From Cellulophaga sp. HaHa_2_95 (GTDB lineage: Bacteria; Bacteroidota; Bacteroidia; Flavobacteriales; Flavobacteriaceae): a stretch of DNA of 64,000 nucleotides. Positions 1-64,000 of the stretch are shown one piece after another. The stretch covers positions 3,410,001 through 3,474,000 of the forward strand of contig NZ_CP058988.1 of NCBI RefSeq assembly GCF_019278565.1, given 5' to 3'. A model generated the notes under the pieces. That model was not told where the DNA came from and did not search any database. It saw nothing but the letters and a program-made list of their open reading frames with translations. Both the position numbers and the translations under genes were made by a program. Each line of letters starts with the position of its first letter. Position 1 is the first letter of the stretch.

Positions 1-556
1 TAACCTCTCTACGCATAGGGACTTTATAATAAGTAATAAACCAAAAAGTTCCACTTTCATCAGATTTTCTTCCTATTGTAGTATTTTTTTTATCAAAAAT
101 ATCAATGGTATCTTGCTCGTTTTTCAGCAATAATAACAATTGTTCAAAAGTGAATTTATATGGTATATTATAATTTTGTTCTTCTATCAATTTACCATTA
201 TTATCATATTCCAATCTTAAAACCAAAAATCTATTTGGGAATCTTGTAACATCTTGTTGCAAGATTTTAGTTTCTTTACTAAATCGTTTAAACTTCATAA
301 AAAATGAAGGGGGTTCGGGATACTCGTACACAGAATAATCGTTTACACCCTCTGTTTGCCTAACTTTTGTTCCATCTTTCTTAATAAAATTATACTCCCC
401 ATCTACTTTATTTTCTTCAAAAGTTGCTATATCAAATTTCTCTGTAGTCATTATTTTTTTCTGTTTTATATTTTCCGTAGGAATTGTTTTGCTTTTTTCT
501 TGACCTATACAGGAGATTAATAAATAATATAGCAAAATGACTAACCATTTTTTCAT
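1..556 (-). CDS. Probable T6SS immunity lipoprotein, partial (runs off left edge)
   Basis: An open frame starts with ATG at 556-554 and stays open to base 1, giving 185 codons with the C-terminus outside the window. It begins MKKWLVILLYYLLISCIGQ, a short hydrophobic signal with a good lipobox (L-I-S-C), so it should be an envelope lipoprotein. It starts 2 nt after the stop of the upstream Hcp-protease fusion. It is weakly but recognisably related to the lipoprotein at 2596-3300: both have KIMTT just after the signal, a shared NIPY[KE]F stretch followed by an amphipathic helix, and a late aromatic-rich strand. I know of no named family for it. Its position directly behind a toxin-like gene, its periplasmic-facing anchor and its paralogue in the same position suggest an immunity protein; that role is inference. 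Confidence 0.75.
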   Translation of the reverse strand, partial: MKKWLVILLYYLLISCIGQEKSKTIPTENIKQKKIMTTEKFDIATFEENKVDGEYNFIKKDGTKVRQTEGVNDYSVYEYPEPPSFFMKFKRFSKETKILQQDVTRFPNRFLVLRLEYDNNGKLIEEQNYNIPYKFTFEQLLLLLKNEQDTIDIFDKKNTTIGRKSDESGTFWFITYYKVPMRREV

Positions 557-558
557 AA

Positions 559-2472
559 TTATATTTCTTTAATTAGATTAGGCCAAATGGTTTTCCATTG
601 CCATTGCCAAGTGCTAATCCTGTCTATACCCCCCACATATTTATAATCCATTAAGTTTTCTGTTTTAGCTTGTTCAAACGTGAACAATCCATAATCATCA
701 AAACTATGTGCTAAGCCCATGGCATGCAAAATCTCATGAGAAGTTGTGGAGGTATCACGCGTATTATAAACAACTACTTCTTTACAATTATAAGTACGAG
801 CAGCTCCATTGTAGGCTTTAAAATAAAAAGATGGATTCCGAAGTGAATTAACTAATATCTCTCCTCCCTTTTCATCAAAAAAGAATACTTTAAAGTAATT
901 ATTAAAACCTGGGTGTACTTTATTAAATTCATCATCTAAATGGTTATGTAATCCACTTTTTGAATTGATTTGAAATGCGCCACCTTCATTCAACTTATAA
1001 GTAGTATTTAAAATTGCATCTTGTGTTAAATCTAATTTTCTTGTTATAATATTAGGCTTTACTAATGCTTGCTTTAAATATTTGGTTAAGAAAGTTTTTT
1101 CTCCTGTGGATTTTCCTTCATATTTATCTCCTGGGGATAATTCCGTTTTGACATGCACAAACACAATATTTGCCTGATAACGATGTGCTTTATCATTGGC
1201 TAAAACTTTAAGTTTACCTGCAAAATTACCATCAGCTAGCACCTCTATATATTCATCAGTCCCAAATTCTTTGATACAACTTATTTCAACATCATCTGCT
1301 AAAGTTTGTTTCCCAACCGTTTTATGGGATACATCTGGCTTACTTAATGTAAATAGGTCTTTATCATAAATATATTCTATTTTTTTAGCATCACTACCTT
1401 CAACTTCTACTTTCAAAGAAAACTTAGCACTTTTATTTGTATACAATGTCATAACAGGTACCAAATAAATATCCTTTGGTTTAATAGGGTGCGGCTCTTG
1501 GTCATATTGTTTCGCTAATTTCACATACTGAGCATCACTTTGTATAAAATCACCCGTTTTATAGCTTCCCACAATGTTTTTATACCAGACATCTCCTTCC
1601 CTACTTGTGTCGGAGACTCTAAACCAGTCAAAACCGAACTCACCTTTGTAACCATTATGAGGTCTAAAATTCACTAATACTTTTGACTTAGGTTTTATCT
1701 CTAATACTTCACTCTGTTGGCTCTTTCCATTATGCTCTACTTTTGCAATAAGTTTATCAATATCCGAAGTTTTAAACTCTTCCCATTGTTCTTTTATTTC
1801 AAAAGGTGTGATTTCAACTACTCCATCTTCTGTAATTGATTCTGTAAAAGAAAGTTGAGTTTTACCACTTTCAAATTCAGTCCCATCCTCTTTTTCAATC
1901 GTAATATTTATAGTTGTTCCTTCTGGATTATTTATTTCAACAATTAAACTTGCTTTTTGTGTTGCTCCAATTTCTGTAATATCTTCTTCTTGTTCTTCAG
2001 AATTAACCCAAGCAATTCTAGTTATTTTAGTCTGAGGTATTTCTTCGACAGGCACAGGAGGAGCCTCCGCAAAAGGATTACTAGGGTTCCAAACTTTCTC
2101 AAAAATTACATCGCGTACACGTTGTATCCCTGGAGTAATTGTCAGTTCCATTTTAAGCGGATCATGACCCGTAGCGCTAAATTGCTCTCGCAATCCTACA
2201 CAATAGCAATTGGCGAATTCAAAATCAAACAATTTACTTAACCCATCTCTTTTAAAGAAACGGATATACCCATCATACATTTGGTAATCGTCTAACATCC
2301 ATAAATGAAACAAAGCATCATCTCCTGTAGACTCTACCACAAAGTTTAATTGTCCGCCTTCTACCTTTGCTTTAGGCTTTCCCCTAGCATCAAGAAGTTG
2401 ATGGTATACATAATTGCCATTGAGAACATTGCGTTGTTCTCCGTTGATAAAAAGTTGTGCTAGAAAAGCCAT
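559..2472 (-). CDS. Evolved Hcp: TssD tube domain fused to metzincin-like protease effector
   Basis: The 637-residue protein opens with a TssD (Bacteroidota Hcp) domain, about residues 1-130, recognisable by MAFLAQLFINGEQ, the GG-QLNFVVES strand and FFKRDGLSK. A predicted beta-sandwich linker (about 148-260) and a segment with FRPHxGxxGEFGFDW (269-283) follow. The C-terminus carries HEILHAMGLAH (579-589), a full HExxHxxGxxH zinc motif, and a Met-turn candidate NLMDY with Met608. Those two features define metzincin proteases. Established: Hcp fusions carry effectors inside the T6SS tube lumen. Inference: this is a secreted antibacterial protease neutralised by the lipoprotein that follows 2 nt downstream. 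There is no signal peptide, as expected for T6SS cargo. No T6SS structural genes are in the window. Residues 1-262 differ at five positions from the second copy at 3303-5405. Confidence 0.85.
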   Translation of the reverse strand: MAFLAQLFINGEQRNVLNGNYVYHQLLDARGKPKAKVEGGQLNFVVESTGDDALFHLWMLDDYQMYDGYIRFFKRDGLSKLFDFEFANCYCVGLREQFSATGHDPLKMELTITPGIQRVRDVIFEKVWNPSNPFAEAPPVPVEEIPQTKITRIAWVNSEEQEEDITEIGATQKASLIVEINNPEGTTINITIEKEDGTEFESGKTQLSFTESITEDGVVEITPFEIKEQWEEFKTSDIDKLIAKVEHNGKSQQSEVLEIKPKSKVLVNFRPHNGYKGEFGFDWFRVSDTSREGDVWYKNIVGSYKTGDFIQSDAQYVKLAKQYDQEPHPIKPKDIYLVPVMTLYTNKSAKFSLKVEVEGSDAKKIEYIYDKDLFTLSKPDVSHKTVGKQTLADDVEISCIKEFGTDEYIEVLADGNFAGKLKVLANDKAHRYQANIVFVHVKTELSPGDKYEGKSTGEKTFLTKYLKQALVKPNIITRKLDLTQDAILNTTYKLNEGGAFQINSKSGLHNHLDDEFNKVHPGFNNYFKVFFFDEKGGEILVNSLRNPSFYFKAYNGAARTYNCKEVVVYNTRDTSTTSHEILHAMGLAHSFDDYGLFTFEQAKTENLMDYKYVGGIDRISTWQWQWKTIWPNLIKEI

Positions 2473-2571
2473 AGGTTACTGGTGCTTGTACTGTTTAACT
2501 ATAGAAGGATAACGCAATTGAGTTAGCTATGTATATAATAAGATAACAGAAATGCTACTTTTTAAGATACC
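1688..2571. repeat. 884-bp direct repeat, copy A
   Basis: This segment is nearly identical to 4621-5504 (constant offset 2933, no indels seen). It covers the upstream leader plus the codons for the first ~262 residues of the evolved Hcp protein. Identity ends abruptly at the start of the effector-specific part, so the breakpoint separates a constant delivery module from a variable toxin module. Confidence 0.9.
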
Positions 2572-2595
2572 AAAGCCTAACTTTAGAGATTTTAC

Positions 2596-3300
2596 TTAAT
2601 CTAAATGCCTAGCTGTGCTATATATAATTTCTTTTATAATCTCCCCAGTTTTGGCGTCTAAATGAAAGACTTTAACATTGGAAGTATTAATTAATTCTTG
2701 TGGCTTAAAAACAATGGCCCATATATATTCACCAGATCCGTTTGATCTATGTATTTCTACAATTTCCTCTTTTTTTATTTTCTGTTCTTGTAAAAACCCT
2801 TGAACGTCTTTCCATCCAAATTCATAGGGTATATCATGATTTTCAAATTTTTCAATTGCCCCTTGCTCATCGAACCAATATTGTATACTATTGTTAAAAC
2901 CATTTATATAAAAATTCCCATACATTTTTATAACCCCAGAAGGATAGTATTGGTATATATCTTCAAAAACAGCATCTTTTCGCCTTATTGTTTTTTGATA
3001 ACCTTTCAAACTATTACCTCTTATGTATACATATACACCATCATTCAGTATTACCTCATGATTAAATTGTTTATAATTTTCCGATACTTTTACTACAGTC
3101 GCGTCTCCATCCTCTTTGTCTAATTTACTGATGTCCAGTTTATCATTTTCCATAAAAATAGTGTCAGCCTTTTTTATTTGATAACTTTGTTCTATTATTT
3201 CTTTATCTGTAAATTGAGTTGTCATTATTTTATTTTGTATTATTTGCCCTGCGCAATTTGTTATAAAAAGTGTGAATAGAATTAGAAATATTTTTTTCAT
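2596..3300 (-). CDS. Probable T6SS immunity lipoprotein
   Basis: This 234-residue protein starts MKKIFLILFTLFITNCAGQ, a lipoprotein-type signal with Cys16 as the candidate lipidation site; Asn at -1 is unusual, so lipidation is likely but not certain. The gene begins 2 nt after the stop of the Hcp-protease fusion at 3303-5405 and is followed by a 123-bp gap before the next fusion. The body has alternating beta-strands and ends with an FHLDAKTGEIIKEI strand; I recognise no catalytic motif. It is a distant paralogue of the truncated lipoprotein at 1-556 (shared KIMTT, IPY[KE]F segment). The toxin-lipoprotein order repeated twice supports an immunity role specific to the upstream protease. That is inferred from context only. 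Confidence 0.75.
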   Translation of the reverse strand: MKKIFLILFTLFITNCAGQIIQNKIMTTQFTDKEIIEQSYQIKKADTIFMENDKLDISKLDKEDGDATVVKVSENYKQFNHEVILNDGVYVYIRGNSLKGYQKTIRRKDAVFEDIYQYYPSGVIKMYGNFYINGFNNSIQYWFDEQGAIEKFENHDIPYEFGWKDVQGFLQEQKIKKEEIVEIHRSNGSGEYIWAIVFKPQELINTSNVKVFHLDAKTGEIIKEIIYSTARHLD

Positions 3301-3302
3301 TT

Positions 3303-5405
3303 TTATTTTTCTTTTTCATTTTTTTTCTTTAGTTTATCCCATTGCCATTCCCAAGTACTAATCTGTTTAAGAGTACCCTTAGGAGATGTAGCATATTTTT
3401 GAATATGGGAATAATCCATAATATTTTCTGTGTGACCTATCTTGAACGTATGTGATGAGTCGTTATCAAAACTATGTTCAAGCCCCATACAATGCATCAA
3501 CTCATGGGCTACAAAAAACGGCATTGGTTCTTTATACATTACACACTCCTTAGATTTAATACCGTTGGCATGACCTCCTAAAGGTGTAATCTCTCCTGTA
3601 ATTGGATTCTCCGCCCCTCCATATTCACCAAGAAAAAATACTTTATAATAGTTTTTATACTTAGCATTATTAGGGTCAGACTTAAACTGCTTATTTAAAT
3701 AACTATCTAAACTCTTACCTTTACTTTCACTATATTTACTAAAAATACGCTTATTAATTACAGGGTTAAAAATCTTAAACTCTTTATGAAGTGTTTTTAC
3801 TTCCGGTTTAGTTAAATCCGATAAATCTAGGCTGCTTATTTCAATATCGGTACTTATCAATGCTTGTTTTAAAAATGGCTTAAGATAATTTTCTTGATCA
3901 ATTAAATCAGTTGCACTAATTCCTTCTTCATAACATCCCTTAGTATTGATATCCGTTAGCACGTTTACAAATACAATTTTACTAACCCTCCTATTTTTCT
4001 TATCGTTTGCTTTAACTTTTAACATTCCAGATAATATAGGTGTTCCTAGTAAACCATTAATCATTTTATTTGCTGCCCAAACTTTAATGGTCTCATCTTT
4101 AGGTAAATTGTCTACACATTGTAATTGTATATTAGTTTTGTTTGGGCTTCCTGTTTCTGTTACATTTTTCATAGCAGTAGCCAATTTAAAATGTTTTAAG
4201 GTGGAGTCATCCGGGGATTCTATAGATCCCACAATCTCAAAATATTTTTTAGAAAATTCAATATACAATTCATCAGGAACAACGTCAACTTCAGTAAGTA
4301 ATTCTAATTCAGCATATGAAGTTTCTGTTGAGCTAGCGCCTTTAAATATACTCAACCAAGGTGTATAATATTCTATAGCATCACCTGATGAATCTTTTCG
4401 ATTGTTAATATTCTGAGGATCATATCTTTTTTCTAAATTTTTATATTTTCCTGGCGTAAAAACTGCCCCTTCTTTTGTTGCATAAATTTTCCCATATTCC
4501 CCTACAATTTCTTCATAAGAAACATCGCCGTCTATATTTGTATCTCCAATACGCATCCAATCAAAACCAAATTCTCCCTCCCAACCACTATGTGGCCTAA
4601 AATGGAGCGTGGCTTTTGGTTTAGGTTTTATCTCTAATACTTCACTCTGTTTGCTCTTTCCATTATGCTCTACTTTTGCAATAAGTTTGTCAATATCCGA
4701 AGTTTTAAACTCCTCCCATTGCTCTTTTATTTCAAAAGGTGTGATTTCAACTACTCCATCTTCTGTAATTGATTCTGTAAAAGAAAGTTGAGTTTTACCA
4801 CTTTCAAATTCAGTCCCATCCTCTTTTTCAATCGTAATATTTACAGTTGTTCCTTCTGGATTATTTATTTCAACAATTAAACTTGCTTTTTGTGTTGCTC
4901 CAATTTCTGTAATATTTTCTTCTTGTTCTTCTGAATTAACCCAAGCAATTCTGGTAATTTTAGTCTGAGGTATTTCTTCGACAGGTACTGGAGGAGCCTC
5001 CGCAAAAGGATTACTAGGGTTCCAAACTTTCTCAAAAATTACATCGCGTACACGTTGTATCCCTGGAGTAATCGTTAATTCCATTTTAAGCGGATCATGA
5101 CCCGTAGCGCTAAATTGCTCTCGTAATCCTACACAATAGCAATTGGCGAATTCAAAATCAAACAATTTACTCAACCCATCTCTTTTAAAGAAACGGATAT
5201 ACCCATCATACATTTGGTAATCGTCTAACATCCATAAATGAAACAAAGAATCATCTCCGGTAGACTCTACCACAAAGTTTAATTGTCCGCCTTCTACCTT
5301 TGCTTTAGGCTTTCCCCTAGCATCAAGAAGTTGATGGTATACATAATTGCCATTGAGAACATTACGCTGTTCTCCGTTGATAAAGAGTTTTGCTAGAAAA
5401 GCCAT
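3303..5405 (-). CDS. Evolved Hcp: TssD tube domain fused to metzincin-like protease effector (second paralogue)
   Basis: The 700-residue protein has the same architecture as 559-2472. The TssD domain (1-130), the linker sandwich and residues up to 262 are almost identical to the other copy. It then shares only FRPHxGxxGEFGFDWxR before diverging. The long variable middle (about 290-600) looks beta-rich and matches no family I recognise. The C-terminal catalytic part has HELMHCMGLEH (634-644) and NIMDY with Met663, at the same 29-residue His-Met spacing as the paralogue, and both end in ISTW[QE]WQW. A secreted metzincin-type protease delivered on the Hcp tube is the best reading. Substrate and target compartment are unknown; the lipoprotein partner suggests the periplasm. 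The gene is the first of the four-gene array and has the repeated leader upstream. Confidence 0.85.
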   Translation of the reverse strand: MAFLAKLFINGEQRNVLNGNYVYHQLLDARGKPKAKVEGGQLNFVVESTGDDSLFHLWMLDDYQMYDGYIRFFKRDGLSKLFDFEFANCYCVGLREQFSATGHDPLKMELTITPGIQRVRDVIFEKVWNPSNPFAEAPPVPVEEIPQTKITRIAWVNSEEQEENITEIGATQKASLIVEINNPEGTTVNITIEKEDGTEFESGKTQLSFTESITEDGVVEITPFEIKEQWEEFKTSDIDKLIAKVEHNGKSKQSEVLEIKPKPKATLHFRPHSGWEGEFGFDWMRIGDTNIDGDVSYEEIVGEYGKIYATKEGAVFTPGKYKNLEKRYDPQNINNRKDSSGDAIEYYTPWLSIFKGASSTETSYAELELLTEVDVVPDELYIEFSKKYFEIVGSIESPDDSTLKHFKLATAMKNVTETGSPNKTNIQLQCVDNLPKDETIKVWAANKMINGLLGTPILSGMLKVKANDKKNRRVSKIVFVNVLTDINTKGCYEEGISATDLIDQENYLKPFLKQALISTDIEISSLDLSDLTKPEVKTLHKEFKIFNPVINKRIFSKYSESKGKSLDSYLNKQFKSDPNNAKYKNYYKVFFLGEYGGAENPITGEITPLGGHANGIKSKECVMYKEPMPFFVAHELMHCMGLEHSFDNDSSHTFKIGHTENIMDYSHIQKYATSPKGTLKQISTWEWQWDKLKKKNEKEK

Positions 5406-5504
5406 AGGTTACTGGTGCTTGTACTGTTCAACTATAGAAGGATAACGCAATTGAGTTAGCTATTTATATAAAAAGATAACAGAAATGCTACTTTTTTAGA
5501 TACC
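4621..5504. repeat. 884-bp direct repeat, copy B
   Basis: Partner of 1688-2571. The copies include about 100 bp of non-coding leader upstream of each ATG, so both effector genes probably share the same 5' control signals. The near identity of synonymous as well as non-synonymous sites points to recent duplication or ongoing gene conversion. Confidence 0.9.
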
Positions 5505-5660
5505 AATACCAAACGCTCACCACTACCGAACAGCTAAAAATAAGATAAATCAGTAAACTGATCGTATAATTTTTTTAATTTACGACGAAATACACGTAAA
5601 TTTTCTACAGATACGGAGTACGTATTCATAAATAAAGGATATACGAAAGTATAGAAACAA

Positions 5661-5690
5661 AAAAAGTCCCTGAAAAATCAGAGACTTTTG
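5661..5690 (-). terminator. Intrinsic terminator of tRNA-Arg
   Basis: Bases 5662-5673 pair with 5678-5689 around an AAAA loop, with one C-A mismatch. On the minus strand the stem is followed by a T-rich run. It begins 4 nt past the tRNA 3' end. Confidence 0.75.
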
Positions 5691-5693
5691 ATG

Positions 5694-5767
<74 letters not shown>

Positions 5768-5803
5768 TACACTGAAAGAATTAAATTTAATTCTTAGAGG
5801 CTG

Positions 5804-5835
5804 CAAATATACTGTTTTCAATAAATAATTTGCAA
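5804..5835 (-). promoter_or_regulatory. Promoter of tRNA-Arg
   Basis: On the minus strand a perfect Bacteroidota -7 element TATATTTG lies at 5811-5804, with a TTG (-33) at 5835-5833, 21 bp upstream. A 20-bp perfect palindrome (5776-5795) sits between this promoter and the mature tRNA, in the transcribed leader. Confidence 0.65.
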
Positions 5836-5928
5836 TTAAATTTTAAGTAATTTTAAGAATGTTAATTTTAAGTTTGCAAAAACTTAATTATGAATGCGTT
5901 AGGGTTTAAAAAAAAATCTACTTTACCC

Positions 5929-6768
5929 TCATTTAATTTCAAATTCTATATACACCGGTAAATGATCTGAAGGGTACTTTAGTTCTTTAGAATCGCTCAA
6001 CACCGCATATTTGTTAACTTTGATTGTAGTTCGAGCTATAAATATGTAGTCTATCCTTCTTTTTACAGCGGTGGTAAACTTAAACGCATTAAAGGTACCT
6101 TCCGGTCCAAAACTCAAGTGCGCCACTTCCTTAGCATCGCTCAACACGTTTTTCACTGTCGCTATAACTTCATCAGTGGGTTCTAGATTAAAATCTCCTG
6201 TTAAGACTACAGGATAGTCTTTTGTGTTTACCTCCTTTATTTTATTCAAAATTAACTGCACCCCTTTAGCTCTAGCTATAGCCCCTTTATGGTCTAAATG
6301 TGTATTAAATACCCAAAACTTTTGTTTTGTATCCTTATTGGTAAATAATCCATAAGTACACACTCTATTACAGGCCGCATCCCAACCCATAGAAACTTCT
6401 GTGGGGGTTTCTGAGAGCCAAAAGGTATTTTCTTCTGCTACCGAAAATTCAATTGAATTGTAAAAAATAGCACTATACTCGCCTTTATCTCCCCCATCTC
6501 TTCCTACGCCTATAAAGGTGTAATTATCTAATTGTGCCGCTAAATAAGCAGTCTGTTGTGGTGTGCCTTCTTGAATACCAAAAATATCCGGGCTATAAAA
6601 TTTTAACTGATCTACAACAAAATCCTTTCGAAAGGGCCATGCATTTTCTCCGTCTGAGGCTACATCTAAACGGATATTATAACTCATTACAGAGGTTGTC
6701 TGCCCCGCTACAGAAGTAATGGTGAGACCAAACAATGTACACGTAAAAAACAGCATTAATTTCATCAT
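5929..6768 (-). CDS. Secreted endonuclease/exonuclease/phosphatase (EEP) family protein
   Basis: The ATG at 6768 is preferred; an upstream TTG frame would add eight residues before the signal peptide. The N-terminus (MMKLMLFF... to SVAGQ) is a Sec signal, so the enzyme is exported. EEP-fold motifs appear in order: SYNIR near the start, GIQEG (metal-binding Glu), NTHLDH, TGDFN, and YPSDHLPV near the C-terminus with the catalytic His. The family includes DNase I, sphingomyelinases and sugar-phosphatases; secreted flavobacterial members are usually called endonuclease/exonuclease/phosphatase family proteins with unknown substrate. It lies downstream of the symporter on the same strand with an 86-bp gap, so the two may be co-transcribed. 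Confidence 0.85.
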   Translation of the reverse strand: MMKLMLFFTCTLFGLTITSVAGQTTSVMSYNIRLDVASDGENAWPFRKDFVVDQLKFYSPDIFGIQEGTPQQTAYLAAQLDNYTFIGVGRDGGDKGEYSAIFYNSIEFSVAEENTFWLSETPTEVSMGWDAACNRVCTYGLFTNKDTKQKFWVFNTHLDHKGAIARAKGVQLILNKIKEVNTKDYPVVLTGDFNLEPTDEVIATVKNVLSDAKEVAHLSFGPEGTFNAFKFTTAVKRRIDYIFIARTTIKVNKYAVLSDSKELKYPSDHLPVYIEFEIK

Positions 6769-6854
6769 AAAGTAAATTTTATAAGTTGACAATAGTAGGG
6801 AATACCATTAAAATAATGCACTTCATCAGATTAAGAAAATGATATCTTTAACGC

Positions 6855-8306
6855 TTATTTCTTACGTAAGAGCAATAAACCTAAAATGGTTAATCCTGCA
6901 TTTACGGCGATATTCACAAAACCAAAATCGAACTCAAATTTTGCAATTAACACTTCACTCAACGCGTAGGTTACAAAAGGTGCTAAAAGACAAATTACCG
7001 GAACCCATTTATCTTTGAGCTGCACGTTGGTAAACATCCCCAATAGAAATAAACCTAATAAAGGTCCGTAGGTATACCCTGCAACTTTAAATATCAAAGA
7101 GATAACATCGCCCTTGCTATTCGCAAAAAGCATAATAATAGTAAATACAATTACGGAGAAACCAAGTAGTACTTTGTTTTTTAAACTTTTACGCTGTGCA
7201 CTAGACTTTTCTGAAATATCTAAAAAATCATACGTAAATGATGTAGTTAATGCGGTTAGAGAAGAATCTACACTAGAAAAAGAGGCAGCTATAATTCCTA
7301 AAAGAAAGAAAATAGCAGCGAAAACGCCTAAATGATTTAAGGCTAAATTAGGAAATAAGGTATCGGTATGAATCAATTCTCCTTTATCATTTACAGGCAG
7401 TGAAATTCCGTTTTTCTCTGCATAGATGTATAATAAAACACCAAGACCCAAAAATAAAAATTGTGTTGCCGCTAATATTAGACTGTAGGTTAATGTATTT
7501 TTTTGAGCATCCCATTGATTTTTGCAGGTCAGGGTTTTTTGCATCATATTCTGATCTAAACCTATCATGGCTATAGCGACTAAAATTCCTGCGATAAACT
7601 GCTTATAGAAATTATTTCCTGAAGCACCATCCCAATTAAAAATATCAAAATAGCTATGGTCTGCCACTGCAGTAATTGCCGTGGTAAAATTTAAATCTAA
7701 TGAAGTAGTAATGGCATAAATAGAAATAACAGCCCCTAAAATTAAAAAGGTTGTTTGTAAAGTATCGGTCCAAACAATAGTCTTTATCCCAGACTTATTG
7801 GTATACAACCACACCAGTAAAAGAATAATTATAACGGTAATAAAAAACGGCACATTCAGGGCATCAAAAAGTGCAAATTGTAAAATCTTAGAAGCCAATA
7901 ACAAGCGAAGGGCTGCGCCAAAAGACTGTGATATTAGAAAGAATAAAGACCCGGTCTTATAGGAATTTATTCCAAAGCGCTCTTTTAAATACCCATAAAT
8001 AGAAACCAATTTGAGTTTAAAATAAAGCGGAATTAATACAAAGGTGATAAATAGATAGCCTACTACATTCCCTAATATAAATTGATAAAAATAGAAATTG
8101 TTATTCCCCACCATACCAGGAAGTGACACGAAGGTGACACCAGAGAGCCCTGCTCCTACCATACCAAAAGCTACCAAAAACCAAGGTGATTGGCGGTCTC
8201 CCGTAAAGTAAGATTCATCACTCCCATTTTTGGAGGTAAAATGAGAGATCACCATTAAAATAATAAAGTAAATAGCAATTATGCCTAGAACGTAGTACGG
8301 ATTCAA
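6855..8306 (-). CDS. Sodium:solute symporter (SSS family)
   Basis: The 483-residue protein is almost entirely hydrophobic and fits the 13-helix SSS/SGLT pattern. Its N-terminal YFTGDRQSPWFLVAFGMVGAG stretch is a family hallmark, followed by GLSGVTFVSLPG. The central segment MIGLDQNMMQKTLTCKNQWDAQKN is also typical of the family, as is AASFSSVDSSLTALTTSF (sodium-site helix). The transported solute cannot be told from sequence; flavobacterial relatives are associated with sugars, sialic acid-like compounds or nucleosides. It may be co-transcribed with the EEP protein downstream. Confidence 0.88.
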   Translation of the reverse strand: MNPYYVLGIIAIYFIILMVISHFTSKNGSDESYFTGDRQSPWFLVAFGMVGAGLSGVTFVSLPGMVGNNNFYFYQFILGNVVGYLFITFVLIPLYFKLKLVSIYGYLKERFGINSYKTGSLFFLISQSFGAALRLLLASKILQFALFDALNVPFFITVIIILLLVWLYTNKSGIKTIVWTDTLQTTFLILGAVISIYAITTSLDLNFTTAITAVADHSYFDIFNWDGASGNNFYKQFIAGILVAIAMIGLDQNMMQKTLTCKNQWDAQKNTLTYSLILAATQFLFLGLGVLLYIYAEKNGISLPVNDKGELIHTDTLFPNLALNHLGVFAAIFFLLGIIAASFSSVDSSLTALTTSFTYDFLDISEKSSAQRKSLKNKVLLGFSVIVFTIIMLFANSKGDVISLIFKVAGYTYGPLLGLFLLGMFTNVQLKDKWVPVICLLAPFVTYALSEVLIAKFEFDFGFVNIAVNAGLTILGLLLLRKK

Positions 8307-8550
8307 TTTGATGCGATTTTAAGAGGTTTAAATTAGCTTTTTTTTAAAGAACTTCTGCTATCTTCTCGCATATTCTCAAACAATTGGGAATTCTATAAAA
8401 GTATCCATGTATCTACCAACGAGTTACAGGAACCTCAATTATGTTTGTCTATATAGATTTACCATTCACCGACACTTAAAAGTTATTCATCTATGTAACG
8501 AATTTTAATTCTATTTAAAATGGAATATTTGCAGTCTAATTTATTAAGCT
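8307..8550. other. Divergent intergenic region, 244 bp
   Basis: The gap separates the symporter (minus) from the response regulator (plus). It is AT-rich and presumably holds both promoters. I could not find a convincing TAnnTTTG box; the best is AATATTTG about 20 bp before the plus-strand ATG, with a mismatch in its first base. No repeat or hairpin stands out. Confidence 0.4.
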
Positions 8551-8952
8551 ATGGACGTATTATTTATTGAAGACGACACGATTGAGACTATGAAGCTACA
8601 AAGAACAGTTTCTAAACTACAATTAAAACATAATATCATTGAGGCAAAAAATGGTGAACAAGCTTTAGAGATTCTTAAATCTAGTACCAAATTACCAGAT
8701 ATTATTCTGTTAGATTTGAACATGCCTAGAATGAGTGGTATTGAATTTCTAGAAATTATAAAAGCAGATGCTAATTACAAATACTTACCTACAATTGTTT
8801 TAACAACTTCTGAAAACAGAGCAGATTTACTAGAATGTTATAGAATAGGTATTGCAGGATACGTGATTAAGCCTTTAAAATATGAGGATTATGAAACAAA
8901 ATTAAAAACTGTTTTTGAATACTGGCAAACGAATGAACTGGTAAAGGCATAA
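8551..8952 (+). CDS. Single-domain response regulator
   Basis: The 133-residue protein is one receiver domain with no output domain. The acidic pocket is EDD (7-9), the phosphoacceptor is Asp55 in LLDLNMPRMSG, Thr follows in TIVLTTS, and the switch Lys is in VIKPLK. It resembles Rcp1-like regulators that pair with phytochrome or PAS kinases. It sits 79 bp upstream of the H-NOX operon on the same strand and may relay signal from one of the two hybrid-free kinases there, in parallel with the HPt/LytTR route. Cognate kinase is inferred. Confidence 0.9.
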   Translation: MDVLFIEDDTIETMKLQRTVSKLQLKHNIIEAKNGEQALEILKSSTKLPDIILLDLNMPRMSGIEFLEIIKADANYKYLPTIVLTTSENRADLLECYRIGIAGYVIKPLKYEDYETKLKTVFEYWQTNELVKA

Positions 8953-9031
8953 GCTTTTAGCCTTTTCACAACATTTTTTTCATATTAGGTGCTAATTTTC
9001 CTACTTTTAAAGTTGAAATTAATATGTACAT

Positions 9032-9574
9032 ATGAAAGGTGTTGTCTTTACAGAGTTTTTAGAAATGGTAGAATTAAAGTTCGGCTTAGAAGTCGTTGAT
9101 ACTATAATCGAAAATTCTAACTTACCCTCAGAAGGTATCTATACGTCTGTAGGTACCTATAGCTTTAATGAAATGGTGAGCCTTATTACCAGTCTTAGTG
9201 ACGAAGTAAAGGCCCCCATGGGCGATCTTATTTACGCCTTTGGGCTCTACCTCTTTAAGGGCTTAGGAAATTCGCACCCTGAAGTAATAGAAAACTACAG
9301 CAATCCTATCAGTCTTCTTTATGCTATTGAAGATCATATTCATGTACATGTAAAAAAATTGTACCCAGATGCGGAACTTCCTACCTTCAAAATCTTAGAC
9401 AAATCAGAAGATTCCATCTCTATGGTGTATTCTTCTTCTAGAGGCTTATACAGATTGGCCCATGGCTTAATTGAAAAAACTTTTGAACACTTTAATGGTA
9501 CTGCCACAATCACTTACGAACTTTTAAAAGAAGATGGTACCGAAGTAAAATTTGATATTGTCCAGAATGGATAA
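9032..9574 (+). CDS. H-NOX haem nitric oxide sensor
   Basis: The 180-residue protein matches a stand-alone H-NOX (HNOB) domain end to end: MKGVVFTEFLEMVE start, YTSVGTY, a His-rich IEDHIHVHVKKLYPDAELP helix and YSSSR (133-137), the haem-propionate YxSxR motif. By spacing to Tyr-Pro, His104 is the likely proximal haem ligand, with His102 and His106 close by. The position equivalent to the distal Tyr of oxygen-binding H-NOX proteins appears to be Leu142, which would favour NO over O2 (inference from remembered family alignments). It overlaps the downstream kinase start by 8 nt, the usual H-NOX/kinase arrangement. It heads the six-gene signalling operon. Confidence 0.95.
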   Translation: MKGVVFTEFLEMVELKFGLEVVDTIIENSNLPSEGIYTSVGTYSFNEMVSLITSLSDEVKAPMGDLIYAFGLYLFKGLGNSHPEVIENYSNPISLLYAIEDHIHVHVKKLYPDAELPTFKILDKSEDSISMVYSSSRGLYRLAHGLIEKTFEHFNGTATITYELLKEDGTEVKFDIVQNG

Positions 9575-11918
9575 CAAAGAAATCACTTTATTAAAGCGTG
9601 CACTTGATAGACAAGTAAAAGCCCGTAAACAAGCAGAAAGCATTTTAGAGGCCAAATCTAAAGAGCTTTATGATACTACGCGCCATTTACAAGAGGTTAA
9701 TAGCCGTTTAGAAAATTTAGTCTCTGAAAAATCTTCAGAATTAAACGAAATTTTTGTAAATATTGTAGATCCTTACGTTGTCATGGATCTTACGGGCAAC
9801 ATAGTTAAAATGAATGATGCCGCAAGAGAATTTCTTGGCTGTGGTCCTGATGAGCATATAGATTTAAGTTCTTACGTACACAAAGATTATATAGAATACA
9901 CCTACAATTCCTTCAAATCATTGGTAGAAGTAGGAACTATAAAAAACTACCGACCAAAGCTAGTGTTAAAAAATGGCGACATTAGAACTGTTGAAGTCAA
10001 TGGGAGTATTATCTATGACGAAAATAGAGCGCCTGTTGGTGCTCAAGGAATTATACGTGATATTAGTCAGGAATCTGAAATCAAGGAACTTTTAGCCAAC
10101 CAAAGAAAACAATTAGATATTATCGTAGAAAATTCTCCTTTAGGAATTATCTTAACGGATAATGAACATATTATAAAGGCAAATAATGCCATTGTCAATT
10201 TATTAGGATACGCTATTGACGAATTAAAAAAACAACCGTTAGATGCTATTTCCTGCTCTGAACACACCACAGAGTCTCAAAAATTAATGAAAAAAATGGA
10301 CGATGGAGAATTAGAAAATTTCTCTGTAGTTAGAACATTCATTAAAAAAAATGGTAAACAACTCTTTACTAAAACAGCAGTTAGTGCCGTTAAAAATCAA
10401 CAAGGAGAAATTGATTATAAAGTAATTATTGTTGAAGATATTACTAAAGAACTCGAGGCCGAAGAGCAACTAAAAGCTTCAGAAAATAGACTCTCTTCCT
10501 TGATTGCCAATTTACATACCGGAATTTTAGTAGAAGATGAGGATAGAAATGTGGTTCTTGCCAATAAAATGTTTTGTGCTTTATTTGAAGTAGAAGTACC
10601 CCCTCATAGATTGGTAGGAATAAATTGCGAAAATGCTATGAACGGCAATGAGCACCTTTTTAAAAACCCAGATTTTGAAATAAAACGAATTAACGCTATA
10701 GTAGAGAGCAAAAATTTAGTCCTATCAGATGAAATTGAAATGGCAGACGGTAAAACGCTGCAACGAGATTTTATTCCTATTTTCAATAAAGGAGTTTACA
10801 ATGGCCATTTATGGACCTATACGGATGTCACCATTTCTAAAAACTACAAAAGAAACTTAGAGGTACAAAAGGAAAAGTATAGCAGTATTATTGCAAATAT
10901 GAACTTAGGCCTACTGGAAGTAAACCTTGATGAAATTATACAAACTGTAAATCAAAGCTTTTGTAAGATGAGTGGTTACACAGAAAAAGAATTACTGGGT
11001 AACAAGGCTACTGATCTTATAAAAATTACAGATTCAGATACCTTGAACAGTAAATCTGAGAAGAGGCTTAAGGGTGAGTCTGATTCTTATGAAGTAGAAG
11101 TTTTACAGAAAGACGGTACTACAAGGCATTGGCTGATAAGTGGTGCTCCACGCTACAATGATTCTGGTAAAGTAATCGGCTCTTTAGGAATCCATTTAGA
11201 TATTACTGCACAGAAGCAATTAGAATTGCAAAAAGAAGCGCTCGTAAAGGAATTAGAAAAGAGCAACGTAGGATTACAAGAATACGCGCATATTGTTTCT
11301 CATGATTTAAAATCGCCTTTACGAAGTATTAGCGCCTTATGTACTTGGTTAAATGAAGATTACCAAGATAAACTAGACGATAACGGAAAGTACAACCTAT
11401 CTATGATGCAAGAAAAAGTAGAAGCCATGGATAGTCTTATTGACGGTATCTTAAAGTACTCTACTATTAATAGTGATAATATAGAAAACTGCTCTGTAGA
11501 TGTAAATGAGGTAATTAAAGAAATTACAGATATTATTTATATCCCGGAACATGTAAAAGTAGTGGTAACAAGTACGCTACCTACTATTTATGCGGATAGG
11601 ACTAAGGTACATCAACTTATACAAAACTTCCTGAGCAATGCTGTGGTGCATATTGAGCGAGAAAAAGGCTTGGTAGAAATTGGTTGCATTGAGACAAAAA
11701 CGCACTGGCAGTTTAGTGTAAAGGATAATGGCGTGGGAATTCCTAAGGAATACCATGAAAAAATATTTAAAATATTCCAATCTGTTGGAAACAAAGAAAG
11801 ATCTACAGGAATTGGTCTTTCTATTGTAAAGAAAATTATAGACTTGTACGAAGGTCAAGTGTGGCTTGAAAGTGAAATTGGGGAAGGAACAACATTTTTC
11901 TTCACCCTAAAAAAATAA
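9567..11918 (+). CDS. Multi-PAS sensor histidine kinase partnered with H-NOX
   Basis: The ATG at 9567 is preferred over 9552 because it gives the short overlap with the H-NOX stop; the product is 783 residues. It is cytosolic (no membrane helix). An N-terminal coiled coil (RALDRQVKARKQAES...) is the likely H-NOX docking helix. About four PAS domains follow. The dimerisation box is EYAHIVSHDLKSPL with His579, and the ATPase part has QNFLSNAV (N box), DNGVGIP (G1) and STGIGLSIVKK (G2). Established: H-NOX controls autophosphorylation of such kinases in response to NO. There is no receiver on the protein, so phosphate must go to a separate HPt or regulator; both are encoded downstream. Confidence 0.93.
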   Translation: MDNKEITLLKRALDRQVKARKQAESILEAKSKELYDTTRHLQEVNSRLENLVSEKSSELNEIFVNIVDPYVVMDLTGNIVKMNDAAREFLGCGPDEHIDLSSYVHKDYIEYTYNSFKSLVEVGTIKNYRPKLVLKNGDIRTVEVNGSIIYDENRAPVGAQGIIRDISQESEIKELLANQRKQLDIIVENSPLGIILTDNEHIIKANNAIVNLLGYAIDELKKQPLDAISCSEHTTESQKLMKKMDDGELENFSVVRTFIKKNGKQLFTKTAVSAVKNQQGEIDYKVIIVEDITKELEAEEQLKASENRLSSLIANLHTGILVEDEDRNVVLANKMFCALFEVEVPPHRLVGINCENAMNGNEHLFKNPDFEIKRINAIVESKNLVLSDEIEMADGKTLQRDFIPIFNKGVYNGHLWTYTDVTISKNYKRNLEVQKEKYSSIIANMNLGLLEVNLDEIIQTVNQSFCKMSGYTEKELLGNKATDLIKITDSDTLNSKSEKRLKGESDSYEVEVLQKDGTTRHWLISGAPRYNDSGKVIGSLGIHLDITAQKQLELQKEALVKELEKSNVGLQEYAHIVSHDLKSPLRSISALCTWLNEDYQDKLDDNGKYNLSMMQEKVEAMDSLIDGILKYSTINSDNIENCSVDVNEVIKEITDIIYIPEHVKVVVTSTLPTIYADRTKVHQLIQNFLSNAVVHIEREKGLVEIGCIETKTHWQFSVKDNGVGIPKEYHEKIFKIFQSVGNKERSTGIGLSIVKKIIDLYEGQVWLESEIGEGTTFFFTLKK

Positions 11919-11923
11919 AAAAA

Positions 11924-13054
11924 ATGAAAACAATTCAAGCAATAAAGCATAAAGACCAAGCATGGAAATTTATGTCGGAAAAAACGACGTTTAAGAATCC
12001 GCTTGTACTCGTTTTCGGGAATAGATTCTTATTGGAATCTCCCTCCCTATATGAAGAAATAAATACAATGTTCCCCGATGGCAATATTGTGTTTGGCTCT
12101 ACCTCTGGAGAAATATTAGGCGAGAATGTATTTGATGATAGTATCGTCATTACCGCCATAGAATTTGAAAATAGCACCTATGTCATCCACTCGGAAAACA
12201 TTACTAATTTCAATTCTGACTCAGAGCAATTAGGCGCTAAACTATCGAGCAAATTTACAAAAGAAGGTTTAAAACATCTTTTTATCGTGTCTGAAGGCAG
12301 TCTAATAAATGGATCCGCACTTATAAAAGGTCTTGAACAACATACGGGAACCTCCACAATTACTGGCGGACTCTGTGGCGATGGGGCTCTATTTGAAAAA
12401 ACGCTAGCCTCACATAATGAAAATCCTAAAAAAGGAGAGGTTATTGCAATCGGTTTATATGGCGCACAATTAGAGGTTACTTGTGCCAATTACGGGGGTT
12501 GGTCTGCTTTTGGCCCAGAACGAGTTATTTCCAAATCTAAAAACAATGTTCTTTATGAATTGGACGGGCAACCAGCATTAGATTTGTATAAAAAATATCT
12601 TGGAGATAAGGCCAATGAGTTACCACAAGCGGCCTTATTATACCCCTTAAGCCTACGAGTAAAGGATAGTACTGAAGTGGTGGTACGAACCATTTTAAAT
12701 ATTGATGAGAAGGCCAATACCATGATTTTAGCAGGCGATGTTCCTGAAGGATCTACCGTACAGCTCATGATGTCTACGGTAGACGATATTGCAGAGGGTG
12801 CAGCCAAAGCAGGTATGTACGCCATGCGTTCTAGAACTAAAAAACCAGATCTTGCTTTATTGGTGAGTTGTATTGGAAGAAAATTAGTAATGAACCAAAG
12901 AACTGAAGAAGAAATAGAAGAAGTAATAGAAGCTATTGGCAAGCAAGCTGTAGTAGCAGGCTTTTACTCTTATGGCGAGTTATCTCCGTTTTCTAATCAA
13001 TTAGGGTGTAAATTGCATAATCAAACAATGACCTTAACTCTGATTAGCGAATAA
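11924..13054 (+). CDS. FIST-domain sensor, NosP-like
   Basis: The 376-residue soluble protein has the FIST_N/FIST_C layout: IVFGSTSGEILG and ITAIEFE in the N-terminal half, GGLCGDGALFEKT in the middle, and the FIST_C region with ALDLYKKYLG, YPLSLR, and near the end VVAGFYSYGELSPF. Established: some FIST proteins next to histidine kinases, named NosP, bind haem and sense NO. Its location between the H-NOX/kinase pair and a second kinase makes a NosP role likely here, though FIST proteins were first proposed to bind small ligands such as amino acids and haem binding is not proven by sequence. The stop overlaps the next kinase ATG as TAATG. Confidence 0.88.
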   Translation: MKTIQAIKHKDQAWKFMSEKTTFKNPLVLVFGNRFLLESPSLYEEINTMFPDGNIVFGSTSGEILGENVFDDSIVITAIEFENSTYVIHSENITNFNSDSEQLGAKLSSKFTKEGLKHLFIVSEGSLINGSALIKGLEQHTGTSTITGGLCGDGALFEKTLASHNENPKKGEVIAIGLYGAQLEVTCANYGGWSAFGPERVISKSKNNVLYELDGQPALDLYKKYLGDKANELPQAALLYPLSLRVKDSTEVVVRTILNIDEKANTMILAGDVPEGSTVQLMMSTVDDIAEGAAKAGMYAMRSRTKKPDLALLVSCIGRKLVMNQRTEEEIEEVIEAIGKQAVVAGFYSYGELSPFSNQLGCKLHNQTMTLTLISE

Positions 13055-14115
13055 TGCACTCACTTTTAAAAAGACAAATCCGAAAACACTTACCTGAGAA
13101 TTTAAAAGATTCTGAAGGTCTAACTGCTTTTATAGAGGCCATTAATAATTCGTATAAAGATTATGACGATAAGGCCGAAATGGTGCAAAGGGCTATGAGT
13201 ATTAGTTCTATAGAATTAACACAAGCTAATAAAGACTTACGAGCAGAATCTGAAAGTCAGCGTAAAATTTTAAATATATTAGAAAAAGCAATTCGTGTTT
13301 TAAATGATGCTGGAAACACAGAACCGGAAGAAAATTCTTCTATGGAATTTCTAGAGGTAGATGCTTTAGAATTAGCCGCTAAGATTGAAAAGCAAGCTAA
13401 GGATATTGTAAAAATGACTGCGGAGAAAAATACGATGATGAAGAATTTAGAGCGACAGAACGCCTCTTTAAATGACTATGCACACATGGTATCGCATGAT
13501 CTGAAGTCGCCCATAAGAAATATCAACGCGTTAATGTGTTGGATTATGGAAGATGAGAAAGAAAAATTCACATCAAACAGTGTAAATAACTGTAACCTCG
13601 TCTCTCAAAATTTGCAAAAAATGGATGCCTTAGTTGATGGCATATTAAGACATGCTGTTATAGACTCTTTGGAGGAGGAACAAATACACTTAAACTTAAA
13701 CCATTTAATAGACGAAATAACAAAAACAGTCTTTATTCCTGAACATATAAAAGTTAGAATCGTAGGACAATTACCCACATTCCTGACCGAAAAATATAAG
13801 ATAGAACAGCTATTTAAAAATTTAATCACCAATAGTATTACTGCTACGGAACAGGTAAAACATGGAGAAATTATTATTAAACATCTAGAAGATACTAATT
13901 TCTGGAAGTTTTCCGTTTCTGATAATGGAAAAGGGATTGCAAAGAAACATCAAGAAAGTATTTTTAATATGTTTAAAAAACTTGAGAATGATTCTAATGC
14001 CTCTGGAATTGGATTAGCATTAGTGAAAAAAGTAGTGAATATATATGAAGGAGATATCTGGTTAGAGTCTGAAGAAGGCAAAGGAACTACAATTTATTTC
14101 ACCCTAAAAAAATAG
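13054..14115 (+). CDS. Sensor histidine kinase partnered with the FIST/NosP protein
   Basis: The 353-residue protein is soluble and lacks PAS domains. Its N-terminal segment (LPENLKDSEGLTAFIEAINNSY...) followed by long coiled coil resembles the N-terminus of kinases found beside NosP proteins. The phosphoacceptor is His148 in YAHMVSHDLKSPIRN; the ATPase boxes are KNLITNSI, DNGKGIA and ASGIGLALVKK. The catalytic core is closely similar to that of the H-NOX kinase (same SHDLKSP.R.I.AL and IPEH[VI]K segments), suggesting duplication and a shared downstream target. Translation is coupled to the FIST gene by a 1-nt overlap and is followed after 1 nt by the HPt gene. Confidence 0.9.
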   Translation: MHSLLKRQIRKHLPENLKDSEGLTAFIEAINNSYKDYDDKAEMVQRAMSISSIELTQANKDLRAESESQRKILNILEKAIRVLNDAGNTEPEENSSMEFLEVDALELAAKIEKQAKDIVKMTAEKNTMMKNLERQNASLNDYAHMVSHDLKSPIRNINALMCWIMEDEKEKFTSNSVNNCNLVSQNLQKMDALVDGILRHAVIDSLEEEQIHLNLNHLIDEITKTVFIPEHIKVRIVGQLPTFLTEKYKIEQLFKNLITNSITATEQVKHGEIIIKHLEDTNFWKFSVSDNGKGIAKKHQESIFNMFKKLENDSNASGIGLALVKKVVNIYEGDIWLESEEGKGTTIYFTLKK

Positions 14116-14116
14116 T

Positions 14117-14437
14117 ATGGAACAACAACCAAATCTTAACTATATAAAAGACCTATCAGGAGATGATAGCGCATTTGAAGAGAAATTTATTTCGGTTTTA
14201 AAAGAAGAAATTCCTTTAGAAAAAGAGGAATATATACGCTGTATTACTGCAGTAAATTATAAAGACACCGCTTCTATTGTACATAAGTTAAAACATAAGC
14301 TAAATATTCTTAGCTTAACGGAAGATTACAAGCTTGCGGTTATTTACGAAGAAGATTTAAAAAAAGGAGATTCCTCCCTCAACGATAAATTTTTAATTAT
14401 CTTGAACAAAATTGATGTTTACATTAAAAACCTATAA
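14117..14437 (+). CDS. Histidine phosphotransfer (HPt) protein
   Basis: This 106-residue all-helical protein has the HPt signature VHKLKHKLNIL with His56 as the expected phosphorylated residue (H-x-L-K pattern). It lies 1 nt after the second kinase and 3 nt before the LytTR regulator. Neither kinase carries its own receiver domain, so the protein could take phosphate from a separate receiver, or act as a shared docking or inhibitory partner. The nearest receivers are the regulator at 8551 and the LytTR protein. Convergence of H-NOX and NosP kinases on common partners is known in gammaproteobacteria; its extension to this operon is inference. Confidence 0.85.
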   Translation: MEQQPNLNYIKDLSGDDSAFEEKFISVLKEEIPLEKEEYIRCITAVNYKDTASIVHKLKHKLNILSLTEDYKLAVIYEEDLKKGDSSLNDKFLIILNKIDVYIKNL

Positions 14438-14440
14438 TTT

Positions 14441-15154
14441 ATGAATTGTATTATAGTTGATGATGAAGGTGCAGCACGAATGATTGTAGAACAATTGTGT
14501 TCTAAAATTCCAGAATTGGATGTTATAGACTCTTTCTCTAACGCTATGGATGCTATGAAATTTTTAAATCAGCAAACTGTTGATGTTGTTTTCTTAGACA
14601 TTCATATGCCAGGTTTCACCGGAATAGATTTTGTACAGACATTGAAAAACCCACCTAGAATTGTTTTAACCACTTCTGACACCAATTTTGCTATTGAAGC
14701 TTATGAGTATGAAGCTATCGTAGATTATTTGGTAAAACCAATTACGCAAGATCGTTTTGAAAAATCTATCGTAAAGATAAAAACGGCATTGGAAAAAAGC
14801 AAAGCTCCAGCTCCTATAGCTACTAAAGCTGCTTCTAATGCAGAAGATGATATTTACATTAATATAGATAGACGCTTAATAAAACTTAAGTTAAACGAAA
14901 TCTTAGTCGTTGAAGCAAAAGGTGATTACATAGAAGTAAAGACCACCACAAAAAATTACCGCGTACATAACACGCTAAAAAGTATTAAAGACAAGTTGCC
15001 TGAAAACATGTTCTTGCAAATTCACCGGTCATACATCATTAATTTTACGAAGATTATTGATATTGAAGATAATAGTGTGTTAATTGAAAAAAGTGTGATC
15101 CCAATAAGCAGATCCAACCGGCCAGAATTAATGAGAAGATTAAACCTTCTTTAA
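14441..15154 (+). CDS. LytTR-family response regulator
   Basis: The 237-residue protein has a receiver domain (1-120; Asp53 in VVFLDIHMPGFTG; KP pair in YLVKPI) and a C-terminal LytTR DNA-binding domain (about 140-237) with the characteristic VEAKGDYIEV, QIHRSYIIN and PISR segments. It is the last gene of the NO-sensing operon and the only one with an obvious DNA-binding output, so the operon most likely controls transcription rather than c-di-GMP turnover; no GGDEF or EAL domain is encoded here. A strong terminator follows about 115 bp downstream. Confidence 0.93.
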   Translation: MNCIIVDDEGAARMIVEQLCSKIPELDVIDSFSNAMDAMKFLNQQTVDVVFLDIHMPGFTGIDFVQTLKNPPRIVLTTSDTNFAIEAYEYEAIVDYLVKPITQDRFEKSIVKIKTALEKSKAPAPIATKAASNAEDDIYINIDRRLIKLKLNEILVVEAKGDYIEVKTTTKNYRVHNTLKSIKDKLPENMFLQIHRSYIINFTKIIDIEDNSVLIEKSVIPISRSNRPELMRRLNLL

Positions 15155-15270
15155 TTCTATTCAACTCGTTTATAACTGGTTTATATAAAAGCTTGATTAA
15201 CAATAAAACGTAATAGAACCAACCCTATAGTGCTATCAGATAGTATAGCAATAATTACCTCAACTACCAA

Positions 15271-15305
15271 AACTCCGCTAGAATAAATCAGCGGAGTTTT
15301 TTTAT
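15271..15305 (+). terminator. Intrinsic terminator of the NO-sensing operon
   Basis: AACTCCGCT (15271-15279) pairs perfectly with AGCGGAGTT (15290-15298) across a 10-nt loop and is followed by a run of T. On the minus strand it also yields a stem with four T, so it may serve the convergent gene at 15330 too. Confidence 0.85.
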
Positions 15306-15329
15306 ACGTTAGATTTCAGAGGGCCTTAT

Positions 15330-17399
15330 TTATTCGTTGCTTTTCTTCAGCTTTTTAAAGTAGAAAGGCTCTTTCAAAAACAACCACTTAACTTTCAGTC
15401 CAATTTCCGTAAACTCAAAACCAGCGGCCGTAGCAGAAGCAATATTGCTATATTTTCCGTACACTTCTGCACTCCAGCGGGTATTAAATTGATGCTTCAC
15501 TCCCACTTCTGCTCTAAAAATAACCGTCTGTGCATCATCTTCTACTTTTTGTAGTCCTGAAGCCGCACTTATCATATAGGTTGTTTTCTCGGAGAAATTA
15601 CCTCTCAAATCACCAAACAGTTCAAAGGCTTGATAGGTTTCTGGACTAAAATAAATGGTAGGTAATTGATCTTGAAATGTAATATACTGAAAATTCACCC
15701 CTACTTTAAAAGCAGGTTTTTTAAATACGTTATAATATAACGAGGTGAAAAGTAAATTTCTGATATTATCATCGGTTTGTCTTGTATGCATCAACTGCGT
15801 ATACCAACCCAGTTTAAAATTAGTGCCCATATTATAATTTAAACCATAATGGTTCATTACAATTTCACGCTCAATTAATTCTGCATTAAAACTCTGCACT
15901 TCTCTCTTATATCCTACATCTAAGCTCTGAAGCCTAAATGGTTGGGTTTGCAGTTTAATATCAAAAACAGGTTGCGTATAGGAGTCCGCTGTAAAATTAG
16001 AGGAATTGATTCCTAGAGAGGCTTTCAAATTTGTTTTAGGTATAAGTTTGTACTCAATTCCGGCCATTAAAACATGAGAGCTAGCTTCATGCATGGTTAC
16101 AGAATTATCTGTAGTTCTGTATTGATAATTTAGCGTAGTAATTAACTTGGTATTAATAGGCACATGAAAATTAGTGGTACTCGAGAAGGCCTCATTATTT
16201 CCATTATCAAAAGTGTAAGCGATATGCTCATCTACACTTGGTGTAAATTTTAAATTAAGTTTTTCTATAAAACCGAGCGCATCTTTCTGCTTATCAAAAA
16301 TTTTTAAAGTTTGAAATGCCGCATTATACGCAGGTATGATCCTATCTGATGCAAATAGCGCATTGGCTTTTCCTAAATTACCATCAAAAGAAGTACTATC
16401 TCTAGATAATATCATATCATAATTAGATAAACTCGTCTTAAAATCTGCAGTATACATGCCGCGGGTTGCTTTTAATGCCGCAATCCAATTCCTGTCAGGA
16501 TACTGTTGTTCTAAAATTGCTATTTCTTCTTTAGCATCTTTATATTTATTATTCCATATTAATGCTTGTACATACCTATCATAGGTAGTTTCTTTTAAAG
16601 CTTGATCTTCAATGCTAGCCACTTTCTCTTTTGCTTGACCTGCAATACGTAAAGCTTCCTTATCATTTTCGCCAATATGTTCCGCTAATGCAATTCCGTT
16701 TAGGGCGGTAATAGAATCTTTCTCATTTGTTGCTAAACGTGCATATATTGCTTTAGCATTAGCTGTTTCCTTAATGATAAGGTAAATGTTGGCGAGGTTT
16801 AATAAGGCATCTTTATCCTCGGGAAAATCAGTGAAAATTTCATTTAAATAAGCTATTCCTTTTTTGTATTCTTGGTTATTTACAAAAGTATTGGCATAGC
16901 CTAGTTTAATAAATTTTCGTGACACTTTTGCACTTCCATTTTCTGGCTGAATAGCAATAGCTCTATTTACAATCTCTAAAGCCTGAGGATATTCTTTAAG
17001 ATTAGATAAGGTATTGGCATATCCGAGCACAGCTCCAAAATTATCTGGATTTTCTGCTACCAGTTTTTTGTACAGCGGTTTGGCCGCTACGAACTCACGA
17101 TCCCAAAGAAAAGACTCGTTATAGTTGATCTGAATTTCAAAATCGCCAGGATATTCTTCTAATAATCCTTTAAAAATAGTGTTGGCCAGTTTAGGCTCAC
17201 CACTAAGCCCCACTGCTCTACCATAACAAAGCTTAGCCGTTTTATTATCCGGGTTGCTTTCTAGATACGATTTGAAGAATGTTTCTGCTTCTTCAAACTT
17301 TCCGGTCTCTAATAATTGAAACCCTTGAGTAATATTGTCTTCTTGCGCCCAAATTAGGTGCGCTGAAAATAGGTATATAAATAGGATGAACTTTCGCAT
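15330..17399 (-). CDS. TPR protein with C-terminal outer-membrane beta-barrel (YaiO-like)
   Basis: The 689-residue protein has a Sec signal ending LIWAQ. Residues about 20-380 form consecutive tetratricopeptide repeats, for example GKFEEAETFFKSYLESNPDN and EYPQALEIVNRAIAIQPEN. From about 390 to the end the sequence alternates aromatic and polar residues as in a beta-barrel. This resembles the YaiO-type outer-membrane family and the TPR-plus-barrel layout of exopolysaccharide export porins such as PgaA. Divergent to it lie a flippase and glycosyltransferase, so a role in polysaccharide export or modification at the outer membrane is plausible. No enzymatic motif is present. Confidence 0.8.
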   Translation of the reverse strand: MRKFILFIYLFSAHLIWAQEDNITQGFQLLETGKFEEAETFFKSYLESNPDNKTAKLCYGRAVGLSGEPKLANTIFKGLLEEYPGDFEIQINYNESFLWDREFVAAKPLYKKLVAENPDNFGAVLGYANTLSNLKEYPQALEIVNRAIAIQPENGSAKVSRKFIKLGYANTFVNNQEYKKGIAYLNEIFTDFPEDKDALLNLANIYLIIKETANAKAIYARLATNEKDSITALNGIALAEHIGENDKEALRIAGQAKEKVASIEDQALKETTYDRYVQALIWNNKYKDAKEEIAILEQQYPDRNWIAALKATRGMYTADFKTSLSNYDMILSRDSTSFDGNLGKANALFASDRIIPAYNAAFQTLKIFDKQKDALGFIEKLNLKFTPSVDEHIAYTFDNGNNEAFSSTTNFHVPINTKLITTLNYQYRTTDNSVTMHEASSHVLMAGIEYKLIPKTNLKASLGINSSNFTADSYTQPVFDIKLQTQPFRLQSLDVGYKREVQSFNAELIEREIVMNHYGLNYNMGTNFKLGWYTQLMHTRQTDDNIRNLLFTSLYYNVFKKPAFKVGVNFQYITFQDQLPTIYFSPETYQAFELFGDLRGNFSEKTTYMISAASGLQKVEDDAQTVIFRAEVGVKHQFNTRWSAEVYGKYSNIASATAAGFEFTEIGLKVKWLFLKEPFYFKKLKKSNE

Positions 17400-17744
17400 G
17401 GATTAGTTTGTACGTTTTTTACTACATTTTAAATAACGGTATTTTATCGAAAATATTAGCATTCATTAGTATTATTTCAAGCTAGAGTAAAGCTATGGTC
17501 TTCATAGTTGTTTTGGAAGTATGCATTTGTCTACTCATCTATTACAATAGGTCATTGACCGAAGCCTGGGTAAAAAAGAATGCTAATTGCAAGACATTTG
17601 GTAAAATAATTGAAGGATAATGATTTTATACTTTTTAAATAAAATACAAATTATAAGAAATATCTTACAATAATATAAAGTTTTAACGTTATAGATATGT
17701 ACTATTAAAAGAAGTACAATAACCAAACCAATTAACCAATCAGC
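17400..17744. other. Divergent intergenic region, 345 bp
   Basis: The gap between the TPR/barrel gene (minus) and flippase gene (plus) is AT-rich. It contains an 11-bp palindrome GGTCATTGACC at 17550-17560 and a candidate plus-strand -7 element TACTTTTT near 17628. I see no open frame or RNA gene in it. It presumably carries both promoters of the polysaccharide locus. Confidence 0.4.
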
Positions 17745-18983
17745 ATGTTAACTATTAAACTTTTGCTTAAAAAAATTACGCCCGAACAATTGTTCATGGG
17801 TAGCGTTTTGTTAGTGAATGGTGGTAATTATATATACAACTTACTATTAGGACGTTTGTTGGGCCCTGCTGCGTTTGCAGAAGCTGCATTATTAATTACT
17901 TTATTATTAGTACTCTCTTTTGTTGGAATGACATTTCAGTTGGCAACAGCCAAATTTGCAGTCCTTTTTACGGGAGACCAATGGTCTAGCTTTAAAAACA
18001 GGAGTTACAAACATGCGACCATCTTTGGCATTATAGCCGGGATTCTAATTATCCTATTCTCTAAAAATTTACAAGCACTGTTTCATACCAAAAGCCATTG
18101 GATGTTTATCCTCTTTGGTATTGGCGTGCCTTTGTATTTTTTTATGAGCGTTAATAGAGGAAACTATCAAGGGAATCAAGATTTTAAAAATCTATCTATC
18201 ACCTACCAAACAGAAATGTGGAGTAGACTCTTAATTACGCTAGCCTTACTACTATTTGTCCCTTTAGAGTCATCTTTTTTAGTGGCATTAGGAATTGGTA
18301 TTTCTTTTATCTTCGGATTGATTCCTTCTGATTTAAAAGGGTTGAGTTTTAGTTCTAAAACAAAACTATTACCTGAGAATGCCAAGCGTGTAACCAAATT
18401 TATGGTGCTCACTGCTTGTTATGAATTCACTCAGATTATCATAAATAATAGTGATATCCTTCTTGTAAAGCATTATTTTGATGCGCTTGATGCTGGCCTT
18501 TATGCCTCTTTAGCATTAATAGGCCGTGTAGTCTATTTTGTAGCGTGGATGTTTGTTATGTTATTGCTGCCTACCGTGGTACAAAAACAAAAAGATGGTG
18601 AGCCTACTGCTCCTATTTTATTTAAATATGTAGGTTATATAGGACTACTATCCGCAGTTATCGTAACGGCTTGTTACCTTATGCCAGAGTTTATTATTAC
18701 TATAATGTTTGGTGATGCTTATATTTCTATGGCCGGTCTATTGTGGCAGTACGCTTTAGCAACCTCATTATTTGCCATAGGGAACATATTTGCTTACTAT
18801 TTTTTGTCATTAGATCATTATGTGCCGGTTATTTTATCGGGTTTGCTGGGTATGTCACAAATAGCATTAGTCGTATTTTATCATGACACCTTGGAAGTCG
18901 TAGTGCAAGTACAAATTATAGCTATGGCCTTATTGCTAGCAGTACAAATAATTTATTTTTTACTTAAAAAATCAAAACTATAA
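17745..18983 (+). CDS. Polysaccharide flippase (Wzx/MOP superfamily)
   Basis: The 412-residue protein has about twelve hydrophobic segments. It begins QLFMGSVLLVNGGNYIYNLLLGRLLGP, the standard N-terminus of oligosaccharide flippases (helix 1, then the LGR-LGP loop). Charged loops are short. It should move a lipid-linked or nascent glycan across the inner membrane. The gene is followed after 129 bp by a GT4 glycosyltransferase on the same strand. The polymer being exported is unknown. Confidence 0.85.
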   Translation: MLTIKLLLKKITPEQLFMGSVLLVNGGNYIYNLLLGRLLGPAAFAEAALLITLLLVLSFVGMTFQLATAKFAVLFTGDQWSSFKNRSYKHATIFGIIAGILIILFSKNLQALFHTKSHWMFILFGIGVPLYFFMSVNRGNYQGNQDFKNLSITYQTEMWSRLLITLALLLFVPLESSFLVALGIGISFIFGLIPSDLKGLSFSSKTKLLPENAKRVTKFMVLTACYEFTQIIINNSDILLVKHYFDALDAGLYASLALIGRVVYFVAWMFVMLLLPTVVQKQKDGEPTAPILFKYVGYIGLLSAVIVTACYLMPEFIITIMFGDAYISMAGLLWQYALATSLFAIGNIFAYYFLSLDHYVPVILSGLLGMSQIALVVFYHDTLEVVVQVQIIAMALLLAVQIIYFLLKKSKL

Positions 18984-19112
18984 TTATAAAACTATTTATC
19001 GACAGTGCCTTTTAATTCATCGATAGAAAAACGAAACTAGACGGAGTTCAAAAAGAATAATGCCGATAAGAAACCATATTTGTAAAACACAAACCGAATA
19101 AAAAGTACAACC

Positions 19113-20324
19113 ATGAAACTAGCCATCGTAACCGCTTATCCTCCAAGTAAAGTAACCTTAACAGAATATGGTTATCATTTAGTAAAGCATTTTAGACTAC
19201 AAGATCAAGTCACAGAACTTGTTCTAATCTGTGATAAAACAGAAGGAGAAAAAGATTTAGCTTTTACAGAAAACGGTTGTAAAATAACGGTAAAAGAATG
19301 CTGGAGTTTTAATAGTTACGGAAATATTTTCAGTGTCAACAAAGCACTAAATCAAACTAAACCAGATGCCGTACTATTCAACCTTCAATTTTTAAAATTT
19401 GGAGATAAAAAAATACCCGCAGCATTAGGTCTTCTTCTTCCTGCTATATGCAAATTTAAAGGTATACCTACCATTTCTTTATTGCATAATATTTTAGAGC
19501 AAGTAGATTTAGAAAGTGCAGGTTTTACTGAAAATAAAGTATTACAAAAAATATATAATTTTATTGGTACTACGTTAACAAGATTTGTGTTAGCATCAGA
19601 CGTAGTTGCCGTAACCATTAGCAAATATGTTACCATTTTAGAGAAAAAATATAAGGCTAAAAATATTGCACTAATACCACACGGAGCTTTTGAAACCCCA
19701 CCTACTCCTACCTATGATTTACCTGCTGGCCCTAAACAAGTAATGGCATTTGGCAAATTTGGTACGTATAAAAAAGTAGAGGTTTTAATAGAAGCGGTAG
19801 AGCTTATAAGAAAAAGAACCCAAGAAGATATAGAAATAGTTATTGCTGGTACAGACAGTCCAAATACCCCTGGTTATTTAGACTCCATGAAAGAAAAATA
19901 TAATACCGTACCACAAATAAGGTTTACAGGATATGTTGCCGAAGAAGATGTAGAAAAAATATTTAAAGACAGTGCGGTGGTTGTATTCCCATATACGTCT
20001 ACAACAGGTAGCTCAGGAGTTTTACACCAAGCCGGTAGTTACGGTAATGCAGTTGCCTTACCAGACTTAGGAGATTTAAGTATTCTCGTAAAAGAGGAAG
20101 GATATAGAGGAGAATTTTTTGATGCAGATAATACGGGATCTCTAGCAGATGCCGTTCAGAATATTATTACGAATGACACGTATAGAAGAAGCTTAGGGCA
20201 TACGAATTACACCGCTGCTTGTTCTTTACCTATGTCTACGATCGCGGCCATGTATTTAGATCATTTTAATGCCATTATAGAGAAAAAATCGCCAGTACCT
20301 AAATTACAAGAGGAACAGGCTTAA
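19113..20324 (+). CDS. GT4-family glycosyltransferase
   Basis: The 403-residue protein has a GT-B layout. The N-terminal domain starts MKLAIVTAYPPSK and includes PTISLLHNIL; the C-terminal domain has VMAFGKFGTYKKVEVLIEA, EIVIAGTDSP, IRFTGYVAEEDVEKIF, VVFPYTSTTGSSGVLHQAGSYG (sugar-nucleotide binding with the E-x7-E region replaced by a less typical sequence) and DLSILVKEEG. It is probably cytosolic and works with the adjacent flippase. A candidate -7 element CATATTTG lies about 50 bp upstream of the ATG, so it can be transcribed separately. Donor and acceptor sugars are unknown. Confidence 0.88.
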   Translation: MKLAIVTAYPPSKVTLTEYGYHLVKHFRLQDQVTELVLICDKTEGEKDLAFTENGCKITVKECWSFNSYGNIFSVNKALNQTKPDAVLFNLQFLKFGDKKIPAALGLLLPAICKFKGIPTISLLHNILEQVDLESAGFTENKVLQKIYNFIGTTLTRFVLASDVVAVTISKYVTILEKKYKAKNIALIPHGAFETPPTPTYDLPAGPKQVMAFGKFGTYKKVEVLIEAVELIRKRTQEDIEIVIAGTDSPNTPGYLDSMKEKYNTVPQIRFTGYVAEEDVEKIFKDSAVVVFPYTSTTGSSGVLHQAGSYGNAVALPDLGDLSILVKEEGYRGEFFDADNTGSLADAVQNIITNDTYRRSLGHTNYTAACSLPMSTIAAMYLDHFNAIIEKKSPVPKLQEEQA

Positions 20325-20335
20325 AAATATATTCA

Positions 20336-20580
20336 ATTGGTTATTGGTTATGTGTGAAAAGGAGAGGCAATTCAAATTAAATCTCCTTTTTTAAAAAAAC
20401 AATACACCTATTAAGAATTTGGTTAGTGGTTATGTGTGTAAGGGAGAGAGATGTTGTGGTCTCCTCTCCCTTCTTTTTAAAATGCACAAGATTAATAACA
20501 TTAAGAATTCACAACTTTGGTTAGTGGTTATGTGTGTAAGGGAGAGAGATGTTGTGGTCTACTCTCCCTTCTTTTTTTAA
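20336..20580 (+). repeat. Three repeated hairpin units
   Basis: This gene-free stretch of 346 bp (20325-20670) holds three copies of a unit: a lead-in GGTTAGTGGTTATGTGTG and then a stem-loop ending in a T run. Stems pair at 20357-20365/20382-20390, 20440-20448/20464-20472 and 20538-20546/20562-20570. The second and third units are nearly identical and 98 bp apart; the first is degenerate. Each looks like a rho-independent terminator with a conserved 5' flank. They could be tandem terminators for the GT4 gene or three small-RNA genes. Nothing else was seen in the stretch. Confidence 0.8.
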
Positions 20581-20670
20581 ACACATAGTAAATCCTAATA
20601 AAATATGGACTATACCTGAAGTAATGGTGATAGGTGTTAAAGAAAACTGCTATTACCTATCTATACTTCT

Positions 20671-22209
20671 TTATTTTTGTAGCGCAAAATGCTCATAAGC
20701 CGCTTTCTTCTTACCTCTTTTAGTTAAGAAACCAAAATGGTATTGCTTGCTTTTTCTCCAAGGTAATTTACCTACTACAGCTGTGGGCACTTCTGAAAAA
20801 TCATATAAGGTCCAAGCTACAAATGGAATATTTTTCTTAAGTAATAGAGGCTGAATTTCTGCATAATACTCCGCTTGTCTTTTATCAGAACCTCTATAAA
20901 AATTCCAAATACCGCCATAGGATGATAAACCGTATTCTTGTAGCATTATTGGTTTGTTCAAAGCTTTCTTCTTTAGAATATCATAAGTCTTGTTAAAATC
21001 GGATAGTTCTCTATAGTAATGGTAGGACACAAAATCTACCTGATCTACCAATTCTACCGCAGCTTCCGGAGAAGACCAACCGATGGTAACGGGATGGTTT
21101 CTATCCCAGTGTTTAATATTCTCCATCATTTGTTCTAGCCAGCCGATAACCCGTTCACGACCTCTCGAGGCTAAATCTAAATCGGGTTCGTTTTTCAAAT
21201 CCCATGCTAATAGCGCTGGGTGGTCTTTTACCGCATGTACAATGGCTTCTGCATGCCTATTGGTCAAGGTCCAATTAGAGACATCGTAATCCCCATAAAA
21301 GTCAAATAATGTAAGTATAACATCTAGCTTGTTTTCTTCCGCTAGATCTAGCACTTTTTTCAAGAGTGCTATTTTATCTTTTTTAACCGTACTCTTTCCA
21401 AAATCTTCATATTGTACAAAAATCCGAATCCCGTTTAATCCCATGTCATGAATAATCTTAAAATCATCATTAATAACCGTAGCATCAAATCGTTTTCCAA
21501 AAGTGTCCCACGGAGTATCTTTAGGATAATAGTTTATTCCTTTTAGATTCTCAATTTTTTTAAGTTCAGCATCAATATCACGTGCTGCTAAGGTTGTAGT
21601 GTCTCTACTATTTTCAATTTCTTTTAAATGGCGAATTCTCCAAAATCCATCTTCCAAAAGCATCATCACATGATAACTTGTAGTATCTTTTTCTTTGTAA
21701 AGTAATTCTTCTCCAGTATAAATTTCCTGGTATTCCACCACATTATGATCCTTAAAAACAACCATAGTACCGTCTACACTGTAAAAATCTATAGCACCAT
21801 TATGCTTTAGTGTGGTACGCTTGTACCAATTATTATTTTTTAAATTGAGGTCTATATTATCATACAAACGTACACGAGCACTGTCCGTATAAAAATCTTT
21901 AATCCCGTAGTAGTCATTCTTTTTAAAAGCGATATTGCGTACGTGCCATGCATTTAAATAATCGTTCGTAATCTCCCCTAAAGTTTGTTCCTCTATGGGC
22001 CTCCCTGGATTCTCTACATTAGACCAAGCAATTTCTGGTCGGTAAACCTCATCCATAGGAACTTCTAAATGTAACATGGAAGTACGGTCTGCCCCTGTAT
22101 TCAAAAATACCCACGCCGATCCAATACCAGAAATGATAAGTGCATTTACCGCAATAAATGATGCAATGATGATGGTTCTATACAGTGTTTTATTAAGTTT
22201 AAATGCCAT
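20671..22209 (-). CDS. Membrane-anchored GH5-like glycoside hydrolase
   Basis: The 512-residue protein has one N-terminal transmembrane helix (about 11-32) and a periplasmic body. Residues about 60-215 form a nuclear-transport-factor-like region (YLNAWHVRNIAF...). From 230 on it is a TIM barrel of the GH-A clan: LLAWDLKNEPDLD gives acid/base Glu341, HYYREL lies on strand 6, and MLQEYGLSSYGG gives nucleophile Glu425. Members resemble beta-mannanases and cellulases (GH5). Its start overlaps the stop of the upstream lipoprotein gene by 11 nt, so it is the last gene of a three-gene operon. A role in trimming or releasing the exported glycan during synthesis is inferred. Confidence 0.85.
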   Translation of the reverse strand: MAFKLNKTLYRTIIIASFIAVNALIISGIGSAWVFLNTGADRTSMLHLEVPMDEVYRPEIAWSNVENPGRPIEEQTLGEITNDYLNAWHVRNIAFKKNDYYGIKDFYTDSARVRLYDNIDLNLKNNNWYKRTTLKHNGAIDFYSVDGTMVVFKDHNVVEYQEIYTGEELLYKEKDTTSYHVMMLLEDGFWRIRHLKEIENSRDTTTLAARDIDAELKKIENLKGINYYPKDTPWDTFGKRFDATVINDDFKIIHDMGLNGIRIFVQYEDFGKSTVKKDKIALLKKVLDLAEENKLDVILTLFDFYGDYDVSNWTLTNRHAEAIVHAVKDHPALLAWDLKNEPDLDLASRGRERVIGWLEQMMENIKHWDRNHPVTIGWSSPEAAVELVDQVDFVSYHYYRELSDFNKTYDILKKKALNKPIMLQEYGLSSYGGIWNFYRGSDKRQAEYYAEIQPLLLKKNIPFVAWTLYDFSEVPTAVVGKLPWRKSKQYHFGFLTKRGKKKAAYEHFALQK

Positions 22210-23431
22210 TCATTTCTTTTTTAAATTCTTTAGTAATGCCTGCCGCCTTAATCACTAATTTATAGGTGCCATTTTTTAAATATTCTGGACTTAAATAAAA
22301 AGTACACACCCCTTTTTTGGTAGTGGTCTTTTTTGTTTCTATAAAATCTCCTTGGTCTGAATATACATCCATTTGTACCAAAATACCATCAGGCACTAAT
22401 TGTTTCATGAAACTTTCCAATGGTCCTATATCTATATTTCTATTGCCTTTAGAAAAGTACACTTTATAATCTTCAATCGCAGTTCTAAATGTAACATCTA
22501 TAATATTGCTTTCTGATGCTCCGGTTACGAAGGCCTGGATATTCCAATTTGCTGCTTGAGAAGGGTGTAAAGTTCTGCCTTCTACAATACCATTTATCGT
22601 TGTACCTACGGTGTACAGATAGGCATTTTTATCGTTCTTAATAATAAAAGTGACCAAAGTACCGTCACTTACCGTATTTCCAAATTCATCTTTTATAATA
22701 TCAGACCTTAATTTTAAAATTTGATTTCCGTCTGCATAATCATGATCTTGAAAAGCTGTAATTTTAAAGTTCGTAGAATTTGATGGAAAAACAATTGTGG
22801 TAAGCTCTTTAGAGGGGGTGCCATTACATGCAGCTGTGACTAATATTCTACCTGACTTATGCGTAGATCTCACATTATACCATGCCATTAACTCTGTTGT
22901 AGCTACCTTATATTCATTAATAGCTTCTAAGAATTGAGATTTAACCGTAACCTCAGTGCCTCTAGCAACAGGATTATCAAAAACATCTGTTGGGGCAACA
23001 ACTAACATAGAATAATCAATATCGCCTGCTGTAATACTTCTAGGTCCAAAATAGGTGGCCATATTGGTCCCTTTTTGTTCATTAGGGTGAATCTCAATTT
23101 CTCCTTTCAACAGAGTTTGGCCCTCATGGATTAGTTTCCAACGACACAAACCAGATTTTCGTGAAAAATTTGTAGGAAAAGAAAAAACCATTTCACCATG
23201 TACCTTTTGAGGTGCTAGCAATAATGTTCCATATGCATTTTTTATATGCAACTTAAAATTATCTATCGGCGTCTCGGTTTTGAATGCCATTGTAATAATA
23301 TCACCCGCTGTATATCTGTCTTTTTTTGTCAGTGCTATCGCATTTATTTGCGCACTTTTTTTAGGCTCTTCTTTTTTTGAAGAACATCCAAGTATAATAA
23401 AACAGAGTATGATATAAATTGTTTTCTGCAT
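22199..23431 (-). CDS. Lipoprotein with Ig-like domains
   Basis: The 410-residue protein begins MQKTIYIILCFIILGCSSK, a clear lipoprotein signal (I-L-G-C). The body is beta-rich. Two segments resemble bacterial Ig-like (invasin/Big_1) domains: RSITAGDIDYSMLVVAPTD... with DNPVARGTEV, and KLRSDIIKDEFGNTVSDGTLV (a D-x-x-GN-x-V-x-D-G-T hallmark). It lies 1 nt from the large membrane protein upstream and overlaps the GH5-like gene downstream, so the three are co-translated. It probably binds glycan or scaffolds the periplasmic part of the polysaccharide machine; no catalytic residues are visible. Confidence 0.75.
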   Translation of the reverse strand: MQKTIYIILCFIILGCSSKKEEPKKSAQINAIALTKKDRYTAGDIITMAFKTETPIDNFKLHIKNAYGTLLLAPQKVHGEMVFSFPTNFSRKSGLCRWKLIHEGQTLLKGEIEIHPNEQKGTNMATYFGPRSITAGDIDYSMLVVAPTDVFDNPVARGTEVTVKSQFLEAINEYKVATTELMAWYNVRSTHKSGRILVTAACNGTPSKELTTIVFPSNSTNFKITAFQDHDYADGNQILKLRSDIIKDEFGNTVSDGTLVTFIIKNDKNAYLYTVGTTINGIVEGRTLHPSQAANWNIQAFVTGASESNIIDVTFRTAIEDYKVYFSKGNRNIDIGPLESFMKQLVPDGILVQMDVYSDQGDFIETKKTTTKKGVCTFYLSPEYLKNGTYKLVIKAAGITKEFKKEMNGI

Positions 23432-23432
23432 A

Positions 23433-26400
23433 TTACTTCGGGTTTCCGATATAACTATTTATCTCAAACTTTATAAATTCAAAGCCAACGCCAGAAAATG
23501 GTTGCGTCTGACTAGCTCCATGGGAATAATTTCTATTTGGAAAAACCTTCTCTGCTATGGAGGCATTTGGCATTCCGTTTACAAAGCAATTTTTTAAATC
23601 ACTACGTATAACTTCTAAACTATCTAACTCTACTGGTTTATAATTAAAGAATTGTTTTCGTTGTATGCGTACCCCCTCAGGCACAAAAGAATGATCTACC
23701 CAAAGTAATTCATTTTCTTTATCGTAGTACGAGATTATTAATTGAGGTATGGTAACTTCCTGAACTCCAGCATTGAAAAGCACCCCATTGAACCCTTGCT
23801 CTGTATACTCCATATCCTGCAAAGCAACCCCTTTGTACAAATCTGTATTCGCCACATTTCCCGCTGATTGTAAGTTAAAATTTGTGGGTTGATCTTCAAA
23901 GTTCATTGGTGTAAATTGGTCTGGATCAAAAGTAGGCGGCAAGGTATCTTTAGTGGAGGACCAAGCAATTCCTTCAAAATTTATTTTAAAGGCCGTAGTT
24001 TCTTTGGGCATCAATTTATGCTTCATATGGTATTTAGCATTGTAATTGGCTAACTCCTTGTTAGCATCATTATACAACGTAGCCTTGATCACGACATCTG
24101 CGGGTACATTATCTACATTTTGTATTTCCCCGATGATACTAAACTGGCCCCTATTCTTCACCAATTTGGCACTCAATATTTCTAACACAGGCTGCTTTAA
24201 CACATCTTCATGATAAGTTTCTTGCGTTGTGATCTTCCTTCTACCATGGTTATAAAAGGTGGTCCCATTTGCTGTAAATAATTGATCTGGAGGAATATCA
24301 TTATCAAATTTAGAGGGTTTTATATACCATTTACTTTTCCTCTTTACAAGTTCATGATAATCACTACTGTATAAATTTTCTAATGGAGTAATCCATCGGG
24401 TATGAACTTTGGCTTTAGCGCTAGTAGGTGTTTCATCATAGATTTCTACATGCAAAGAATCCATTTTCGCATAAGAACTTAATATTCCATCGGTTACAGA
24501 AACCTCGAGCATGTATTGTGCAATATTTATATTACTATCTGGATCTAGATAAGAATGCGCTCTATTAAATTCTTTAAAATCTAAAGCATCATAGTAAGCC
24601 TCTACCACATTATTTGCAGAGAGCTGCGCTACATTTTTAACATAGAACAAATAAATACCGTACCCTAAACAAATTAAGACAATGAAAGCCCAAAAATGCG
24701 AGAAGATTAAAAGTTTATAGGAGAATTTATTATAGGGCAATTCTAACTTCATAAAAGAAGGAGGCTCTAACTTTTTAGACTTTAAAAGGCGTACCCAAAT
24801 AAGCTGTATGTTAATAATAAAAGCAAGTAGTACAGTCGTTAACGGAATGATTCCCCACATTATTTTCATAATGGTAGGCACGTCTTCCTTGGGAATTATC
24901 TGAGGTATGGGAGGTACATTTAACTTTTCCCACACCATAATTCCGTTTTCTAATTGCTGCAAACGTTGCCAACCGCAATAGTATAATATAGGATCGTAAA
25001 ATTTATCATTAGAAAATATATACTTTAGATTGTATTTCTCGGGTACCGTTAAAAACTGCTGTAAAGAGCCAATACCTTCTACTCCTCTAAATTTAGAATT
25101 TTCTATACGTTCAATAGCCCTCGTGGTTAATTCTGGTAAACGTCTCGCAGAATGGTAATTACCATCTACAGTCATCGCCGTTGTTTGGGCAGATAGCCAA
25201 GCCATTTGATCTCCAAATCCTAATGGCAAATACCGCCAAGAATCGTGTGAATCTGCCCCTAAAAAATTTACAATAGGCAGCATATTAATTTTAGCAGGTT
25301 GCGAAGGTCTAAAATACCCTAAAGTCATGGTAAAAAGTACCATAAACAACATACCACCAGCAATTAACCCACCAATGACTCGATGATAGACTTCGCCGAA
25401 CTTTTCTTGCACCAACACTTTTAAATCGCCCTCTACCATTCTATAGGCAAATTCTGCAAAAATGGGTAAAGCCATAATAGTCGCCCATAAGGTAAACCTA
25501 TCTAACGTAAGAATATTAAAAGCTGTTTCCCCTAACATCATTAAAGGTATCGGCGTCGTACCACCTGTACCCAATATGGTTAATAAAGCAAAAGATAGTC
25601 CGAAGAAAATATACCGTTTACTAAAATACCGGTAAAAAAAATAGGGCAAAACAAATAGAAATATCCCCCATGGAATTACAAAAAACACCAAACCTGATGA
25701 CGTAATTTCTAAAAAATTATCACGAGAGCCATGCGGAATTGCTACTTGCGTTATCGGGTTTCTTTTAGAATTATACCAATAGGGAAAAATACAGAAAACA
25801 ATTAAAAAAAGACTGGTACCGCCAAACTTGGCTATACGCCAAAAATGCTTTAATGTAGTATTCCAAAATATTTTAAAGGTAAGTTCTTTATAAGAATTTA
25901 CACGTTCTCTAGAGGCATCCATAACTGCCATTCCTATTAATGGCGCTATAAAAAACACCATCCCAAAAATTGGCGTTACATGATGAGAGGTTACTGTCAC
26001 GGCAAGCATGGTAACACTGGTCAAGAAATACCTGATTTTTCCTGTCTTGATCCATAAGTATATCTCTGTCATGGAATGCAAAAGAATAGAAAGCGCTGTA
26101 ATACTTGGTAATTGTCCGAAAATATGAAGCGTTTCTACAAATGTGGAAGAAAATACAGCTAAGACGGCACCATAACCTGCAATTCTCCTACTACCTGTCA
26201 TTAATAAGGTATACCGATAAACACCGGTTATAAATAGCACAATAGCCAACAATGCCACCGTATACATCCCGAATTTTAAACCACCAATGTATGAGAGTAT
26301 TCCTATAACTTGATGTACTAGAGGAGGGTATGATTGTACGGTAAAACCCGTATACCATCTATATTCCCAAGGATCAAACCAAGAGTCTGCATAGTGATCT

Positions 26401-26522
26401 GCAAAAAATAAATGTATTAAGGCATCATAAGTAGATTCTAAGGTGAAGAAAATTGCGGACCCATGAAATGCAAGGCCAACTATCAAAGCTAAAATTAAAA
26501 GAGTATTGGTTTTTTTCTTCAT
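23433..26522 (-). CDS. Large membrane protein, GT-C-like (PTPS-related family)
   Basis: The 1029-residue protein has about ten membrane helices in residues 1-410, a soluble insert (about 420-555), two more helices near 560 and 615, and a long periplasmic C-terminus (640-1029). The N-terminal ESTYDALIHLFFADHYADSW carries acidic and His residues in the first periplasmic loop, and YRWYTGFTVQSYPPLVHQ follows, as in GT-C membrane glycosyltransferases and the PF10131-type '6-pyruvoyl-tetrahydropterin synthase-related' proteins. The C-terminal half contains an NTF2-like region (VVEAYYDALDFKEFNRAHSY) and beta domains. First gene of the operon with lipoprotein and hydrolase. A polymerising or transferring role is inferred. 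Confidence 0.7.
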   Translation of the reverse strand: MKKKTNTLLILALIVGLAFHGSAIFFTLESTYDALIHLFFADHYADSWFDPWEYRWYTGFTVQSYPPLVHQVIGILSYIGGLKFGMYTVALLAIVLFITGVYRYTLLMTGSRRIAGYGAVLAVFSSTFVETLHIFGQLPSITALSILLHSMTEIYLWIKTGKIRYFLTSVTMLAVTVTSHHVTPIFGMVFFIAPLIGMAVMDASRERVNSYKELTFKIFWNTTLKHFWRIAKFGGTSLFLIVFCIFPYWYNSKRNPITQVAIPHGSRDNFLEITSSGLVFFVIPWGIFLFVLPYFFYRYFSKRYIFFGLSFALLTILGTGGTTPIPLMMLGETAFNILTLDRFTLWATIMALPIFAEFAYRMVEGDLKVLVQEKFGEVYHRVIGGLIAGGMLFMVLFTMTLGYFRPSQPAKINMLPIVNFLGADSHDSWRYLPLGFGDQMAWLSAQTTAMTVDGNYHSARRLPELTTRAIERIENSKFRGVEGIGSLQQFLTVPEKYNLKYIFSNDKFYDPILYYCGWQRLQQLENGIMVWEKLNVPPIPQIIPKEDVPTIMKIMWGIIPLTTVLLAFIINIQLIWVRLLKSKKLEPPSFMKLELPYNKFSYKLLIFSHFWAFIVLICLGYGIYLFYVKNVAQLSANNVVEAYYDALDFKEFNRAHSYLDPDSNINIAQYMLEVSVTDGILSSYAKMDSLHVEIYDETPTSAKAKVHTRWITPLENLYSSDYHELVKRKSKWYIKPSKFDNDIPPDQLFTANGTTFYNHGRRKITTQETYHEDVLKQPVLEILSAKLVKNRGQFSIIGEIQNVDNVPADVVIKATLYNDANKELANYNAKYHMKHKLMPKETTAFKINFEGIAWSSTKDTLPPTFDPDQFTPMNFEDQPTNFNLQSAGNVANTDLYKGVALQDMEYTEQGFNGVLFNAGVQEVTIPQLIISYYDKENELLWVDHSFVPEGVRIQRKQFFNYKPVELDSLEVIRSDLKNCFVNGMPNASIAEKVFPNRNYSHGASQTQPFSGVGFEFIKFEINSYIGNPK

Positions 26523-26826
26523 TTAGAAATTGCTGGTAAGAAAATACAACAATATCAAAGATATAAAATTATAAATTTAATAAGGAGATACAACAAGAAA
26601 CAAAATTTGACGTTATTACATAGTTAATTACTTTTAAAATTGTAAGAATTTACATATGATTTATAAAATACACACCGAAACCAAACCTGTATTCAACGTA
26701 AGATTATGCACATTCAACTATAGAAAAAAGTCACTAATCTTCAATGATTGTATAAACTTTGGGTTTAATAATATCATTGCATCATACAAAAACCAATATT
26801 AAAAACCCATACTCAACCCACAGCTC
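26523..26826. other. Divergent intergenic region, 304 bp
   Basis: This AT-rich gap separates the minus-strand membrane-protein operon from the plus-strand receiver-GT2 gene. A TAAACTTTG stretch at about 26753-26761 resembles a -7 element with one extra base. No TGAY-N4-RTCA box and no coding frame were found. Confidence 0.4.
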
Positions 26827-27966
26827 ATGAAAATCTTAGCCATTGACGACCAGCTATTAATATTAATGTCTTTAGAAAAGAGATTAATTGAATTAGGATA
26901 CCAAGTTAAAACTGCCGATTCTGGAGAAAAAGGAATTGATATTTTCAAAACGTTTCAGCCCGATTTAGTTATTGTAGACATTAATATGCCTGGCTTATCA
27001 GGATTAGATGTCGTAAAACATATCCGTTTAGAAGAAAAATCTAAAACGCCAATAGTGGTCATGTCTGGTAACACCGATGAAAAAATTATTGTAGATGGTT
27101 TTGATTTGGGAATAGATGATTACATGAAGAAGCCCGTAAGTTTAAGTGAAGTAGCAGCTCGCGTAAAACGTATTATAGGTACCCCTACCGAGAACAATAC
27201 AGAAAGTGCAAAGAGTGAAGGGCAAATGCTACAACAATACTGTGTAGGTGTTGTCATACCTTGTTACAATGAGGAAGAACGCTTATCTGGCGAAGCTTTC
27301 AAGAATTTTGTTTATAACAACCTTGGTTATCATTTATGTTTTGTAAACGATGGAAGTACGGATCGTACCTTAGAAGTATTAGAAGAATTACGAAAAGGTA
27401 ATGAGAATAAAATAAGTGTCTATAATTGCGAAAAGAATGGCGGTAAAGCAGAAGCAGTACGTCAAGGAATGCTACATTTAGCTAAGGACCCGCAATTGGA
27501 TTATATTGGGTATTTAGATGCCGATTTATCTACAGATTTCAGAGACTTTGATGATTTAGTAAAAACCATGGAAACCTCCGACTTTAAAATTGTTAGTGGA
27601 TCTCGTATGAGTAGAATGGGTGCAAATATCACTAAAGAATCTGCGAGAAAGATAATTAGTATGACTATTAATCTTATCATTAGATCTATTTTAAAAATGC
27701 CTTTTAATGATACCCAATGTGGTGCCAAAATAATGGATAAGGAACTCGTAGAACTCGTCTTTCAGAAAAAATTTATTACCCGTTGGTTATTTGATGTAGA
27801 AATTTTTATGCGCATGCGCAAACATTATGGTAAGGAAAAAGTACAAAGTATGATTTGCGAACAACCATTAAAAAGATGGATTCATGCAGATGGTTCTAAA
27901 CTATCTATGAAAGATTCCATTCAGATTGTGGGCCAACTGGCAAAAATAGCCATTCACTATAAATAG
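26827..27966 (+). CDS. Receiver domain fused to GT2 glycosyltransferase
   Basis: The 379-residue protein starts with a complete receiver domain (1-118): acidic pocket DD (7-8), Asp51 in IVDINMPGLSG, Thr/Ser in VVMSGN, and Lys in YMKKPVSL. After a 20-residue linker a GT2 domain begins: CVGVVIPCYNEEERL (140-153), NDGSTDRT, GGKAEAVRQG, and the metal-binding D231-A-D233 in GYLDADLSTD, then the acceptor-region FNDTQCGAKIM and WLFDVEI. This GT2 type resembles dolichol/undecaprenyl-phosphate sugar synthases. The fusion implies phosphorylation-controlled sugar transfer, perhaps onto a lipid carrier feeding the neighbouring GT-C-like protein. The kinase is unknown. A terminator follows 20 bp downstream. 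Confidence 0.92.
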   Translation: MKILAIDDQLLILMSLEKRLIELGYQVKTADSGEKGIDIFKTFQPDLVIVDINMPGLSGLDVVKHIRLEEKSKTPIVVMSGNTDEKIIVDGFDLGIDDYMKKPVSLSEVAARVKRIIGTPTENNTESAKSEGQMLQQYCVGVVIPCYNEEERLSGEAFKNFVYNNLGYHLCFVNDGSTDRTLEVLEELRKGNENKISVYNCEKNGGKAEAVRQGMLHLAKDPQLDYIGYLDADLSTDFRDFDDLVKTMETSDFKIVSGSRMSRMGANITKESARKIISMTINLIIRSILKMPFNDTQCGAKIMDKELVELVFQKKFITRWLFDVEIFMRMRKHYGKEKVQSMICEQPLKRWIHADGSKLSMKDSIQIVGQLAKIAIHYK

Positions 27967-27985
27967 TAATTTTTTAACGATTTGA

Positions 27986-28019
27986 AAATCCAACTCCCTG
28001 TAGTTGGATTTTTTTTTGC
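27986..28019 (+). terminator. Intrinsic terminator of the receiver-GT2 gene
   Basis: AAATCCAACT (27986-27995) pairs with AGTTGGATTT (28002-28011) over a short loop and runs into about nine T. Confidence 0.88.
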
Positions 28020-28045
28020 TTAAATCTTCCTAGTTGTAACTCAAA

Positions 28046-28088
28046 TGATATATATCATTTCATAAGACTATTGCGGTTCGTAAATTTA
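28046..28088 (+). promoter_or_regulatory. Crp/Fnr-type box plus promoter of cbpA-cbpM
   Basis: TGATATATATCA (28046-28057) is a perfect palindrome. A -7-like TAAATTTA begins at 28081, exactly 35 bp after the first base of the box. This is the leftmost member of a series of sites with the same geometry in this window. The ATG of cbpA lies 59 bp past the -7 start. Confidence 0.7.
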
Positions 28089-28139
28089 TAGTTACATTAT
28101 TTATACCTACGGGAACATTAATACGGGATACTAGCGCAT

Positions 28140-29048
28140 ATGGAATTCATTGATTATTATAAAGTTTTGGGCATTTCTAAAAATGCTACAGAAAGCGATA
28201 TTAAAAAAGCATATCGCAAATTGGCACGAAAACACCATCCAGACTTAAATCCGGATAATGAAGAAGCTGAGAAAAATTTCAAGAAAATTAATGAAGCTAA
28301 TGAAGTTCTTAGCAATAAAGAGAAGCGTAAAAAATATGACCAATATGGGAAGGATTGGCAGCATGCAGACGAATTTGAAAAACAAAAACAACAGCAGCGT
28401 CAGCATAGCAGACAAAACCCTGGAGGTGCTGGTGGTTTCACTGGTGGCCAGTCTAATGAAGATTTCTCAGACTTTTTTGAAAGTATGTTTGGCGGTCAAC
28501 AAGGAAATTTTAACTCTTCTAGGCAGAATGCCAGATTTAGAGGTCAAGATTATAATGCATCTTTAACCTTAAACCTTACCGATACGTTAACTACGGAAAA
28601 ACAAACCTTAACGGTAAATAATAAAAAAATTCGGATTACAATCCCTGCCGGTATTGAAGATGAGCAGACTATAAAAATTGCAGGCTATGGGGGTCCAGGA
28701 GTTAATAACGGACCTGCAGGAAATTTATTTATAAAATTTACGGTACAAAACAATACAGATTTTACACGCGAAAGAGCAAATCTTTACAAAACAATAGAGG
28801 TACCACTTACCAAGGCAATCTTAGGAGGCGATATCACTATAGATACCCTGACGGGTAAAGTAAAATTAAAAGTAAAGCCCGAAACTCAAAATGGTACTAA
28901 AGTAAAATTGTCCGGAAAAGGCTTACCTAAATACAAAAAGGAAAATCAGTTTGGAGACTTATATATTACGTACCAAGTAAAAATTCCAACCAATTTAACG
29001 AAGGAACAAAAAGAATTATTTGAAGCGCTAGCAGCTACCAATTTATAA
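28140..29048 (+). CDS. cbpA: Curved DNA-binding protein/J-domain co-chaperone CbpA
   Basis: The 302-residue protein has a J domain (1-70) with the catalytic [10 protein letters not shown] (HPD), a Gly/Phe-rich stretch ([12 protein letters not shown]), and the two C-terminal beta-barrel substrate-binding domains (about 135-300, including [21 protein letters not shown] and [17 protein letters not shown]). The DnaJ zinc-finger cysteines are absent, which marks the CbpA class. It would stimulate DnaK and may bind DNA under stress or starvation. It is paired with CbpM 10 nt downstream. Its promoter carries the TGAY-N4-RTCA box, placing it in the same putative stress regulon as the universal stress proteins. 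Confidence 0.92.
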
Positions 29049-29058
29049 AGAGAAGCTT

Positions 29059-29352
29059 ATGGATACACAATTGATACATCTTAATGATTTCTGTACTAGT
29101 TACGAGATAGAAATAACCTTCATTACCGAGTTATACAATTATGATATTATCGAATTAAAAAGTGTTGATGACCATCAATTCATTCCCTTAGAGGAATTAC
29201 CTAAAGTAGAAAAGATGGTACGTCTACACCAAGACCTTAACATAAATATTGAAGGGCTAGAGGCAGTGCATCAATTGCTGCAGCGCAACAGCGCCATGCA
29301 AGAAGAAATACGTCTTCTCAAGCAGAAACTCAACAGATTGGATGCTATTTAA
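29059..29352 (+). CDS. cbpM: CbpA modulator CbpM
   Basis: The 97-residue protein looks like CbpM: an N-terminal MerR-like helical segment (LIHLNDFCTSYEIEITFITEL... DIIEL) and a C-terminal helix (EIRLLKQKLNRLD) that would form a coiled coil. CbpM binds the J domain of CbpA and inhibits its co-chaperone activity. The 10-nt spacing from cbpA and matching order with other genomes support the call. No DNA-binding wing is obvious. Confidence 0.85.
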   Translation: MDTQLIHLNDFCTSYEIEITFITELYNYDIIELKSVDDHQFIPLEELPKVEKMVRLHQDLNINIEGLEAVHQLLQRNSAMQEEIRLLKQKLNRLDAI

Positions 29353-29358
29353 TAATCT

Positions 29359-29574
29359 TTATTTAGATTTAGAATGATTTTCAAGATGATGTTGTAACAA
29401 ACTATTCAAATCTGCTAAATACCCCTCAAGCGCATCCTTATCTAAATCTGGGTGCTTTTCTGAGGGTATGGTCACGGGATTTTCATCTAAAAATTGATAC
29501 AACTCCGGATAATCTGTTTCTATTGTTTTAATGAGCTGAGAAATAGCAGTAAGAACAGTGTGTATTTTTTTCAT
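29359..29574 (-). CDS. Small conserved hypothetical protein
   Basis: The 71-residue frame encodes a mostly helical acidic protein (MKKIHTVLTAISQLIKTIETDYPELYQFLDENPVT is its first half in outline). It lies 17 nt after the ABC ATPase on the same strand and converges on cbpM with only 6 nt between stops, so it is probably the last gene of the exporter operon. I recognise no family. Codon use and a plausible fold make it a likely real gene rather than a shadow. Confidence 0.6.
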   Translation of the reverse strand: MKKIHTVLTAISQLIKTIETDYPELYQFLDENPVTIPSEKHPDLDKDALEGYLADLNSLLQHHLENHSKSK

Positions 29575-29591
29575 ATTATTTATTTAAATTA

Positions 29592-30266
29592 TTAAGTGAT
29601 AATTCTTCCATCTTCCATTTGAATGATTCGGTCTGTTTTATTGGCAAAATCTTCATCATGGGTTACGATTAACAGAGACAAATCTTCTTCCTCTTTCAAT
29701 TGTTTAAAAATGTTAAACACATTATCTGCATTCCGGCTATCTAAATTCCCTGTAGGTTCATCACCCATTAAAAGTACGGGATTATTAATTAAAGCACGTG
29801 CAATAGCCACGCGTTGTTTTTCTCCTCCAGAAATTCTTGAAGCACGCTGCAAGGCTAATTTCTCAATATCTAGCATTTTCAATTTTTCCATCGCTACGTG
29901 CTCTATTTCTTGATGCGATTTTTCCGCTAGTTTTTTTGCAGGTAACATCACGTTCTCTAATACCGTAAACTCCGATAGCAAATAATGAAACTGAAAGACG
30001 AAGCCAACATATTTATTTCTAATTTGAGAAAGTTCTTTTTGGTTTTTCCCTGTGATCAATTCGTTATTCAAATACAATTCGCCCGTATACTCAGTATCCA
30101 TAGTAGACAAGATATAGAGTAACGTAGATTTCCCTGAACCAGATTTCCCCATGATAGACGTAAACTCCCCTTTTTCTATTCCTAAGGAGATGTCTTTTAA
30201 AACGTGAAAATCTTTAGGTTTTAAAAAATGCTTATTTATTTTTTTTGTTTCAAGAACTAAATCCAT
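29592..30266 (-). CDS. ABC transporter ATP-binding protein (MacB/LolD type)
   Basis: The 224-residue ATPase has Walker A GKSGSGKST, Q-loop in FVFQFHYLLSEFTVLENV, signature ISGGEKQRVAIARAL, Walker B VLLMGDEPTGNLD and switch His in LIVTHDE. The LSEFTVLENV and EPTGNLDS context is typical of the LolD/MacB/FtsE group that drives mechanotransmission rather than solute transport. It is 8 nt downstream of the permease gene. Together with the adaptor it should form a MacAB-like tripartite exporter; substrate unknown. Confidence 0.92.
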   Translation of the reverse strand: MDLVLETKKINKHFLKPKDFHVLKDISLGIEKGEFTSIMGKSGSGKSTLLYILSTMDTEYTGELYLNNELITGKNQKELSQIRNKYVGFVFQFHYLLSEFTVLENVMLPAKKLAEKSHQEIEHVAMEKLKMLDIEKLALQRASRISGGEKQRVAIARALINNPVLLMGDEPTGNLDSRNADNVFNIFKQLKEEEDLSLLIVTHDEDFANKTDRIIQMEDGRIIT

Positions 30267-30274
30267 ATGCTTTA

Positions 30275-31537
30275 TTATGTACCTCTGATTATTTTTACTG
30301 GATCTATCTTCCGGGCTTTATTTGCAGGTAAATACCCCGCAATAAAAGTAGAAAGCAATGCAAATACAATTCCAATAACATAGTAACTAAGACTAAAATC
30401 TACCGGATAAGTATCAATAGTTGGTAATGCTTCTGTTTTGAAGGAGGTATGATCTATGAGAACAGAAAACCCAAAACCTACCAAAAGCCCCAATACGCCG
30501 CCCACCAAGCCTATAATCATTGCCTGACTCATGAAGATAAGCTGAACATCAGTACCCGAAAACCCAAGTGCTTTTAGGATGGCAATATCTTTCATTTTCT
30601 CATATATGAGCATATTTAAGATATTGTAGATCCCAAATCCAGCCACAATTAAAAGCGTTATAGATACGGCATAGGTAATAAGGTTTCTAATGTTAGTGCC
30701 TGTTTCAAACTGTGCATTAGCTTCATTTATGCTAGTAGCCGTAATTGAAAAAAGCGAAGCTAATTGTTTTGAATATGCTGAAGCATCTTCAATATCATTT
30801 AATTTGATATTAATGTCAGTAATATAGTTCTGGGTTTCTCCTAGAATGCGCTGTACCGTTTTTAGGTTTACAAAACTCTGGCTATTATCTACCTCTGCCA
30901 CCCCACTCTGGTATAGTCCTACTATTTTGAGAGGAAAAAGGTCTCCTTTAACCGTACTAACCTGTACCCTATCGCCTACTTTTAAGGACATTTTTTTTGC
31001 TAAGCCCGAACCTAGTAAAATACCTGTATCATTATTTTCCAAATCTTCTGGTAGGCCTTGAATAATATTATCTCGAATATTAGACAACCTTATTTCATCC
31101 ATGATAGACACTCCTATTAAACTGCCTCCTATTTCTATGGAGCCCGAAATGTAGAAGATTTGAGCTCTAGCTTGAGGGGTTACTCCTTTTATTTTTCTAT
31201 CCTTTTTTAGATAGCTTAAAATAGGCAAAGCATTGTGAATTTTTTTCTGATGCTGTTTTGGCTTTATTGAATGTACAAATTGAAAGGACTGTTGAAATTC
31301 ATCATACAAGGCTACAGGTTGTTTTTCTGTAGGCTTTATTTCATTATACAAATGTATATGAGGCGTTTGGTTTAATATTAAATCGTCTAACATTGCATTT
31401 AGCCCTGTCATAAAACTAACTAACGTAATATAAGCACCTATACCAAAAGTTACTCCCAGAGCCGCCGTTAATGTAGATTTTAACTTGGTCAGTAAATGCG
31501 TCTTTGCAATATTGAGTATTACAGGCCAATTTGTCAT
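30275..31537 (-). CDS. ABC transporter permease (MacB/FtsX family)
   Basis: The 420-residue protein has one N-terminal helix (about 17-40), a large periplasmic domain (about 45-285) and three C-terminal helices, the MacB/LolC-type topology. The FtsX region includes ILNMLIYEKMKDIAILKALGFSG, a hallmark of this family, and the end AGYLPANKARKIDPVKIIRG. The start overlaps the adaptor stop by 1 nt (TAATG), giving translational coupling. It works with the ATPase downstream and membrane-fusion protein upstream. Confidence 0.9.
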   Translation of the reverse strand: MTNWPVILNIAKTHLLTKLKSTLTAALGVTFGIGAYITLVSFMTGLNAMLDDLILNQTPHIHLYNEIKPTEKQPVALYDEFQQSFQFVHSIKPKQHQKKIHNALPILSYLKKDRKIKGVTPQARAQIFYISGSIEIGGSLIGVSIMDEIRLSNIRDNIIQGLPEDLENNDTGILLGSGLAKKMSLKVGDRVQVSTVKGDLFPLKIVGLYQSGVAEVDNSQSFVNLKTVQRILGETQNYITDINIKLNDIEDASAYSKQLASLFSITATSINEANAQFETGTNIRNLITYAVSITLLIVAGFGIYNILNMLIYEKMKDIAILKALGFSGTDVQLIFMSQAMIIGLVGGVLGLLVGFGFSVLIDHTSFKTEALPTIDTYPVDFSLSYYVIGIVFALLSTFIAGYLPANKARKIDPVKIIRGT

Positions 31538-32613
31538 TATTCTGGTTTTAATAGTTCCGTAGTGGTTGTAATACCTTTTGTAATTTCTACTTCATTTAAA
31601 TTCTGTAAACCTATTTCTACAGTTTTTAAACCATCATCCGTTACCACCGAGTTCCCATTCACTATATATTCTTTAGGAACTATTAATGCATCACTCTTTT
31701 CATAAATGACAATATTACCTTCTCCAGAAAGTCCTGGATATAATTTTTCAGGCGTCTTTATAAATAAGGCTTCTACTTTAAATGTTTGTGAACGCGAATC
31801 TTTCTGAGGGTATATTTTAGTGACTATAGCTTCAAATACCCTATCAGCATAGGCATCTAAACTTACTAATGCTTTTTGCCCTTTCTCTATTTTTACAATA
31901 TCTACCTCATCTACCAAAAGTTCAATGACAAAATTTGACGTGCTTCCTACCAAAGCAAGGGCTTCCATGGTGGTTACAATTTCACCTCTATTTTTATAAA
32001 GCGCATATACTTTGCCGTTAATTTTACTAGTAACCGTATATTCTCCTGTAGTAATTTGAGAATTTTTGTAGGTGTTTTGTGCCTGTTTTACCTGTGTTTG
32101 TAATTCTTTTCTAGTCCGATTAAATTTATTATCCAAGACATTCAATTGATTCTTAGAACGTTGATATGCTAATTTTCTAGTTTCATATTCTATTTTGGAA
32201 CCAATATGCTGACGCCATAAATTTTCTTGCCTTTTATAATTTATGGAATCGTTTGTAAAAGTTAATCGTGCCGTTTCTATATCTTCCTGCAGCTCTCTTA
32301 AAACCGTAGAATTTCCTTGATAGTTATTTGTTGATAATTGTAAAGACAGTTTCGCATTTTCTGCATTTAATTCACTAGAAGAATTAGTAATATGTGCTAT
32401 AGGTGTATTTTTCTGAACAAGAGCATCTTCTTCAACTAGATTGTGCTCAAGAATACCATTTACGATGGCATATGCTTCATACAAACTATCGGGCTGTATG
32501 GTTACTGAGGCATAAACCGATTCTGTTAGTTCTTTAACTATGGGAAGTGTTCGTTCTTGTTTACTTCCACAGGAAATACATAATAAGGTAGAAAGGATGA
32601 ATACTATTTTCAT
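31537..32613 (-). CDS. Periplasmic adaptor (HlyD/MacA family), probable lipoprotein
   Basis: The ATG at 32613 is preferred because it begins MKIVFILSTLLCISCGSK, a lipoprotein-like signal (Cys-x-x-Cys, slightly off consensus); an ATG 57 nt upstream would bury this signal. The body has the adaptor order: half-lipoyl with VNGILEHNLVEEDALVQKNTPIA, a long coiled-coil hairpin (about 75-175), second lipoyl half (YTVTSKINGKVYALYKNRGEIV), and a beta-barrel with GLSGEGNIVI. It links the inner-membrane ABC permease to an outer-membrane partner that is not in this operon. First gene of the minus-strand exporter operon. Confidence 0.85.
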   Translation of the reverse strand: MKIVFILSTLLCISCGSKQERTLPIVKELTESVYASVTIQPDSLYEAYAIVNGILEHNLVEEDALVQKNTPIAHITNSSSELNAENAKLSLQLSTNNYQGNSTVLRELQEDIETARLTFTNDSINYKRQENLWRQHIGSKIEYETRKLAYQRSKNQLNVLDNKFNRTRKELQTQVKQAQNTYKNSQITTGEYTVTSKINGKVYALYKNRGEIVTTMEALALVGSTSNFVIELLVDEVDIVKIEKGQKALVSLDAYADRVFEAIVTKIYPQKDSRSQTFKVEALFIKTPEKLYPGLSGEGNIVIYEKSDALIVPKEYIVNGNSVVTDDGLKTVEIGLQNLNEVEITKGITTTTELLKPE

Positions 32614-32753
32614 TGGAAGAATATATTCTTTGTGAACTACGAAATAAGGAATGAATTTCATCAAAAACAATGAGATAAATCATATCCTATGATTAAATTT
32701 AGTTGCAAATTCTTAGCTATTACTTAACCATAAGAACTCGCACAATTAAGGAC

Positions 32754-32796
32754 TGACTATTGTCATATTTTAATAACATGATGCAGCTTATTTTTG
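32754..32796 (+). promoter_or_regulatory. Crp/Fnr-type box plus promoter of the FMN-binding protein gene
   Basis: TGACTATTGTCA (32754-32765) and a perfect -7 element TATTTTTG (32789-32796), 35 bp start to start. The -7 element overlaps the TTG start of a longer frame at 32794, so translation must begin further down, at ATG 32836. Confidence 0.78.
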
Positions 32797-32835
32797 TCAA
32801 ATCGATTAGAACAAACAGCTCTTATACCTTACAAA

Positions 32836-33288
32836 ATGATAGATTTAAGCAAAAGCCAAAGCATCAGTATTCTTCTTAATAATTACTTCGGGAACCTGGG
32901 GGTTATTTCTCAAAACATGCCCTATGTAATTCCCATTACCTATTATTTTGATAAAGAAGATGGCACCATCATAAGTTATACTGCAGATGGTCTTAAATTA
33001 AGTGCTATGCGTAAAAACAAGCATGTTTCTTTAGCTGTGCAAGAAATTACCTCTGTAAACAATTGGCAATCGGTATTAGTTCATGGAACCTTTGAAGAAT
33101 TAACAGGTATTGATGCAAAACAACAACTACATACATTTAGCGAAGGTGTCAAGAAACTAATCTTCGAAAAGGAACAGAAAGAAGCTGAATTTATTAGTGA
33201 ATTTTCTAATAAATCATACCAGAAAGGCATCCCTACCGTTTTTAAAATAAACATTACTGAAATTACGGGAAAAAGAAAAGAAATGTAA
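32836..33288 (+). CDS. Pyridoxamine 5'-phosphate oxidase-like FMN-binding protein
   Basis: Start ATG 32836 gives 150 residues; the upstream TTG at 32794 overlaps the promoter and is rejected. The protein matches the split-barrel flavin-binding family: ISILLNNYFGNLGVIS, then MPYVIPITYYFDKEDGTIISYTADGLKLSAMRKN (the FMN-phosphate-binding region) and VSLAVQEI...WQSVLVHGTFEEL. NimA-type nitroreductases and other redox proteins share this fold, so the substrate is open. It lies alone between the exporter and pta, 111 bp from the latter, and has the regulon box upstream, consistent with a redox-stress or anaerobic role. Confidence 0.82.
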   Translation: MIDLSKSQSISILLNNYFGNLGVISQNMPYVIPITYYFDKEDGTIISYTADGLKLSAMRKNKHVSLAVQEITSVNNWQSVLVHGTFEELTGIDAKQQLHTFSEGVKKLIFEKEQKEAEFISEFSNKSYQKGIPTVFKINITEITGKRKEM

Positions 33289-33344
33289 GCGCTATCTATT
33301 TATATAGTGAAGCAATAATTAATTCAGAGTTTATATGCTTTGCC

Positions 33345-33375
33345 TTGTGCTTAGATAAAGAATCTCTTAACTTTG
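33345..33375 (+). promoter_or_regulatory. Promoter of pta-ackA
   Basis: A perfect -7 element TAACTTTG at 33368-33375 follows a TTG at 33345-33347. No TGAY-N4-RTCA box occurs at the expected distance, so pta-ackA seems to have an ordinary promoter, although read-through from the upstream boxed promoter is possible. Confidence 0.6.
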
Positions 33376-33399
33376 AGAAGATCATAATATACCCATTAC

Positions 33400-35493
33400 A
33401 TGAGTAAAGCCATTTATATTGCCACCACTGAACCTAATAGTGGAAAGTCTATTGTATCCTTAGGCCTAATGCAAATTTTATTAGGAAAAACAGCTAAAGT
33501 AGGATATTTCCGCCCTATTGTTGACGATTTAAAAGAGGGCCAGATAGATAATCACATACAAACCGTACTATCGCATTTTGAAGTTGATATGAAACCCGAA
33601 GATGCCTATGCTTTTACGCGTAGTAAAGTGCTTCAGTTAAAAAATCAAGATAAAGACGATGAGATCATCAGCCATATTATCCATAAATTTAAAGCTATTG
33701 AAGATCGGTTTGATTTTGTGCTTGTAGAAGGTACAGATTTCTCTGGTGAAGGGGCTATTATTGAATGGGATATTAATGTACTTGTTGCCAAAAACTTAGG
33801 AATACCTGCCGTAATAATTACTAGTGGCGCTGGTAAAACGCTAGAGGAATTAGTGGGTAATCTGTATATGGGTTTTGATTCTTTTAGAGAAAAAGGCGTG
33901 GAAGTATTACTAACCGTTGCTAATAAAGTGCAACCAGAGAATTTAGAATTAGTAGTTGCTGCTTTAAAGAAAAAATTACCAGAGAAAGTCCTTATCGGTG
34001 CTATTCCTGCAAATCCTACTTTAGGGAACCCTACCGTAAAAGAAATAGCGAGTCAATTAGATGCCAAAGTATTATTTGGAGAAGACTATTTAAACAACCA
34101 AGCCAATGGCTTTAGTGTGGGAGCAATGCAACTCCGTAATTACTTAACACATTTAAAGAAAGACAGCCTTGTCATTACCCCAGGAGATCGTGCAGATATT
34201 ATTCTGGGTGCCTTGCAAGCAAATATTTCTACCAATTATCCAAACTTATCAGGTATTGTACTTACAGGAGGGTTAATTCCTGAAGATTCCATCATAAAAC
34301 TGATCGAAGGTCTTTCTGATATTATTCCTATAATTTCTGTAAATCAGGGAACTTTCGCCGTTACCAATAAAATTGGAGCCATAAAGCCAAAGATATATGC
34401 TGATAATACTGAAAAGATAACCACCTCAATTCAGGAATTTGAAAAGCATATCCCCGTTAATGATTTAGCAGAGCGCTTAATAACGTTTAAAGCAGAAGGG
34501 ATTACGCCTAGAATGTTTCAATACAATTTATTGAAAAGAGCTAAGTCTGCCAAAAAACATATTGTCTTGCCAGAAGGCAGTGATGAAAGAATTTTAATAG
34601 CGGCTAAAAAGTTATTGGAAGTAGAAGCCGTAACCCTAACGCTACTTGGTGATAAAGATCAAATTACTGCTAAAATGGAAGAATTAGCATTGGTCTTTAA
34701 TCCTGGAGAAATAGACATTATTGATCCTAAAAATTCAGCTAACTTTTTAGATTATGCGACCACGCTATATGAATTGCGTAAGCATAAAAATGTCAACTTA
34801 GCCATGGCAAAAGATCTTATGGAAGATGTATCTTACTTTGGTACTATGATGGTACATAAAGGTCATGCAGATGGGATGGTTTCTGGAGCGGTACACACTA
34901 CACAACATACTATATTACCTGCATTACAGTTTATAAAAACGAAGCCAGGCGTTTCTTTAGTTTCTTCTGTATTTTTTATGTGCTTGCCTAACCGTGTGAC
35001 CATTTTTGGCGATTGTGCTATTAATCCTAACCCTACGGCAGAGCAGCTTTCTGAAATTGCTATTTCATCTGCTGCTACTAGTGCTGCTTTTGGAATAGAG
35101 CCTAAAGTGGCTATGCTATCTTACTCTTCGGGTGCCTCTGGTATTGGAGAAGACGTAGACCGCGTGAGGACAGCTACAAAACTGATAAAAGAAAAACGAC
35201 CTGATTTAAAAGTTGAAGGTCCTATTCAATATGATGCCGCAGTAGATAGTAAGGTAGGGAAAAGTAAACTTCCTGATTCTGAAGTTGCCGGACAAGCAAG
35301 TGTGTTTATTTTTCCTGATTTAAATACAGGAAATAACACCTACAAAGCAGTACAACGAGAAACCGGTGCTTTGGCTATTGGTCCAATGTTGCAAGGGTTA
35401 AATAAGCCTGTAAATGATTTAAGTCGTGGTTGTACCGTAGAAGATATCTTTAATACAGTGATTATTACCGCTATTCAAGCAGAAGGATTATAA
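33400..35493 (+). CDS. pta: Phosphate acetyltransferase
   Basis: The 697-residue protein is a long-form Pta. The N-terminus is a P-loop CobQ/BioD-like domain (IYIATTEPNSGKSIVSLGL), the middle a DRTGG domain (about 215-330), and the C-terminal 330 residues the catalytic PTA_PTB domain (HIVLPEGSDERILIAAKKLL, MVSGAVHTTQHTILPALQFIKT, VSSVFFMCLP, MLSYSSGASGIGEDVDRVR, GPIQYDAAV). It interconverts acetyl-CoA and acetyl phosphate. With AckA 30 nt downstream it makes ATP from acetyl-CoA, the main overflow and fermentation route, fitting the dehydrogenase and PfkB in the same region. Confidence 0.97.
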   Translation: MSKAIYIATTEPNSGKSIVSLGLMQILLGKTAKVGYFRPIVDDLKEGQIDNHIQTVLSHFEVDMKPEDAYAFTRSKVLQLKNQDKDDEIISHIIHKFKAIEDRFDFVLVEGTDFSGEGAIIEWDINVLVAKNLGIPAVIITSGAGKTLEELVGNLYMGFDSFREKGVEVLLTVANKVQPENLELVVAALKKKLPEKVLIGAIPANPTLGNPTVKEIASQLDAKVLFGEDYLNNQANGFSVGAMQLRNYLTHLKKDSLVITPGDRADIILGALQANISTNYPNLSGIVLTGGLIPEDSIIKLIEGLSDIIPIISVNQGTFAVTNKIGAIKPKIYADNTEKITTSIQEFEKHIPVNDLAERLITFKAEGITPRMFQYNLLKRAKSAKKHIVLPEGSDERILIAAKKLLEVEAVTLTLLGDKDQITAKMEELALVFNPGEIDIIDPKNSANFLDYATTLYELRKHKNVNLAMAKDLMEDVSYFGTMMVHKGHADGMVSGAVHTTQHTILPALQFIKTKPGVSLVSSVFFMCLPNRVTIFGDCAINPNPTAEQLSEIAISSAATSAAFGIEPKVAMLSYSSGASGIGEDVDRVRTATKLIKEKRPDLKVEGPIQYDAAVDSKVGKSKLPDSEVAGQASVFIFPDLNTGNNTYKAVQRETGALAIGPMLQGLNKPVNDLSRGCTVEDIFNTVIITAIQAEGL

Positions 35494-35523
35494 TTAACTC
35501 AACCTAAAAAAAAATCAATTTAC

Positions 35524-36708
35524 GTGAATATCCTTATATTAAATTCCGGCAGTTCTTCTATAAAATATCAATTAATAAGTATGCCAACTGAGCTAGTGAT
35601 TTGCGAGGGTTTAGCAGAGCGCATAGGTAGTGATAATGCCTTATTAAAATATAGCACGAACGCCACAAAACTAGAAGAAGAATTAGCTATTCCTAACCAT
35701 AAAGCAGGCTTATTAAAAATAGCAGACCTTTTACTGGATCCTACGTTAGGCGTAATAAAAAATACCGAAGAAATTTCTATAGTAGGCCATAGGGTAGTTC
35801 ATGGAGGAAAAGCATTCTCTGATACTTCTTTAATTGATGCCTCTGTCAAAGAGAAAATAAAAAATCTTTATTCTTTAGCACCGCTACACAATCCCCATAA
35901 TTTAGAGGGAATAGAATTGGCAGAAGAAATTTTCCCGAATGCCCAACAAGTTGCTGTTTTTGATACGGCTTTTCATCATTCAATTCCAGCAGTAGCGAAG
36001 AAATATGCTATCCCTGAGGAATTCTATGAAAACAAAGTGCAAGTTTACGGTTTTCATGGTACGAGTCATAAATATGTATCAGAAAAAGCAATAGAACACC
36101 TCAATCAAGAAACGTCTAAAATAATTTCCATTCATTTAGGAAACGGTTGTAGTATAACAGCAATTAAGGATGGCAAAAGTATTGATCACAGCATGGGTTT
36201 TGCTCCTTCTAATGGCTTGATAATGGGCTCTAGAAGTGGAGATATTGATCATGCCGTAATTTTCTATTTAGTAGAAACTTTAGGATACTCCTTGGAGGAA
36301 GTGAATGAACTCCTAATTAAAAAAAGTGGTATGCTAGGGCTTACTGGTTTTAGTGATTTAAGAGACATACAAGCAGCCGCTGAAAAGGGGGACAAATCAT
36401 GTATCTTGGCATTACAGATGAATACCTACCGCATCAAAAAATATATCGGTGCCTATGCGGCTATTTTAAATGGAATAGATGCTATTATTTTTACTGCGGG
36501 AATTGGAGAAAATTCTGCTCTAATAAGAGAAATGGTCTGTACGGATTTAGAGTATTTAGGAATTACACTAGATGCTGATAAAAATAATATCCGATCAAAA
36601 TCGCTTTTAGAAATAAATAAAACAGATGCCAAGGTAAAGGTATTGATGATCCCTACCAATGAAGAGCTAGAAATTGCAAAGCAAGCATACCGTTTGGTAC
36701 ACACATAA
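35524..36708 (+). CDS. ackA: Acetate kinase
   Basis: The 394-residue protein begins at a GTG (NILILNSGSSSIKYQL), the canonical acetate kinase N-terminus. Other signatures are VGHRVVHGG, VFDTAFHHSIP, YGFHGTSHKYV, IHLGNGCSI, HSMGFAPSNGLIMGSRSGDID and FTAGIGENS. It converts acetyl phosphate and ADP to acetate and ATP. Acetyl phosphate made by the pair can also phosphorylate receiver domains, relevant with several orphan receivers nearby. A terminator-like stem follows the stop and overlaps the next promoter. Confidence 0.97.
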   Translation: MNILILNSGSSSIKYQLISMPTELVICEGLAERIGSDNALLKYSTNATKLEEELAIPNHKAGLLKIADLLLDPTLGVIKNTEEISIVGHRVVHGGKAFSDTSLIDASVKEKIKNLYSLAPLHNPHNLEGIELAEEIFPNAQQVAVFDTAFHHSIPAVAKKYAIPEEFYENKVQVYGFHGTSHKYVSEKAIEHLNQETSKIISIHLGNGCSITAIKDGKSIDHSMGFAPSNGLIMGSRSGDIDHAVIFYLVETLGYSLEEVNELLIKKSGMLGLTGFSDLRDIQAAAEKGDKSCILALQMNTYRIKKYIGAYAAILNGIDAIIFTAGIGENSALIREMVCTDLEYLGITLDADKNNIRSKSLLEINKTDAKVKVLMIPTNEELEIAKQAYRLVHT

Positions 36709-36710
36709 TA

Positions 36711-36780
36711 TAAAAGAATACTACCTGGTACTTGTAGTGATATTTATCATTTGAAACCAGCTTGTATTCTTTTATTTTTG
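36711..36780 (+). promoter_or_regulatory. ackA terminator overlapping a Crp/Fnr-boxed promoter
   Basis: An 11-bp perfect stem (36711-36721 with 36764-36774), extended inside by CTGGT/ACCAG (36725-36729/36756-36760), is followed by a T run and would terminate ackA. In its loop lies TGATATTTATCA (36738-36749), and the T run is part of a perfect -7 element TATTTTTG at 36773-36780, again 35 bp start to start. Terminator and promoter therefore share the same bases. Confidence 0.72.
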
Positions 36781-36814
36781 TTTTACGCTGCAACAAAATG
36801 TACCGTAATACCGT

Positions 36815-38497
36815 ATGCCATCATTAAAATTACCTAAAAAACAAGATTTAAAAAGATACGGTACGCTATTTAGTGTGCTCTCTAAATATGGTTTTGAAGA
36901 TGTATTGGCCTCAACCCCTTTAAAAAACCTCATCCCTGACGCCTATTTAAAGAAACACCCAGACACTCATAAGCTTCTCTCCTACTCTACTTACGAGCGT
37001 ATTAGAATGGTCCTTGAAGAGTTAGGGCCTAGCTATGTAAAAATGGGACAGGTGATTAGCAATAGAGAAGACATGCTTCCTCCGGAGTTACTAAAAGAAC
37101 TTGTAAAACTTCAGGATAATGTTAAACCTTTGGAAAATTTTAATGTAGCAAAAAAAATAAAGGAAGAATTAGCACTAGATAGCGATGAATGTTTTTCGTA
37201 TATCTCTCCCACTCCACTTGCGGCAGCATCATTAGCACAAGTACATAAGGCACAATTATTAACTGGGGAATGGGTTATTTTCAAAATTCAAAGACCCCAT
37301 ATAAAAGATACCATTGCATCTGATATTTCTATCATGAAGGATGTAGCTAGTGCCTTAGAAAAATATAGTTCTCAAGCACAGCAATTACAACCCATGCAAC
37401 TAATCGCCTCTTTTGAGAAGAGTATTACTGAAGAGCTTAGTTATACCCAAGAACTAAATAATATGCTGCGGTTTTCTAAAAATTTTGAAAACAATGACAT
37501 AATTTATGTTCCTAAGGCTTACAAAGCCTTTAGCAATGATCATATTATTTGCATGGAGTATATTGATGGTATCAAAGTCTCCGAAATAAAAAAATTACAA
37601 GCGCTTAACATTGATACAAAAACAGTAGCCACATTAGGTGTTGATCTTTACTTAGAGCAGATTCTAGATTTTGGCTTTTTTCATGCAGACCCACATCCAG
37701 GGAATATATTTGTGCTACCAGAACAGGAACGTATTTGCTTTATAGATTATGGAATGATGGGCAGTATTATGCCTAAAGACAAAGAATCCTTAGAAGATTT
37801 ATTACTTGCGTTCTTTAAGAAAGATGTCAAAAAAATTATTGTAGTACTCAAAAAAATTGCAATAAGAACCGATATTCCTGATGAAAAAACCCTTGAATAT
37901 GATCTCAATGAGCTCCTTGAAGGCATCAGTAATATTGCTATTCAGCATATAAAATTAGGAGCAACCCTCAGTCAATTCAAAAACATATTATTTAACAATA
38001 AAATTGCTATCCCGCATTATTTGTATATGCTTATACGTGCTTTAGTGATCATTGAAGGTGTTGGATTAAAACTAAATCCTGAATTTAATATTACAGAGAA
38101 TTTAGAACCCTATATGACTACAATTATTCGCAAACGATTAAGTTTTAAAAGGTTTGTAAAAAAGAGCATTGCTAGAGCACAAGACTACACGAATTTAATA
38201 GATACCCTGCCTGAAGATATCAATGATATTATAAGTAAAATAAAAAACGGTAAGTTAGTTATTGTTCATGAACACAAAGGACTACATGAGATTAAAGACA
38301 CACTGAAAACCGCTATCAATAGAATGGTATTTGCTATAATTATAGCGGCACTATCAATTGGGTCGTCTATTTTAGTAATTGCAGATATGCCTCCCAAAGT
38401 AAACGGGATCCCTATTCTGGGTGCTCTAGGGTTTCTAATTTCTGCACTATTAGGTTTTGCCATTTTAATCTCAATTTTTAAAAATCGCAATTTGTAG
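36815..38497 (+). CDS. ABC1/UbiB-family atypical kinase
   Basis: The 560-residue protein is an AarF/UbiB-type protein-kinase-like protein. Family motifs are RMVLEELGPSYVKMGQVISNRED (KxGQ motif), AAASLAQVHKAQL (Ala-rich nucleotide loop), VIFKIQRPHI, FHADPHPGNIFV and CFIDYGMMG (metal-binding). Two C-terminal hydrophobic helices anchor it in the membrane. The family supports quinone biosynthesis or lipid homeostasis through ATPase activity. It is followed after 11 nt by a membrane protein and preceded by a regulon box, so the two form a regulated operon. Confidence 0.9.
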   Translation: MPSLKLPKKQDLKRYGTLFSVLSKYGFEDVLASTPLKNLIPDAYLKKHPDTHKLLSYSTYERIRMVLEELGPSYVKMGQVISNREDMLPPELLKELVKLQDNVKPLENFNVAKKIKEELALDSDECFSYISPTPLAAASLAQVHKAQLLTGEWVIFKIQRPHIKDTIASDISIMKDVASALEKYSSQAQQLQPMQLIASFEKSITEELSYTQELNNMLRFSKNFENNDIIYVPKAYKAFSNDHIICMEYIDGIKVSEIKKLQALNIDTKTVATLGVDLYLEQILDFGFFHADPHPGNIFVLPEQERICFIDYGMMGSIMPKDKESLEDLLLAFFKKDVKKIIVVLKKIAIRTDIPDEKTLEYDLNELLEGISNIAIQHIKLGATLSQFKNILFNNKIAIPHYLYMLIRALVIIEGVGLKLNPEFNITENLEPYMTTIIRKRLSFKRFVKKSIARAQDYTNLIDTLPEDINDIISKIKNGKLVIVHEHKGLHEIKDTLKTAINRMVFAIIIAALSIGSSILVIADMPPKVNGIPILGALGFLISALLGFAILISIFKNRNL

Positions 38498-38508
38498 CAC
38501 TTTACATC

Positions 38509-39777
38509 ATGGACACGATACACTATTTAAGCGAACTCATGGGAAGCTATATGCTTGGTATTCTTATCAGTATCGGCATAGGACTTATTATTGGATTAGA
38601 GCGCGAATATGATAAATTACAAAAAGAGGCTGGTTTTGCGGGTATCCGTACTTTTCCCATCGTTACGATTTTAGGCTTTATTATTGGAAATCTAAGTGAA
38701 TCATTTACGGTTTGGTTGCCTATTATAACACTGGTTGCTTTTATCCTATTTCTAGGATTTAGCCAGTTTTCCAAAGTAAACAGTAGCTACTCTAATGACT
38801 TAACCACAGATTTAGCGCTGATGACCACTTTCGTTTTAGGACTTATGGCCTCTAAAGGATTGTATCGAGAAGCGGTAGCCACCGCTGTAATTATAACAAC
38901 CCTTTTATCACTTAAAACAAGATTTAAAATTGTCATCAGTAATATTACGGCAGATGAATTATCTGCCTTCATAAAATTCTCCATTATTGCTCTTTTAATC
39001 CTTCCTTTCTTACCAAATAAAGATTTGGGAATCAATAATCTAATAAATCCTTTTGAAATAGGTTCCGTTATTGTAATTGTTTCCTTTTTGAATTTCATAG
39101 GATACTTTTTGGTCAAATTTGTAGGCTCAAAAAAAGGAATTTTATTAACCGCATTATTAGGCGGACTCATATCTAGCACCGCTGTGACTTGGAGTTATGT
39201 TTCAAAAAGTAAAGAATTTCCGGAGTTATCAAAAAAATATAGCGCAGGAATTTTACTAGCATCGGCCATCATGTTTCCAAGGTTAGCGCTCCTTATAGGT
39301 ATTTTCAACAGTGCTTTAGTTCCTTCAATACTCATCCCTTTTACGGTGCTAACCTTAATTTGTCTAGGTGCAGCACTATTATTAGTTAATAAACATACGA
39401 GTAAGCCAGACTCAGACATCAAATTAGGAAACCCTCTAAACTTAGTAAATGCCATAGGTTTTGGTGTTATATACATGATCATACGCTTTGCCGTGTTCTA
39501 TGGAAAATTATTTTTTGGGGATGAAGGTTTATATTACACTGCCTTAATCGCTGGCTTAGCCGATACCGATGCCATAACTATCAGTATGGCTAAATTTTCA
39601 GAAACAACAGGCAATTATGTGACTGCAACCGCAATAATTATAACAGCTATCTTAAGTAACATGGTCGTTAAATTAGGAATAAGCCTTATCAATGGATCAA
39701 AAGAAACTCGTAAAATTATCGGTATTACCTTTGGCAGCATTGTTATCCTCGGGATACTCTATGTCCTATTTGCGTAA
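38509..39777 (+). CDS. MgtC/SapB-DUF4010 family membrane protein
   Basis: The 422-residue protein is an integral membrane protein with about twelve helices. The N-terminal ISIGIGLIIGLEREY...AGIRTFPIVTILG is the MgtC/SapB domain signature; the C-terminal half (LGGLISSTAVTWSYVSKSKE and ALIAGLADTDAITISMAKFSE) matches DUF4010. Function is unproven; relatives are linked to membrane or ion homeostasis. It is in an operon with the UbiB-like kinase. Confidence 0.88.
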   Translation: MDTIHYLSELMGSYMLGILISIGIGLIIGLEREYDKLQKEAGFAGIRTFPIVTILGFIIGNLSESFTVWLPIITLVAFILFLGFSQFSKVNSSYSNDLTTDLALMTTFVLGLMASKGLYREAVATAVIITTLLSLKTRFKIVISNITADELSAFIKFSIIALLILPFLPNKDLGINNLINPFEIGSVIVIVSFLNFIGYFLVKFVGSKKGILLTALLGGLISSTAVTWSYVSKSKEFPELSKKYSAGILLASAIMFPRLALLIGIFNSALVPSILIPFTVLTLICLGAALLLVNKHTSKPDSDIKLGNPLNLVNAIGFGVIYMIIRFAVFYGKLFFGDEGLYYTALIAGLADTDAITISMAKFSETTGNYVTATAIIITAILSNMVVKLGISLINGSKETRKIIGITFGSIVILGILYVLFA

Positions 39778-39802
39778 GTTGTTAGGTTGATATTGCAATA
39801 TT

Positions 39803-39830
39803 AATTTTTAATTTTTAATTTTTAATTTTT
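39803..39830. repeat. Short tandem repeat, AATTTTT x4
   Basis: Four exact copies of a 7-bp unit in the gap before xth. Such a run is prone to slippage and could alter promoter spacing, but no promoter is identified here, so the effect is unknown. A 12-bp perfect palindrome ATATTGCAATAT lies just upstream at 39790-39801. Confidence 0.8.
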
Positions 39831-39896
39831 AGACTGATTTTAGTACCTTCATCTTCCGAAAATTCTAACGGGATTTGTTCACTATAAAATACATCT

Positions 39897-40661
39897 ATGC
39901 ATATTGTTTCTTGGAATGTTAATGGTATTCGAGCCGTTGTAAAGAAAGATTTTTTTGAAGCTGTGAAAACAATGGCTCCTGATATTTTATGCCTGCAAGA
40001 AACTAAGGCACAGGATAGTGAAGTTACTAAAGCCTTAGAGCCTTTGTCAGATTTGTCTATAGTTATTAATTCTGCTGATAAAAAAGGATATTCTGGTACG
40101 GCCATACTAAGCAAACCTACTCCCTTGAAGTCTGTACCTGGCATGGGTATTGAGGAACATGATACTGAAGGCAGAATTTTATGTACAGAGTATGATGCTT
40201 TTTATTTAGTAAATGTCTATGTACCCAATTCTGGACAAAAATTGGATCGTTTAGAATACCGTCAACAATGGGATAAAGACTTCCTTGCCTACCTAAAAAA
40301 TTTAGAGAAGAAAAAGCCAGTGATTACTTGTGGAGATTTTAATGTTGCCCACCACGCCATCGATTTAAAAAATGACAAAGCTAATTACAACAAAACTGCT
40401 GGCTATACGCAAATAGAAATAGATGGGATGGATAATTTCATCGCTAATGATCTTGTAGACTCCTTTAGACTACTGCACCCAGATGAAGTAGCTTATACCT
40501 ACTGGAGTTATCGTTTTAAATCTAGGGAGCGCAATACAGGGTGGCGAATAGATTACTTTTTAGTAAGTAAGGCTATTGCTGATAAAATTGAAAGCTTTAC
40601 TATTTATGCCGATATTTTGGGTTCTGACCATTGCCCAATAGGCATTACCTTATCTATCTAA
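39897..40661 (+). CDS. xth: Exodeoxyribonuclease III
   Basis: The 254-residue protein starts MHIVSWNVNGIRAV and has LCLQETKAQ (catalytic Glu), NVYVPNSG, TCGDFNVAHH, WRIDYFLVSK and GSDHCPIG (catalytic His). The length and motif order fit XthA/ExoA-type AP endonucleases of base excision repair. It acts in the cytosol with no signal peptide, unlike the secreted EEP protein at 5929. Its end overlaps the convergent gene at 40650 by 12 bp. Confidence 0.95.
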   Translation: MHIVSWNVNGIRAVVKKDFFEAVKTMAPDILCLQETKAQDSEVTKALEPLSDLSIVINSADKKGYSGTAILSKPTPLKSVPGMGIEEHDTEGRILCTEYDAFYLVNVYVPNSGQKLDRLEYRQQWDKDFLAYLKNLEKKKPVITCGDFNVAHHAIDLKNDKANYNKTAGYTQIEIDGMDNFIANDLVDSFRLLHPDEVAYTYWSYRFKSRERNTGWRIDYFLVSKAIADKIESFTIYADILGSDHCPIGITLSI

Positions 40662-41066
40662 TAAGGTACGCTGCTTAACAAAATCAAAAATTGTCATTTT
40701 TAATTCCTTAAAATCTTGAGTGAGTAAAGACATACTTTCGCTTAACTTTTTGTGCTCATCGCGATAGTCTGTATCATTTAAGCCTATTGTTAATTCTTGA
40801 AGTTGAGCTAAGCTTTTTTCATGCGCGACAATATCTTTTTTAAGAAATTTAAAAAGCTGATTGTAAATGGTATCCAAGGTCTGTAACATTTGTTGATACC
40901 TAGTTTCGTTTGTTTTTACTTGCTTTAATAAGTTTTTAAAAAACTGGGCCTCATAACTCCAAAAAGAAATAGTTTCTAACCATTCTTTACTTTCTTGATG
41001 TAATACTTCTAGACTTGCACCTAGAAGTAATACATTTTTATGATTTATTGGTAGCTCTTTCATCAT
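40650..41066 (-). CDS. Helical coiled-coil protein of unknown function
   Basis: The 138-residue protein is predicted all-helical with heptad-like patterning (FLKKDIVAHEKSLAQLQEL...) and no recognised family. It starts 10 nt after the sigma-like gene upstream, so the two form an operon. A companion, possibly anti-sigma-like or adaptor, role is conceivable but not supported by any motif. The operon is divergent from the patatin/P-type ATPase genes and shares the boxed promoter region. Confidence 0.7.
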   Translation of the reverse strand: MMKELPINHKNVLLLGASLEVLHQESKEWLETISFWSYEAQFFKNLLKQVKTNETRYQQMLQTLDTIYNQLFKFLKKDIVAHEKSLAQLQELTIGLNDTDYRDEHKKLSESMSLLTQDFKELKMTIFDFVKQRTLLDR

Positions 41067-41076
41067 GGTGGTTTTA

Positions 41077-41844
41077 TTAATCTATATATCTGCTTAAAAA
41101 GCTAGATTTCATTTTGCCTTTCGCTTCTTTTAGCAAATGTTCTACTTCATGCACACTTTTATTAATGATCTTGGAAATTTCATGCGTATTAAACTTAAAA
41201 GTATTGAACAACTCAAAAGCACTACTCATCGTTTTCGGCAAGCCCAATAATACTAGATTTGCATGCTTCTTAACACGCTCTGCTTCTAACTTTTTATCGA
41301 GCGCAGCTGCAATATCTTTGTCTTTATCTTCCACAAAAACAGCATTTAATAGGTAGTCATTCTTAGCATAATCATTCGTATCAAAATCTTCTAGCATAAC
41401 AAAATCACCATCCCCATCGGTACTATATTTTTCTTCCATCTCATCCCATTCTAGTTTAGAGAAGTTGTCTATATTTTCAAAGAAATAAGTATCAAACTCT
41501 TCATCAATAAGCAAATCTTCTACTAATTCATCTGCCTTTTTAAATAACCAAACATGAAAATTATCTGCTGCTTCTACGGCATCTATATGATCATATACTT
41601 CAATAAATAATTGATCTATAATATCATCTCCTTTAAATCTGTTTTTATCTAGTAAGCCATTTGCTGTAGCCACATTTAATTTGTGTTGTACATATTGTTT
41701 TACCTGCGGCAAAACTTTTAAAAGCAACGAATTAAAGGCTTGTGTATCTCCTGTCTGTTTTAAACTAACTAAGTCTACATATGTCTTAGAAACAAATACA
41801 TTAAATTCAGTGGTGCTTGTTGTATTTTTCATAATAGATTCCAT
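41077..41844 (-). CDS. Sigma-70-like protein, divergent
   Basis: The 255-residue protein has an N-terminal helical region resembling sigma region 2 (FNSLLLKVLPQVKQYVQHKL... DDIIDQLFIEVYDHI) and a C-terminal region-4-like helix-turn-helix (SAFELFNTFKFNTHEISKIINKSVHEVEHLLKEAKGKM). Between lies an acidic insertion (about 110-165) not seen in standard ECF sigma factors. It may be a degenerate sigma or a transcription accessory protein. On the minus strand, a -7-like CATATTTG lies at 41882-41875, exactly 35 bp from the far edge of the divergent box, so it may be co-regulated with the patatin operon. Confidence 0.65.
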   Translation of the reverse strand: MESIMKNTTSTTEFNVFVSKTYVDLVSLKQTGDTQAFNSLLLKVLPQVKQYVQHKLNVATANGLLDKNRFKGDDIIDQLFIEVYDHIDAVEAADNFHVWLFKKADELVEDLLIDEEFDTYFFENIDNFSKLEWDEMEEKYSTDGDGDFVMLEDFDTNDYAKNDYLLNAVFVEDKDKDIAAALDKKLEAERVKKHANLVLLGLPKTMSSAFELFNTFKFNTHEISKIINKSVHEVEHLLKEAKGKMKSSFLSRYID

Positions 41845-41874
41845 AATGTCAGGGTGTTAAAATATAATGATACC

Positions 41875-41948
41875 CAAATATGGAACTTATTTTAAAAATT
41901 TACTATGACATTTGTCAGGTATAAAAAATTAAAACTTTATTACTTTCG
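41875..41948. promoter_or_regulatory. Bidirectional Crp/Fnr-type box between sigma-like and patatin operons
   Basis: TGACATTTGTCA (41906-41917). Plus strand: TACTTTCG at 41941-41948, 35 bp from the box start. Minus strand: CATATTTG at 41882-41875, 35 bp from the opposite end. One box may therefore activate both directions. Confidence 0.7.
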
Positions 41949-41975
41949 ATTCTAAATCATCTGATAGTTGGTAGT

Positions 41976-42794
41976 ATGAATACAGGTTTAGTCCTTTCTG
42001 GAGGTGGCGTAAGAGGCATTGCACATGTGGGCGTAATAAAAGCGCTAGAAGAACATCAAATTCAGCCTTCTTTTATAGCCGGCACAAGTGCAGGTGCCAT
42101 CGTAGGAGCATTATACGCAGGAGGGTGTTCATGGCAACAAATGCTAAAATTTTTTAAAACCACCCAACTTTTCTCTTTCACAAACTACGCCATGCGCAAA
42201 CCGGGTTTATTAGATACCGAAAAGTTCTATCAACAGTTTAACGCTTACTTTCCCGTAGATGATTTTAAGGCCCTCAAAATACCACTGGTAATTACAGCAA
42301 CCAATTTATTAGACGGTACCTTAAAAACATTTGATTCTGGAAGTTTAATAAAGACCATACTAGCTTCTGCTGCTGTTCCAGGAGTTTTTGCTCCTGTCGC
42401 TATAGAGAATGGATATTATGCAGATGGGGGTATTCTCAACAATTTTCCTGTAGATTTAATTAAGAATAAGTGTGACACCATTATTGGAGTCTACGTAAAT
42501 CCTTTTCAAAACGTAGAAAAAGACAGCTTAAAACATGTGTACAATATCATGGAACGGTCTTATCATATTATGTTGGCACGTGAAACAAGTTTAAAATTTA
42601 AAGATTGCGACCTACTAATTAGACCTAGTAGAATGAAAGAGTTTAGTACTTTTTCGCTTAAAAACATAGATACCATTTTTAATTTAGGCTATGAATCTGC
42701 CATCGCCGCTATAGAAAAGAATAAACTTAAAAAAGATAAAGCTTTGCAGGCTATTAATGTAGAATTAATCAATGGTTTTTCTGTTCCTACATAA
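41976..42794 (+). CDS. Patatin-like phospholipase
   Basis: The 272-residue protein is a bacterial patatin: oxyanion loop SGGGVRG (8-14), nucleophile Ser38 in GTSAG, and catalytic Asp150 in YADGG. It resembles the small RssA/YchK-type proteins. Likely a cytosolic or membrane-peripheral lipid acyl hydrolase. It is first in an operon with the P-type ATPase (19 nt gap) and pfkB, under a regulon box. Confidence 0.92.
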   Translation: MNTGLVLSGGGVRGIAHVGVIKALEEHQIQPSFIAGTSAGAIVGALYAGGCSWQQMLKFFKTTQLFSFTNYAMRKPGLLDTEKFYQQFNAYFPVDDFKALKIPLVITATNLLDGTLKTFDSGSLIKTILASAAVPGVFAPVAIENGYYADGGILNNFPVDLIKNKCDTIIGVYVNPFQNVEKDSLKHVYNIMERSYHIMLARETSLKFKDCDLLIRPSRMKEFSTFSLKNIDTIFNLGYESAIAAIEKNKLKKDKALQAINVELINGFSVPT

Positions 42795-42813
42795 AAATAA
42801 CAAATAAAACCAC

Positions 42814-45327
42814 ATGATAAATCCAAAGGATTTTGGCATACAAGGATTGTCTGAACAAGAAGTTTTAGCTGCTCGTAAAAGGCATGGCAAAAATACTTTA
42901 GACTATAAAAAACAACATAAATTCATAGATGCCCTAAAGGATATTTTACAAGAACCAATGGTGCTGTTGTTAAGTGTCGCTTCAGGAATTTATTTTCTTA
43001 CAGGCAATATAGGAGATGGTATTTTCTTAGCATCCGCTATTGTATTAGTAGCCTCTATTTCATTTTATCAAGAATCTAAAAGTAAAAATGCTTTAGAAAA
43101 ACTGAATAGCATTACCCAACCAAAAGCTAAAGTCATCAGGGATGGCGAAATTAAAGAAATTCAGACGCATGACCTAGTTATAGGAGATTGTATCATGGTA
43201 GAAGAAGGAAATATAATTCCTGCTGATGGCGTAATTATACATTCAAACGACTTTTCTGTTAATGAATCGCTGCTTACTGGAGAATCTATGGCTGTTTTTA
43301 AAGATGTACAATCTGAAAAAAATCAATGTTATACTGGAACTACAGTAGCAAGTGGTTTAGCCATTGCCACCGTTACCGCAATTGGGAATGCAACTGCCTT
43401 GGGTAAAATTGGAAAAAGCCTTGAAAATATACAGAACGAGAAAACGCCATTAGAAATACAAATAGCAAGCTTTGTAAAAAAAATGTCTATCGTAGGCGGA
43501 ATAACGTTTCTGTTGGTGTGGGGAATTAATTATTACAATACCCAAAATATTTTAGATAGTTTACTAAAAGCGCTCACCTTGGCAATGAGTATATTACCTG
43601 AAGAAATTCCCGTAGCATTCACAACCTTTATGGCCCTTGGATCATGGCGTTTAATGAAATTAGGAATTGTAGTAAAACAAATAAAAACAGTAGAAAGTTT
43701 AGGGAGTGCAACGGTTATTTGTATAGATAAAACAGGTACTATCACTCAGAATAAAATGAGTTTAGTGAAATTGTATCTTTTCAAAACAGATGAAACTGTA
43801 TCAATTCATGAAAAACCAAATGCATTAGAGCAAGAATTAATTGATACGGCGATGTGGTCTAGTGAGCCCATCCCTTTTGACCCTATGGAAGTATCGCTTC
43901 ACGAAGCATATGCCAGCACTACTAATTCCGATGAACGCCAAGCCTTTAGGCTAATACATGAGTATCCTTTAGGAGGTAAACCGCCCATGATGACACATCT
44001 TTTTGAAAACCAACAGGGAGAACGAATAATTGCTGCTAAAGGAGCTCCAGAAGCTTTTCTCCCCATAAGCAACTTGAAAGAGGTCGAAAAAGCTAAAATT
44101 CAAAAAGCGATAACGGTATTAGGAGATCAAGGCTATAGATTGTTAGGTGTGGGTATTGCTAAATTTAAAGGAACAGATTATCCCGAAACACAACAAGAAT
44201 TCTTATTTGACTTTTTAGGTCTTGTAGCCTTTTATGACCCTCCTAAAAAAAATATAAGTACGGTTTTAAAAGAATTTGATCGCGCAGGAATTACAGTAAA
44301 ATTAATTACGGGAGATACGGCTACTACCGCCAGTGCTATTGCCAAAGAAGTTCATTTTATTGGCTATGAAAAAGGTATGACGGGTGCAGAATTAATGCAA
44401 TTAGACGATAAACAATTACAAGAGAAAGTAAAACACATACAAGTATTTTCTAGAATGTTTCCAGATGCAAAATTAAGAATTATTAATGCTCTAAAGGCAA
44501 ACAGCGAAGTTGTTGCAATGATTGGAGATGGCGTTAATGATGGTCCTGCCTTGAAAGCTGCATATTTTGGGATTGCAATGGGTACCAAGGGAACCGAAAT
44601 AGCCAAAGAAGCAGCCTCTTTAATTCTCGTAGACGATGATTTATCTAAAATGATCGATAGCATTGCCATGGGTAGAAAAATTTATAGCAATCTTAAAAAA
44701 GCCATTCAATATATTATATCCATACATATCCCAATTATCTTAACAGTATTTATTCCGTTGGCATTAGGTTGGGCTTTTCCTAATATATTTTCTCCAACTC
44801 ACGTGATTCTTCTAGAGCTTATTATGGGCCCTACCTGTTCTATCATCTATGAAAATGAACCACTAGAAAAAAACACCATGCTTCAAAAACCAAGATTGTT
44901 GACAGATACTTTTTTTAAAATGAAAGAGCTACTAACAAGTATCATTCAAGGTCTAGCAATTACGGTGGGTACGCTAGCTATATACCAATATGGTATTCTT
45001 GCGGACTATTCTGAAGACACCACTAGAACCATGGTTTTTTTGGTTTTAATCATTGCAAACATAGGCTTAACTTTAGTAAATAGATCTTTTTACTATTCTA
45101 TTTTGACTACTTTAAAATATAAAAACAACCTGGTCCCTTTAATTATAGGAATTACGGTTGTCATTACAGCTGCGCTACTATTCATCCCTCCATTTACACG
45201 TTTTTTTCAGTTCAGCACCTTAACACTTTCACAAGTATTAGGAGCTATTTTAATAGGACTAATTTCTGTCTTGTGGTATGAACTTGTCAAATGGAACCAA
45301 CGCAATAAAAACAATCCGATGCTATGA
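42814..45327 (+). CDS. P-type cation-transporting ATPase
   Basis: The 837-residue protein has an N-terminal cation-ATPase domain (GLSEQEVLAARKRHGKN), the actuator motif LLTGES, the phosphorylation motif DKTGTIT with Asp305, and GDGVNDGPALK in the hinge. The helix-4 motif is PEEIP, which departs from the PEGLP of SERCA-type pumps, and about ten helices are present. It is a P2-type (Ca/Na/H-like) exporter; the ion is uncertain. Its stop overlaps the pfkB start (ATGA), so they are translationally coupled. Confidence 0.9.
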   Translation: MINPKDFGIQGLSEQEVLAARKRHGKNTLDYKKQHKFIDALKDILQEPMVLLLSVASGIYFLTGNIGDGIFLASAIVLVASISFYQESKSKNALEKLNSITQPKAKVIRDGEIKEIQTHDLVIGDCIMVEEGNIIPADGVIIHSNDFSVNESLLTGESMAVFKDVQSEKNQCYTGTTVASGLAIATVTAIGNATALGKIGKSLENIQNEKTPLEIQIASFVKKMSIVGGITFLLVWGINYYNTQNILDSLLKALTLAMSILPEEIPVAFTTFMALGSWRLMKLGIVVKQIKTVESLGSATVICIDKTGTITQNKMSLVKLYLFKTDETVSIHEKPNALEQELIDTAMWSSEPIPFDPMEVSLHEAYASTTNSDERQAFRLIHEYPLGGKPPMMTHLFENQQGERIIAAKGAPEAFLPISNLKEVEKAKIQKAITVLGDQGYRLLGVGIAKFKGTDYPETQQEFLFDFLGLVAFYDPPKKNISTVLKEFDRAGITVKLITGDTATTASAIAKEVHFIGYEKGMTGAELMQLDDKQLQEKVKHIQVFSRMFPDAKLRIINALKANSEVVAMIGDGVNDGPALKAAYFGIAMGTKGTEIAKEAASLILVDDDLSKMIDSIAMGRKIYSNLKKAIQYIISIHIPIILTVFIPLALGWAFPNIFSPTHVILLELIMGPTCSIIYENEPLEKNTMLQKPRLLTDTFFKMKELLTSIIQGLAITVGTLAIYQYGILADYSEDTTRTMVFLVLIIANIGLTLVNRSFYYSILTTLKYKNNLVPLIIGITVVITAALLFIPPFTRFFQFSTLTLSQVLGAILIGLISVLWYELVKWNQRNKNNPML

Positions 45328-46277
45328 AACCTAAAATAATCACGCTCACTGTAAATCCTGCAATCGATAAAAGTACTACGGTACGAGGAATAAAACCCCA
45401 TAGCAAATTACGATGCGAAGTTCCCATTTTTGAAGCTGGTGGTGGCGGAATAAATGTATCTAAAGTATTACAAAAGTTAGGGCAAGACTCTATCTGCATG
45501 TATTTAGAAGGAGGACATACGGGAGCCTATTTTAAAACATTACTTAACAAAAGCGGAATTTCTCAAGAATCTATTTCTATAGAGGGAGTTACAAGAGAAA
45601 ATTTAGCGGTAACAGACCTAAGTTGTCACCAGCAATTTAGGTTTGGCATGCCAGGACCGGAAGTAACGACAGAAGAGTGCAATAAAACACTACAGCATTT
45701 AGACACACTACTCAAGGAAGGTGCATTTCTAGTGGCAAGCGGGAGTCTCTCGCCAGGAATGCCTTTAGATTTTTATGCCCGAGTTGCTAAATTAGCTCAG
45801 GCAAAAAAAGCCAAGCTTATACTAGACACTTCAGGAGAACCTTTATTTATTGGGGCTCAGGCAGGTGCTTTTCTTTTAAAACCTAATCTAGGAGAACTAA
45901 GTAGGTTGTGTGGTGTAACAGAAATTTCATTTACAGATTTGATACCCCTCGCTCAGAAATTTATGGCGAATAACCCATGTGAAATTATGGTAGTTTCTTT
46001 AGGCGCGCAAGGCGCATTCGTCATTACACAGGATTACCAAGAGCATATCAATGCCCCTGTTGTGTACCAGAATAGTACCATAGGTGCCGGTGATAGTATG
46101 GTTGCAGGGATGGTTTTTGCCTTAGCTAACCAAAAATCTATAAGTGATACTGCTAAATTTGGTGTTGCTTGTGGTACAGCGGCAACCATGACGCCAGCCT
46201 CACAATTATGCACCATTGAAGATGCTAACAATCTTTATGAGTACATTCAACAGCATCCTACAACTAAAAATTTATAA
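45324..46277 (+). CDS. pfkB: 6-phosphofructokinase II (PfkB-type sugar kinase)
   Basis: The 317-residue protein belongs to the PfkB family: TLTVNPAIDKSTTVRGI, KLRCEVPIFEAGGGGINVSKVLQKLG (substrate motif close to E. coli PfkB), SGSLSPGMP, LKPNLGELSRL and the catalytic GAGDSMVAGM. 1-phosphofructokinase (FruK) is the main alternative; the KLRC-PxFE-GGGGINV pattern favours PfkB. It phosphorylates fructose 6-phosphate in glycolysis. Coupled to the ATPase, it fits a switch to fermentative energy supply along with pta-ackA and the dehydrogenase. Confidence 0.87.
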   Translation: MKPKIITLTVNPAIDKSTTVRGIKPHSKLRCEVPIFEAGGGGINVSKVLQKLGQDSICMYLEGGHTGAYFKTLLNKSGISQESISIEGVTRENLAVTDLSCHQQFRFGMPGPEVTTEECNKTLQHLDTLLKEGAFLVASGSLSPGMPLDFYARVAKLAQAKKAKLILDTSGEPLFIGAQAGAFLLKPNLGELSRLCGVTEISFTDLIPLAQKFMANNPCEIMVVSLGAQGAFVITQDYQEHINAPVVYQNSTIGAGDSMVAGMVFALANQKSISDTAKFGVACGTAATMTPASQLCTIEDANNLYEYIQQHPTTKNL

Positions 46278-46337
46278 ATTTTAGCGTTCTAGTTTCATTA
46301 ATGAATAAAAGTTAAAAGCATTCCCCTTTCTTTTCTA

Positions 46338-46369
46338 TGATCATAATCAGTTTTAAAGTTTTAACTTTG
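46338..46369 (+). promoter_or_regulatory. Promoter of the LOV kinase with a closer-set Crp/Fnr box
   Basis: TGATCATAATCA (46338-46349) matches TGAY-N4-RTCA, and a perfect -7 element TAACTTTG starts at 46362. The start-to-start distance is 24 bp, not 35, one helical turn closer, so a bound protein would cover the -33 region. This suits autorepression rather than activation. Confidence 0.55.
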
Positions 46370-46374
46370 AAATT

Positions 46375-48261
46375 ATGCAAGCTTTTGAAAAGAATAGTAC
46401 CATTTTTAATCTTCTCTCTGAAGGTGTTTCTGAGGGAATCATAGTTGTCAACAAAAAACAAAATGTAGTTGCTTCTAACTCTGCTGCTGAAAAAATGTTC
46501 GGCTATGATAAAGATGAACTAATTGGGCAGCCTCTAGAGATTCTAATTCCTAAAAGATACCATCCAAATCACGATAAACACGTAGATAATTTTATTTCTA
46601 AGAGTGAAAAACGGCAAATGGGTCACGGTCGTGAATTATTTGGTGTACGTAAAAACGGAGAAGAATTTCCTTTAGAAGCAGGCCTAAACCCTTTTGAGTT
46701 ATATGACACTACTTATGTCATGGCACTAGTTATAGACATTACCAATAGAAAGGCCGTAGAGAAAGATTTAAGAATGAAGAGTGAAGCACTACAATCTGCT
46801 TCCAATGGAATTGTAATCTCTGATGCCTTAAAACCGGACAATCCTATTATTTATTGCAATGCTTCTTTTCAAACGCTAACAGGGTATTCTGAAGAAGAGA
46901 CTATAGGCAAGAATTGTAGATTCTTACAAGGTGATGACAAGGACCAAGACTGCATCGTCAACATGCGAAATGCCATAAAAAAAGGAGAAAGCTCACAAGC
47001 TATTTTACGAAACTATAGAAAAGATGGAAGTCTTTTTTATAATGATTTATACATTACACCAATTAAAGACAAGTTTGGAACTATTACCAATTATATTGGA
47101 ATACAGAATGATGTCACAGAGCGTGTAAAAAGTCAGCAAGAAAAAGAACATTGGGCAAAAATTTTTAATGAATCTTTAAATGAAATATTCTTATTTGACA
47201 AAGATTCATTAAGGTTTATAAATGCTAATAAAGGGGCTCAAAATAATATTGGCTATTCTTTAAAAGAACTCAAGCAGCTTACCCCTGTTGACATTAAACC
47301 AAATTTTACAGAAATCGAGTTTAGAAAGGTTTTGGTTCCTTTAATTACAAATGAGGAAGAAAAAATAAAATTTGAGACAGTACATCAAAGAAAAGATGGC
47401 ACACAATACCCAGCAGAAGTACATTTACAACTATCGAGATTTGGGGATCAAGATGTTTTTTTGGCCATCATATTAGACATCACAGATCGAAAAAATTACA
47501 CCCTTAAATTAGAGAAAACGGTTCAAGAACGCACCAAGCAATTAACAGAAGCCTTAGCTAAAGAAAAAGAACTCAACGAATTGAAAACTAGATTTTTATC
47601 ACTGGTTTCTCATGAATTTAAAACGCCGCTTAGTAGTATTTTAACGTCTATTACCTTACTTGCCAAATACACACAAACAGAGCAACAGGAAAAAAGAGAT
47701 AAACATGTCAATACTATAAAAAGCAAAGTACGATATCTAGATACTATTCTAACAGATTTCTTATCGGTAGAACGTTTAGATTCCGGAAAAATAAATTACA
47801 GTTTAGAAGAGTTTCCGTTGAGTAAATTATTGGATGATGTAATTTACAACGCCAACATGCTTTTAAAAACAGGACAGCGCATTAGCTATCCTAGAAATAT
47901 AGATGACCTTTTCATCTATTTTGATGAAAAAACCTTGGCATTAGCCTTATCCAATTTGGTGCATAATGCTATTAAGTACTCTCCCGAAGACACTGCTATT
48001 GATATCATCGTAGAACATACTACGGAAACCATTGAAATAAAAGTGGTAGATCATGGCATAGGAATCCCCGAAGAAGAGCAAAAACACATATTTAATCGCT
48101 ATTTTAGAGCTGAAAATGCACTTTTAACACAAGGAACTGGAATAGGACTAAACATCGCTAAACAGCATTTAGAAAATTTAGGCACTAGTTTAGACTTTAC
48201 AAGTTCGGAAAATGAAGGGTCTATATTTACGATAACCATACCAAAAGATTTAAAGCAATAA
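46375..48261 (+). CDS. PAS-LOV-PAS sensor histidine kinase
   Basis: The 628-residue cytosolic kinase has three PAS domains. PAS1 (10-125) aligns with FixL in the helix F/G-strand region: His66 in NHDKHV and Arg86 in MGHGREL match the FixL haem-ligand His and distal Arg with identical 20-residue spacing; many non-haem PAS domains share this pattern too. PAS2 (135-250) is a LOV domain with GKNCRFLQG (Cys181, flavin adduct), Asn162, NYRKDG Asn213, F-x-N Asn223 and YIGIQND Gln244. PAS3 spans 258-372. After a coiled coil come VSHEFKTPLSS (His413), NLVHNAIKYS, DHGIGIP and GTGIGLNIAK. It lies 4 nt before the receiver-Crp regulator and is surely its kinase. Confidence 0.93.
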   Translation: MQAFEKNSTIFNLLSEGVSEGIIVVNKKQNVVASNSAAEKMFGYDKDELIGQPLEILIPKRYHPNHDKHVDNFISKSEKRQMGHGRELFGVRKNGEEFPLEAGLNPFELYDTTYVMALVIDITNRKAVEKDLRMKSEALQSASNGIVISDALKPDNPIIYCNASFQTLTGYSEEETIGKNCRFLQGDDKDQDCIVNMRNAIKKGESSQAILRNYRKDGSLFYNDLYITPIKDKFGTITNYIGIQNDVTERVKSQQEKEHWAKIFNESLNEIFLFDKDSLRFINANKGAQNNIGYSLKELKQLTPVDIKPNFTEIEFRKVLVPLITNEEEKIKFETVHQRKDGTQYPAEVHLQLSRFGDQDVFLAIILDITDRKNYTLKLEKTVQERTKQLTEALAKEKELNELKTRFLSLVSHEFKTPLSSILTSITLLAKYTQTEQQEKRDKHVNTIKSKVRYLDTILTDFLSVERLDSGKINYSLEEFPLSKLLDDVIYNANMLLKTGQRISYPRNIDDLFIYFDEKTLALALSNLVHNAIKYSPEDTAIDIIVEHTTETIEIKVVDHGIGIPEEEQKHIFNRYFRAENALLTQGTGIGLNIAKQHLENLGTSLDFTSSENEGSIFTITIPKDLKQ

Positions 48262-48265
48262 ACAC

Positions 48266-49315
48266 ATGAAAACTATTTTATTAATTGAGGATGATAGAGC
48301 ACTTCGTGAGAACACAGAAGAACTCTTAGATCTAGCGGGTTATGCAGTAACTACTGCTCCTAATGGTAAAATAGGAATTGTATCTGCTAAAGAATTATTG
48401 CCAGATATTATACTTTGTGATATTATGATGCCAGAGGTAGATGGCTATGGAGTTTTAAAAGCACTTCATGAAGATGAAATTACAAAGCAAATTCCTTTTA
48501 TTTTTCTGTCAGCAAAAACAGAACATAAAGAAATTAGAAAAGGGATGGATTTAGGTGCCGATGATTATTTGACCAAACCTTTTGAAGAAGAAGATTTAAT
48601 TAGTGCTATTGAAAGTAGGCTGGCCAAACATGAGATTTTAAAACAAAATGCTGTTTCAGATCATAAACAGGAAACTACGGAAGATGATATTCTAGACCTC
48701 AATGAATTAAAGAATTTTTTTGATGATAATGGAGACGAATTGACCTTCTCACAAGGTGATATTATCTATAAAGAAGGCCAAGCTTCTAACACCATTTTTT
48801 TGGTTCTAAAAGGAGTTGTCAAATGTCATTCTATGGATGAAGACGGAAAACAATTAATTACGTCTTTGTACCGAGGAGATGATTTCTTAGGCTTTACTTC
48901 TTTCTTAAAAAATGTCCCTTATCAAGAATCTGCTACGGCAATGGAAGATGTGGTTTTGGCGGGTATTTCTAAAGAAAACTTAAAAGAAATTTTAGAAAAA
49001 AATCATGCTATTTCTTTAGAGCTGGTAGAATTACTATCGGGAAACATAAAAGAAATTAAACAGCAACTGCTGCAAATGGCCTATAGTTCTGTACGAAAAA
49101 AAACAGCTCAAACCTTATTACAATTTGCCGATATTATGACCACGCAAGCAGATGAGCCTATCAAAATTTCTAGAAGTGATTTGGCGAGCGTTGCGGGTAT
49201 TGCCACAGAAAGTTTAATACGTACGTTATCCGGCTTCAAAAAAGAAGGCTTAATTGAAATAGAAGGCCGAAATATTAAGATTAAAGAGCTCAAAGCACTC
49301 CAATACATCACCTAA
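48266..49315 (+). CDS. Receiver-Crp/Fnr fusion transcription factor
   Basis: The 349-residue protein joins a receiver (1-122; DD 9-10, Asp52 in CDIMMPEVDG, Lys104 in LTKPF) to a Crp/Fnr cyclic-nucleotide-type beta-roll (about 150-265), a dimerisation helix and a C-terminal HTH_Crp (about 300-340; SDLASVAGIATESLIRTLSGF). The cAMP-binding Arg-Ser pair is absent (ESATA), so phosphorylation rather than cAMP is the probable input. Recognition-helix Glu315 and Arg319 have the Glu-x3-Arg spacing that reads TGA in Crp/Fnr boxes. Kinase partner lies immediately upstream. It is the natural candidate to bind the TGAY-N4-RTCA boxes across 28-59 kb. Combining FixJ-like and FixK-like parts in one chain is unusual. 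Confidence 0.92.
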   Translation: MKTILLIEDDRALRENTEELLDLAGYAVTTAPNGKIGIVSAKELLPDIILCDIMMPEVDGYGVLKALHEDEITKQIPFIFLSAKTEHKEIRKGMDLGADDYLTKPFEEEDLISAIESRLAKHEILKQNAVSDHKQETTEDDILDLNELKNFFDDNGDELTFSQGDIIYKEGQASNTIFLVLKGVVKCHSMDEDGKQLITSLYRGDDFLGFTSFLKNVPYQESATAMEDVVLAGISKENLKEILEKNHAISLELVELLSGNIKEIKQQLLQMAYSSVRKKTAQTLLQFADIMTTQADEPIKISRSDLASVAGIATESLIRTLSGFKKEGLIEIEGRNIKIKELKALQYIT

Positions 49316-49342
49316 GTTTCCCTACTGTTACCTTTAAGGATA

Positions 49343-49385
49343 TGACCGTTGTCATTTTTTGAGTTCTTAGGGCTTTATACCTTCG
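49343..49385 (+). promoter_or_regulatory. Crp/Fnr-type box plus promoter of the first USP gene
   Basis: TGACCGTTGTCA (49343-49354), and -7-like TACCTTCG (49378-49385), 35 bp start to start. The ATG is 31 bp past the -7 start. Confidence 0.75.
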
Positions 49386-49408
49386 CTGTAAAGTAGTGGA
49401 TCCCGATA

Positions 49409-50245
49409 ATGAAACAAATTTTAGTACCTACAGATTTCTCAGAAAATTCTTTTAATGCTTTAGCATACGCCGTTGCATTTTACAAAAATACAGCCTGTAC
49501 ATTCTATATTATGAATATTGGTGCATTGAGCGAGTCGGGGATTGCATCAAATGGCTTTGCTTTAAATTATAATACCATAGACCTGCCATCAAAAATGGAG
49601 TTATTGGAAGAAAAAATTCAGGAGATTTCCAAAAACGATACCTCTAAGCATCATCTGTTCTACGGTTTACAAGAGTTTGGAAATTTTATTGATATAATTC
49701 GTAAGACTATTGTTGAAAAAAAAATAGACCTTATTGTTATGGGTACTAAAGGTACTTCTACATTAAGAAACACGTTTATTGGCAGTAACACAGAAGATGT
49801 CATTACCAAAGTAGCCGCCAATTTACTAATCGTACCCAAAAAATGTAAGTTTCAACCCCTACATAAAATTGTATTTCCTACCAATTTCAACAACTTTTAT
49901 TCTTTTGACATTCTACAGTCATTAACAGAAATTTTACGAATCTCTAACGGTGTATTAGAAGTGATGAGTGTAATGGTGACTGAAAACTTAAACAGCTCTC
50001 AAGAGAAAAATAAAAACTATCTACACGAATACTTAGAGGAAGTATTTGAAGATCGCTACCATTTTTATAGTGCAAAAAACAAAAACGTGAAAGACGCTAT
50101 AGAAGATTTCACCATCACCCATGCCATTGATATGACCATCATGGCAGCAAAAAACTTAAACTATTTACAACAACTGTTATTCAATTCTACCATTAAAAGA
50201 ATAAGTAGGCACACAAAAATTCCTGTTTTTGTACTTCATGAATAA
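49409..50245 (+). CDS. Universal stress protein (double UspA domain) 1
   Basis: The 278-residue protein is two UspA-like domains in tandem. Domain 1 begins ILVPTDFSENSFNALAYAV and has the nucleotide-binding pattern VMGTKGTSTLRNTFIGSNTEDVI (G-x2-G-x9-GS). Domain 2 begins IVFPTNFNNFY and lacks a clear phosphate-binding loop, so only one domain should bind ATP. It is a single-gene unit with its own box, immediately after the receiver-Crp regulator. First of six paralogues. Confidence 0.93.
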   Translation: MKQILVPTDFSENSFNALAYAVAFYKNTACTFYIMNIGALSESGIASNGFALNYNTIDLPSKMELLEEKIQEISKNDTSKHHLFYGLQEFGNFIDIIRKTIVEKKIDLIVMGTKGTSTLRNTFIGSNTEDVITKVAANLLIVPKKCKFQPLHKIVFPTNFNNFYSFDILQSLTEILRISNGVLEVMSVMVTENLNSSQEKNKNYLHEYLEEVFEDRYHFYSAKNKNVKDAIEDFTITHAIDMTIMAAKNLNYLQQLLFNSTIKRISRHTKIPVFVLHE

Positions 50246-50264
50246 TCAAACTATCCTAGGTGCA

Positions 50265-50307
50265 TGACAATTGTCATAGGGATTTAATACGCCAAAAGAT
50301 ATTTTTG
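50265..50307 (+). promoter_or_regulatory. Crp/Fnr-type box plus promoter of the second USP operon
   Basis: TGACAATTGTCA (50265-50276), a perfect palindrome, and perfect -7 element TATTTTTG (50300-50307), 35 bp start to start; ATG 32 bp past the -7 start. The clearest copy of the series. Confidence 0.82.
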
Positions 50308-50331
50308 AAGTGACCTCAAAAATATTAGGCT

Positions 50332-51177
50332 ATGAAAACTATCTTAATCCCAACCGATTTTTCAGAAAATGCAATGCATGCTATAAATTACGCCCTGCAG
50401 TTGTACAAATGCGAGCAAACCGTTTTTTATTTTGTGCACGCCTATGCCGATGAAGTTTATGGTTTTTTAAAAAATAGTGCAGATACGTCTATTTCAGACC
50501 GAACAACTAACATCGAAATTCAAGTAAAAGAGTTACTTAATGAATTAATTAGTTCAAAAGAACAGAAAGTACATAACCCCAAACATACTTACAAAGCGAT
50601 AGCCTCTTTTGAGTCTTTGGTTGATGCTGTTAATGACACAGTTAATCTATTTAACATTGACCTCATCATTATGGGAACCAAAGGTAAAACAGCAAATAAA
50701 AGCATCACCTTTGGCAGCCATACGGTACAAGTATTCAAATATGTAAAATGCCCTGTTCTTGCTATCCCTGAAACGTATACCTACCAACACCCTAAAAAAA
50801 TTCTATTCCCAACAGACTATAATTTACCCTATAAACGCAGGGAATTAAAGCTCTTAGACACCTTATGTCAGGAATTCAAATCTGAAGTTCATTGCCTTCA
50901 TATATCCGATTTTGAAGATTTAAGCATGCGCCAAATAGATAACAAAAAATTTCTTGAAGATGCTCTACCCAATGCCTATTTAAGTTTTGAACAGACTGCA
51001 GTACAAAATAGAGTTACTGGTATTATGAATACCATTGATGAAAAAGCTATAGACCTATTAGTAATGACAAATTCTCGTCATTCCTTTTTAGAAGACATGT
51101 TATATAGATCTACCATAGATGAAATAGGTCTTAAAATCCATTTACCCTTTTTAGTACTTCAAAATTTATCACGTTAA
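50332..51177 (+). CDS. Universal stress protein (double UspA domain) 2
   Basis: The 281-residue protein begins ILIPTDFSENAMHAINYAL and has IMGTKGKTANKSITFGSHTVQVF in domain 1. Domain 2 (from KILFPTDYNLPY) ends DLLVMTNSRHSFLEDMLYRSTIDEIGLKIHLPFLVL, a tail shared by all the paralogues. It is the first gene of a two-gene operon with the next USP 13 nt downstream. Confidence 0.93.
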   Translation: MKTILIPTDFSENAMHAINYALQLYKCEQTVFYFVHAYADEVYGFLKNSADTSISDRTTNIEIQVKELLNELISSKEQKVHNPKHTYKAIASFESLVDAVNDTVNLFNIDLIIMGTKGKTANKSITFGSHTVQVFKYVKCPVLAIPETYTYQHPKKILFPTDYNLPYKRRELKLLDTLCQEFKSEVHCLHISDFEDLSMRQIDNKKFLEDALPNAYLSFEQTAVQNRVTGIMNTIDEKAIDLLVMTNSRHSFLEDMLYRSTIDEIGLKIHLPFLVLQNLSR

Positions 51178-51190
51178 TACGCTCATACGC

Positions 51191-52030
51191 ATGAAAAATA
51201 TACTTATCCCAACAGATTTTTCAGAAAATTCATGGAATGCTATTGCCTACGGATTGTCGTTATTTAAAAAAACAAAATGCACTTTTCACCTGATCCACGT
51301 AAGTCCGGTTCTAGCAGCTAGCGCAGGAGAAATGGCGATGGTTTTGCCTCCTGAAATTATGGAAGAGAACTTACTGAAAGAAAGTTTAGAAAAATTAGAT
51401 GCTCTTTTAGAACGCATAGAAAAATTGCCTTTTAACACTAAACACGAATTTCATACCGCTGCCAATTATGGTTTCTTTATTGATCATATAAAAAATGATG
51501 TAGCTACTAAGAAAATAGATCTTATTATTATGGGCACCAAAGGTGCTTCTGGTATAAAAAAAGTAGCTTTGGGTAGTAATACGGGACACGTAATTACAAA
51601 AGTAAAATGTGCCGTATTAGCCGTACCAGAAGAAACAAGCTATCAGAAACCACAGCGCATTGGTTTTCCTACAGATTACATTATTGATTACGATTTAAAT
51701 ATCTTAGCGCTTTTAAAAGATGTAACGTTATTGACCAATGCGCAGCTTAATTTTTTACATGTTGAGAGTAAACATGAAACTATGAGCGCTCTACAATTAA
51801 AAAATAAAGAATTTCTAGCACATTATTTCAAAGAAATAACGCATAATTTTAGCAACCTAGAAAGCCACAATTTAGATACAGCTATTGATAGGTTTATCCA
51901 TACCGAAAAGGTAGATATGTTAGTAATGGTCGCTAAAAACTTAAATTTTTTAGAGCGCATCCTATTCAGACCCACCGTAGAAGACATAAGCTACCATATT
52001 AGCATCCCTTTTTTGGTTTTACACGAATAA
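51191..52030 (+). CDS. Universal stress protein (double UspA domain) 3
   Basis: The 279-residue protein begins ILIPTDFSENSWNAIAYGL, with IMGTKGASGIKKVALGSNTGHVI in domain 1 and a degenerate second domain (RIGFPTDYIIDYDL). It is co-transcribed with the preceding USP and converges on the thioredoxin gene, 18 bp between stops. ATP-binding is expected only in the first half. Confidence 0.93.
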   Translation: MKNILIPTDFSENSWNAIAYGLSLFKKTKCTFHLIHVSPVLAASAGEMAMVLPPEIMEENLLKESLEKLDALLERIEKLPFNTKHEFHTAANYGFFIDHIKNDVATKKIDLIIMGTKGASGIKKVALGSNTGHVITKVKCAVLAVPEETSYQKPQRIGFPTDYIIDYDLNILALLKDVTLLTNAQLNFLHVESKHETMSALQLKNKEFLAHYFKEITHNFSNLESHNLDTAIDRFIHTEKVDMLVMVAKNLNFLERILFRPTVEDISYHISIPFLVLHE

Positions 52031-52048
52031 ATTAGAAGAATTCTATTG

Positions 52049-52345
52049 CTAGTTAGATTTGATGATATTTACGATATCATTTTTTTGGAGCACTCCAGAT
52101 TGTCGCCAAAGTTGTTTTCCATTTTTAAATAACATCATGGTAGGTACCCCTCTAACTTGATATTTTGAAGCCAAAGTTTGGTTTTTATCTACATCAATCT
52201 TTACAATCTTAACGGCGTCTCCCATCTCCTCTTTTACCTGCCTTAAAATGGGCGCCAAAGTTTTACAAGGTCCGCACCAATCAGCAAAAAAATCAATTAA
52301 TACTGGTGTATCTGAGTCTATTATTTTATCGAAACTACTTTTCAT
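52049..52345 (-). CDS. Thioredoxin
   Basis: The 98-residue protein is a single thioredoxin domain with the active site DWCGPCKTL (Cys24, Cys27), cis-Pro in RGVPTMMLF and KIDVDKNQTLASKYQV. There is no signal peptide, so it is cytosolic. It is the only minus-strand gene in this part of the island, divergent from a USP pair, and a -7-like TAAATTTA at 52376-52369 lies 35 bp from the shared box. Probably a stress-induced paralogue rather than the housekeeping copy. Confidence 0.95.
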   Translation of the reverse strand: MKSSFDKIIDSDTPVLIDFFADWCGPCKTLAPILRQVKEEMGDAVKIVKIDVDKNQTLASKYQVRGVPTMMLFKNGKQLWRQSGVLQKNDIVNIIKSN

Positions 52346-52368
52346 CTTTCTATTATTTTTTTGAATTA

Positions 52369-52442
52369 TAAATTTATAAAATACAGCAGAGTTCTGAACT
52401 GATTTATATCATAATTTTATTGGATTATGTTGGGTACTTTTA
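52369..52442. promoter_or_regulatory. Bidirectional Crp/Fnr-type box between thioredoxin and USP 4
   Basis: TGATTTATATCA (52400-52411). Plus strand: TACTTTTA at 52435-52442. Minus strand: TAAATTTA at 52376-52369. Both -7-like elements start exactly 35 bp from the respective box edge, and both start codons lie 31 bp beyond. The symmetry strongly suggests one dimer serving two promoters. Confidence 0.75.
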
Positions 52443-52465
52443 ATCCATCATAAAAATACAACATC

Positions 52466-53302
52466 ATGAAAAAAATATTGCTCCCAACTGATTTTTCTGA
52501 TAACTCATTTAAAGCGATAACCTATGCTTTAAAGGTCTACAAAGATATCAAATGCACCTTCTATCTTTTGCACACCTATAACCCATCTGTGTATCAAACA
52601 GAATACTTAATTGGCAGCCCTGGATTAATAGGTCTAGGAGATGTTATGAAAGAAACAGCACTGACAAATAGTAAAGAATTAAAAGATAAAATTGAATTAG
52701 AATACCCCAACCCTAAACACACGTTTAAAACACGTGTTGTATTTAATACGCTTCTGAATGAAGTTCTTGAAATGACCACTAATGAAGGTATAGATCTTGT
52801 TGTGATGGGTACCAAAGGTGTCTCCGGTGCTGAAGAAATATTGTTTGGAAGTAATGCGGTACATATCATAAAAAAAACAAAATGTCCTCTGATTGTTGTT
52901 CCAGATTCTTTTGCCTATGAAGCACCAAAAGAAATTTTATTTCCTACAGATTTTGAAATCACCTATCCTAAAAAAGAAATTGAAAGCCTTTTACAAGTAG
53001 TTAAACAGCACAAATCTCAAGTTAATATACTGCATATTAGAAAAGCCATTGAGCTTAACATGGTACAGAAAGAACATAAGAAACAATTGGATAGACTAAT
53101 GGTCAATCATGCTATTTTTCATGAAGTACCAGACAATGAAGTTATTACAGCCATAAACGATTTTCAATTAAAAAGAAAAATTAATCTCTTGGTAATGATT
53201 CAAAATAAGCATACCTTTTTTGAAAGACTATTCATAGAACCTGTGTTAAAAAAGGTCGGTTTTCATGTCACTATACCGTTCATGGTCATTCCTCAACTTT
53301 AA
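52466..53302 (+). CDS. Universal stress protein (double UspA domain) 4
   Basis: The 278-residue protein begins ILLPTDFSDNSFKAITYAL, with VMGTKGVSGAEEILFGSNAVHII in domain 1 and LFPTDFEITYPKKEIESL opening domain 2. It is the first gene of a pair; USP 5 follows after 9 nt. The promoter region is shared with thioredoxin. Confidence 0.93.
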   Translation: MKKILLPTDFSDNSFKAITYALKVYKDIKCTFYLLHTYNPSVYQTEYLIGSPGLIGLGDVMKETALTNSKELKDKIELEYPNPKHTFKTRVVFNTLLNEVLEMTTNEGIDLVVMGTKGVSGAEEILFGSNAVHIIKKTKCPLIVVPDSFAYEAPKEILFPTDFEITYPKKEIESLLQVVKQHKSQVNILHIRKAIELNMVQKEHKKQLDRLMVNHAIFHEVPDNEVITAINDFQLKRKINLLVMIQNKHTFFERLFIEPVLKKVGFHVTIPFMVIPQL

Positions 53303-53311
53303 AAAATTAAA

Positions 53312-54160
53312 ATGAAATCTATATTAGTAGCAACAGACTTTTCAAATGATGCATACTGTGCATTGTTTTACGGAACAAAATTATTTAAAGAAACCGCTTG
53401 TACTTTTTATATTTTGAATGTGTATGATGAGCTTACGCCTCTAAAAAATAAAAGGGCTCCTTTCTTATCCAATAAAAACGAACTAGAAGAAATTGAAGCG
53501 CAATCTAATACTGCTTTAGAAAAACTGATTCATAAAATAACCTTAGATACAGAAAATCCTAATCACAAGTTTGTTCCACTTTCTAAAGAAGGCAATCTCT
53601 CTAAGAACATAAAAAACACTACTAAAACATATGATATAGATCTTGTTTTAGTAGGTAGTAAAGGAGAAACTGGCGCTAAAGAATTGTTCTTTGGCAGCAA
53701 CACTATACAAATTACAAACGCCATATCCAACTGTCCCATATTAGCTATCCCTAAACAAATCGAATATACTGCGCCTAAAGAAATTGCATTTGTAACAGAT
53801 TATAAGCAAGGGTGTTCCTTAACTAATATTGCGCCCCTTTTATTTATTGCTAAACAAACAAATGCTGCCATACGAGTTATGCATATTATAGAAGAAGCGA
53901 GCTTAGATGCAGAGCAAGAACTCAAACATAAATTATTAGAAAATTGCCTAAAAGAGTATCAGCATTCTTTTACGACAATGAAAGAATTTAGTGATAAAGC
54001 AAAGGTTATCCACGAATTTATTGCTGCTCGCGAAATAGATTTGTTTTGTATGGTGCATCAAAAAAGAAATTTTTTAGAGAAGTTACTACGAGAACCTGTG
54101 ATAAAAGATGTTAGTATGTATGCCAATATTCCGTTTCTAATACTTCCGAGTTTGGAGTGA
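53312..54160 (+). CDS. Universal stress protein (double UspA domain) 5
   Basis: The 282-residue protein begins ILVATDFSNDAYCALFYGT and has LVGSKGETGAKELFFGSNTIQIT, with Ser replacing the Thr of the usual GTKG loop. Domain 2 (EIAFVTDYKQG) is the most divergent of the set. The stop codon overlaps the box of the next operon (54158-54169), so its end is embedded in the downstream control region. Confidence 0.92.
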   Translation: MKSILVATDFSNDAYCALFYGTKLFKETACTFYILNVYDELTPLKNKRAPFLSNKNELEEIEAQSNTALEKLIHKITLDTENPNHKFVPLSKEGNLSKNIKNTTKTYDIDLVLVGSKGETGAKELFFGSNTIQITNAISNCPILAIPKQIEYTAPKEIAFVTDYKQGCSLTNIAPLLFIAKQTNAAIRVMHIIEEASLDAEQELKHKLLENCLKEYQHSFTTMKEFSDKAKVIHEFIAAREIDLFCMVHQKRNFLEKLLREPVIKDVSMYANIPFLILPSLE

Positions 54161-54200
54161 TAATTGTCATAGAAAAGTTCCTTGAGTACAATTAAATTTA
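54158..54200 (+). promoter_or_regulatory. Crp/Fnr-type box plus promoter of the USP 6 operon
   Basis: TGATAATTGTCA (54158-54169) and -7-like TAAATTTA (54193-54200), 35 bp start to start. The box begins within the stop codon of USP 5. Confidence 0.75.
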
Positions 54201-54227
54201 TCACATCAATCTCTAAAACGGAACATC

Positions 54228-55067
54228 ATGAATAAACGCATCTTAATTCCTACTGATTTTTCAAAAAATGCTTTAAATGCAGCACGTTATGCCTTGGATT
54301 TATATGAAAAGCAAAATTGTGAATTTTACTTTTTAAATGTATTTCACGTAGATGGTTATACTACCGACTACTTGGCACTCCCAGAACCGGGTAGTCCTGA
54401 TTATGATGCAGCCCTAGAAGCATCTGAGAAAGCCTTTGAAAAATTAGTAGAGGTACTCGCATTACATAATGACAACCCAAAACATCAATATCATACTATT
54501 TCTAGTTTAAATTTTCTATCTGAAGCAATGAAACATATTATTGCTAAAGAAGCAATTGATTTAGTCGTTATGGGCACTCAAGGTGCCACCGGTCACAAAG
54601 GAATTATTTTTGGGAGCAATACCGTAAAGGCTATGGAAAAAATTACAGCTTGCCCTGTTCTCGCTATTCCAGAAATGGTACGCTTCACACCTATTAAGGA
54701 AATAGTATTTCCTACCGATTTAAAAACAAATTATAAGTCCAAAGAACTAGATTATCTAATAGATATAGCTAGAATGCATGGATCAGCAATACGCATACTT
54801 CATATCACTAATACAGAAGAATTATCTACTACGCAGCAAGATAGTAAAGAATATTTAGAAACCATTTTTAGTACTATAGAGTGTACATTTCATACACTCA
54901 CAGGATTGAGCGTAGCGAAAGGCATCACCACATTTGTAGCGAGTAGAGGCAGTAGTATGATTGCATTTATAAACCGTTCTCATTTTTTCTTTGGAACCGT
55001 ATTTTCAAAGCCCTTAATTAAAGAGATTGGCTACGAAGCCACAACACCTATTCTTGCGCTTCATTAA
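54228..55067 (+). CDS. Universal stress protein (double UspA domain) 6
   Basis: The 279-residue protein begins ILIPTDFSKNALNAARYAL; the loop is VMGTQGATGHKGIIFGSNTVKAM (Gln in place of Lys). It leads a probable five-gene operon with MscS, the ATP-cone/nuclease fusion, the beta-CASP hydrolase and the dehydrogenase, all with gaps of 1-32 nt. Confidence 0.93.
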   Translation: MNKRILIPTDFSKNALNAARYALDLYEKQNCEFYFLNVFHVDGYTTDYLALPEPGSPDYDAALEASEKAFEKLVEVLALHNDNPKHQYHTISSLNFLSEAMKHIIAKEAIDLVVMGTQGATGHKGIIFGSNTVKAMEKITACPVLAIPEMVRFTPIKEIVFPTDLKTNYKSKELDYLIDIARMHGSAIRILHITNTEELSTTQQDSKEYLETIFSTIECTFHTLTGLSVAKGITTFVASRGSSMIAFINRSHFFFGTVFSKPLIKEIGYEATTPILALH

Positions 55068-55099
55068 TATTATTAGTAACCCTATTCCTATATATTTTC

Positions 55100-55999
55100 A
55101 TGGAAACTTTAAATACCTTCTTAGAACATCCTACATCTTTAAAAATAGCCAAGCTAGCGCTATGGGTCGTGGTTATTGTAGCAAGTATTAGTTTCTTAAG
55201 GAAAGTATTAAAGAAAAGAATTGCAGATTTAGCGATACGCTATAAGGCACAAAAAGGCGTAGAAATCATTGGCTACGTACTAATTGCTCTATTAATCCTT
55301 ATCTCTTTCACCGTAAAAAACTTGGAAGATTACACCATTATAATTGGCTTATTCACGGCCGGTATAACGTTTACACTTCAAGAGTTAATTTTGAGTATAG
55401 CAGGATCATTTTATATTTTCTTTGTCCGTGTTTATAAGCCAGGCGATCGGATAGAAATAAACGGAATAAAGGGAGATGTTATAGATATTGATAGTATCTA
55501 TACCACTTTAATGGAAATGGGAGAATGGGTAAGCAGCGATAACTATTCCGGTAGAATTGTAAAAATTAGCAATGCCTTTGTTTTTAAGGGTCCTATTAAA
55601 AACTATTCAATGGATTTCCCTTTTGTTTGGGACGAATTAAATATTCTTATCACCTACGAATCTGATTTAGACCTTGCAAAAAAAATAGTCCTAGAACAAG
55701 CAGAATTACTTTTAGCTGATTACACAGAAAAATCTATTGCAAAGTGGGAAGAAATGGTAGAACGCTACTATATTGAAGATTCTAAGCTAGCCCCTTCAAT
55801 CGCCATTAATTTAACAGACAATTGGGTGGCTATAAACTTACGTTATATCACAGATTATAAAAAAAGAAGAGCTACAAAGCACGAATTACTTGAATTAATT
55901 CAACGAGAAATTAAAGCTACCCGAGGTACAGTAAGCTTTGCCTCTACTACGCTACAATTACTTAAAATACCCGAAGTAGACGTACAACTAAAAAAATGA
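55100..55999 (+). CDS. MscS-family mechanosensitive channel
   Basis: The 299-residue protein has about three N-terminal helices (17-37, 52-72, 76-110). The last contains the pore-type TAGITFTLQELILSIAGSFYIFF, which lines up with the MscS TM3 and leads into the beta domain VYKPGDRIEINGIKGDVIDIDSIYTTLMEM. The Gly/Ala pattern of TM3 is reduced compared with E. coli MscS. It should gate on membrane tension and protect against osmotic downshift. It is second in the USP 6 operon. Confidence 0.88.
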   Translation: METLNTFLEHPTSLKIAKLALWVVVIVASISFLRKVLKKRIADLAIRYKAQKGVEIIGYVLIALLILISFTVKNLEDYTIIIGLFTAGITFTLQELILSIAGSFYIFFVRVYKPGDRIEINGIKGDVIDIDSIYTTLMEMGEWVSSDNYSGRIVKISNAFVFKGPIKNYSMDFPFVWDELNILITYESDLDLAKKIVLEQAELLLADYTEKSIAKWEEMVERYYIEDSKLAPSIAINLTDNWVAINLRYITDYKKRRATKHELLELIQREIKATRGTVSFASTTLQLLKIPEVDVQLKK

Positions 56000-56000
56000 T

Positions 56001-56846
56001 ATGGAACCTGCTATGACCATTGAAGTAACGAAATCTTCAGGAGAAAAAGCACTTTTTTCTTTAGATAAATTACGTAATTCCCTAAAATATAGTGGTGCCA
56101 ATCATAACCTAATAGAAGAAATTCTTTCTAAAGTAAAGGAGGAACTTTATGAAGGTATTTCTACACAAGAAATTTACAATAGAGCTTTTGCGCTTTTAAA
56201 AAGAAATAAATCGGTTTTTGCCTCTAAATACAAGCTAAAAAAAGCCATCTATGAATTAGGCCCAACAGGCTTTCCTTTTGAACGTTTTGTGGCTGCGATT
56301 TTAACTTATTCTGGATACACAACTACCGTTGGTGAAATTCTAAACGGAATTTGTGTTACCCATGAGATAGATGTGATTGCAGAAAAAAATAATAAAGCGG
56401 CTATTATTGAATGTAAATTTCATTCAGAAGAAGGTCGTAACTGTAATGTTAAGATTCCGCTATACATTCATTCTCGGTATAGGGATGTTAAAACATTTTG
56501 GGAAACAAAATCAACAGAAAAACGGGTTATCGATAAAGGTTGGGTGGTAACTAATACAAGATTCACAAGCGATGCTATTGCCTATGGCCATTGTGCTGGT
56601 CTCTACTTATTAAGTTGGGATTTCCCTCAAAAGGAAGGATTAAAAGATAGAATAGATCGTTTGAGTTTATATCCCATCACCGTTTCTACGCTACTAACAA
56701 ATAAAGAGAAGCATTATCTCTTAAATAGAGACGTGGTACTCTGCAGACAACTCTGGAAAGAACAATTTTTATTAGATCATTTAGGTATTTCCAATTCTAG
56801 AAAAACAAGTATTATCAATGAGCTTAAACAACTTTGTAATCCTTAA
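56001..56846 (+). CDS. ATP-cone domain fused to PD-(D/E)XK nuclease-like domain
   Basis: The 281-residue protein starts with an ATP-cone (about 5-90; EVTKSSGEKALFSLDKLRNSLKYSGA, as in ribonucleotide reductase and NrdR). It is followed by a restriction-endonuclease-like Mrr_cat-type domain (about 90-200) with Asp124 in HEIDVIAE and Glu137-Cys-Lys139 in AIIECKFH, the PD-(D/E)XK catalytic set. The C-terminal 75 residues are unassigned. The fusion suggests a nuclease controlled by ATP or dATP level. There is no methylase partner, so it is not a standard restriction system. Gap to the MscS gene is 1 nt and to the next gene 3 nt. Confidence 0.87.
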   Translation: MEPAMTIEVTKSSGEKALFSLDKLRNSLKYSGANHNLIEEILSKVKEELYEGISTQEIYNRAFALLKRNKSVFASKYKLKKAIYELGPTGFPFERFVAAILTYSGYTTTVGEILNGICVTHEIDVIAEKNNKAAIIECKFHSEEGRNCNVKIPLYIHSRYRDVKTFWETKSTEKRVIDKGWVVTNTRFTSDAIAYGHCAGLYLLSWDFPQKEGLKDRIDRLSLYPITVSTLLTNKEKHYLLNRDVVLCRQLWKEQFLLDHLGISNSRKTSIINELKQLCNP

Positions 56847-56849
56847 TTT

Positions 56850-58220
56850 ATGAAAAATGCAAAAATTCACTTTCTAGGCGCCTCTGGTACCGTTACTGGA
56901 TCTAAATTTTATATAGAAACTCCAGACATAAACATCATGGTAGATTGTGGCATGTTTCAAGGATTAAAAGAGCTCCGTGAAATAAACTGGACTCCCTTAC
57001 CTATCAATGTTTCTAAAATAGATGTTGTGCTACTTACGCACGGACATTTAGACCACACTGGTTACTTACCTCGTCTCGTAAAAGAAGGATTTAGAGGGAA
57101 AATAATAGGTACGGCTCCTACTTTAGCTATTGCAGAAATTATACTTTTGGATAGTGGTAAAATTCAGGAAGAAGAGGCAGTGAGAGCTAACGAAGAAGGG
57201 TATAGCAAGCATCACCCAGCAATTCCATTTTATACCATAGATGAAGCTAAAAACACCATTACAAAGTTCGAAGCTGCAGATAGCGGAAAGTGGCTTCAAC
57301 TCTCTGACGCTGTTAAATTTAGATTCCGATACAACGGACATATTATTGGTGCTACATTTATCGAGCTTGATATTAATGGTAAAATAGTAGTTTTTTCCGG
57401 TGATATTGGAAGAGTTGAGGACGTATTACTCTCAAAACCAGAAAAACCAGAATGGGCAGATTATTTATTTTTAGAAAGTACTTACGGAAATAAACTACAT
57501 CCTAAAGAAGATGTAGAGGGCATGCTAGTTGCTTTAGTACATAAGACAATTACGAATGGCGGAAACTTAATTATCCCTTCGTTTGCCGTAGAACGTTTAC
57601 AATCGTTAATGTACACCCTATGGCAATTATACAAAAAAAACAAAATTCCGAACATTCCTATATTTATTGATAGTCCAATGGGTAACAATGTACTATCTGT
57701 ATTTGAGGAATTTCCTGAGTGGCATAAATTATCTTCCGAGGAATATGAAGCTATGTGCAACCATTTTAATATAATAACTTCCTATGCCGATACATGGAAA
57801 ACTATTGATAATCCACGACCTAAAATAATTATTGCGGGAAGCGGTATGGTTACTGGCGGTCGTGTTTTAACCTATTTAAAACAAATGATAGGCAAAACCT
57901 CAACAACTGTATTACTTGCAGGTTATCAGGCAGAAGGCACACGCGGCAGACAGTTATTAGAAGGCGCTCACGAATTGAAAATTTTTGGAAAATACTACCC
58001 TATTAAAGCATCCATTCAGCATTTAGAAAGTTTGTCTGCCCATGCAGATCAAAACGAATTACTTGATTGGTTGAGTGCAATAAAAAATATACCAGAAAAC
58101 GTATTTTTAATTCACGGAGAGCCCAATGCTTTAGATATATTTAAAGTGAAAATTAGAGATGAATACCATTGGAATGTTACTATTCCAAAATTAAATGATA
58201 CAGCAATATTAATAGTATAA
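56850..58220 (+). CDS. MBL-fold beta-CASP hydrolase (RNA-processing type)
   Basis: The 456-residue protein has the metallo-beta-lactamase motif LTHGHLDHTG (His64, His66, Asp68, His69), the FSGDIGR strand and a beta-CASP insert ending in SGMVTGGRVLTYLKQM, followed by the C-terminal KASIQHLESLSAHADQNELLDW and FLIHGEPNAL (RNA-specificity region). This is the CPSF73/YsmI-like group, which act on RNA in known members. Together with the nuclease fusion upstream it suggests nucleic-acid turnover under stress. Confidence 0.92.
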   Translation: MKNAKIHFLGASGTVTGSKFYIETPDINIMVDCGMFQGLKELREINWTPLPINVSKIDVVLLTHGHLDHTGYLPRLVKEGFRGKIIGTAPTLAIAEIILLDSGKIQEEEAVRANEEGYSKHHPAIPFYTIDEAKNTITKFEAADSGKWLQLSDAVKFRFRYNGHIIGATFIELDINGKIVVFSGDIGRVEDVLLSKPEKPEWADYLFLESTYGNKLHPKEDVEGMLVALVHKTITNGGNLIIPSFAVERLQSLMYTLWQLYKKNKIPNIPIFIDSPMGNNVLSVFEEFPEWHKLSSEEYEAMCNHFNIITSYADTWKTIDNPRPKIIIAGSGMVTGGRVLTYLKQMIGKTSTTVLLAGYQAEGTRGRQLLEGAHELKIFGKYYPIKASIQHLESLSAHADQNELLDWLSAIKNIPENVFLIHGEPNALDIFKVKIRDEYHWNVTIPKLNDTAILIV

Positions 58221-58232
58221 GTACAACCACAC

Positions 58233-59219
58233 ATGAAAATATTATTTTACAGCAGTAAAGATTTTGAAATTCCGTTTTTAAAAAACGGAAATACCAAAAA
58301 TCAAGAACTAGATTTTATTCCGGAATCACTAACAAGTGAAAGTGCTTTAAAAGCAACGGGCTACAATGCTATTTCTATTTTTTCAGGAGATGATGCCTCC
58401 TCGCTAGTCTTAGAAAAACTCTGGGCACTAGGTGTCCGCTACATCACCTTGCGTTCCGCTGGTTATAACAATTTAAATCTGGGTGCCGCCAAAAATTATG
58501 GTTTCAAGGTCGCAAATGCACCAGACTATTCTCCTTACGCTATTGCAGAACATGCTACAGCCTTATTATTAGCTTTAAACCGTAAAATAGTTACGGCCAA
58601 TACGCAAGTAAAAGCTTATAATTTTGTACAGGATAATTTAATGGGCTTTAATTTAAGAGGTAAAACTGTAGGGTTAATTGGCACAGGTAGTATTGGTGCT
58701 GCTATGGCAAGTATCATGCATGGTTTTGGTTGTACAATTTTAGCCTATGATATTGCTCCCAACTATGAATTAGAAACTGCCTATAATTTAAAGTACAAAA
58801 GTTTAGATCAGCTCTGTAGCGCATCAGATATTATAAGCTTGCACATACCCCTTACGGAAGATAATCACTATCTCATTAACAAAGAACGAATGGCTTTAAT
58901 GAAAAAGAATGTAATTATCGTAAATACCGCTAGAGGTGCGCATGTAAATACTTTAGCTATTATTGATGCCCTTGAAAACAAACAAATTGCTGGCTATTGC
59001 ACCGATGTATATGAAAAAGAAGCCGGAACTTTTTTTAAAGACTTTTCAAGCGAAGAATTAAAAGATGATACCTTAAAAAAGCTTTTAAGTTTACCTAATG
59101 TGCTGTTAACTCCACATCAGGGATACATGACCAATGAAGCCTTACAGCATATTGCCGAGTTAACATTTGATAACTTGAACTCGTGGAATGAAAATAAGAA
59201 GAGTCGCCATGAATTATAA
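58233..59219 (+). CDS. D-2-hydroxyacid dehydrogenase (D-lactate dehydrogenase-like)
   Basis: The 328-residue protein begins MKILFYSSKDFEI; it has the substrate Arg region YITLRSAGYNNLNL, YAIAEHATALLLAL, the NAD-binding GLIGTGSIGAAMASIMHGFG, VNTARGAHVNTLA (catalytic Arg) and LTPHQGYMTNEAL (catalytic His). These match fermentative LdhA-type enzymes that reduce pyruvate to D-lactate, though other 2-ketoacids are possible. It is last in the USP 6 operon and fits with pta-ackA and pfkB as an anaerobic energy set. Confidence 0.9.
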   Translation: MKILFYSSKDFEIPFLKNGNTKNQELDFIPESLTSESALKATGYNAISIFSGDDASSLVLEKLWALGVRYITLRSAGYNNLNLGAAKNYGFKVANAPDYSPYAIAEHATALLLALNRKIVTANTQVKAYNFVQDNLMGFNLRGKTVGLIGTGSIGAAMASIMHGFGCTILAYDIAPNYELETAYNLKYKSLDQLCSASDIISLHIPLTEDNHYLINKERMALMKKNVIIVNTARGAHVNTLAIIDALENKQIAGYCTDVYEKEAGTFFKDFSSEELKDDTLKKLLSLPNVLLTPHQGYMTNEALQHIAELTFDNLNSWNENKKSRHEL

Positions 59220-59303
59220 TAATGTAATAAAAACCATTCCTGATTAAATTATCCAATTAATAAAAAATTTTAGAAATGTTAAAAATTGTTAAAATACCTC
59301 TAA

Positions 59304-59348
59304 TGTAACTCGGGTTACAGATAGCATTAATGTAATAGTTTAATTTTA
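59304..59348 (+). promoter_or_regulatory. Variant Crp/Fnr-type inverted repeat plus promoter of the peroxiredoxin gene
   Basis: TGTAAC-TCGG-GTTACA (59304-59319). Its core TAAC-N4-GTTA starts at 59306, and the -7-like TAATTTTA starts at 59341, again 35 bp. The half-site is TAAC instead of TGAC/TGAT, so a related regulator or a variant site is possible. Confidence 0.6.
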
Positions 59349-59383
59349 TTGAATAATATTTAACAATAGATAAAAACTATAAT

Positions 59384-60049
59384 ATGAGTGATGTAAATGT
59401 AGTACCAGAACAAGTTGTTTCAATGCCAAGAATAGGAGATATAGCTCCTGATTTTGAAGCAGTAACCACTAAAGGTAAAATCAAAATGTCAGATTTTGCT
59501 AAAGACAAATGGATTGTAATGTTTTCACATCCAGCAGATTTTACTCCGGTGTGTACCACTGAGATGAGTGGTTTTGCAACCCGAAAAGGTGAATTTGACG
59601 CTCTTAACACGGAATTATTAGGATTAAGTATTGATAGCATTCACGCGCATTTAGGGTGGGTTCAAAATGTACGAGAAACTACTGGAGTATATTTTAATTT
59701 TCCAATCATAGCTGATATTGACATGAAGGTGTCTAAATTATATGGCATGTTACAACCCAATGAAAGCGAAACTGCGGCAGTTAGGGCCGTCTTTTTTATT
59801 GATCCAAAGAAAAAAATACGCTTGGTAATGTATTACCCACTAAACGTTGGCAGAAATATGGATGAAATACTTCGCGCACTTGATGCCTTACAAACTTCTG
59901 ATGAGTACAAAGTAGCCATGCCACTAGATTGGAAAAGAGGAGACAAAGTTATTGTATCTCCTCCTAAAACTTTAGACGAACTTAATGTTCGGTTAGAAGA
60001 TGATTCTCTTGAAAAGGTAGCTTGGTATCTTGCTAAGAAAACTATTTAA
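59384..60049 (+). CDS. Peroxiredoxin, Prx6/1-Cys subfamily
   Basis: The 221-residue protein has the peroxidatic Cys57 in FSHPADFTPVCTTEM, Arg in the family position further along (RAVFFIDPKKKIR) and the C-terminal extension LDALQTSDEYKVAMPLDWKRGDKVIVSPP typical of the Prx6 group. No resolving Cys is apparent in the usual place. It is cytosolic and detoxifies hydrogen peroxide or alkyl hydroperoxides. It has its own promoter with an inverted repeat and a terminator directly after it. Confidence 0.95.
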   Translation: MSDVNVVPEQVVSMPRIGDIAPDFEAVTTKGKIKMSDFAKDKWIVMFSHPADFTPVCTTEMSGFATRKGEFDALNTELLGLSIDSIHAHLGWVQNVRETTGVYFNFPIIADIDMKVSKLYGMLQPNESETAAVRAVFFIDPKKKIRLVMYYPLNVGRNMDEILRALDALQTSDEYKVAMPLDWKRGDKVIVSPPKTLDELNVRLEDDSLEKVAWYLAKKTI

Positions 60050-60055
60050 TTTTAT

Positions 60056-60093
60056 AATATCCATTTCGGTTGTACTATATCGAAATGGATATT
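60056..60093 (+). terminator. Intrinsic terminator of the peroxiredoxin gene
   Basis: AATATCCATTTCG (60056-60068) pairs with CGAAATGGATATT (60081-60093) around a 12-nt loop and is followed by a T-rich run. It probably allows only partial read-through to the next gene. Confidence 0.82.
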
Positions 60094-60127
60094 TCTTTTA
60101 TTTTCAAACCTTAAAATTGTAAGCCCT

Positions 60128-61468
60128 ATGATTATTAAACAATTTCAAGACAAACCATTAGCTCATTACTCTTATGCAATTTTGAGTGGTGATAAAATTA
60201 GTTTGGTAGATCCTTCCAGGGATCCTAAACCTTATTATGTATTTGCCGAAGAAAACAATGCGCAGATTGTTGCTGTTTTTGAGACCCACCCGCATGCAGA
60301 TTTTGTAAGCAGTCATTTACAAATCCATAATGAAACAGGTGCTACTATTTATACTAGTAAATTAGTTGGTGCAGATTATCCGCACAAAACCTTTGATGAC
60401 GGTGATACTTTCTCCATGAGTGAAGTAATTTTCTCCGCGCTAAATACACCAGGACATTCTCCAGACGGTATTACCATTGTAGCAAAAGATAAAAAATCTA
60501 AGCATGCCATGTTTACAGGAGATACTTTATTCATTGGTGATGTAGGTAGGCCTGATTTAAGAGAAAGAGCAGGAAATATGAAAGCTAAACGGGAAGAATT
60601 AGCAAGAGCTATGTTTCAAACCATCCAAAATAAATTTAAGCAACTTCCCGATGAAACTATCCTTTATCCAGCTCATGGAGCAGGATCACTTTGTGGAAAA
60701 AATATGAGTACTGACTCTTCCAGCACACTTGGTAAAGAGCGTAAGAGTAATTGGGCATTCAAAAATTTGTCAGAAAAAGATTTTACAGATCACATATTAG
60801 CAGACCAACCTTTTATTCCTTCTTATTTTGGATTTGATGTAGACCTAAATAAAAGTGGCGCCTCCTCTGTTGAATCTAGTATTGCCAAAATTCCTTTTTT
60901 AATGGAGGTAGCTACTGTTGAAAAAAATATCACTGTAGTAGATACTAGAAATGAAATTGATTTCAAAAATAACCACCTCCCCAATTCCATAAACATTATG
61001 GCACGAAATGAGGATGATAAAATTGAAACTTGGCTAGGTGCTATCATAGCTCCCAATGAACCTTATTACCTGGTTGTTGATAGTATCACTAAAAGGCAAG
61101 AAATTATAGAACGCATTGCTAAAATTGGCTATGAAGCACAAATAAAAGCCGTAGTAACTTTAGCAAATTTAGACATGGAGCAATCAGATAAATTTGACTT
61201 TTCAACTTTTGAAGGTCGTACGGAAGATTACACTATTCTAGACATTCGAAATAGAAGTGAAGTACAAGAAGGTAAAGTTTTTGCCAATGCGGTGAACATC
61301 CCCTTGAATGAACTTCGTCATTCAATTAAAATTATTCCTAGAAACAAACCTATTGTTGTTCACTGTGCTGGTGGGTATAGAAGTGCAGCAGGATCAAGTA
61401 TTGTAGCAAAAGAAATGAAGGAAGTTAAGGTATTTGACCTCAGTGAAAAAGTAAATATCTATAAATAA
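60128..61468 (+). CDS. MBL-fold hydrolase with two rhodanese domains (persulfide dioxygenase-like)
   Basis: The 446-residue protein has an N-terminal metallo-beta-lactamase domain with ETHPHADFVSSH (His54, His56, Asp58, His63), APAHGAG-like YPAHGAGSLCGK, and ALNTPGHSPD and FTGDTLFIGDVGRPDL, the ETHE1-type pattern. Two rhodanese domains follow: the first (about 270-345) lacks an active Cys, the second (about 355-446) has VHCAGGYRSAAGS with Cys413. Family members oxidise persulfides and relay sulfane sulfur. It sits after the peroxiredoxin and before a TonB receptor, and is plausibly a sulfide/redox detoxifier. Confidence 0.92.
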   Translation: MIIKQFQDKPLAHYSYAILSGDKISLVDPSRDPKPYYVFAEENNAQIVAVFETHPHADFVSSHLQIHNETGATIYTSKLVGADYPHKTFDDGDTFSMSEVIFSALNTPGHSPDGITIVAKDKKSKHAMFTGDTLFIGDVGRPDLRERAGNMKAKREELARAMFQTIQNKFKQLPDETILYPAHGAGSLCGKNMSTDSSSTLGKERKSNWAFKNLSEKDFTDHILADQPFIPSYFGFDVDLNKSGASSVESSIAKIPFLMEVATVEKNITVVDTRNEIDFKNNHLPNSINIMARNEDDKIETWLGAIIAPNEPYYLVVDSITKRQEIIERIAKIGYEAQIKAVVTLANLDMEQSDKFDFSTFEGRTEDYTILDIRNRSEVQEGKVFANAVNIPLNELRHSIKIIPRNKPIVVHCAGGYRSAAGSSIVAKEMKEVKVFDLSEKVNIYK

Positions 61469-61512
61469 GCAGGTATAGTTTGCTGCTTAGCAGTACCGAT
61501 TTTCTTTTTAAA

Positions 61513-61566
61513 TTTAATAGATAAAAAAAGTGAGACCAAAAGGTCTCACTTTTTTTATCTATTAAA
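61513..61566. terminator. Bidirectional terminator between convergent genes
   Basis: A perfect 25-bp stem (61513-61537 with 61542-61566) around an AAAA loop. The core GTGAGACC/GGTCTCAC is flanked by A and T runs, so it would terminate on both strands. The stem includes the stop codon of the TonB receptor gene. Confidence 0.93.
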
Positions 61567-63859
61567 ATTTATATTGTACGAAAGCTGATAAATTCCGACC
61601 CGGATCATTGATCGGAACCGTACCAAAAGCTGCCTGATTATTGAAAGCAAAATTAAGATGATTACTGTATGTTTTATCAAAAACATTTAGCGCTGCTACC
61701 CCTAATGTTATATTTTTAAAAGGAATAAAACCCAATCGTACATCTAAAACATCGTAACCAGGAGTTACCTGTTCGCCAAATGAAATAGCAATATTTTCTT
61801 GTTTAGAAGTTATGGTATAATTTGCGCTAGCCCAAAATTTTTCTTTTTCAAAAGCTAGTTTAAAACGCGTTGTTAAAGGGGGCGCTAAAGGCAAAGATTC
61901 ACTCAAATCTTTATTTTTAGCATATACATAAGCTAGGGCTGTTGTGAAATTAAAATTTTTATAAAAATCTACCCCAGTACTAATTTCGAAACCCGTTTTA
62001 TAAGCTTCATCTAAATTCCTAAATACCTTTGGATTCAAAGGCTCACTAGTCGGCATAAATTTTCGTGTTTTAGAGGGATCAATTACAGCAACAATATAAT
62101 TTTCATACAAAGAATAATAAAACGATGTCTGGTAGGTAAACTTATCTGCATTTTCTTTAGAAATAGGTGAAGATCCTTTAAAACCAATTTCAAACTGATT
62201 ATTTACTTCAGCCTTTAAATTAGGATTACCTATGTATTCATAGGAATCTTGACCTACTGTAAAATGATTAATTACGCGTTCTATCATATTCGCAGAACGG
62301 ACACCTCTACCATACGCTATTTCCATTAAAAACTGCTCTGATTGTGCATATTTTATAGAAGCCGTACCACTAATATTATGCTCTGTTCTTTTATCCAAAT
62401 CTGGATACAACGCAGCGAAATCTGCTTCAGGATCTTTTATTTCAGAAGTTACCCCATCATAACGCAAACCTGTCACTAAAATAGTTTTACGACTTATAGG
62501 ATATCTACTTTCTACAAAAACACCAAAATCATTAATATAAGAATCTTGCCATACCTTATCTGTATATGCTATAGGCGTTAAAATTGCTCCCATCATATTT
62601 TGTTTTACCAACCGCGTACGGTCTCCGTCTCTAGCGATGTGCAAAAGGTCTACGCCTGTGAATAGCGAAAATTTATCAGAAGGTTTAAGGTGTAATTCTA
62701 CTTTACCTCCAGCGGTAGTTGCATCTATAGCAGAAACAGCTTCCGTCATCATAAAACTAGGTCTTCGTGTATTGGTCATCACATGATCTACATAGCTATA
62801 ATATGCTTTAGCATCCACTCCTTTTAAGACACCCTGTAAACCATCCAAAGCGTAATCAATTGAGATAATAGAACTATTATCTTCCTCAGTATCCATAGGG
62901 AGTCCTGCGTGCAATACGTCTCTTCCGAATGATTTTCTCCAATGCGATTGGATTCTTTGGTTCTCGGTAATATTATACCCTACACGTAATCCAAAATCTA
63001 AGCTCCTAAAAGAGGAAGGAATATCTACCCCATCACCATCTTCATAGTTTCCAAAATCTCTGAAGCCAACATTTCCAACAAGATCGTACTTTTCTGTTGC
63101 TTGTTGCAAACGAGCCATGGAAACCAGTGAATTACCATTACTTTCATACCCTGCATGCACACTACCACTTAAACCAAAATCATCGTTGCTAGGTTTTTGA
63201 GTTACTAAATTAACAATACCGCCAAATGTTGCGCCATACCGAACCGTATAAGGTCCTTTTATAATTTCTATTTTCTCTATCTCTTCAGGAATAACATGCG
63301 TTGTTATAGGATCCATACGATTAGGACAGGCGTGCATTGCTTTGGTACCGCCATCAAACTGTACATTTAATTGCTCATATTGCGTAGCTCTAAATGAAGG
63401 ATCAATAGCATAATTCCCTCGTTTAATTAGAGCAAAACCATTAACATCGGCAAACAAATCAGCCACATTTTTAGGCTGAACTGTTTTTTTAACGTAATCA
63501 TTAGTTTCAAGGGCAAATACAGGATCTGTCTTAGCATTACCCGTAACCAAAACTCCTGTGACTTCTATAGGAGTCATTTTTAATAAGAATTGCTTTTCTT
63601 CTTCGGACGGAAAAATATCCTGTTGGATGGTTTTATACCCCATATATGAAATAGTAATTGATGTCCCTTTTCGTGGAACTGTCAATTGAAAATTTCCATT
63701 TTCATTGGTATAGGTACCTTTTCCTGTTTGCGTTATAATATATGCTCCAGTAAGGGGACTATTGTTCTCTTCGTCCAAGACCTTACCCTTAAAATTTTGT
63801 GCGGAAATTAGCTGCCCGAATAAAAAAAGCACAGGCAACAAAAAATAGGTGGTTTTCAT
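61562..63859 (-). CDS. TonB-dependent outer-membrane receptor, OprC/NosA-like (putative copper)
   Basis: The start ATG 63859 (MKTTYFLLPVLFLFGQLISAQ) puts a Sec signal at the N-terminus; an upstream ATG at 63940 would precede it and is rejected. The 765-residue protein has a carboxypeptidase-D-like beta-domain (about 24-110; GKVLDEENNSPLTGAYI), a plug (about 135-250) and a 22-strand-type barrel ending NLSAFVQYKF with terminal aromatic. The plug contains HACPNRMDP (Cys178 to Pro184), the motif seen in OprC/NosA copper receptors, followed by IEIIKGPYTVRYGATFGG. Copper as substrate is inferred from this motif only. It converges on the MBL-rhodanese gene. Confidence 0.88.
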   Translation of the reverse strand: MKTTYFLLPVLFLFGQLISAQNFKGKVLDEENNSPLTGAYIITQTGKGTYTNENGNFQLTVPRKGTSITISYMGYKTIQQDIFPSEEEKQFLLKMTPIEVTGVLVTGNAKTDPVFALETNDYVKKTVQPKNVADLFADVNGFALIKRGNYAIDPSFRATQYEQLNVQFDGGTKAMHACPNRMDPITTHVIPEEIEKIEIIKGPYTVRYGATFGGIVNLVTQKPSNDDFGLSGSVHAGYESNGNSLVSMARLQQATEKYDLVGNVGFRDFGNYEDGDGVDIPSSFRSLDFGLRVGYNITENQRIQSHWRKSFGRDVLHAGLPMDTEEDNSSIISIDYALDGLQGVLKGVDAKAYYSYVDHVMTNTRRPSFMMTEAVSAIDATTAGGKVELHLKPSDKFSLFTGVDLLHIARDGDRTRLVKQNMMGAILTPIAYTDKVWQDSYINDFGVFVESRYPISRKTILVTGLRYDGVTSEIKDPEADFAALYPDLDKRTEHNISGTASIKYAQSEQFLMEIAYGRGVRSANMIERVINHFTVGQDSYEYIGNPNLKAEVNNQFEIGFKGSSPISKENADKFTYQTSFYYSLYENYIVAVIDPSKTRKFMPTSEPLNPKVFRNLDEAYKTGFEISTGVDFYKNFNFTTALAYVYAKNKDLSESLPLAPPLTTRFKLAFEKEKFWASANYTITSKQENIAISFGEQVTPGYDVLDVRLGFIPFKNITLGVAALNVFDKTYSNHLNFAFNNQAAFGTVPINDPGRNLSAFVQYKF

Positions 63860-64000
63860 ATTTTTGATATTTAAAATTATACATGTAAACAGCACTGAAG
63901 GCTCTATAAGAGCGCTCAGTAACTTATAACGAGGTATCATCTTAAATTTGTGGTGGGTGCGTTATTTGGGCTATTAGTTTAAAGGAGTACGTAATATGAT
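63860..64000. other. Right-edge intergenic sequence
   Basis: These 141 bp are upstream of the TonB receptor and hold its promoter. A -7-like TAATTTTA lies at 63879-63872 on the minus strand, but no box occurs 35 bp away. An ATG at 63996, preceded by AAAGGAG, could start a plus-strand gene beyond the edge; it cannot be judged from 5 bases. Confidence 0.4.

Follow-up and report, generated by a model that had tools for sequence, protein, structure and literature searches.

The gene island within a 64,000-nucleotide stretch of the Cellulophaga sp. HaHa_2_95 genome (hereafter, the window) is, in our assessment, fairly probably a class II Crp/Fnr regulon with a survival output, whose main activator would be an island-encoded response regulator with a receiver domain and a Crp-type output (REC-Crp), phosphorylated by the adjacent kinase, a probable low-oxygen sensor. 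A dimer of the Crp-type activator would bind palindromic boxes centred at -41.5, replacing the -33 element, and would recruit RNA polymerase to a TAnnTTTR -7 element. From promoter geometry and its statistics, domain content, co-occurrence and conservation, we infer that REC-Crp (48266-49315, forward strand) is most likely the main activator that binds these boxes and that the kinase (46375-48261, forward strand) phosphorylates it. The predicted survival programme comprises six USPs, thioredoxin, CbpA-CbpM, Pta-AckA acetate fermentation, a lactate-type dehydrogenase, a cation pump and PfkB. If true, the promoters that serve low-oxygen survival in a major marine bacterial group could be read as a code, a gene set of the lxa/DosR type would turn out to have a different sort of regulator, and oxygen, perhaps also light, would become a directly testable input.

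Promoter geometry in the window, the genome and related loci

A sequence-only reading of this DNA had described eight promoters in which a TGAY-N4-RTCA palindrome precedes a TAnnTT -7 element at a start-to-start distance of 35, and all eight pairs were confirmed in both position and spacing. On the forward strand, box TGATATATATCA with -7 TAAATTTA (28046..28088, -7 at 28081) lies upstream of cbpA-cbpM (28140-29352), TGACTATTGTCA with TATTTTTG (32754..32796, -7 at 32789) upstream of a PNPOx-like flavoprotein, pta and ackA (to 36708), TGATATTTATCA with TATTTTTG (36738..36780, -7 at 36773) upstream of an ABC1/UbiB-like kinase and an MgtC/DUF4010 protein (36815-39777), and TGACATTTGTCA with TACTTTCG (41906..41948, -7 at 41941) upstream of patatin, cation P-type ATPase and PfkB (41976-46277). 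Four more pairs serve the USP genes: TGACCGTTGTCA with TACCTTCG (49343..49385, -7 at 49378) upstream of usp1 (49409-50245), TGACAATTGTCA with TATTTTTG (50265..50307, -7 at 50300) upstream of usp2-usp3 (50332-52030), TGATTTATATCA with TACTTTTA (52400..52442, -7 at 52435) upstream of usp4-usp5 (52466-54160), and TGATAATTGTCA with TAAATTTA (54158..54200, -7 at 54193) upstream of a gene run (54228-59219) of usp6, MscS, ATP-cone/Mrr nuclease, beta-CASP hydrolase and D-2-hydroxyacid dehydrogenase. Read backwards, the 52400 palindrome has an additional -7 element at 35, TAAATTTA (52369..52411, reverse strand, -7 from 52376 downwards), on the side of the thioredoxin gene (52049-52345, reverse strand), i.e., a bidirectional promoter. 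The earlier list of controlled genes lacked the kinase-regulator pair as well as pta-ackA, located behind the gene for the FMN-binding protein. The start codon of the PNPOx-like gene, the first behind the 32754 box, is uncertain.

The palindrome consensus is ATGAY/CTGAY-N4-RTCAT. Of 12 TGAY-N4-RTCA palindromes in the window, 8 have a forward -7 element at 35, and the one at 46338 has a weak reverse-strand -7 at this spacing. Across both window strands, 10 complete matches were observed against 0.14 expected from 100 dinucleotide shuffles (sd 0.43, maximum 3, none reaching 10), and 9 of 12 box-to-TAnnTT[TC][GA] distances within the range 13-69 equalled 35. The available text of a mapped transcriptome of Flavobacterium psychrophilum places TAnnTTTG at -12 to -5 (PMC9723704); combined with the 35 spacing, this puts the palindrome centre at -41.5 and supports the class II Crp/Fnr geometry that had been proposed. 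On predicted transcription starts, the island promoters would thus have their sites in the class II position. The -33 sigma element has the consensus TTG: a TTG starting within -38 to -30 was found in 71 of 482 unique boxed sites versus 348 of 1739 unboxed TAnnTTTG sites, and the boxed promoters are without a good -33 element.

Two checks suggested by the sequence-only reading, a genome-wide scan and a comparison with related promoters, both bore the arrangement out. The whole genome contained 27 matches to box+35+TAnnTT versus 9 for the reversed pattern, and 18 versus 3 with TAnnTTTR. When the gap to TAnnTTTG was left free, 22 matches were found, exactly 10 of them at 35 with 29 spacings allowed (binomial P ~1e-9); this total was barely enriched over the reversed control (22 versus 16), so the signal resides in the spacing. 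For the 17 matches outside the window, a same-strand ORF of ≥80 codons started ≤400 bases away in 10 cases and in none of the other 7, hence some are probably due to chance.

For the comparison, we used 20-kb stretches around the 80 closest of at least 295 confirmed relatives (hereafter, the 80 closest loci, from related Flavobacteriia), 81-row counts being these loci plus the window. All 80 held at least one box+35 site, and 449 of their 540 palindromes were flanked by TAnnTT at 35, either on one side or on both (40 on both), versus 4 to 31 of 540 for seven control spacings. C preceded TGA in 57%, A in 37% and T in 2% of 482 sites. Of the 79 loci with a USP gene, 77 had a box+35 site ≤350 bases upstream of one. 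The non-USP content varied among the 80 closest loci: no pta or ackA was seen in these 20-kb stretches, 16 loci had cbpA, none of them with a box immediately before it, a 134-aa gene stood behind a box in 62 (no Pfam match for the one example scanned), and a boxed ccoN-like gene shared the stretch with REC-Crp in 11. Hsp20, ribosome S30AE factor and M50-CBS protease were also carried by relatives' loci.

A variant box, GTAACTCGGGTTAC with -7 TAATTTTA (59305..59348, forward strand, -7 at 59341), upstream of peroxiredoxin (59384) and MBL-rhodanese (60128), was likewise positioned and spaced as claimed for its TAAC-N4-GTTA core. Its membership in the regulon we rejected: the TAAC core sits within a longer GTAAC-N4-GTTAC box that has a genome-wide set of its own (11 copies at the same spacing versus 1 in the reversed control), so that peroxiredoxin probably belongs to another regulon. 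Four of the 11 copies adjoin another Crp-type gene at 2228 kb, and in relatives the box precedes peroxiredoxin, MBL-rhodanese, a TauE-type exporter and an FAD/NAD oxidoreductase, among others. Across the 80 closest loci, 19 of the -7 distances of the shorter TAAC-N4-GTTA equalled 35, and no other distance occurred more than 3 times. The longer box apparently serves sulfur/redox genes in a different Crp-type regulon.

The kinase and the REC-Crp regulator

The sequence-only reading made no mention of the Crp-type protein encoded within the island. REC-Crp combines a receiver domain at its N-terminus with a cNMP-binding fold (PF00027, 2e-17) and HTH_Crp_2 (PF13545, 1.9e-12), and is therefore a member of the Crp/Fnr superfamily; by eye, it has no iron-sulphur cysteine cluster. 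The kinase and REC-Crp genes were adjacent in all of the 80 closest loci, and the kinase H-box, REC Asp52 and helix residues A313, E315, I318 and R319 were invariant in 81 of 81 rows. Both genes occurred in the same 6 of 18 Cellulophaga genomes; in one genome (G014), the kinase match covers residues 247-627 only and is flagged with a stop. Of 149 genomes sampled from the class, 74 (our own included) encoded a full-length REC-Crp relative, and those other than our own were 39-48% identical among the matches listed. No description of REC-Crp was recognisable by title or abstract start in the literature covered, which leaves out most subscription journals.

The kinase consists of a heme-type PAS domain (FixL/DosP-like), a LOV domain with NCRFLQ, a third PAS, HisKA and HATPase. 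Taken alone, PAS1 had its best PDB matches in FixL (1d06, 1.8e-14) and DosP (9cdr, 5.6e-14). Its His66, aligned with the heme-ligand histidine of FixL, was present in 81 of 81 kinases, and Arg86, presumably the position of FixL Arg220, was kept in 72 of 81 only. PAS1 is a probable heme domain that would report low oxygen. The same His motif may also occur in heme-free PAS domains. Photoactive LOV domains are marked by a GxNCRFLQ cysteine and flavin-contact Asn/Gln; the NCRFLQ-bearing region of the window kinase had LOV proteins as its best PDB matches, and an NCRFLQ-type cysteine motif was also found in G016, G013 and G009. The domain may add a blue-light input in the window species. Light as a general, conserved signal was rejected because, in the other 80 aligned kinases, either no LOV domain is present or it is without the NCRFLQ cysteine.

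Directly upstream of the kinase gene, box TGATCATAATCA and -7 TAACTTTG (46338..46369, forward strand, -7 at 46362) are separated by 24, which centres this box near -30.5; with the -7 placed at -12 to -5, transcription is predicted to start at the base immediately preceding the ATG. Among the 81 loci, the kinase-gene box had a spacing of 21-24 in 31, and its palindrome had a reverse -7 at 35 in 57 (58 matches, one locus twice); the 23/24 class of secondary spacings, and much of the 36 class, were kinase-promoter palindromes. This different placement suggests that the kinase gene is under negative feedback through its own box.

Candidate activators of the boxed promoters

Box+35 sites were more numerous in Cellulophaga genomes with REC-Crp than in those without, at a mean of 24.8 versus 9.4 per genome (Mann-Whitney p 4e-4) and 5.5 versus 2.4 per Mb (p 6e-4), comparisons that treat related species as independent. 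Three of the six REC-Crp-bearing genomes also hold a paralogue and gain sites from it; the other three, with no paralogue among the matches listed, had 18, 16 and 16 sites, versus at most 14 in the other twelve genomes. All 6 genomes with REC-Crp had a box+35 site before pta, including the two in which pta is far from the island, versus 1 of 4 genomes without REC-Crp (Fisher p 0.033). In two relatives with two REC-Crp proteins, the spacer YTAR occurred at 10 of 21 sites near the second versus 0 of 14 near the first (p 0.002), the sites of the two relatives being partly orthologous; within one of them alone (G013), the counts were 6 of 15 versus 0 of 8 (p 0.058). Box flavour in these relatives thus appears to follow the local regulator.

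Elsewhere in the genome (4512145-4512867, minus strand), an FNR-like protein has a recognition helix near-identical to that of REC-Crp (ATESCIRVISEFKK in REC-Crp, ATESLIRTLSGFKK in the FNR-like protein). Both include T-E-S-x-I-R, so the box alone cannot discriminate the binder, and the box core proved useless for separating the two: all compared Crp-type helices, i.e., those of REC-Crp, its paralogue, the FNR-like protein and a protein at 573 kb, read E-x-x-I-R, the first three after A-T. Box+35 sites also precede the FNR-like gene itself and neighbouring USP, ccoS-ccoN and hemN-like genes, and a relative without the island regulator (G017) has four such sites, arranged alike in order and spacing, round its FNR-like gene. 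The box is not confined to the island, and the earlier claim that one activator controls the whole island is unsupported given the near-identical helix and these four sites. With the same promoter geometry, sites may be shared, and the FNR-like protein probably uses some island-type sites along with REC-Crp.

The FNR-like protein could itself act directly on the island boxes as activator, and likewise on the cbb3 oxidase and hemN-like genes, with REC-Crp minor or modulating. We regard this as rather unlikely: although its helix, the boxes at its own promoter and neighbours, the 1 to 14 sites in Cellulophaga without REC-Crp (one with a box at pta) and the boxed ccoN-like gene in 11 of the 80 closest loci speak for it, site numbers climb with REC-Crp, nearly all REC-Crp loci with a USP gene have a box before it, and the spacer flavour shifts with the local paralogue inside one genome. 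That a Crp/Fnr-type protein mainly represses at the boxes and is released on stress seems more doubtful still, since a repressor would need no single exact spacing, and the exact -41.5 position without a -33 element fits a required activator; the kinase-promoter box, which overlaps the -33 region in 31 of 81 loci, is what favours repression. A chance or compositional artefact of an AT-rich genome, to which the outside matches without a suitable ORF and the barely enriched free-gap total could be ascribed, is practically excluded by the window shuffles and by the concentration of palindromes in the 80 closest loci at one spacing.

Beyond REC-Crp as main activator, a wider reading is possible, although we hold it only tentatively: a one-step FixL-FixJ-FixK relay would be widespread in Bacteroidia, its heme-PAS kinase phosphorylating a Crp-type activator of a dormancy island via one fixed class II code and limiting itself through the box at about -30, with a blue-light LOV sensor added in the Cellulophaga baltica group and two paralogous versions in one genome using different spacer bases.

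Comparison with known systems

Our best reading is a low-oxygen/dormancy island that a shortened FixL-FixJ-FixK relay would drive, akin to the DosR regulon and to the lxa locus of Burkholderia. The FixL-FixJ-FixK oxygen cascade of rhizobia and Burkholderia links a heme-PAS-type kinase, a response regulator and a Crp/Fnr-type DNA-binding output with class II sites, all of which have probable counterparts here, and the ccoN-like oxidase gene in 11 of the 80 closest loci adds to the likeness. FixJ joins its receiver to a LuxR-type HTH, whereas the island receiver is fused to a cNMP-fold and HTH_Crp_2 output; the FixJ step would thereby be removed, and FixL, FixJ and FixK compressed into two proteins. 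The FixK/FNR box, TTGAT-N4-ATCAA, also differs from the A/C-TGAY box of the island. FNR/Anr regulons share class II geometry and USP and fermentation targets with the island, whereas REC-Crp has a receiver domain and, by eye, no iron-sulphur cysteine cluster. In the excerpts available, Anr induces USP and B. dolosa has FixLJ-FixK.

The output of DosR is of the NarL/LuxR type, that of REC-Crp is Crp-type, and their boxes differ too. Two-component control and overlapping gene content are common to both systems, and Hsp20, the S30AE factor and the M50-CBS protease of relatives' loci extend the overlap. The available portions of the DosR sources list USPs, the cation ATPase CtpF and phosphofructokinase (PMC6127331; PMC8044303), the pfkB cluster being DosR-independent in one study cited in PMC8044303. 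NmpRSTU of Myxococcus xanthus, as far as the accessible text goes, shares heme-dependent kinase signalling and a regulon with cbb3 oxidase and hemN, but has an NtrC-like regulator and a protoglobin sensor (PMC11841059). The lxa locus of Burkholderia cenocepacia, in the sections available, has six USPs and a phosphofructokinase; judged by gene numbers, it also includes a metallo-beta-lactamase protein and a phosphate acetyl/butyryl transferase, and it is linked to the Crp-type regulator BCAM0049, whose homologue is under FixLJ (PMC6127331, PMC9104464). The island shares this content and the Crp-type link; BCAM0049 is a separate gene, whereas the island encodes its own REC-Crp and kinase.

Box geometry in the window, the genome and related loci

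Eight TGAY-N4-RTCA palindromes and one TAAC-type variant had been reported from the sequence alone as lying exactly 35 bp, start to start, before a TAnnTT-type -7 element, and all of these positions proved exact. Overall, the window contains 12 TGAY-N4-RTCA palindromes, 8 with a forward TAnnTT at 35; among these, the palindrome at 52400 also has one on its other side, and the palindrome at 46338 has a weak reverse-side TAnnTT at the same distance; 10 matches were observed in the window vs 0.14 expected from shuffled sequence. The genome-wide scan proposed by the sequence-only reading, run on the single-contig genome (4.54 Mb), yielded 27 box-plus-35-plus-TAnnTT arrangements vs 9 in a reversed control. 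When the gap between box and -7 element was left free, 10 of 22 genomic matches fell at 35, with little excess of the total over the reversed control (22 vs 16). At 52369-52442, a bidirectional palindrome serves divergent thioredoxin and usp4-usp5 promoters, each -7 element being at exactly 35.

The comparison with related promoters, also proposed by that reading, bore out this geometry. Stretches of ≤21 kb were analyzed for the closest 80 of at least 295 relatives confirmed for the regulator encoded in the island (“named loci”). Across these, distance 35 was counted 409 times vs 0 to 23 times at each of the other 44 distances, and 449 of 540 palindromes had a -7 element at 35 on at least one side (40 on both). 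In a logo of 482 unique sites, TGA is preceded by A or C and TCA is followed by T (95%), the spacer is rich in A and T, and the -7 element reads TAnnTTTR. Boxed promoters had TTG in the -33 region no more often (71/482) than unboxed TAnnTTTG elements did (348/1739). Since TAnnTTTG occupies -12 to -5 in Flavobacterium psychrophilum (PMC9723704), the box is centered at -41.5. The box/-7 arrangement is genuine and conserved, and constitutes a class II promoter code.

The kinase and REC-Crp pair

The protein encoded at 48266-49315 (hereafter REC-Crp) joins a receiver domain to a subsequent Crp-type cNMP fold and HTH, and is 98% identical to a C. baltica protein. Sampling of 149 genomes from the class turned up a relative (E up to 1e-60) in 74. 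The histidine kinase encoded just upstream (46375-48261) contains three PAS domains. Taken by itself, PAS1 has FixL (1.8e-14) and DosP among its PDB matches, and PAS2, which carries NCRFLQ, is of the LOV type. This LOV domain, with its photoactive cysteine motif, adjoins the heme-type PAS; the motif also occurs in Cellulophaga genomes G016, G013, and G009 and is absent from all 80 named kinases. The two genes are adjacent in 80/80 named loci. In all 81 rows (named loci plus window), the kinase H-box, the kinase His aligned to that of FixL, the REC-Crp phospho-acceptor Asp, and recognition residues A313, E315, I318, and R319 are invariant, and Arg is kept in 72/81 kinases at the position that we take to be equivalent to FixL Arg220.

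A box lies close to the kinase start in 73/81 loci, with a reverse -7 element at 35 in 57 loci, and the spacing to the kinase’s own -7 element is 21–24 in 31 loci and 36 in another 20. In the window (46338-46375), this box is at 24, centered at about -30.5 over the -33 region, and the upstream gene, pfkB, is on the same strand, i.e., no divergent gene is present. This placement, kept despite the lack of a divergent gene, points to probable repression of the kinase/REC-Crp operon via its own box (possible negative feedback). The kinase transcript has a predicted start 1 base before the ATG and would be near leaderless.

Candidate activators and the GTAAC set

Within Cellulophaga, the kinase and REC-Crp genes are confined to the same 6 of 18 genomes. 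Genomes with the pair average 24.8 box-plus-35 sites and 19.2 USP matches, vs 9.4 and 7.5 without it. Three of the six also harbor a REC-Crp paralogue, which adds sites; the three paralogue-free genomes with the pair still have 18, 16, and 16 sites vs ≤14 in the twelve without it. A box at 35 precedes pta in 6/6 genomes with the regulator vs 1/4 without; an eleventh match (G007) was left out, not being an orthologue. In G013 and G009, the second REC-Crp has its own box-rich stretch with the same 35 spacing, and YTAR spacers occur at 10/21 sites around it vs 0/14 around the first. In G013, the kinase adjoining the second REC-Crp likewise has a PAS at its start, with matches to DosP and FixL.

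A single Crp/Fnr-type activator had been proposed for the whole island. The class II geometry stands, but a sole activator is not supported, as an FNR-like protein at 4512 kb has a recognition helix nearly identical to that of REC-Crp and may share sites with it. Box-plus-35 sites precede its own gene and a nearby USP, ccoS-ccoN, and hemN-like radical SAM gene (ccoS and hemN presumably, from their protein starts; CcoN was identified by Pfam COX1 and FixO). Such sites also occur in Cellulophaga genomes without REC-Crp, including G017, where four surround the FNR-like gene with order and spacing kept. Given this helix, the shared geometry, and the sites without REC-Crp, box sequence does not assign the activator. 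REC-Crp is nevertheless the probable island activator, judging by where its gene lies, by co-occurrence, and by how the spacers differ.

The TAAC variant before peroxiredoxin (59305-59348) has the 35 spacing, but its proposed membership of the same regulon was rejected: its longer form, GTAAC-N4-GTTAC, defines a separate genome-wide set. With TAnnTT at 35, this form was detected 11 times in the window’s genome vs once in the control, and in 18/18 Cellulophaga genomes. Four copies (genome 2223529-2227715) are located close to a different Crp-type gene (2228 kb). In relatives, GTAAC boxes precede peroxiredoxin, MBL-rhodanese, TauE-type exporter, and FAD/NAD oxidoreductase genes, among others. 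This looks like a sister regulon sharing the geometry of the TGAY-box regulon.

Regulon content and known systems

By Pfam, the island encodes CbpA-CbpM, a PNPOx-like protein, Pta-AckA, ABC1 kinase, MgtC/DUF4010, patatin, cation ATPase, PfkB, six USPs, thioredoxin, MscS, ATP-cone nuclease, beta-CASP hydrolase, and D-2-hydroxyacid dehydrogenase. A USP gene is found in 79/80 named loci (boxed in 77), most other window genes in few, and pta and ackA were not seen in the 80 stretches. Boxes in named loci also precede genes for a 134-aa protein (62 loci), S30AE ribosome factor (17), ccoN-like oxidase (11), M50-CBS protease (7), and Hsp20 (5); Pfam was run on single examples of the 134-aa, S30AE, M50, and Hsp20 proteins and, for CcoN, on the protein of the window’s genome, and the 134-aa example had no match.

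Outside the island, box-plus-35 sites precede MCRA-family (oleate hydratase-like), ClpB, DHBP synthase, and glycerol-3-phosphate dehydrogenase genes. A further site (genome 1456912), resembled by sites in G013 and G016, has no ORF of ≥80 codons within 400 bases downstream, and its target may be an RNA or a short gene.

The promoter mechanism is ordinary, and the regulator architecture and breadth of the code are new. The kinase/REC-Crp pair probably controls the island in a shortened FixL-FixJ-FixK scheme, and the island together with the relatives’ boxed gene set is similar in content to the lxa locus and the DosR regulon as described in the literature.
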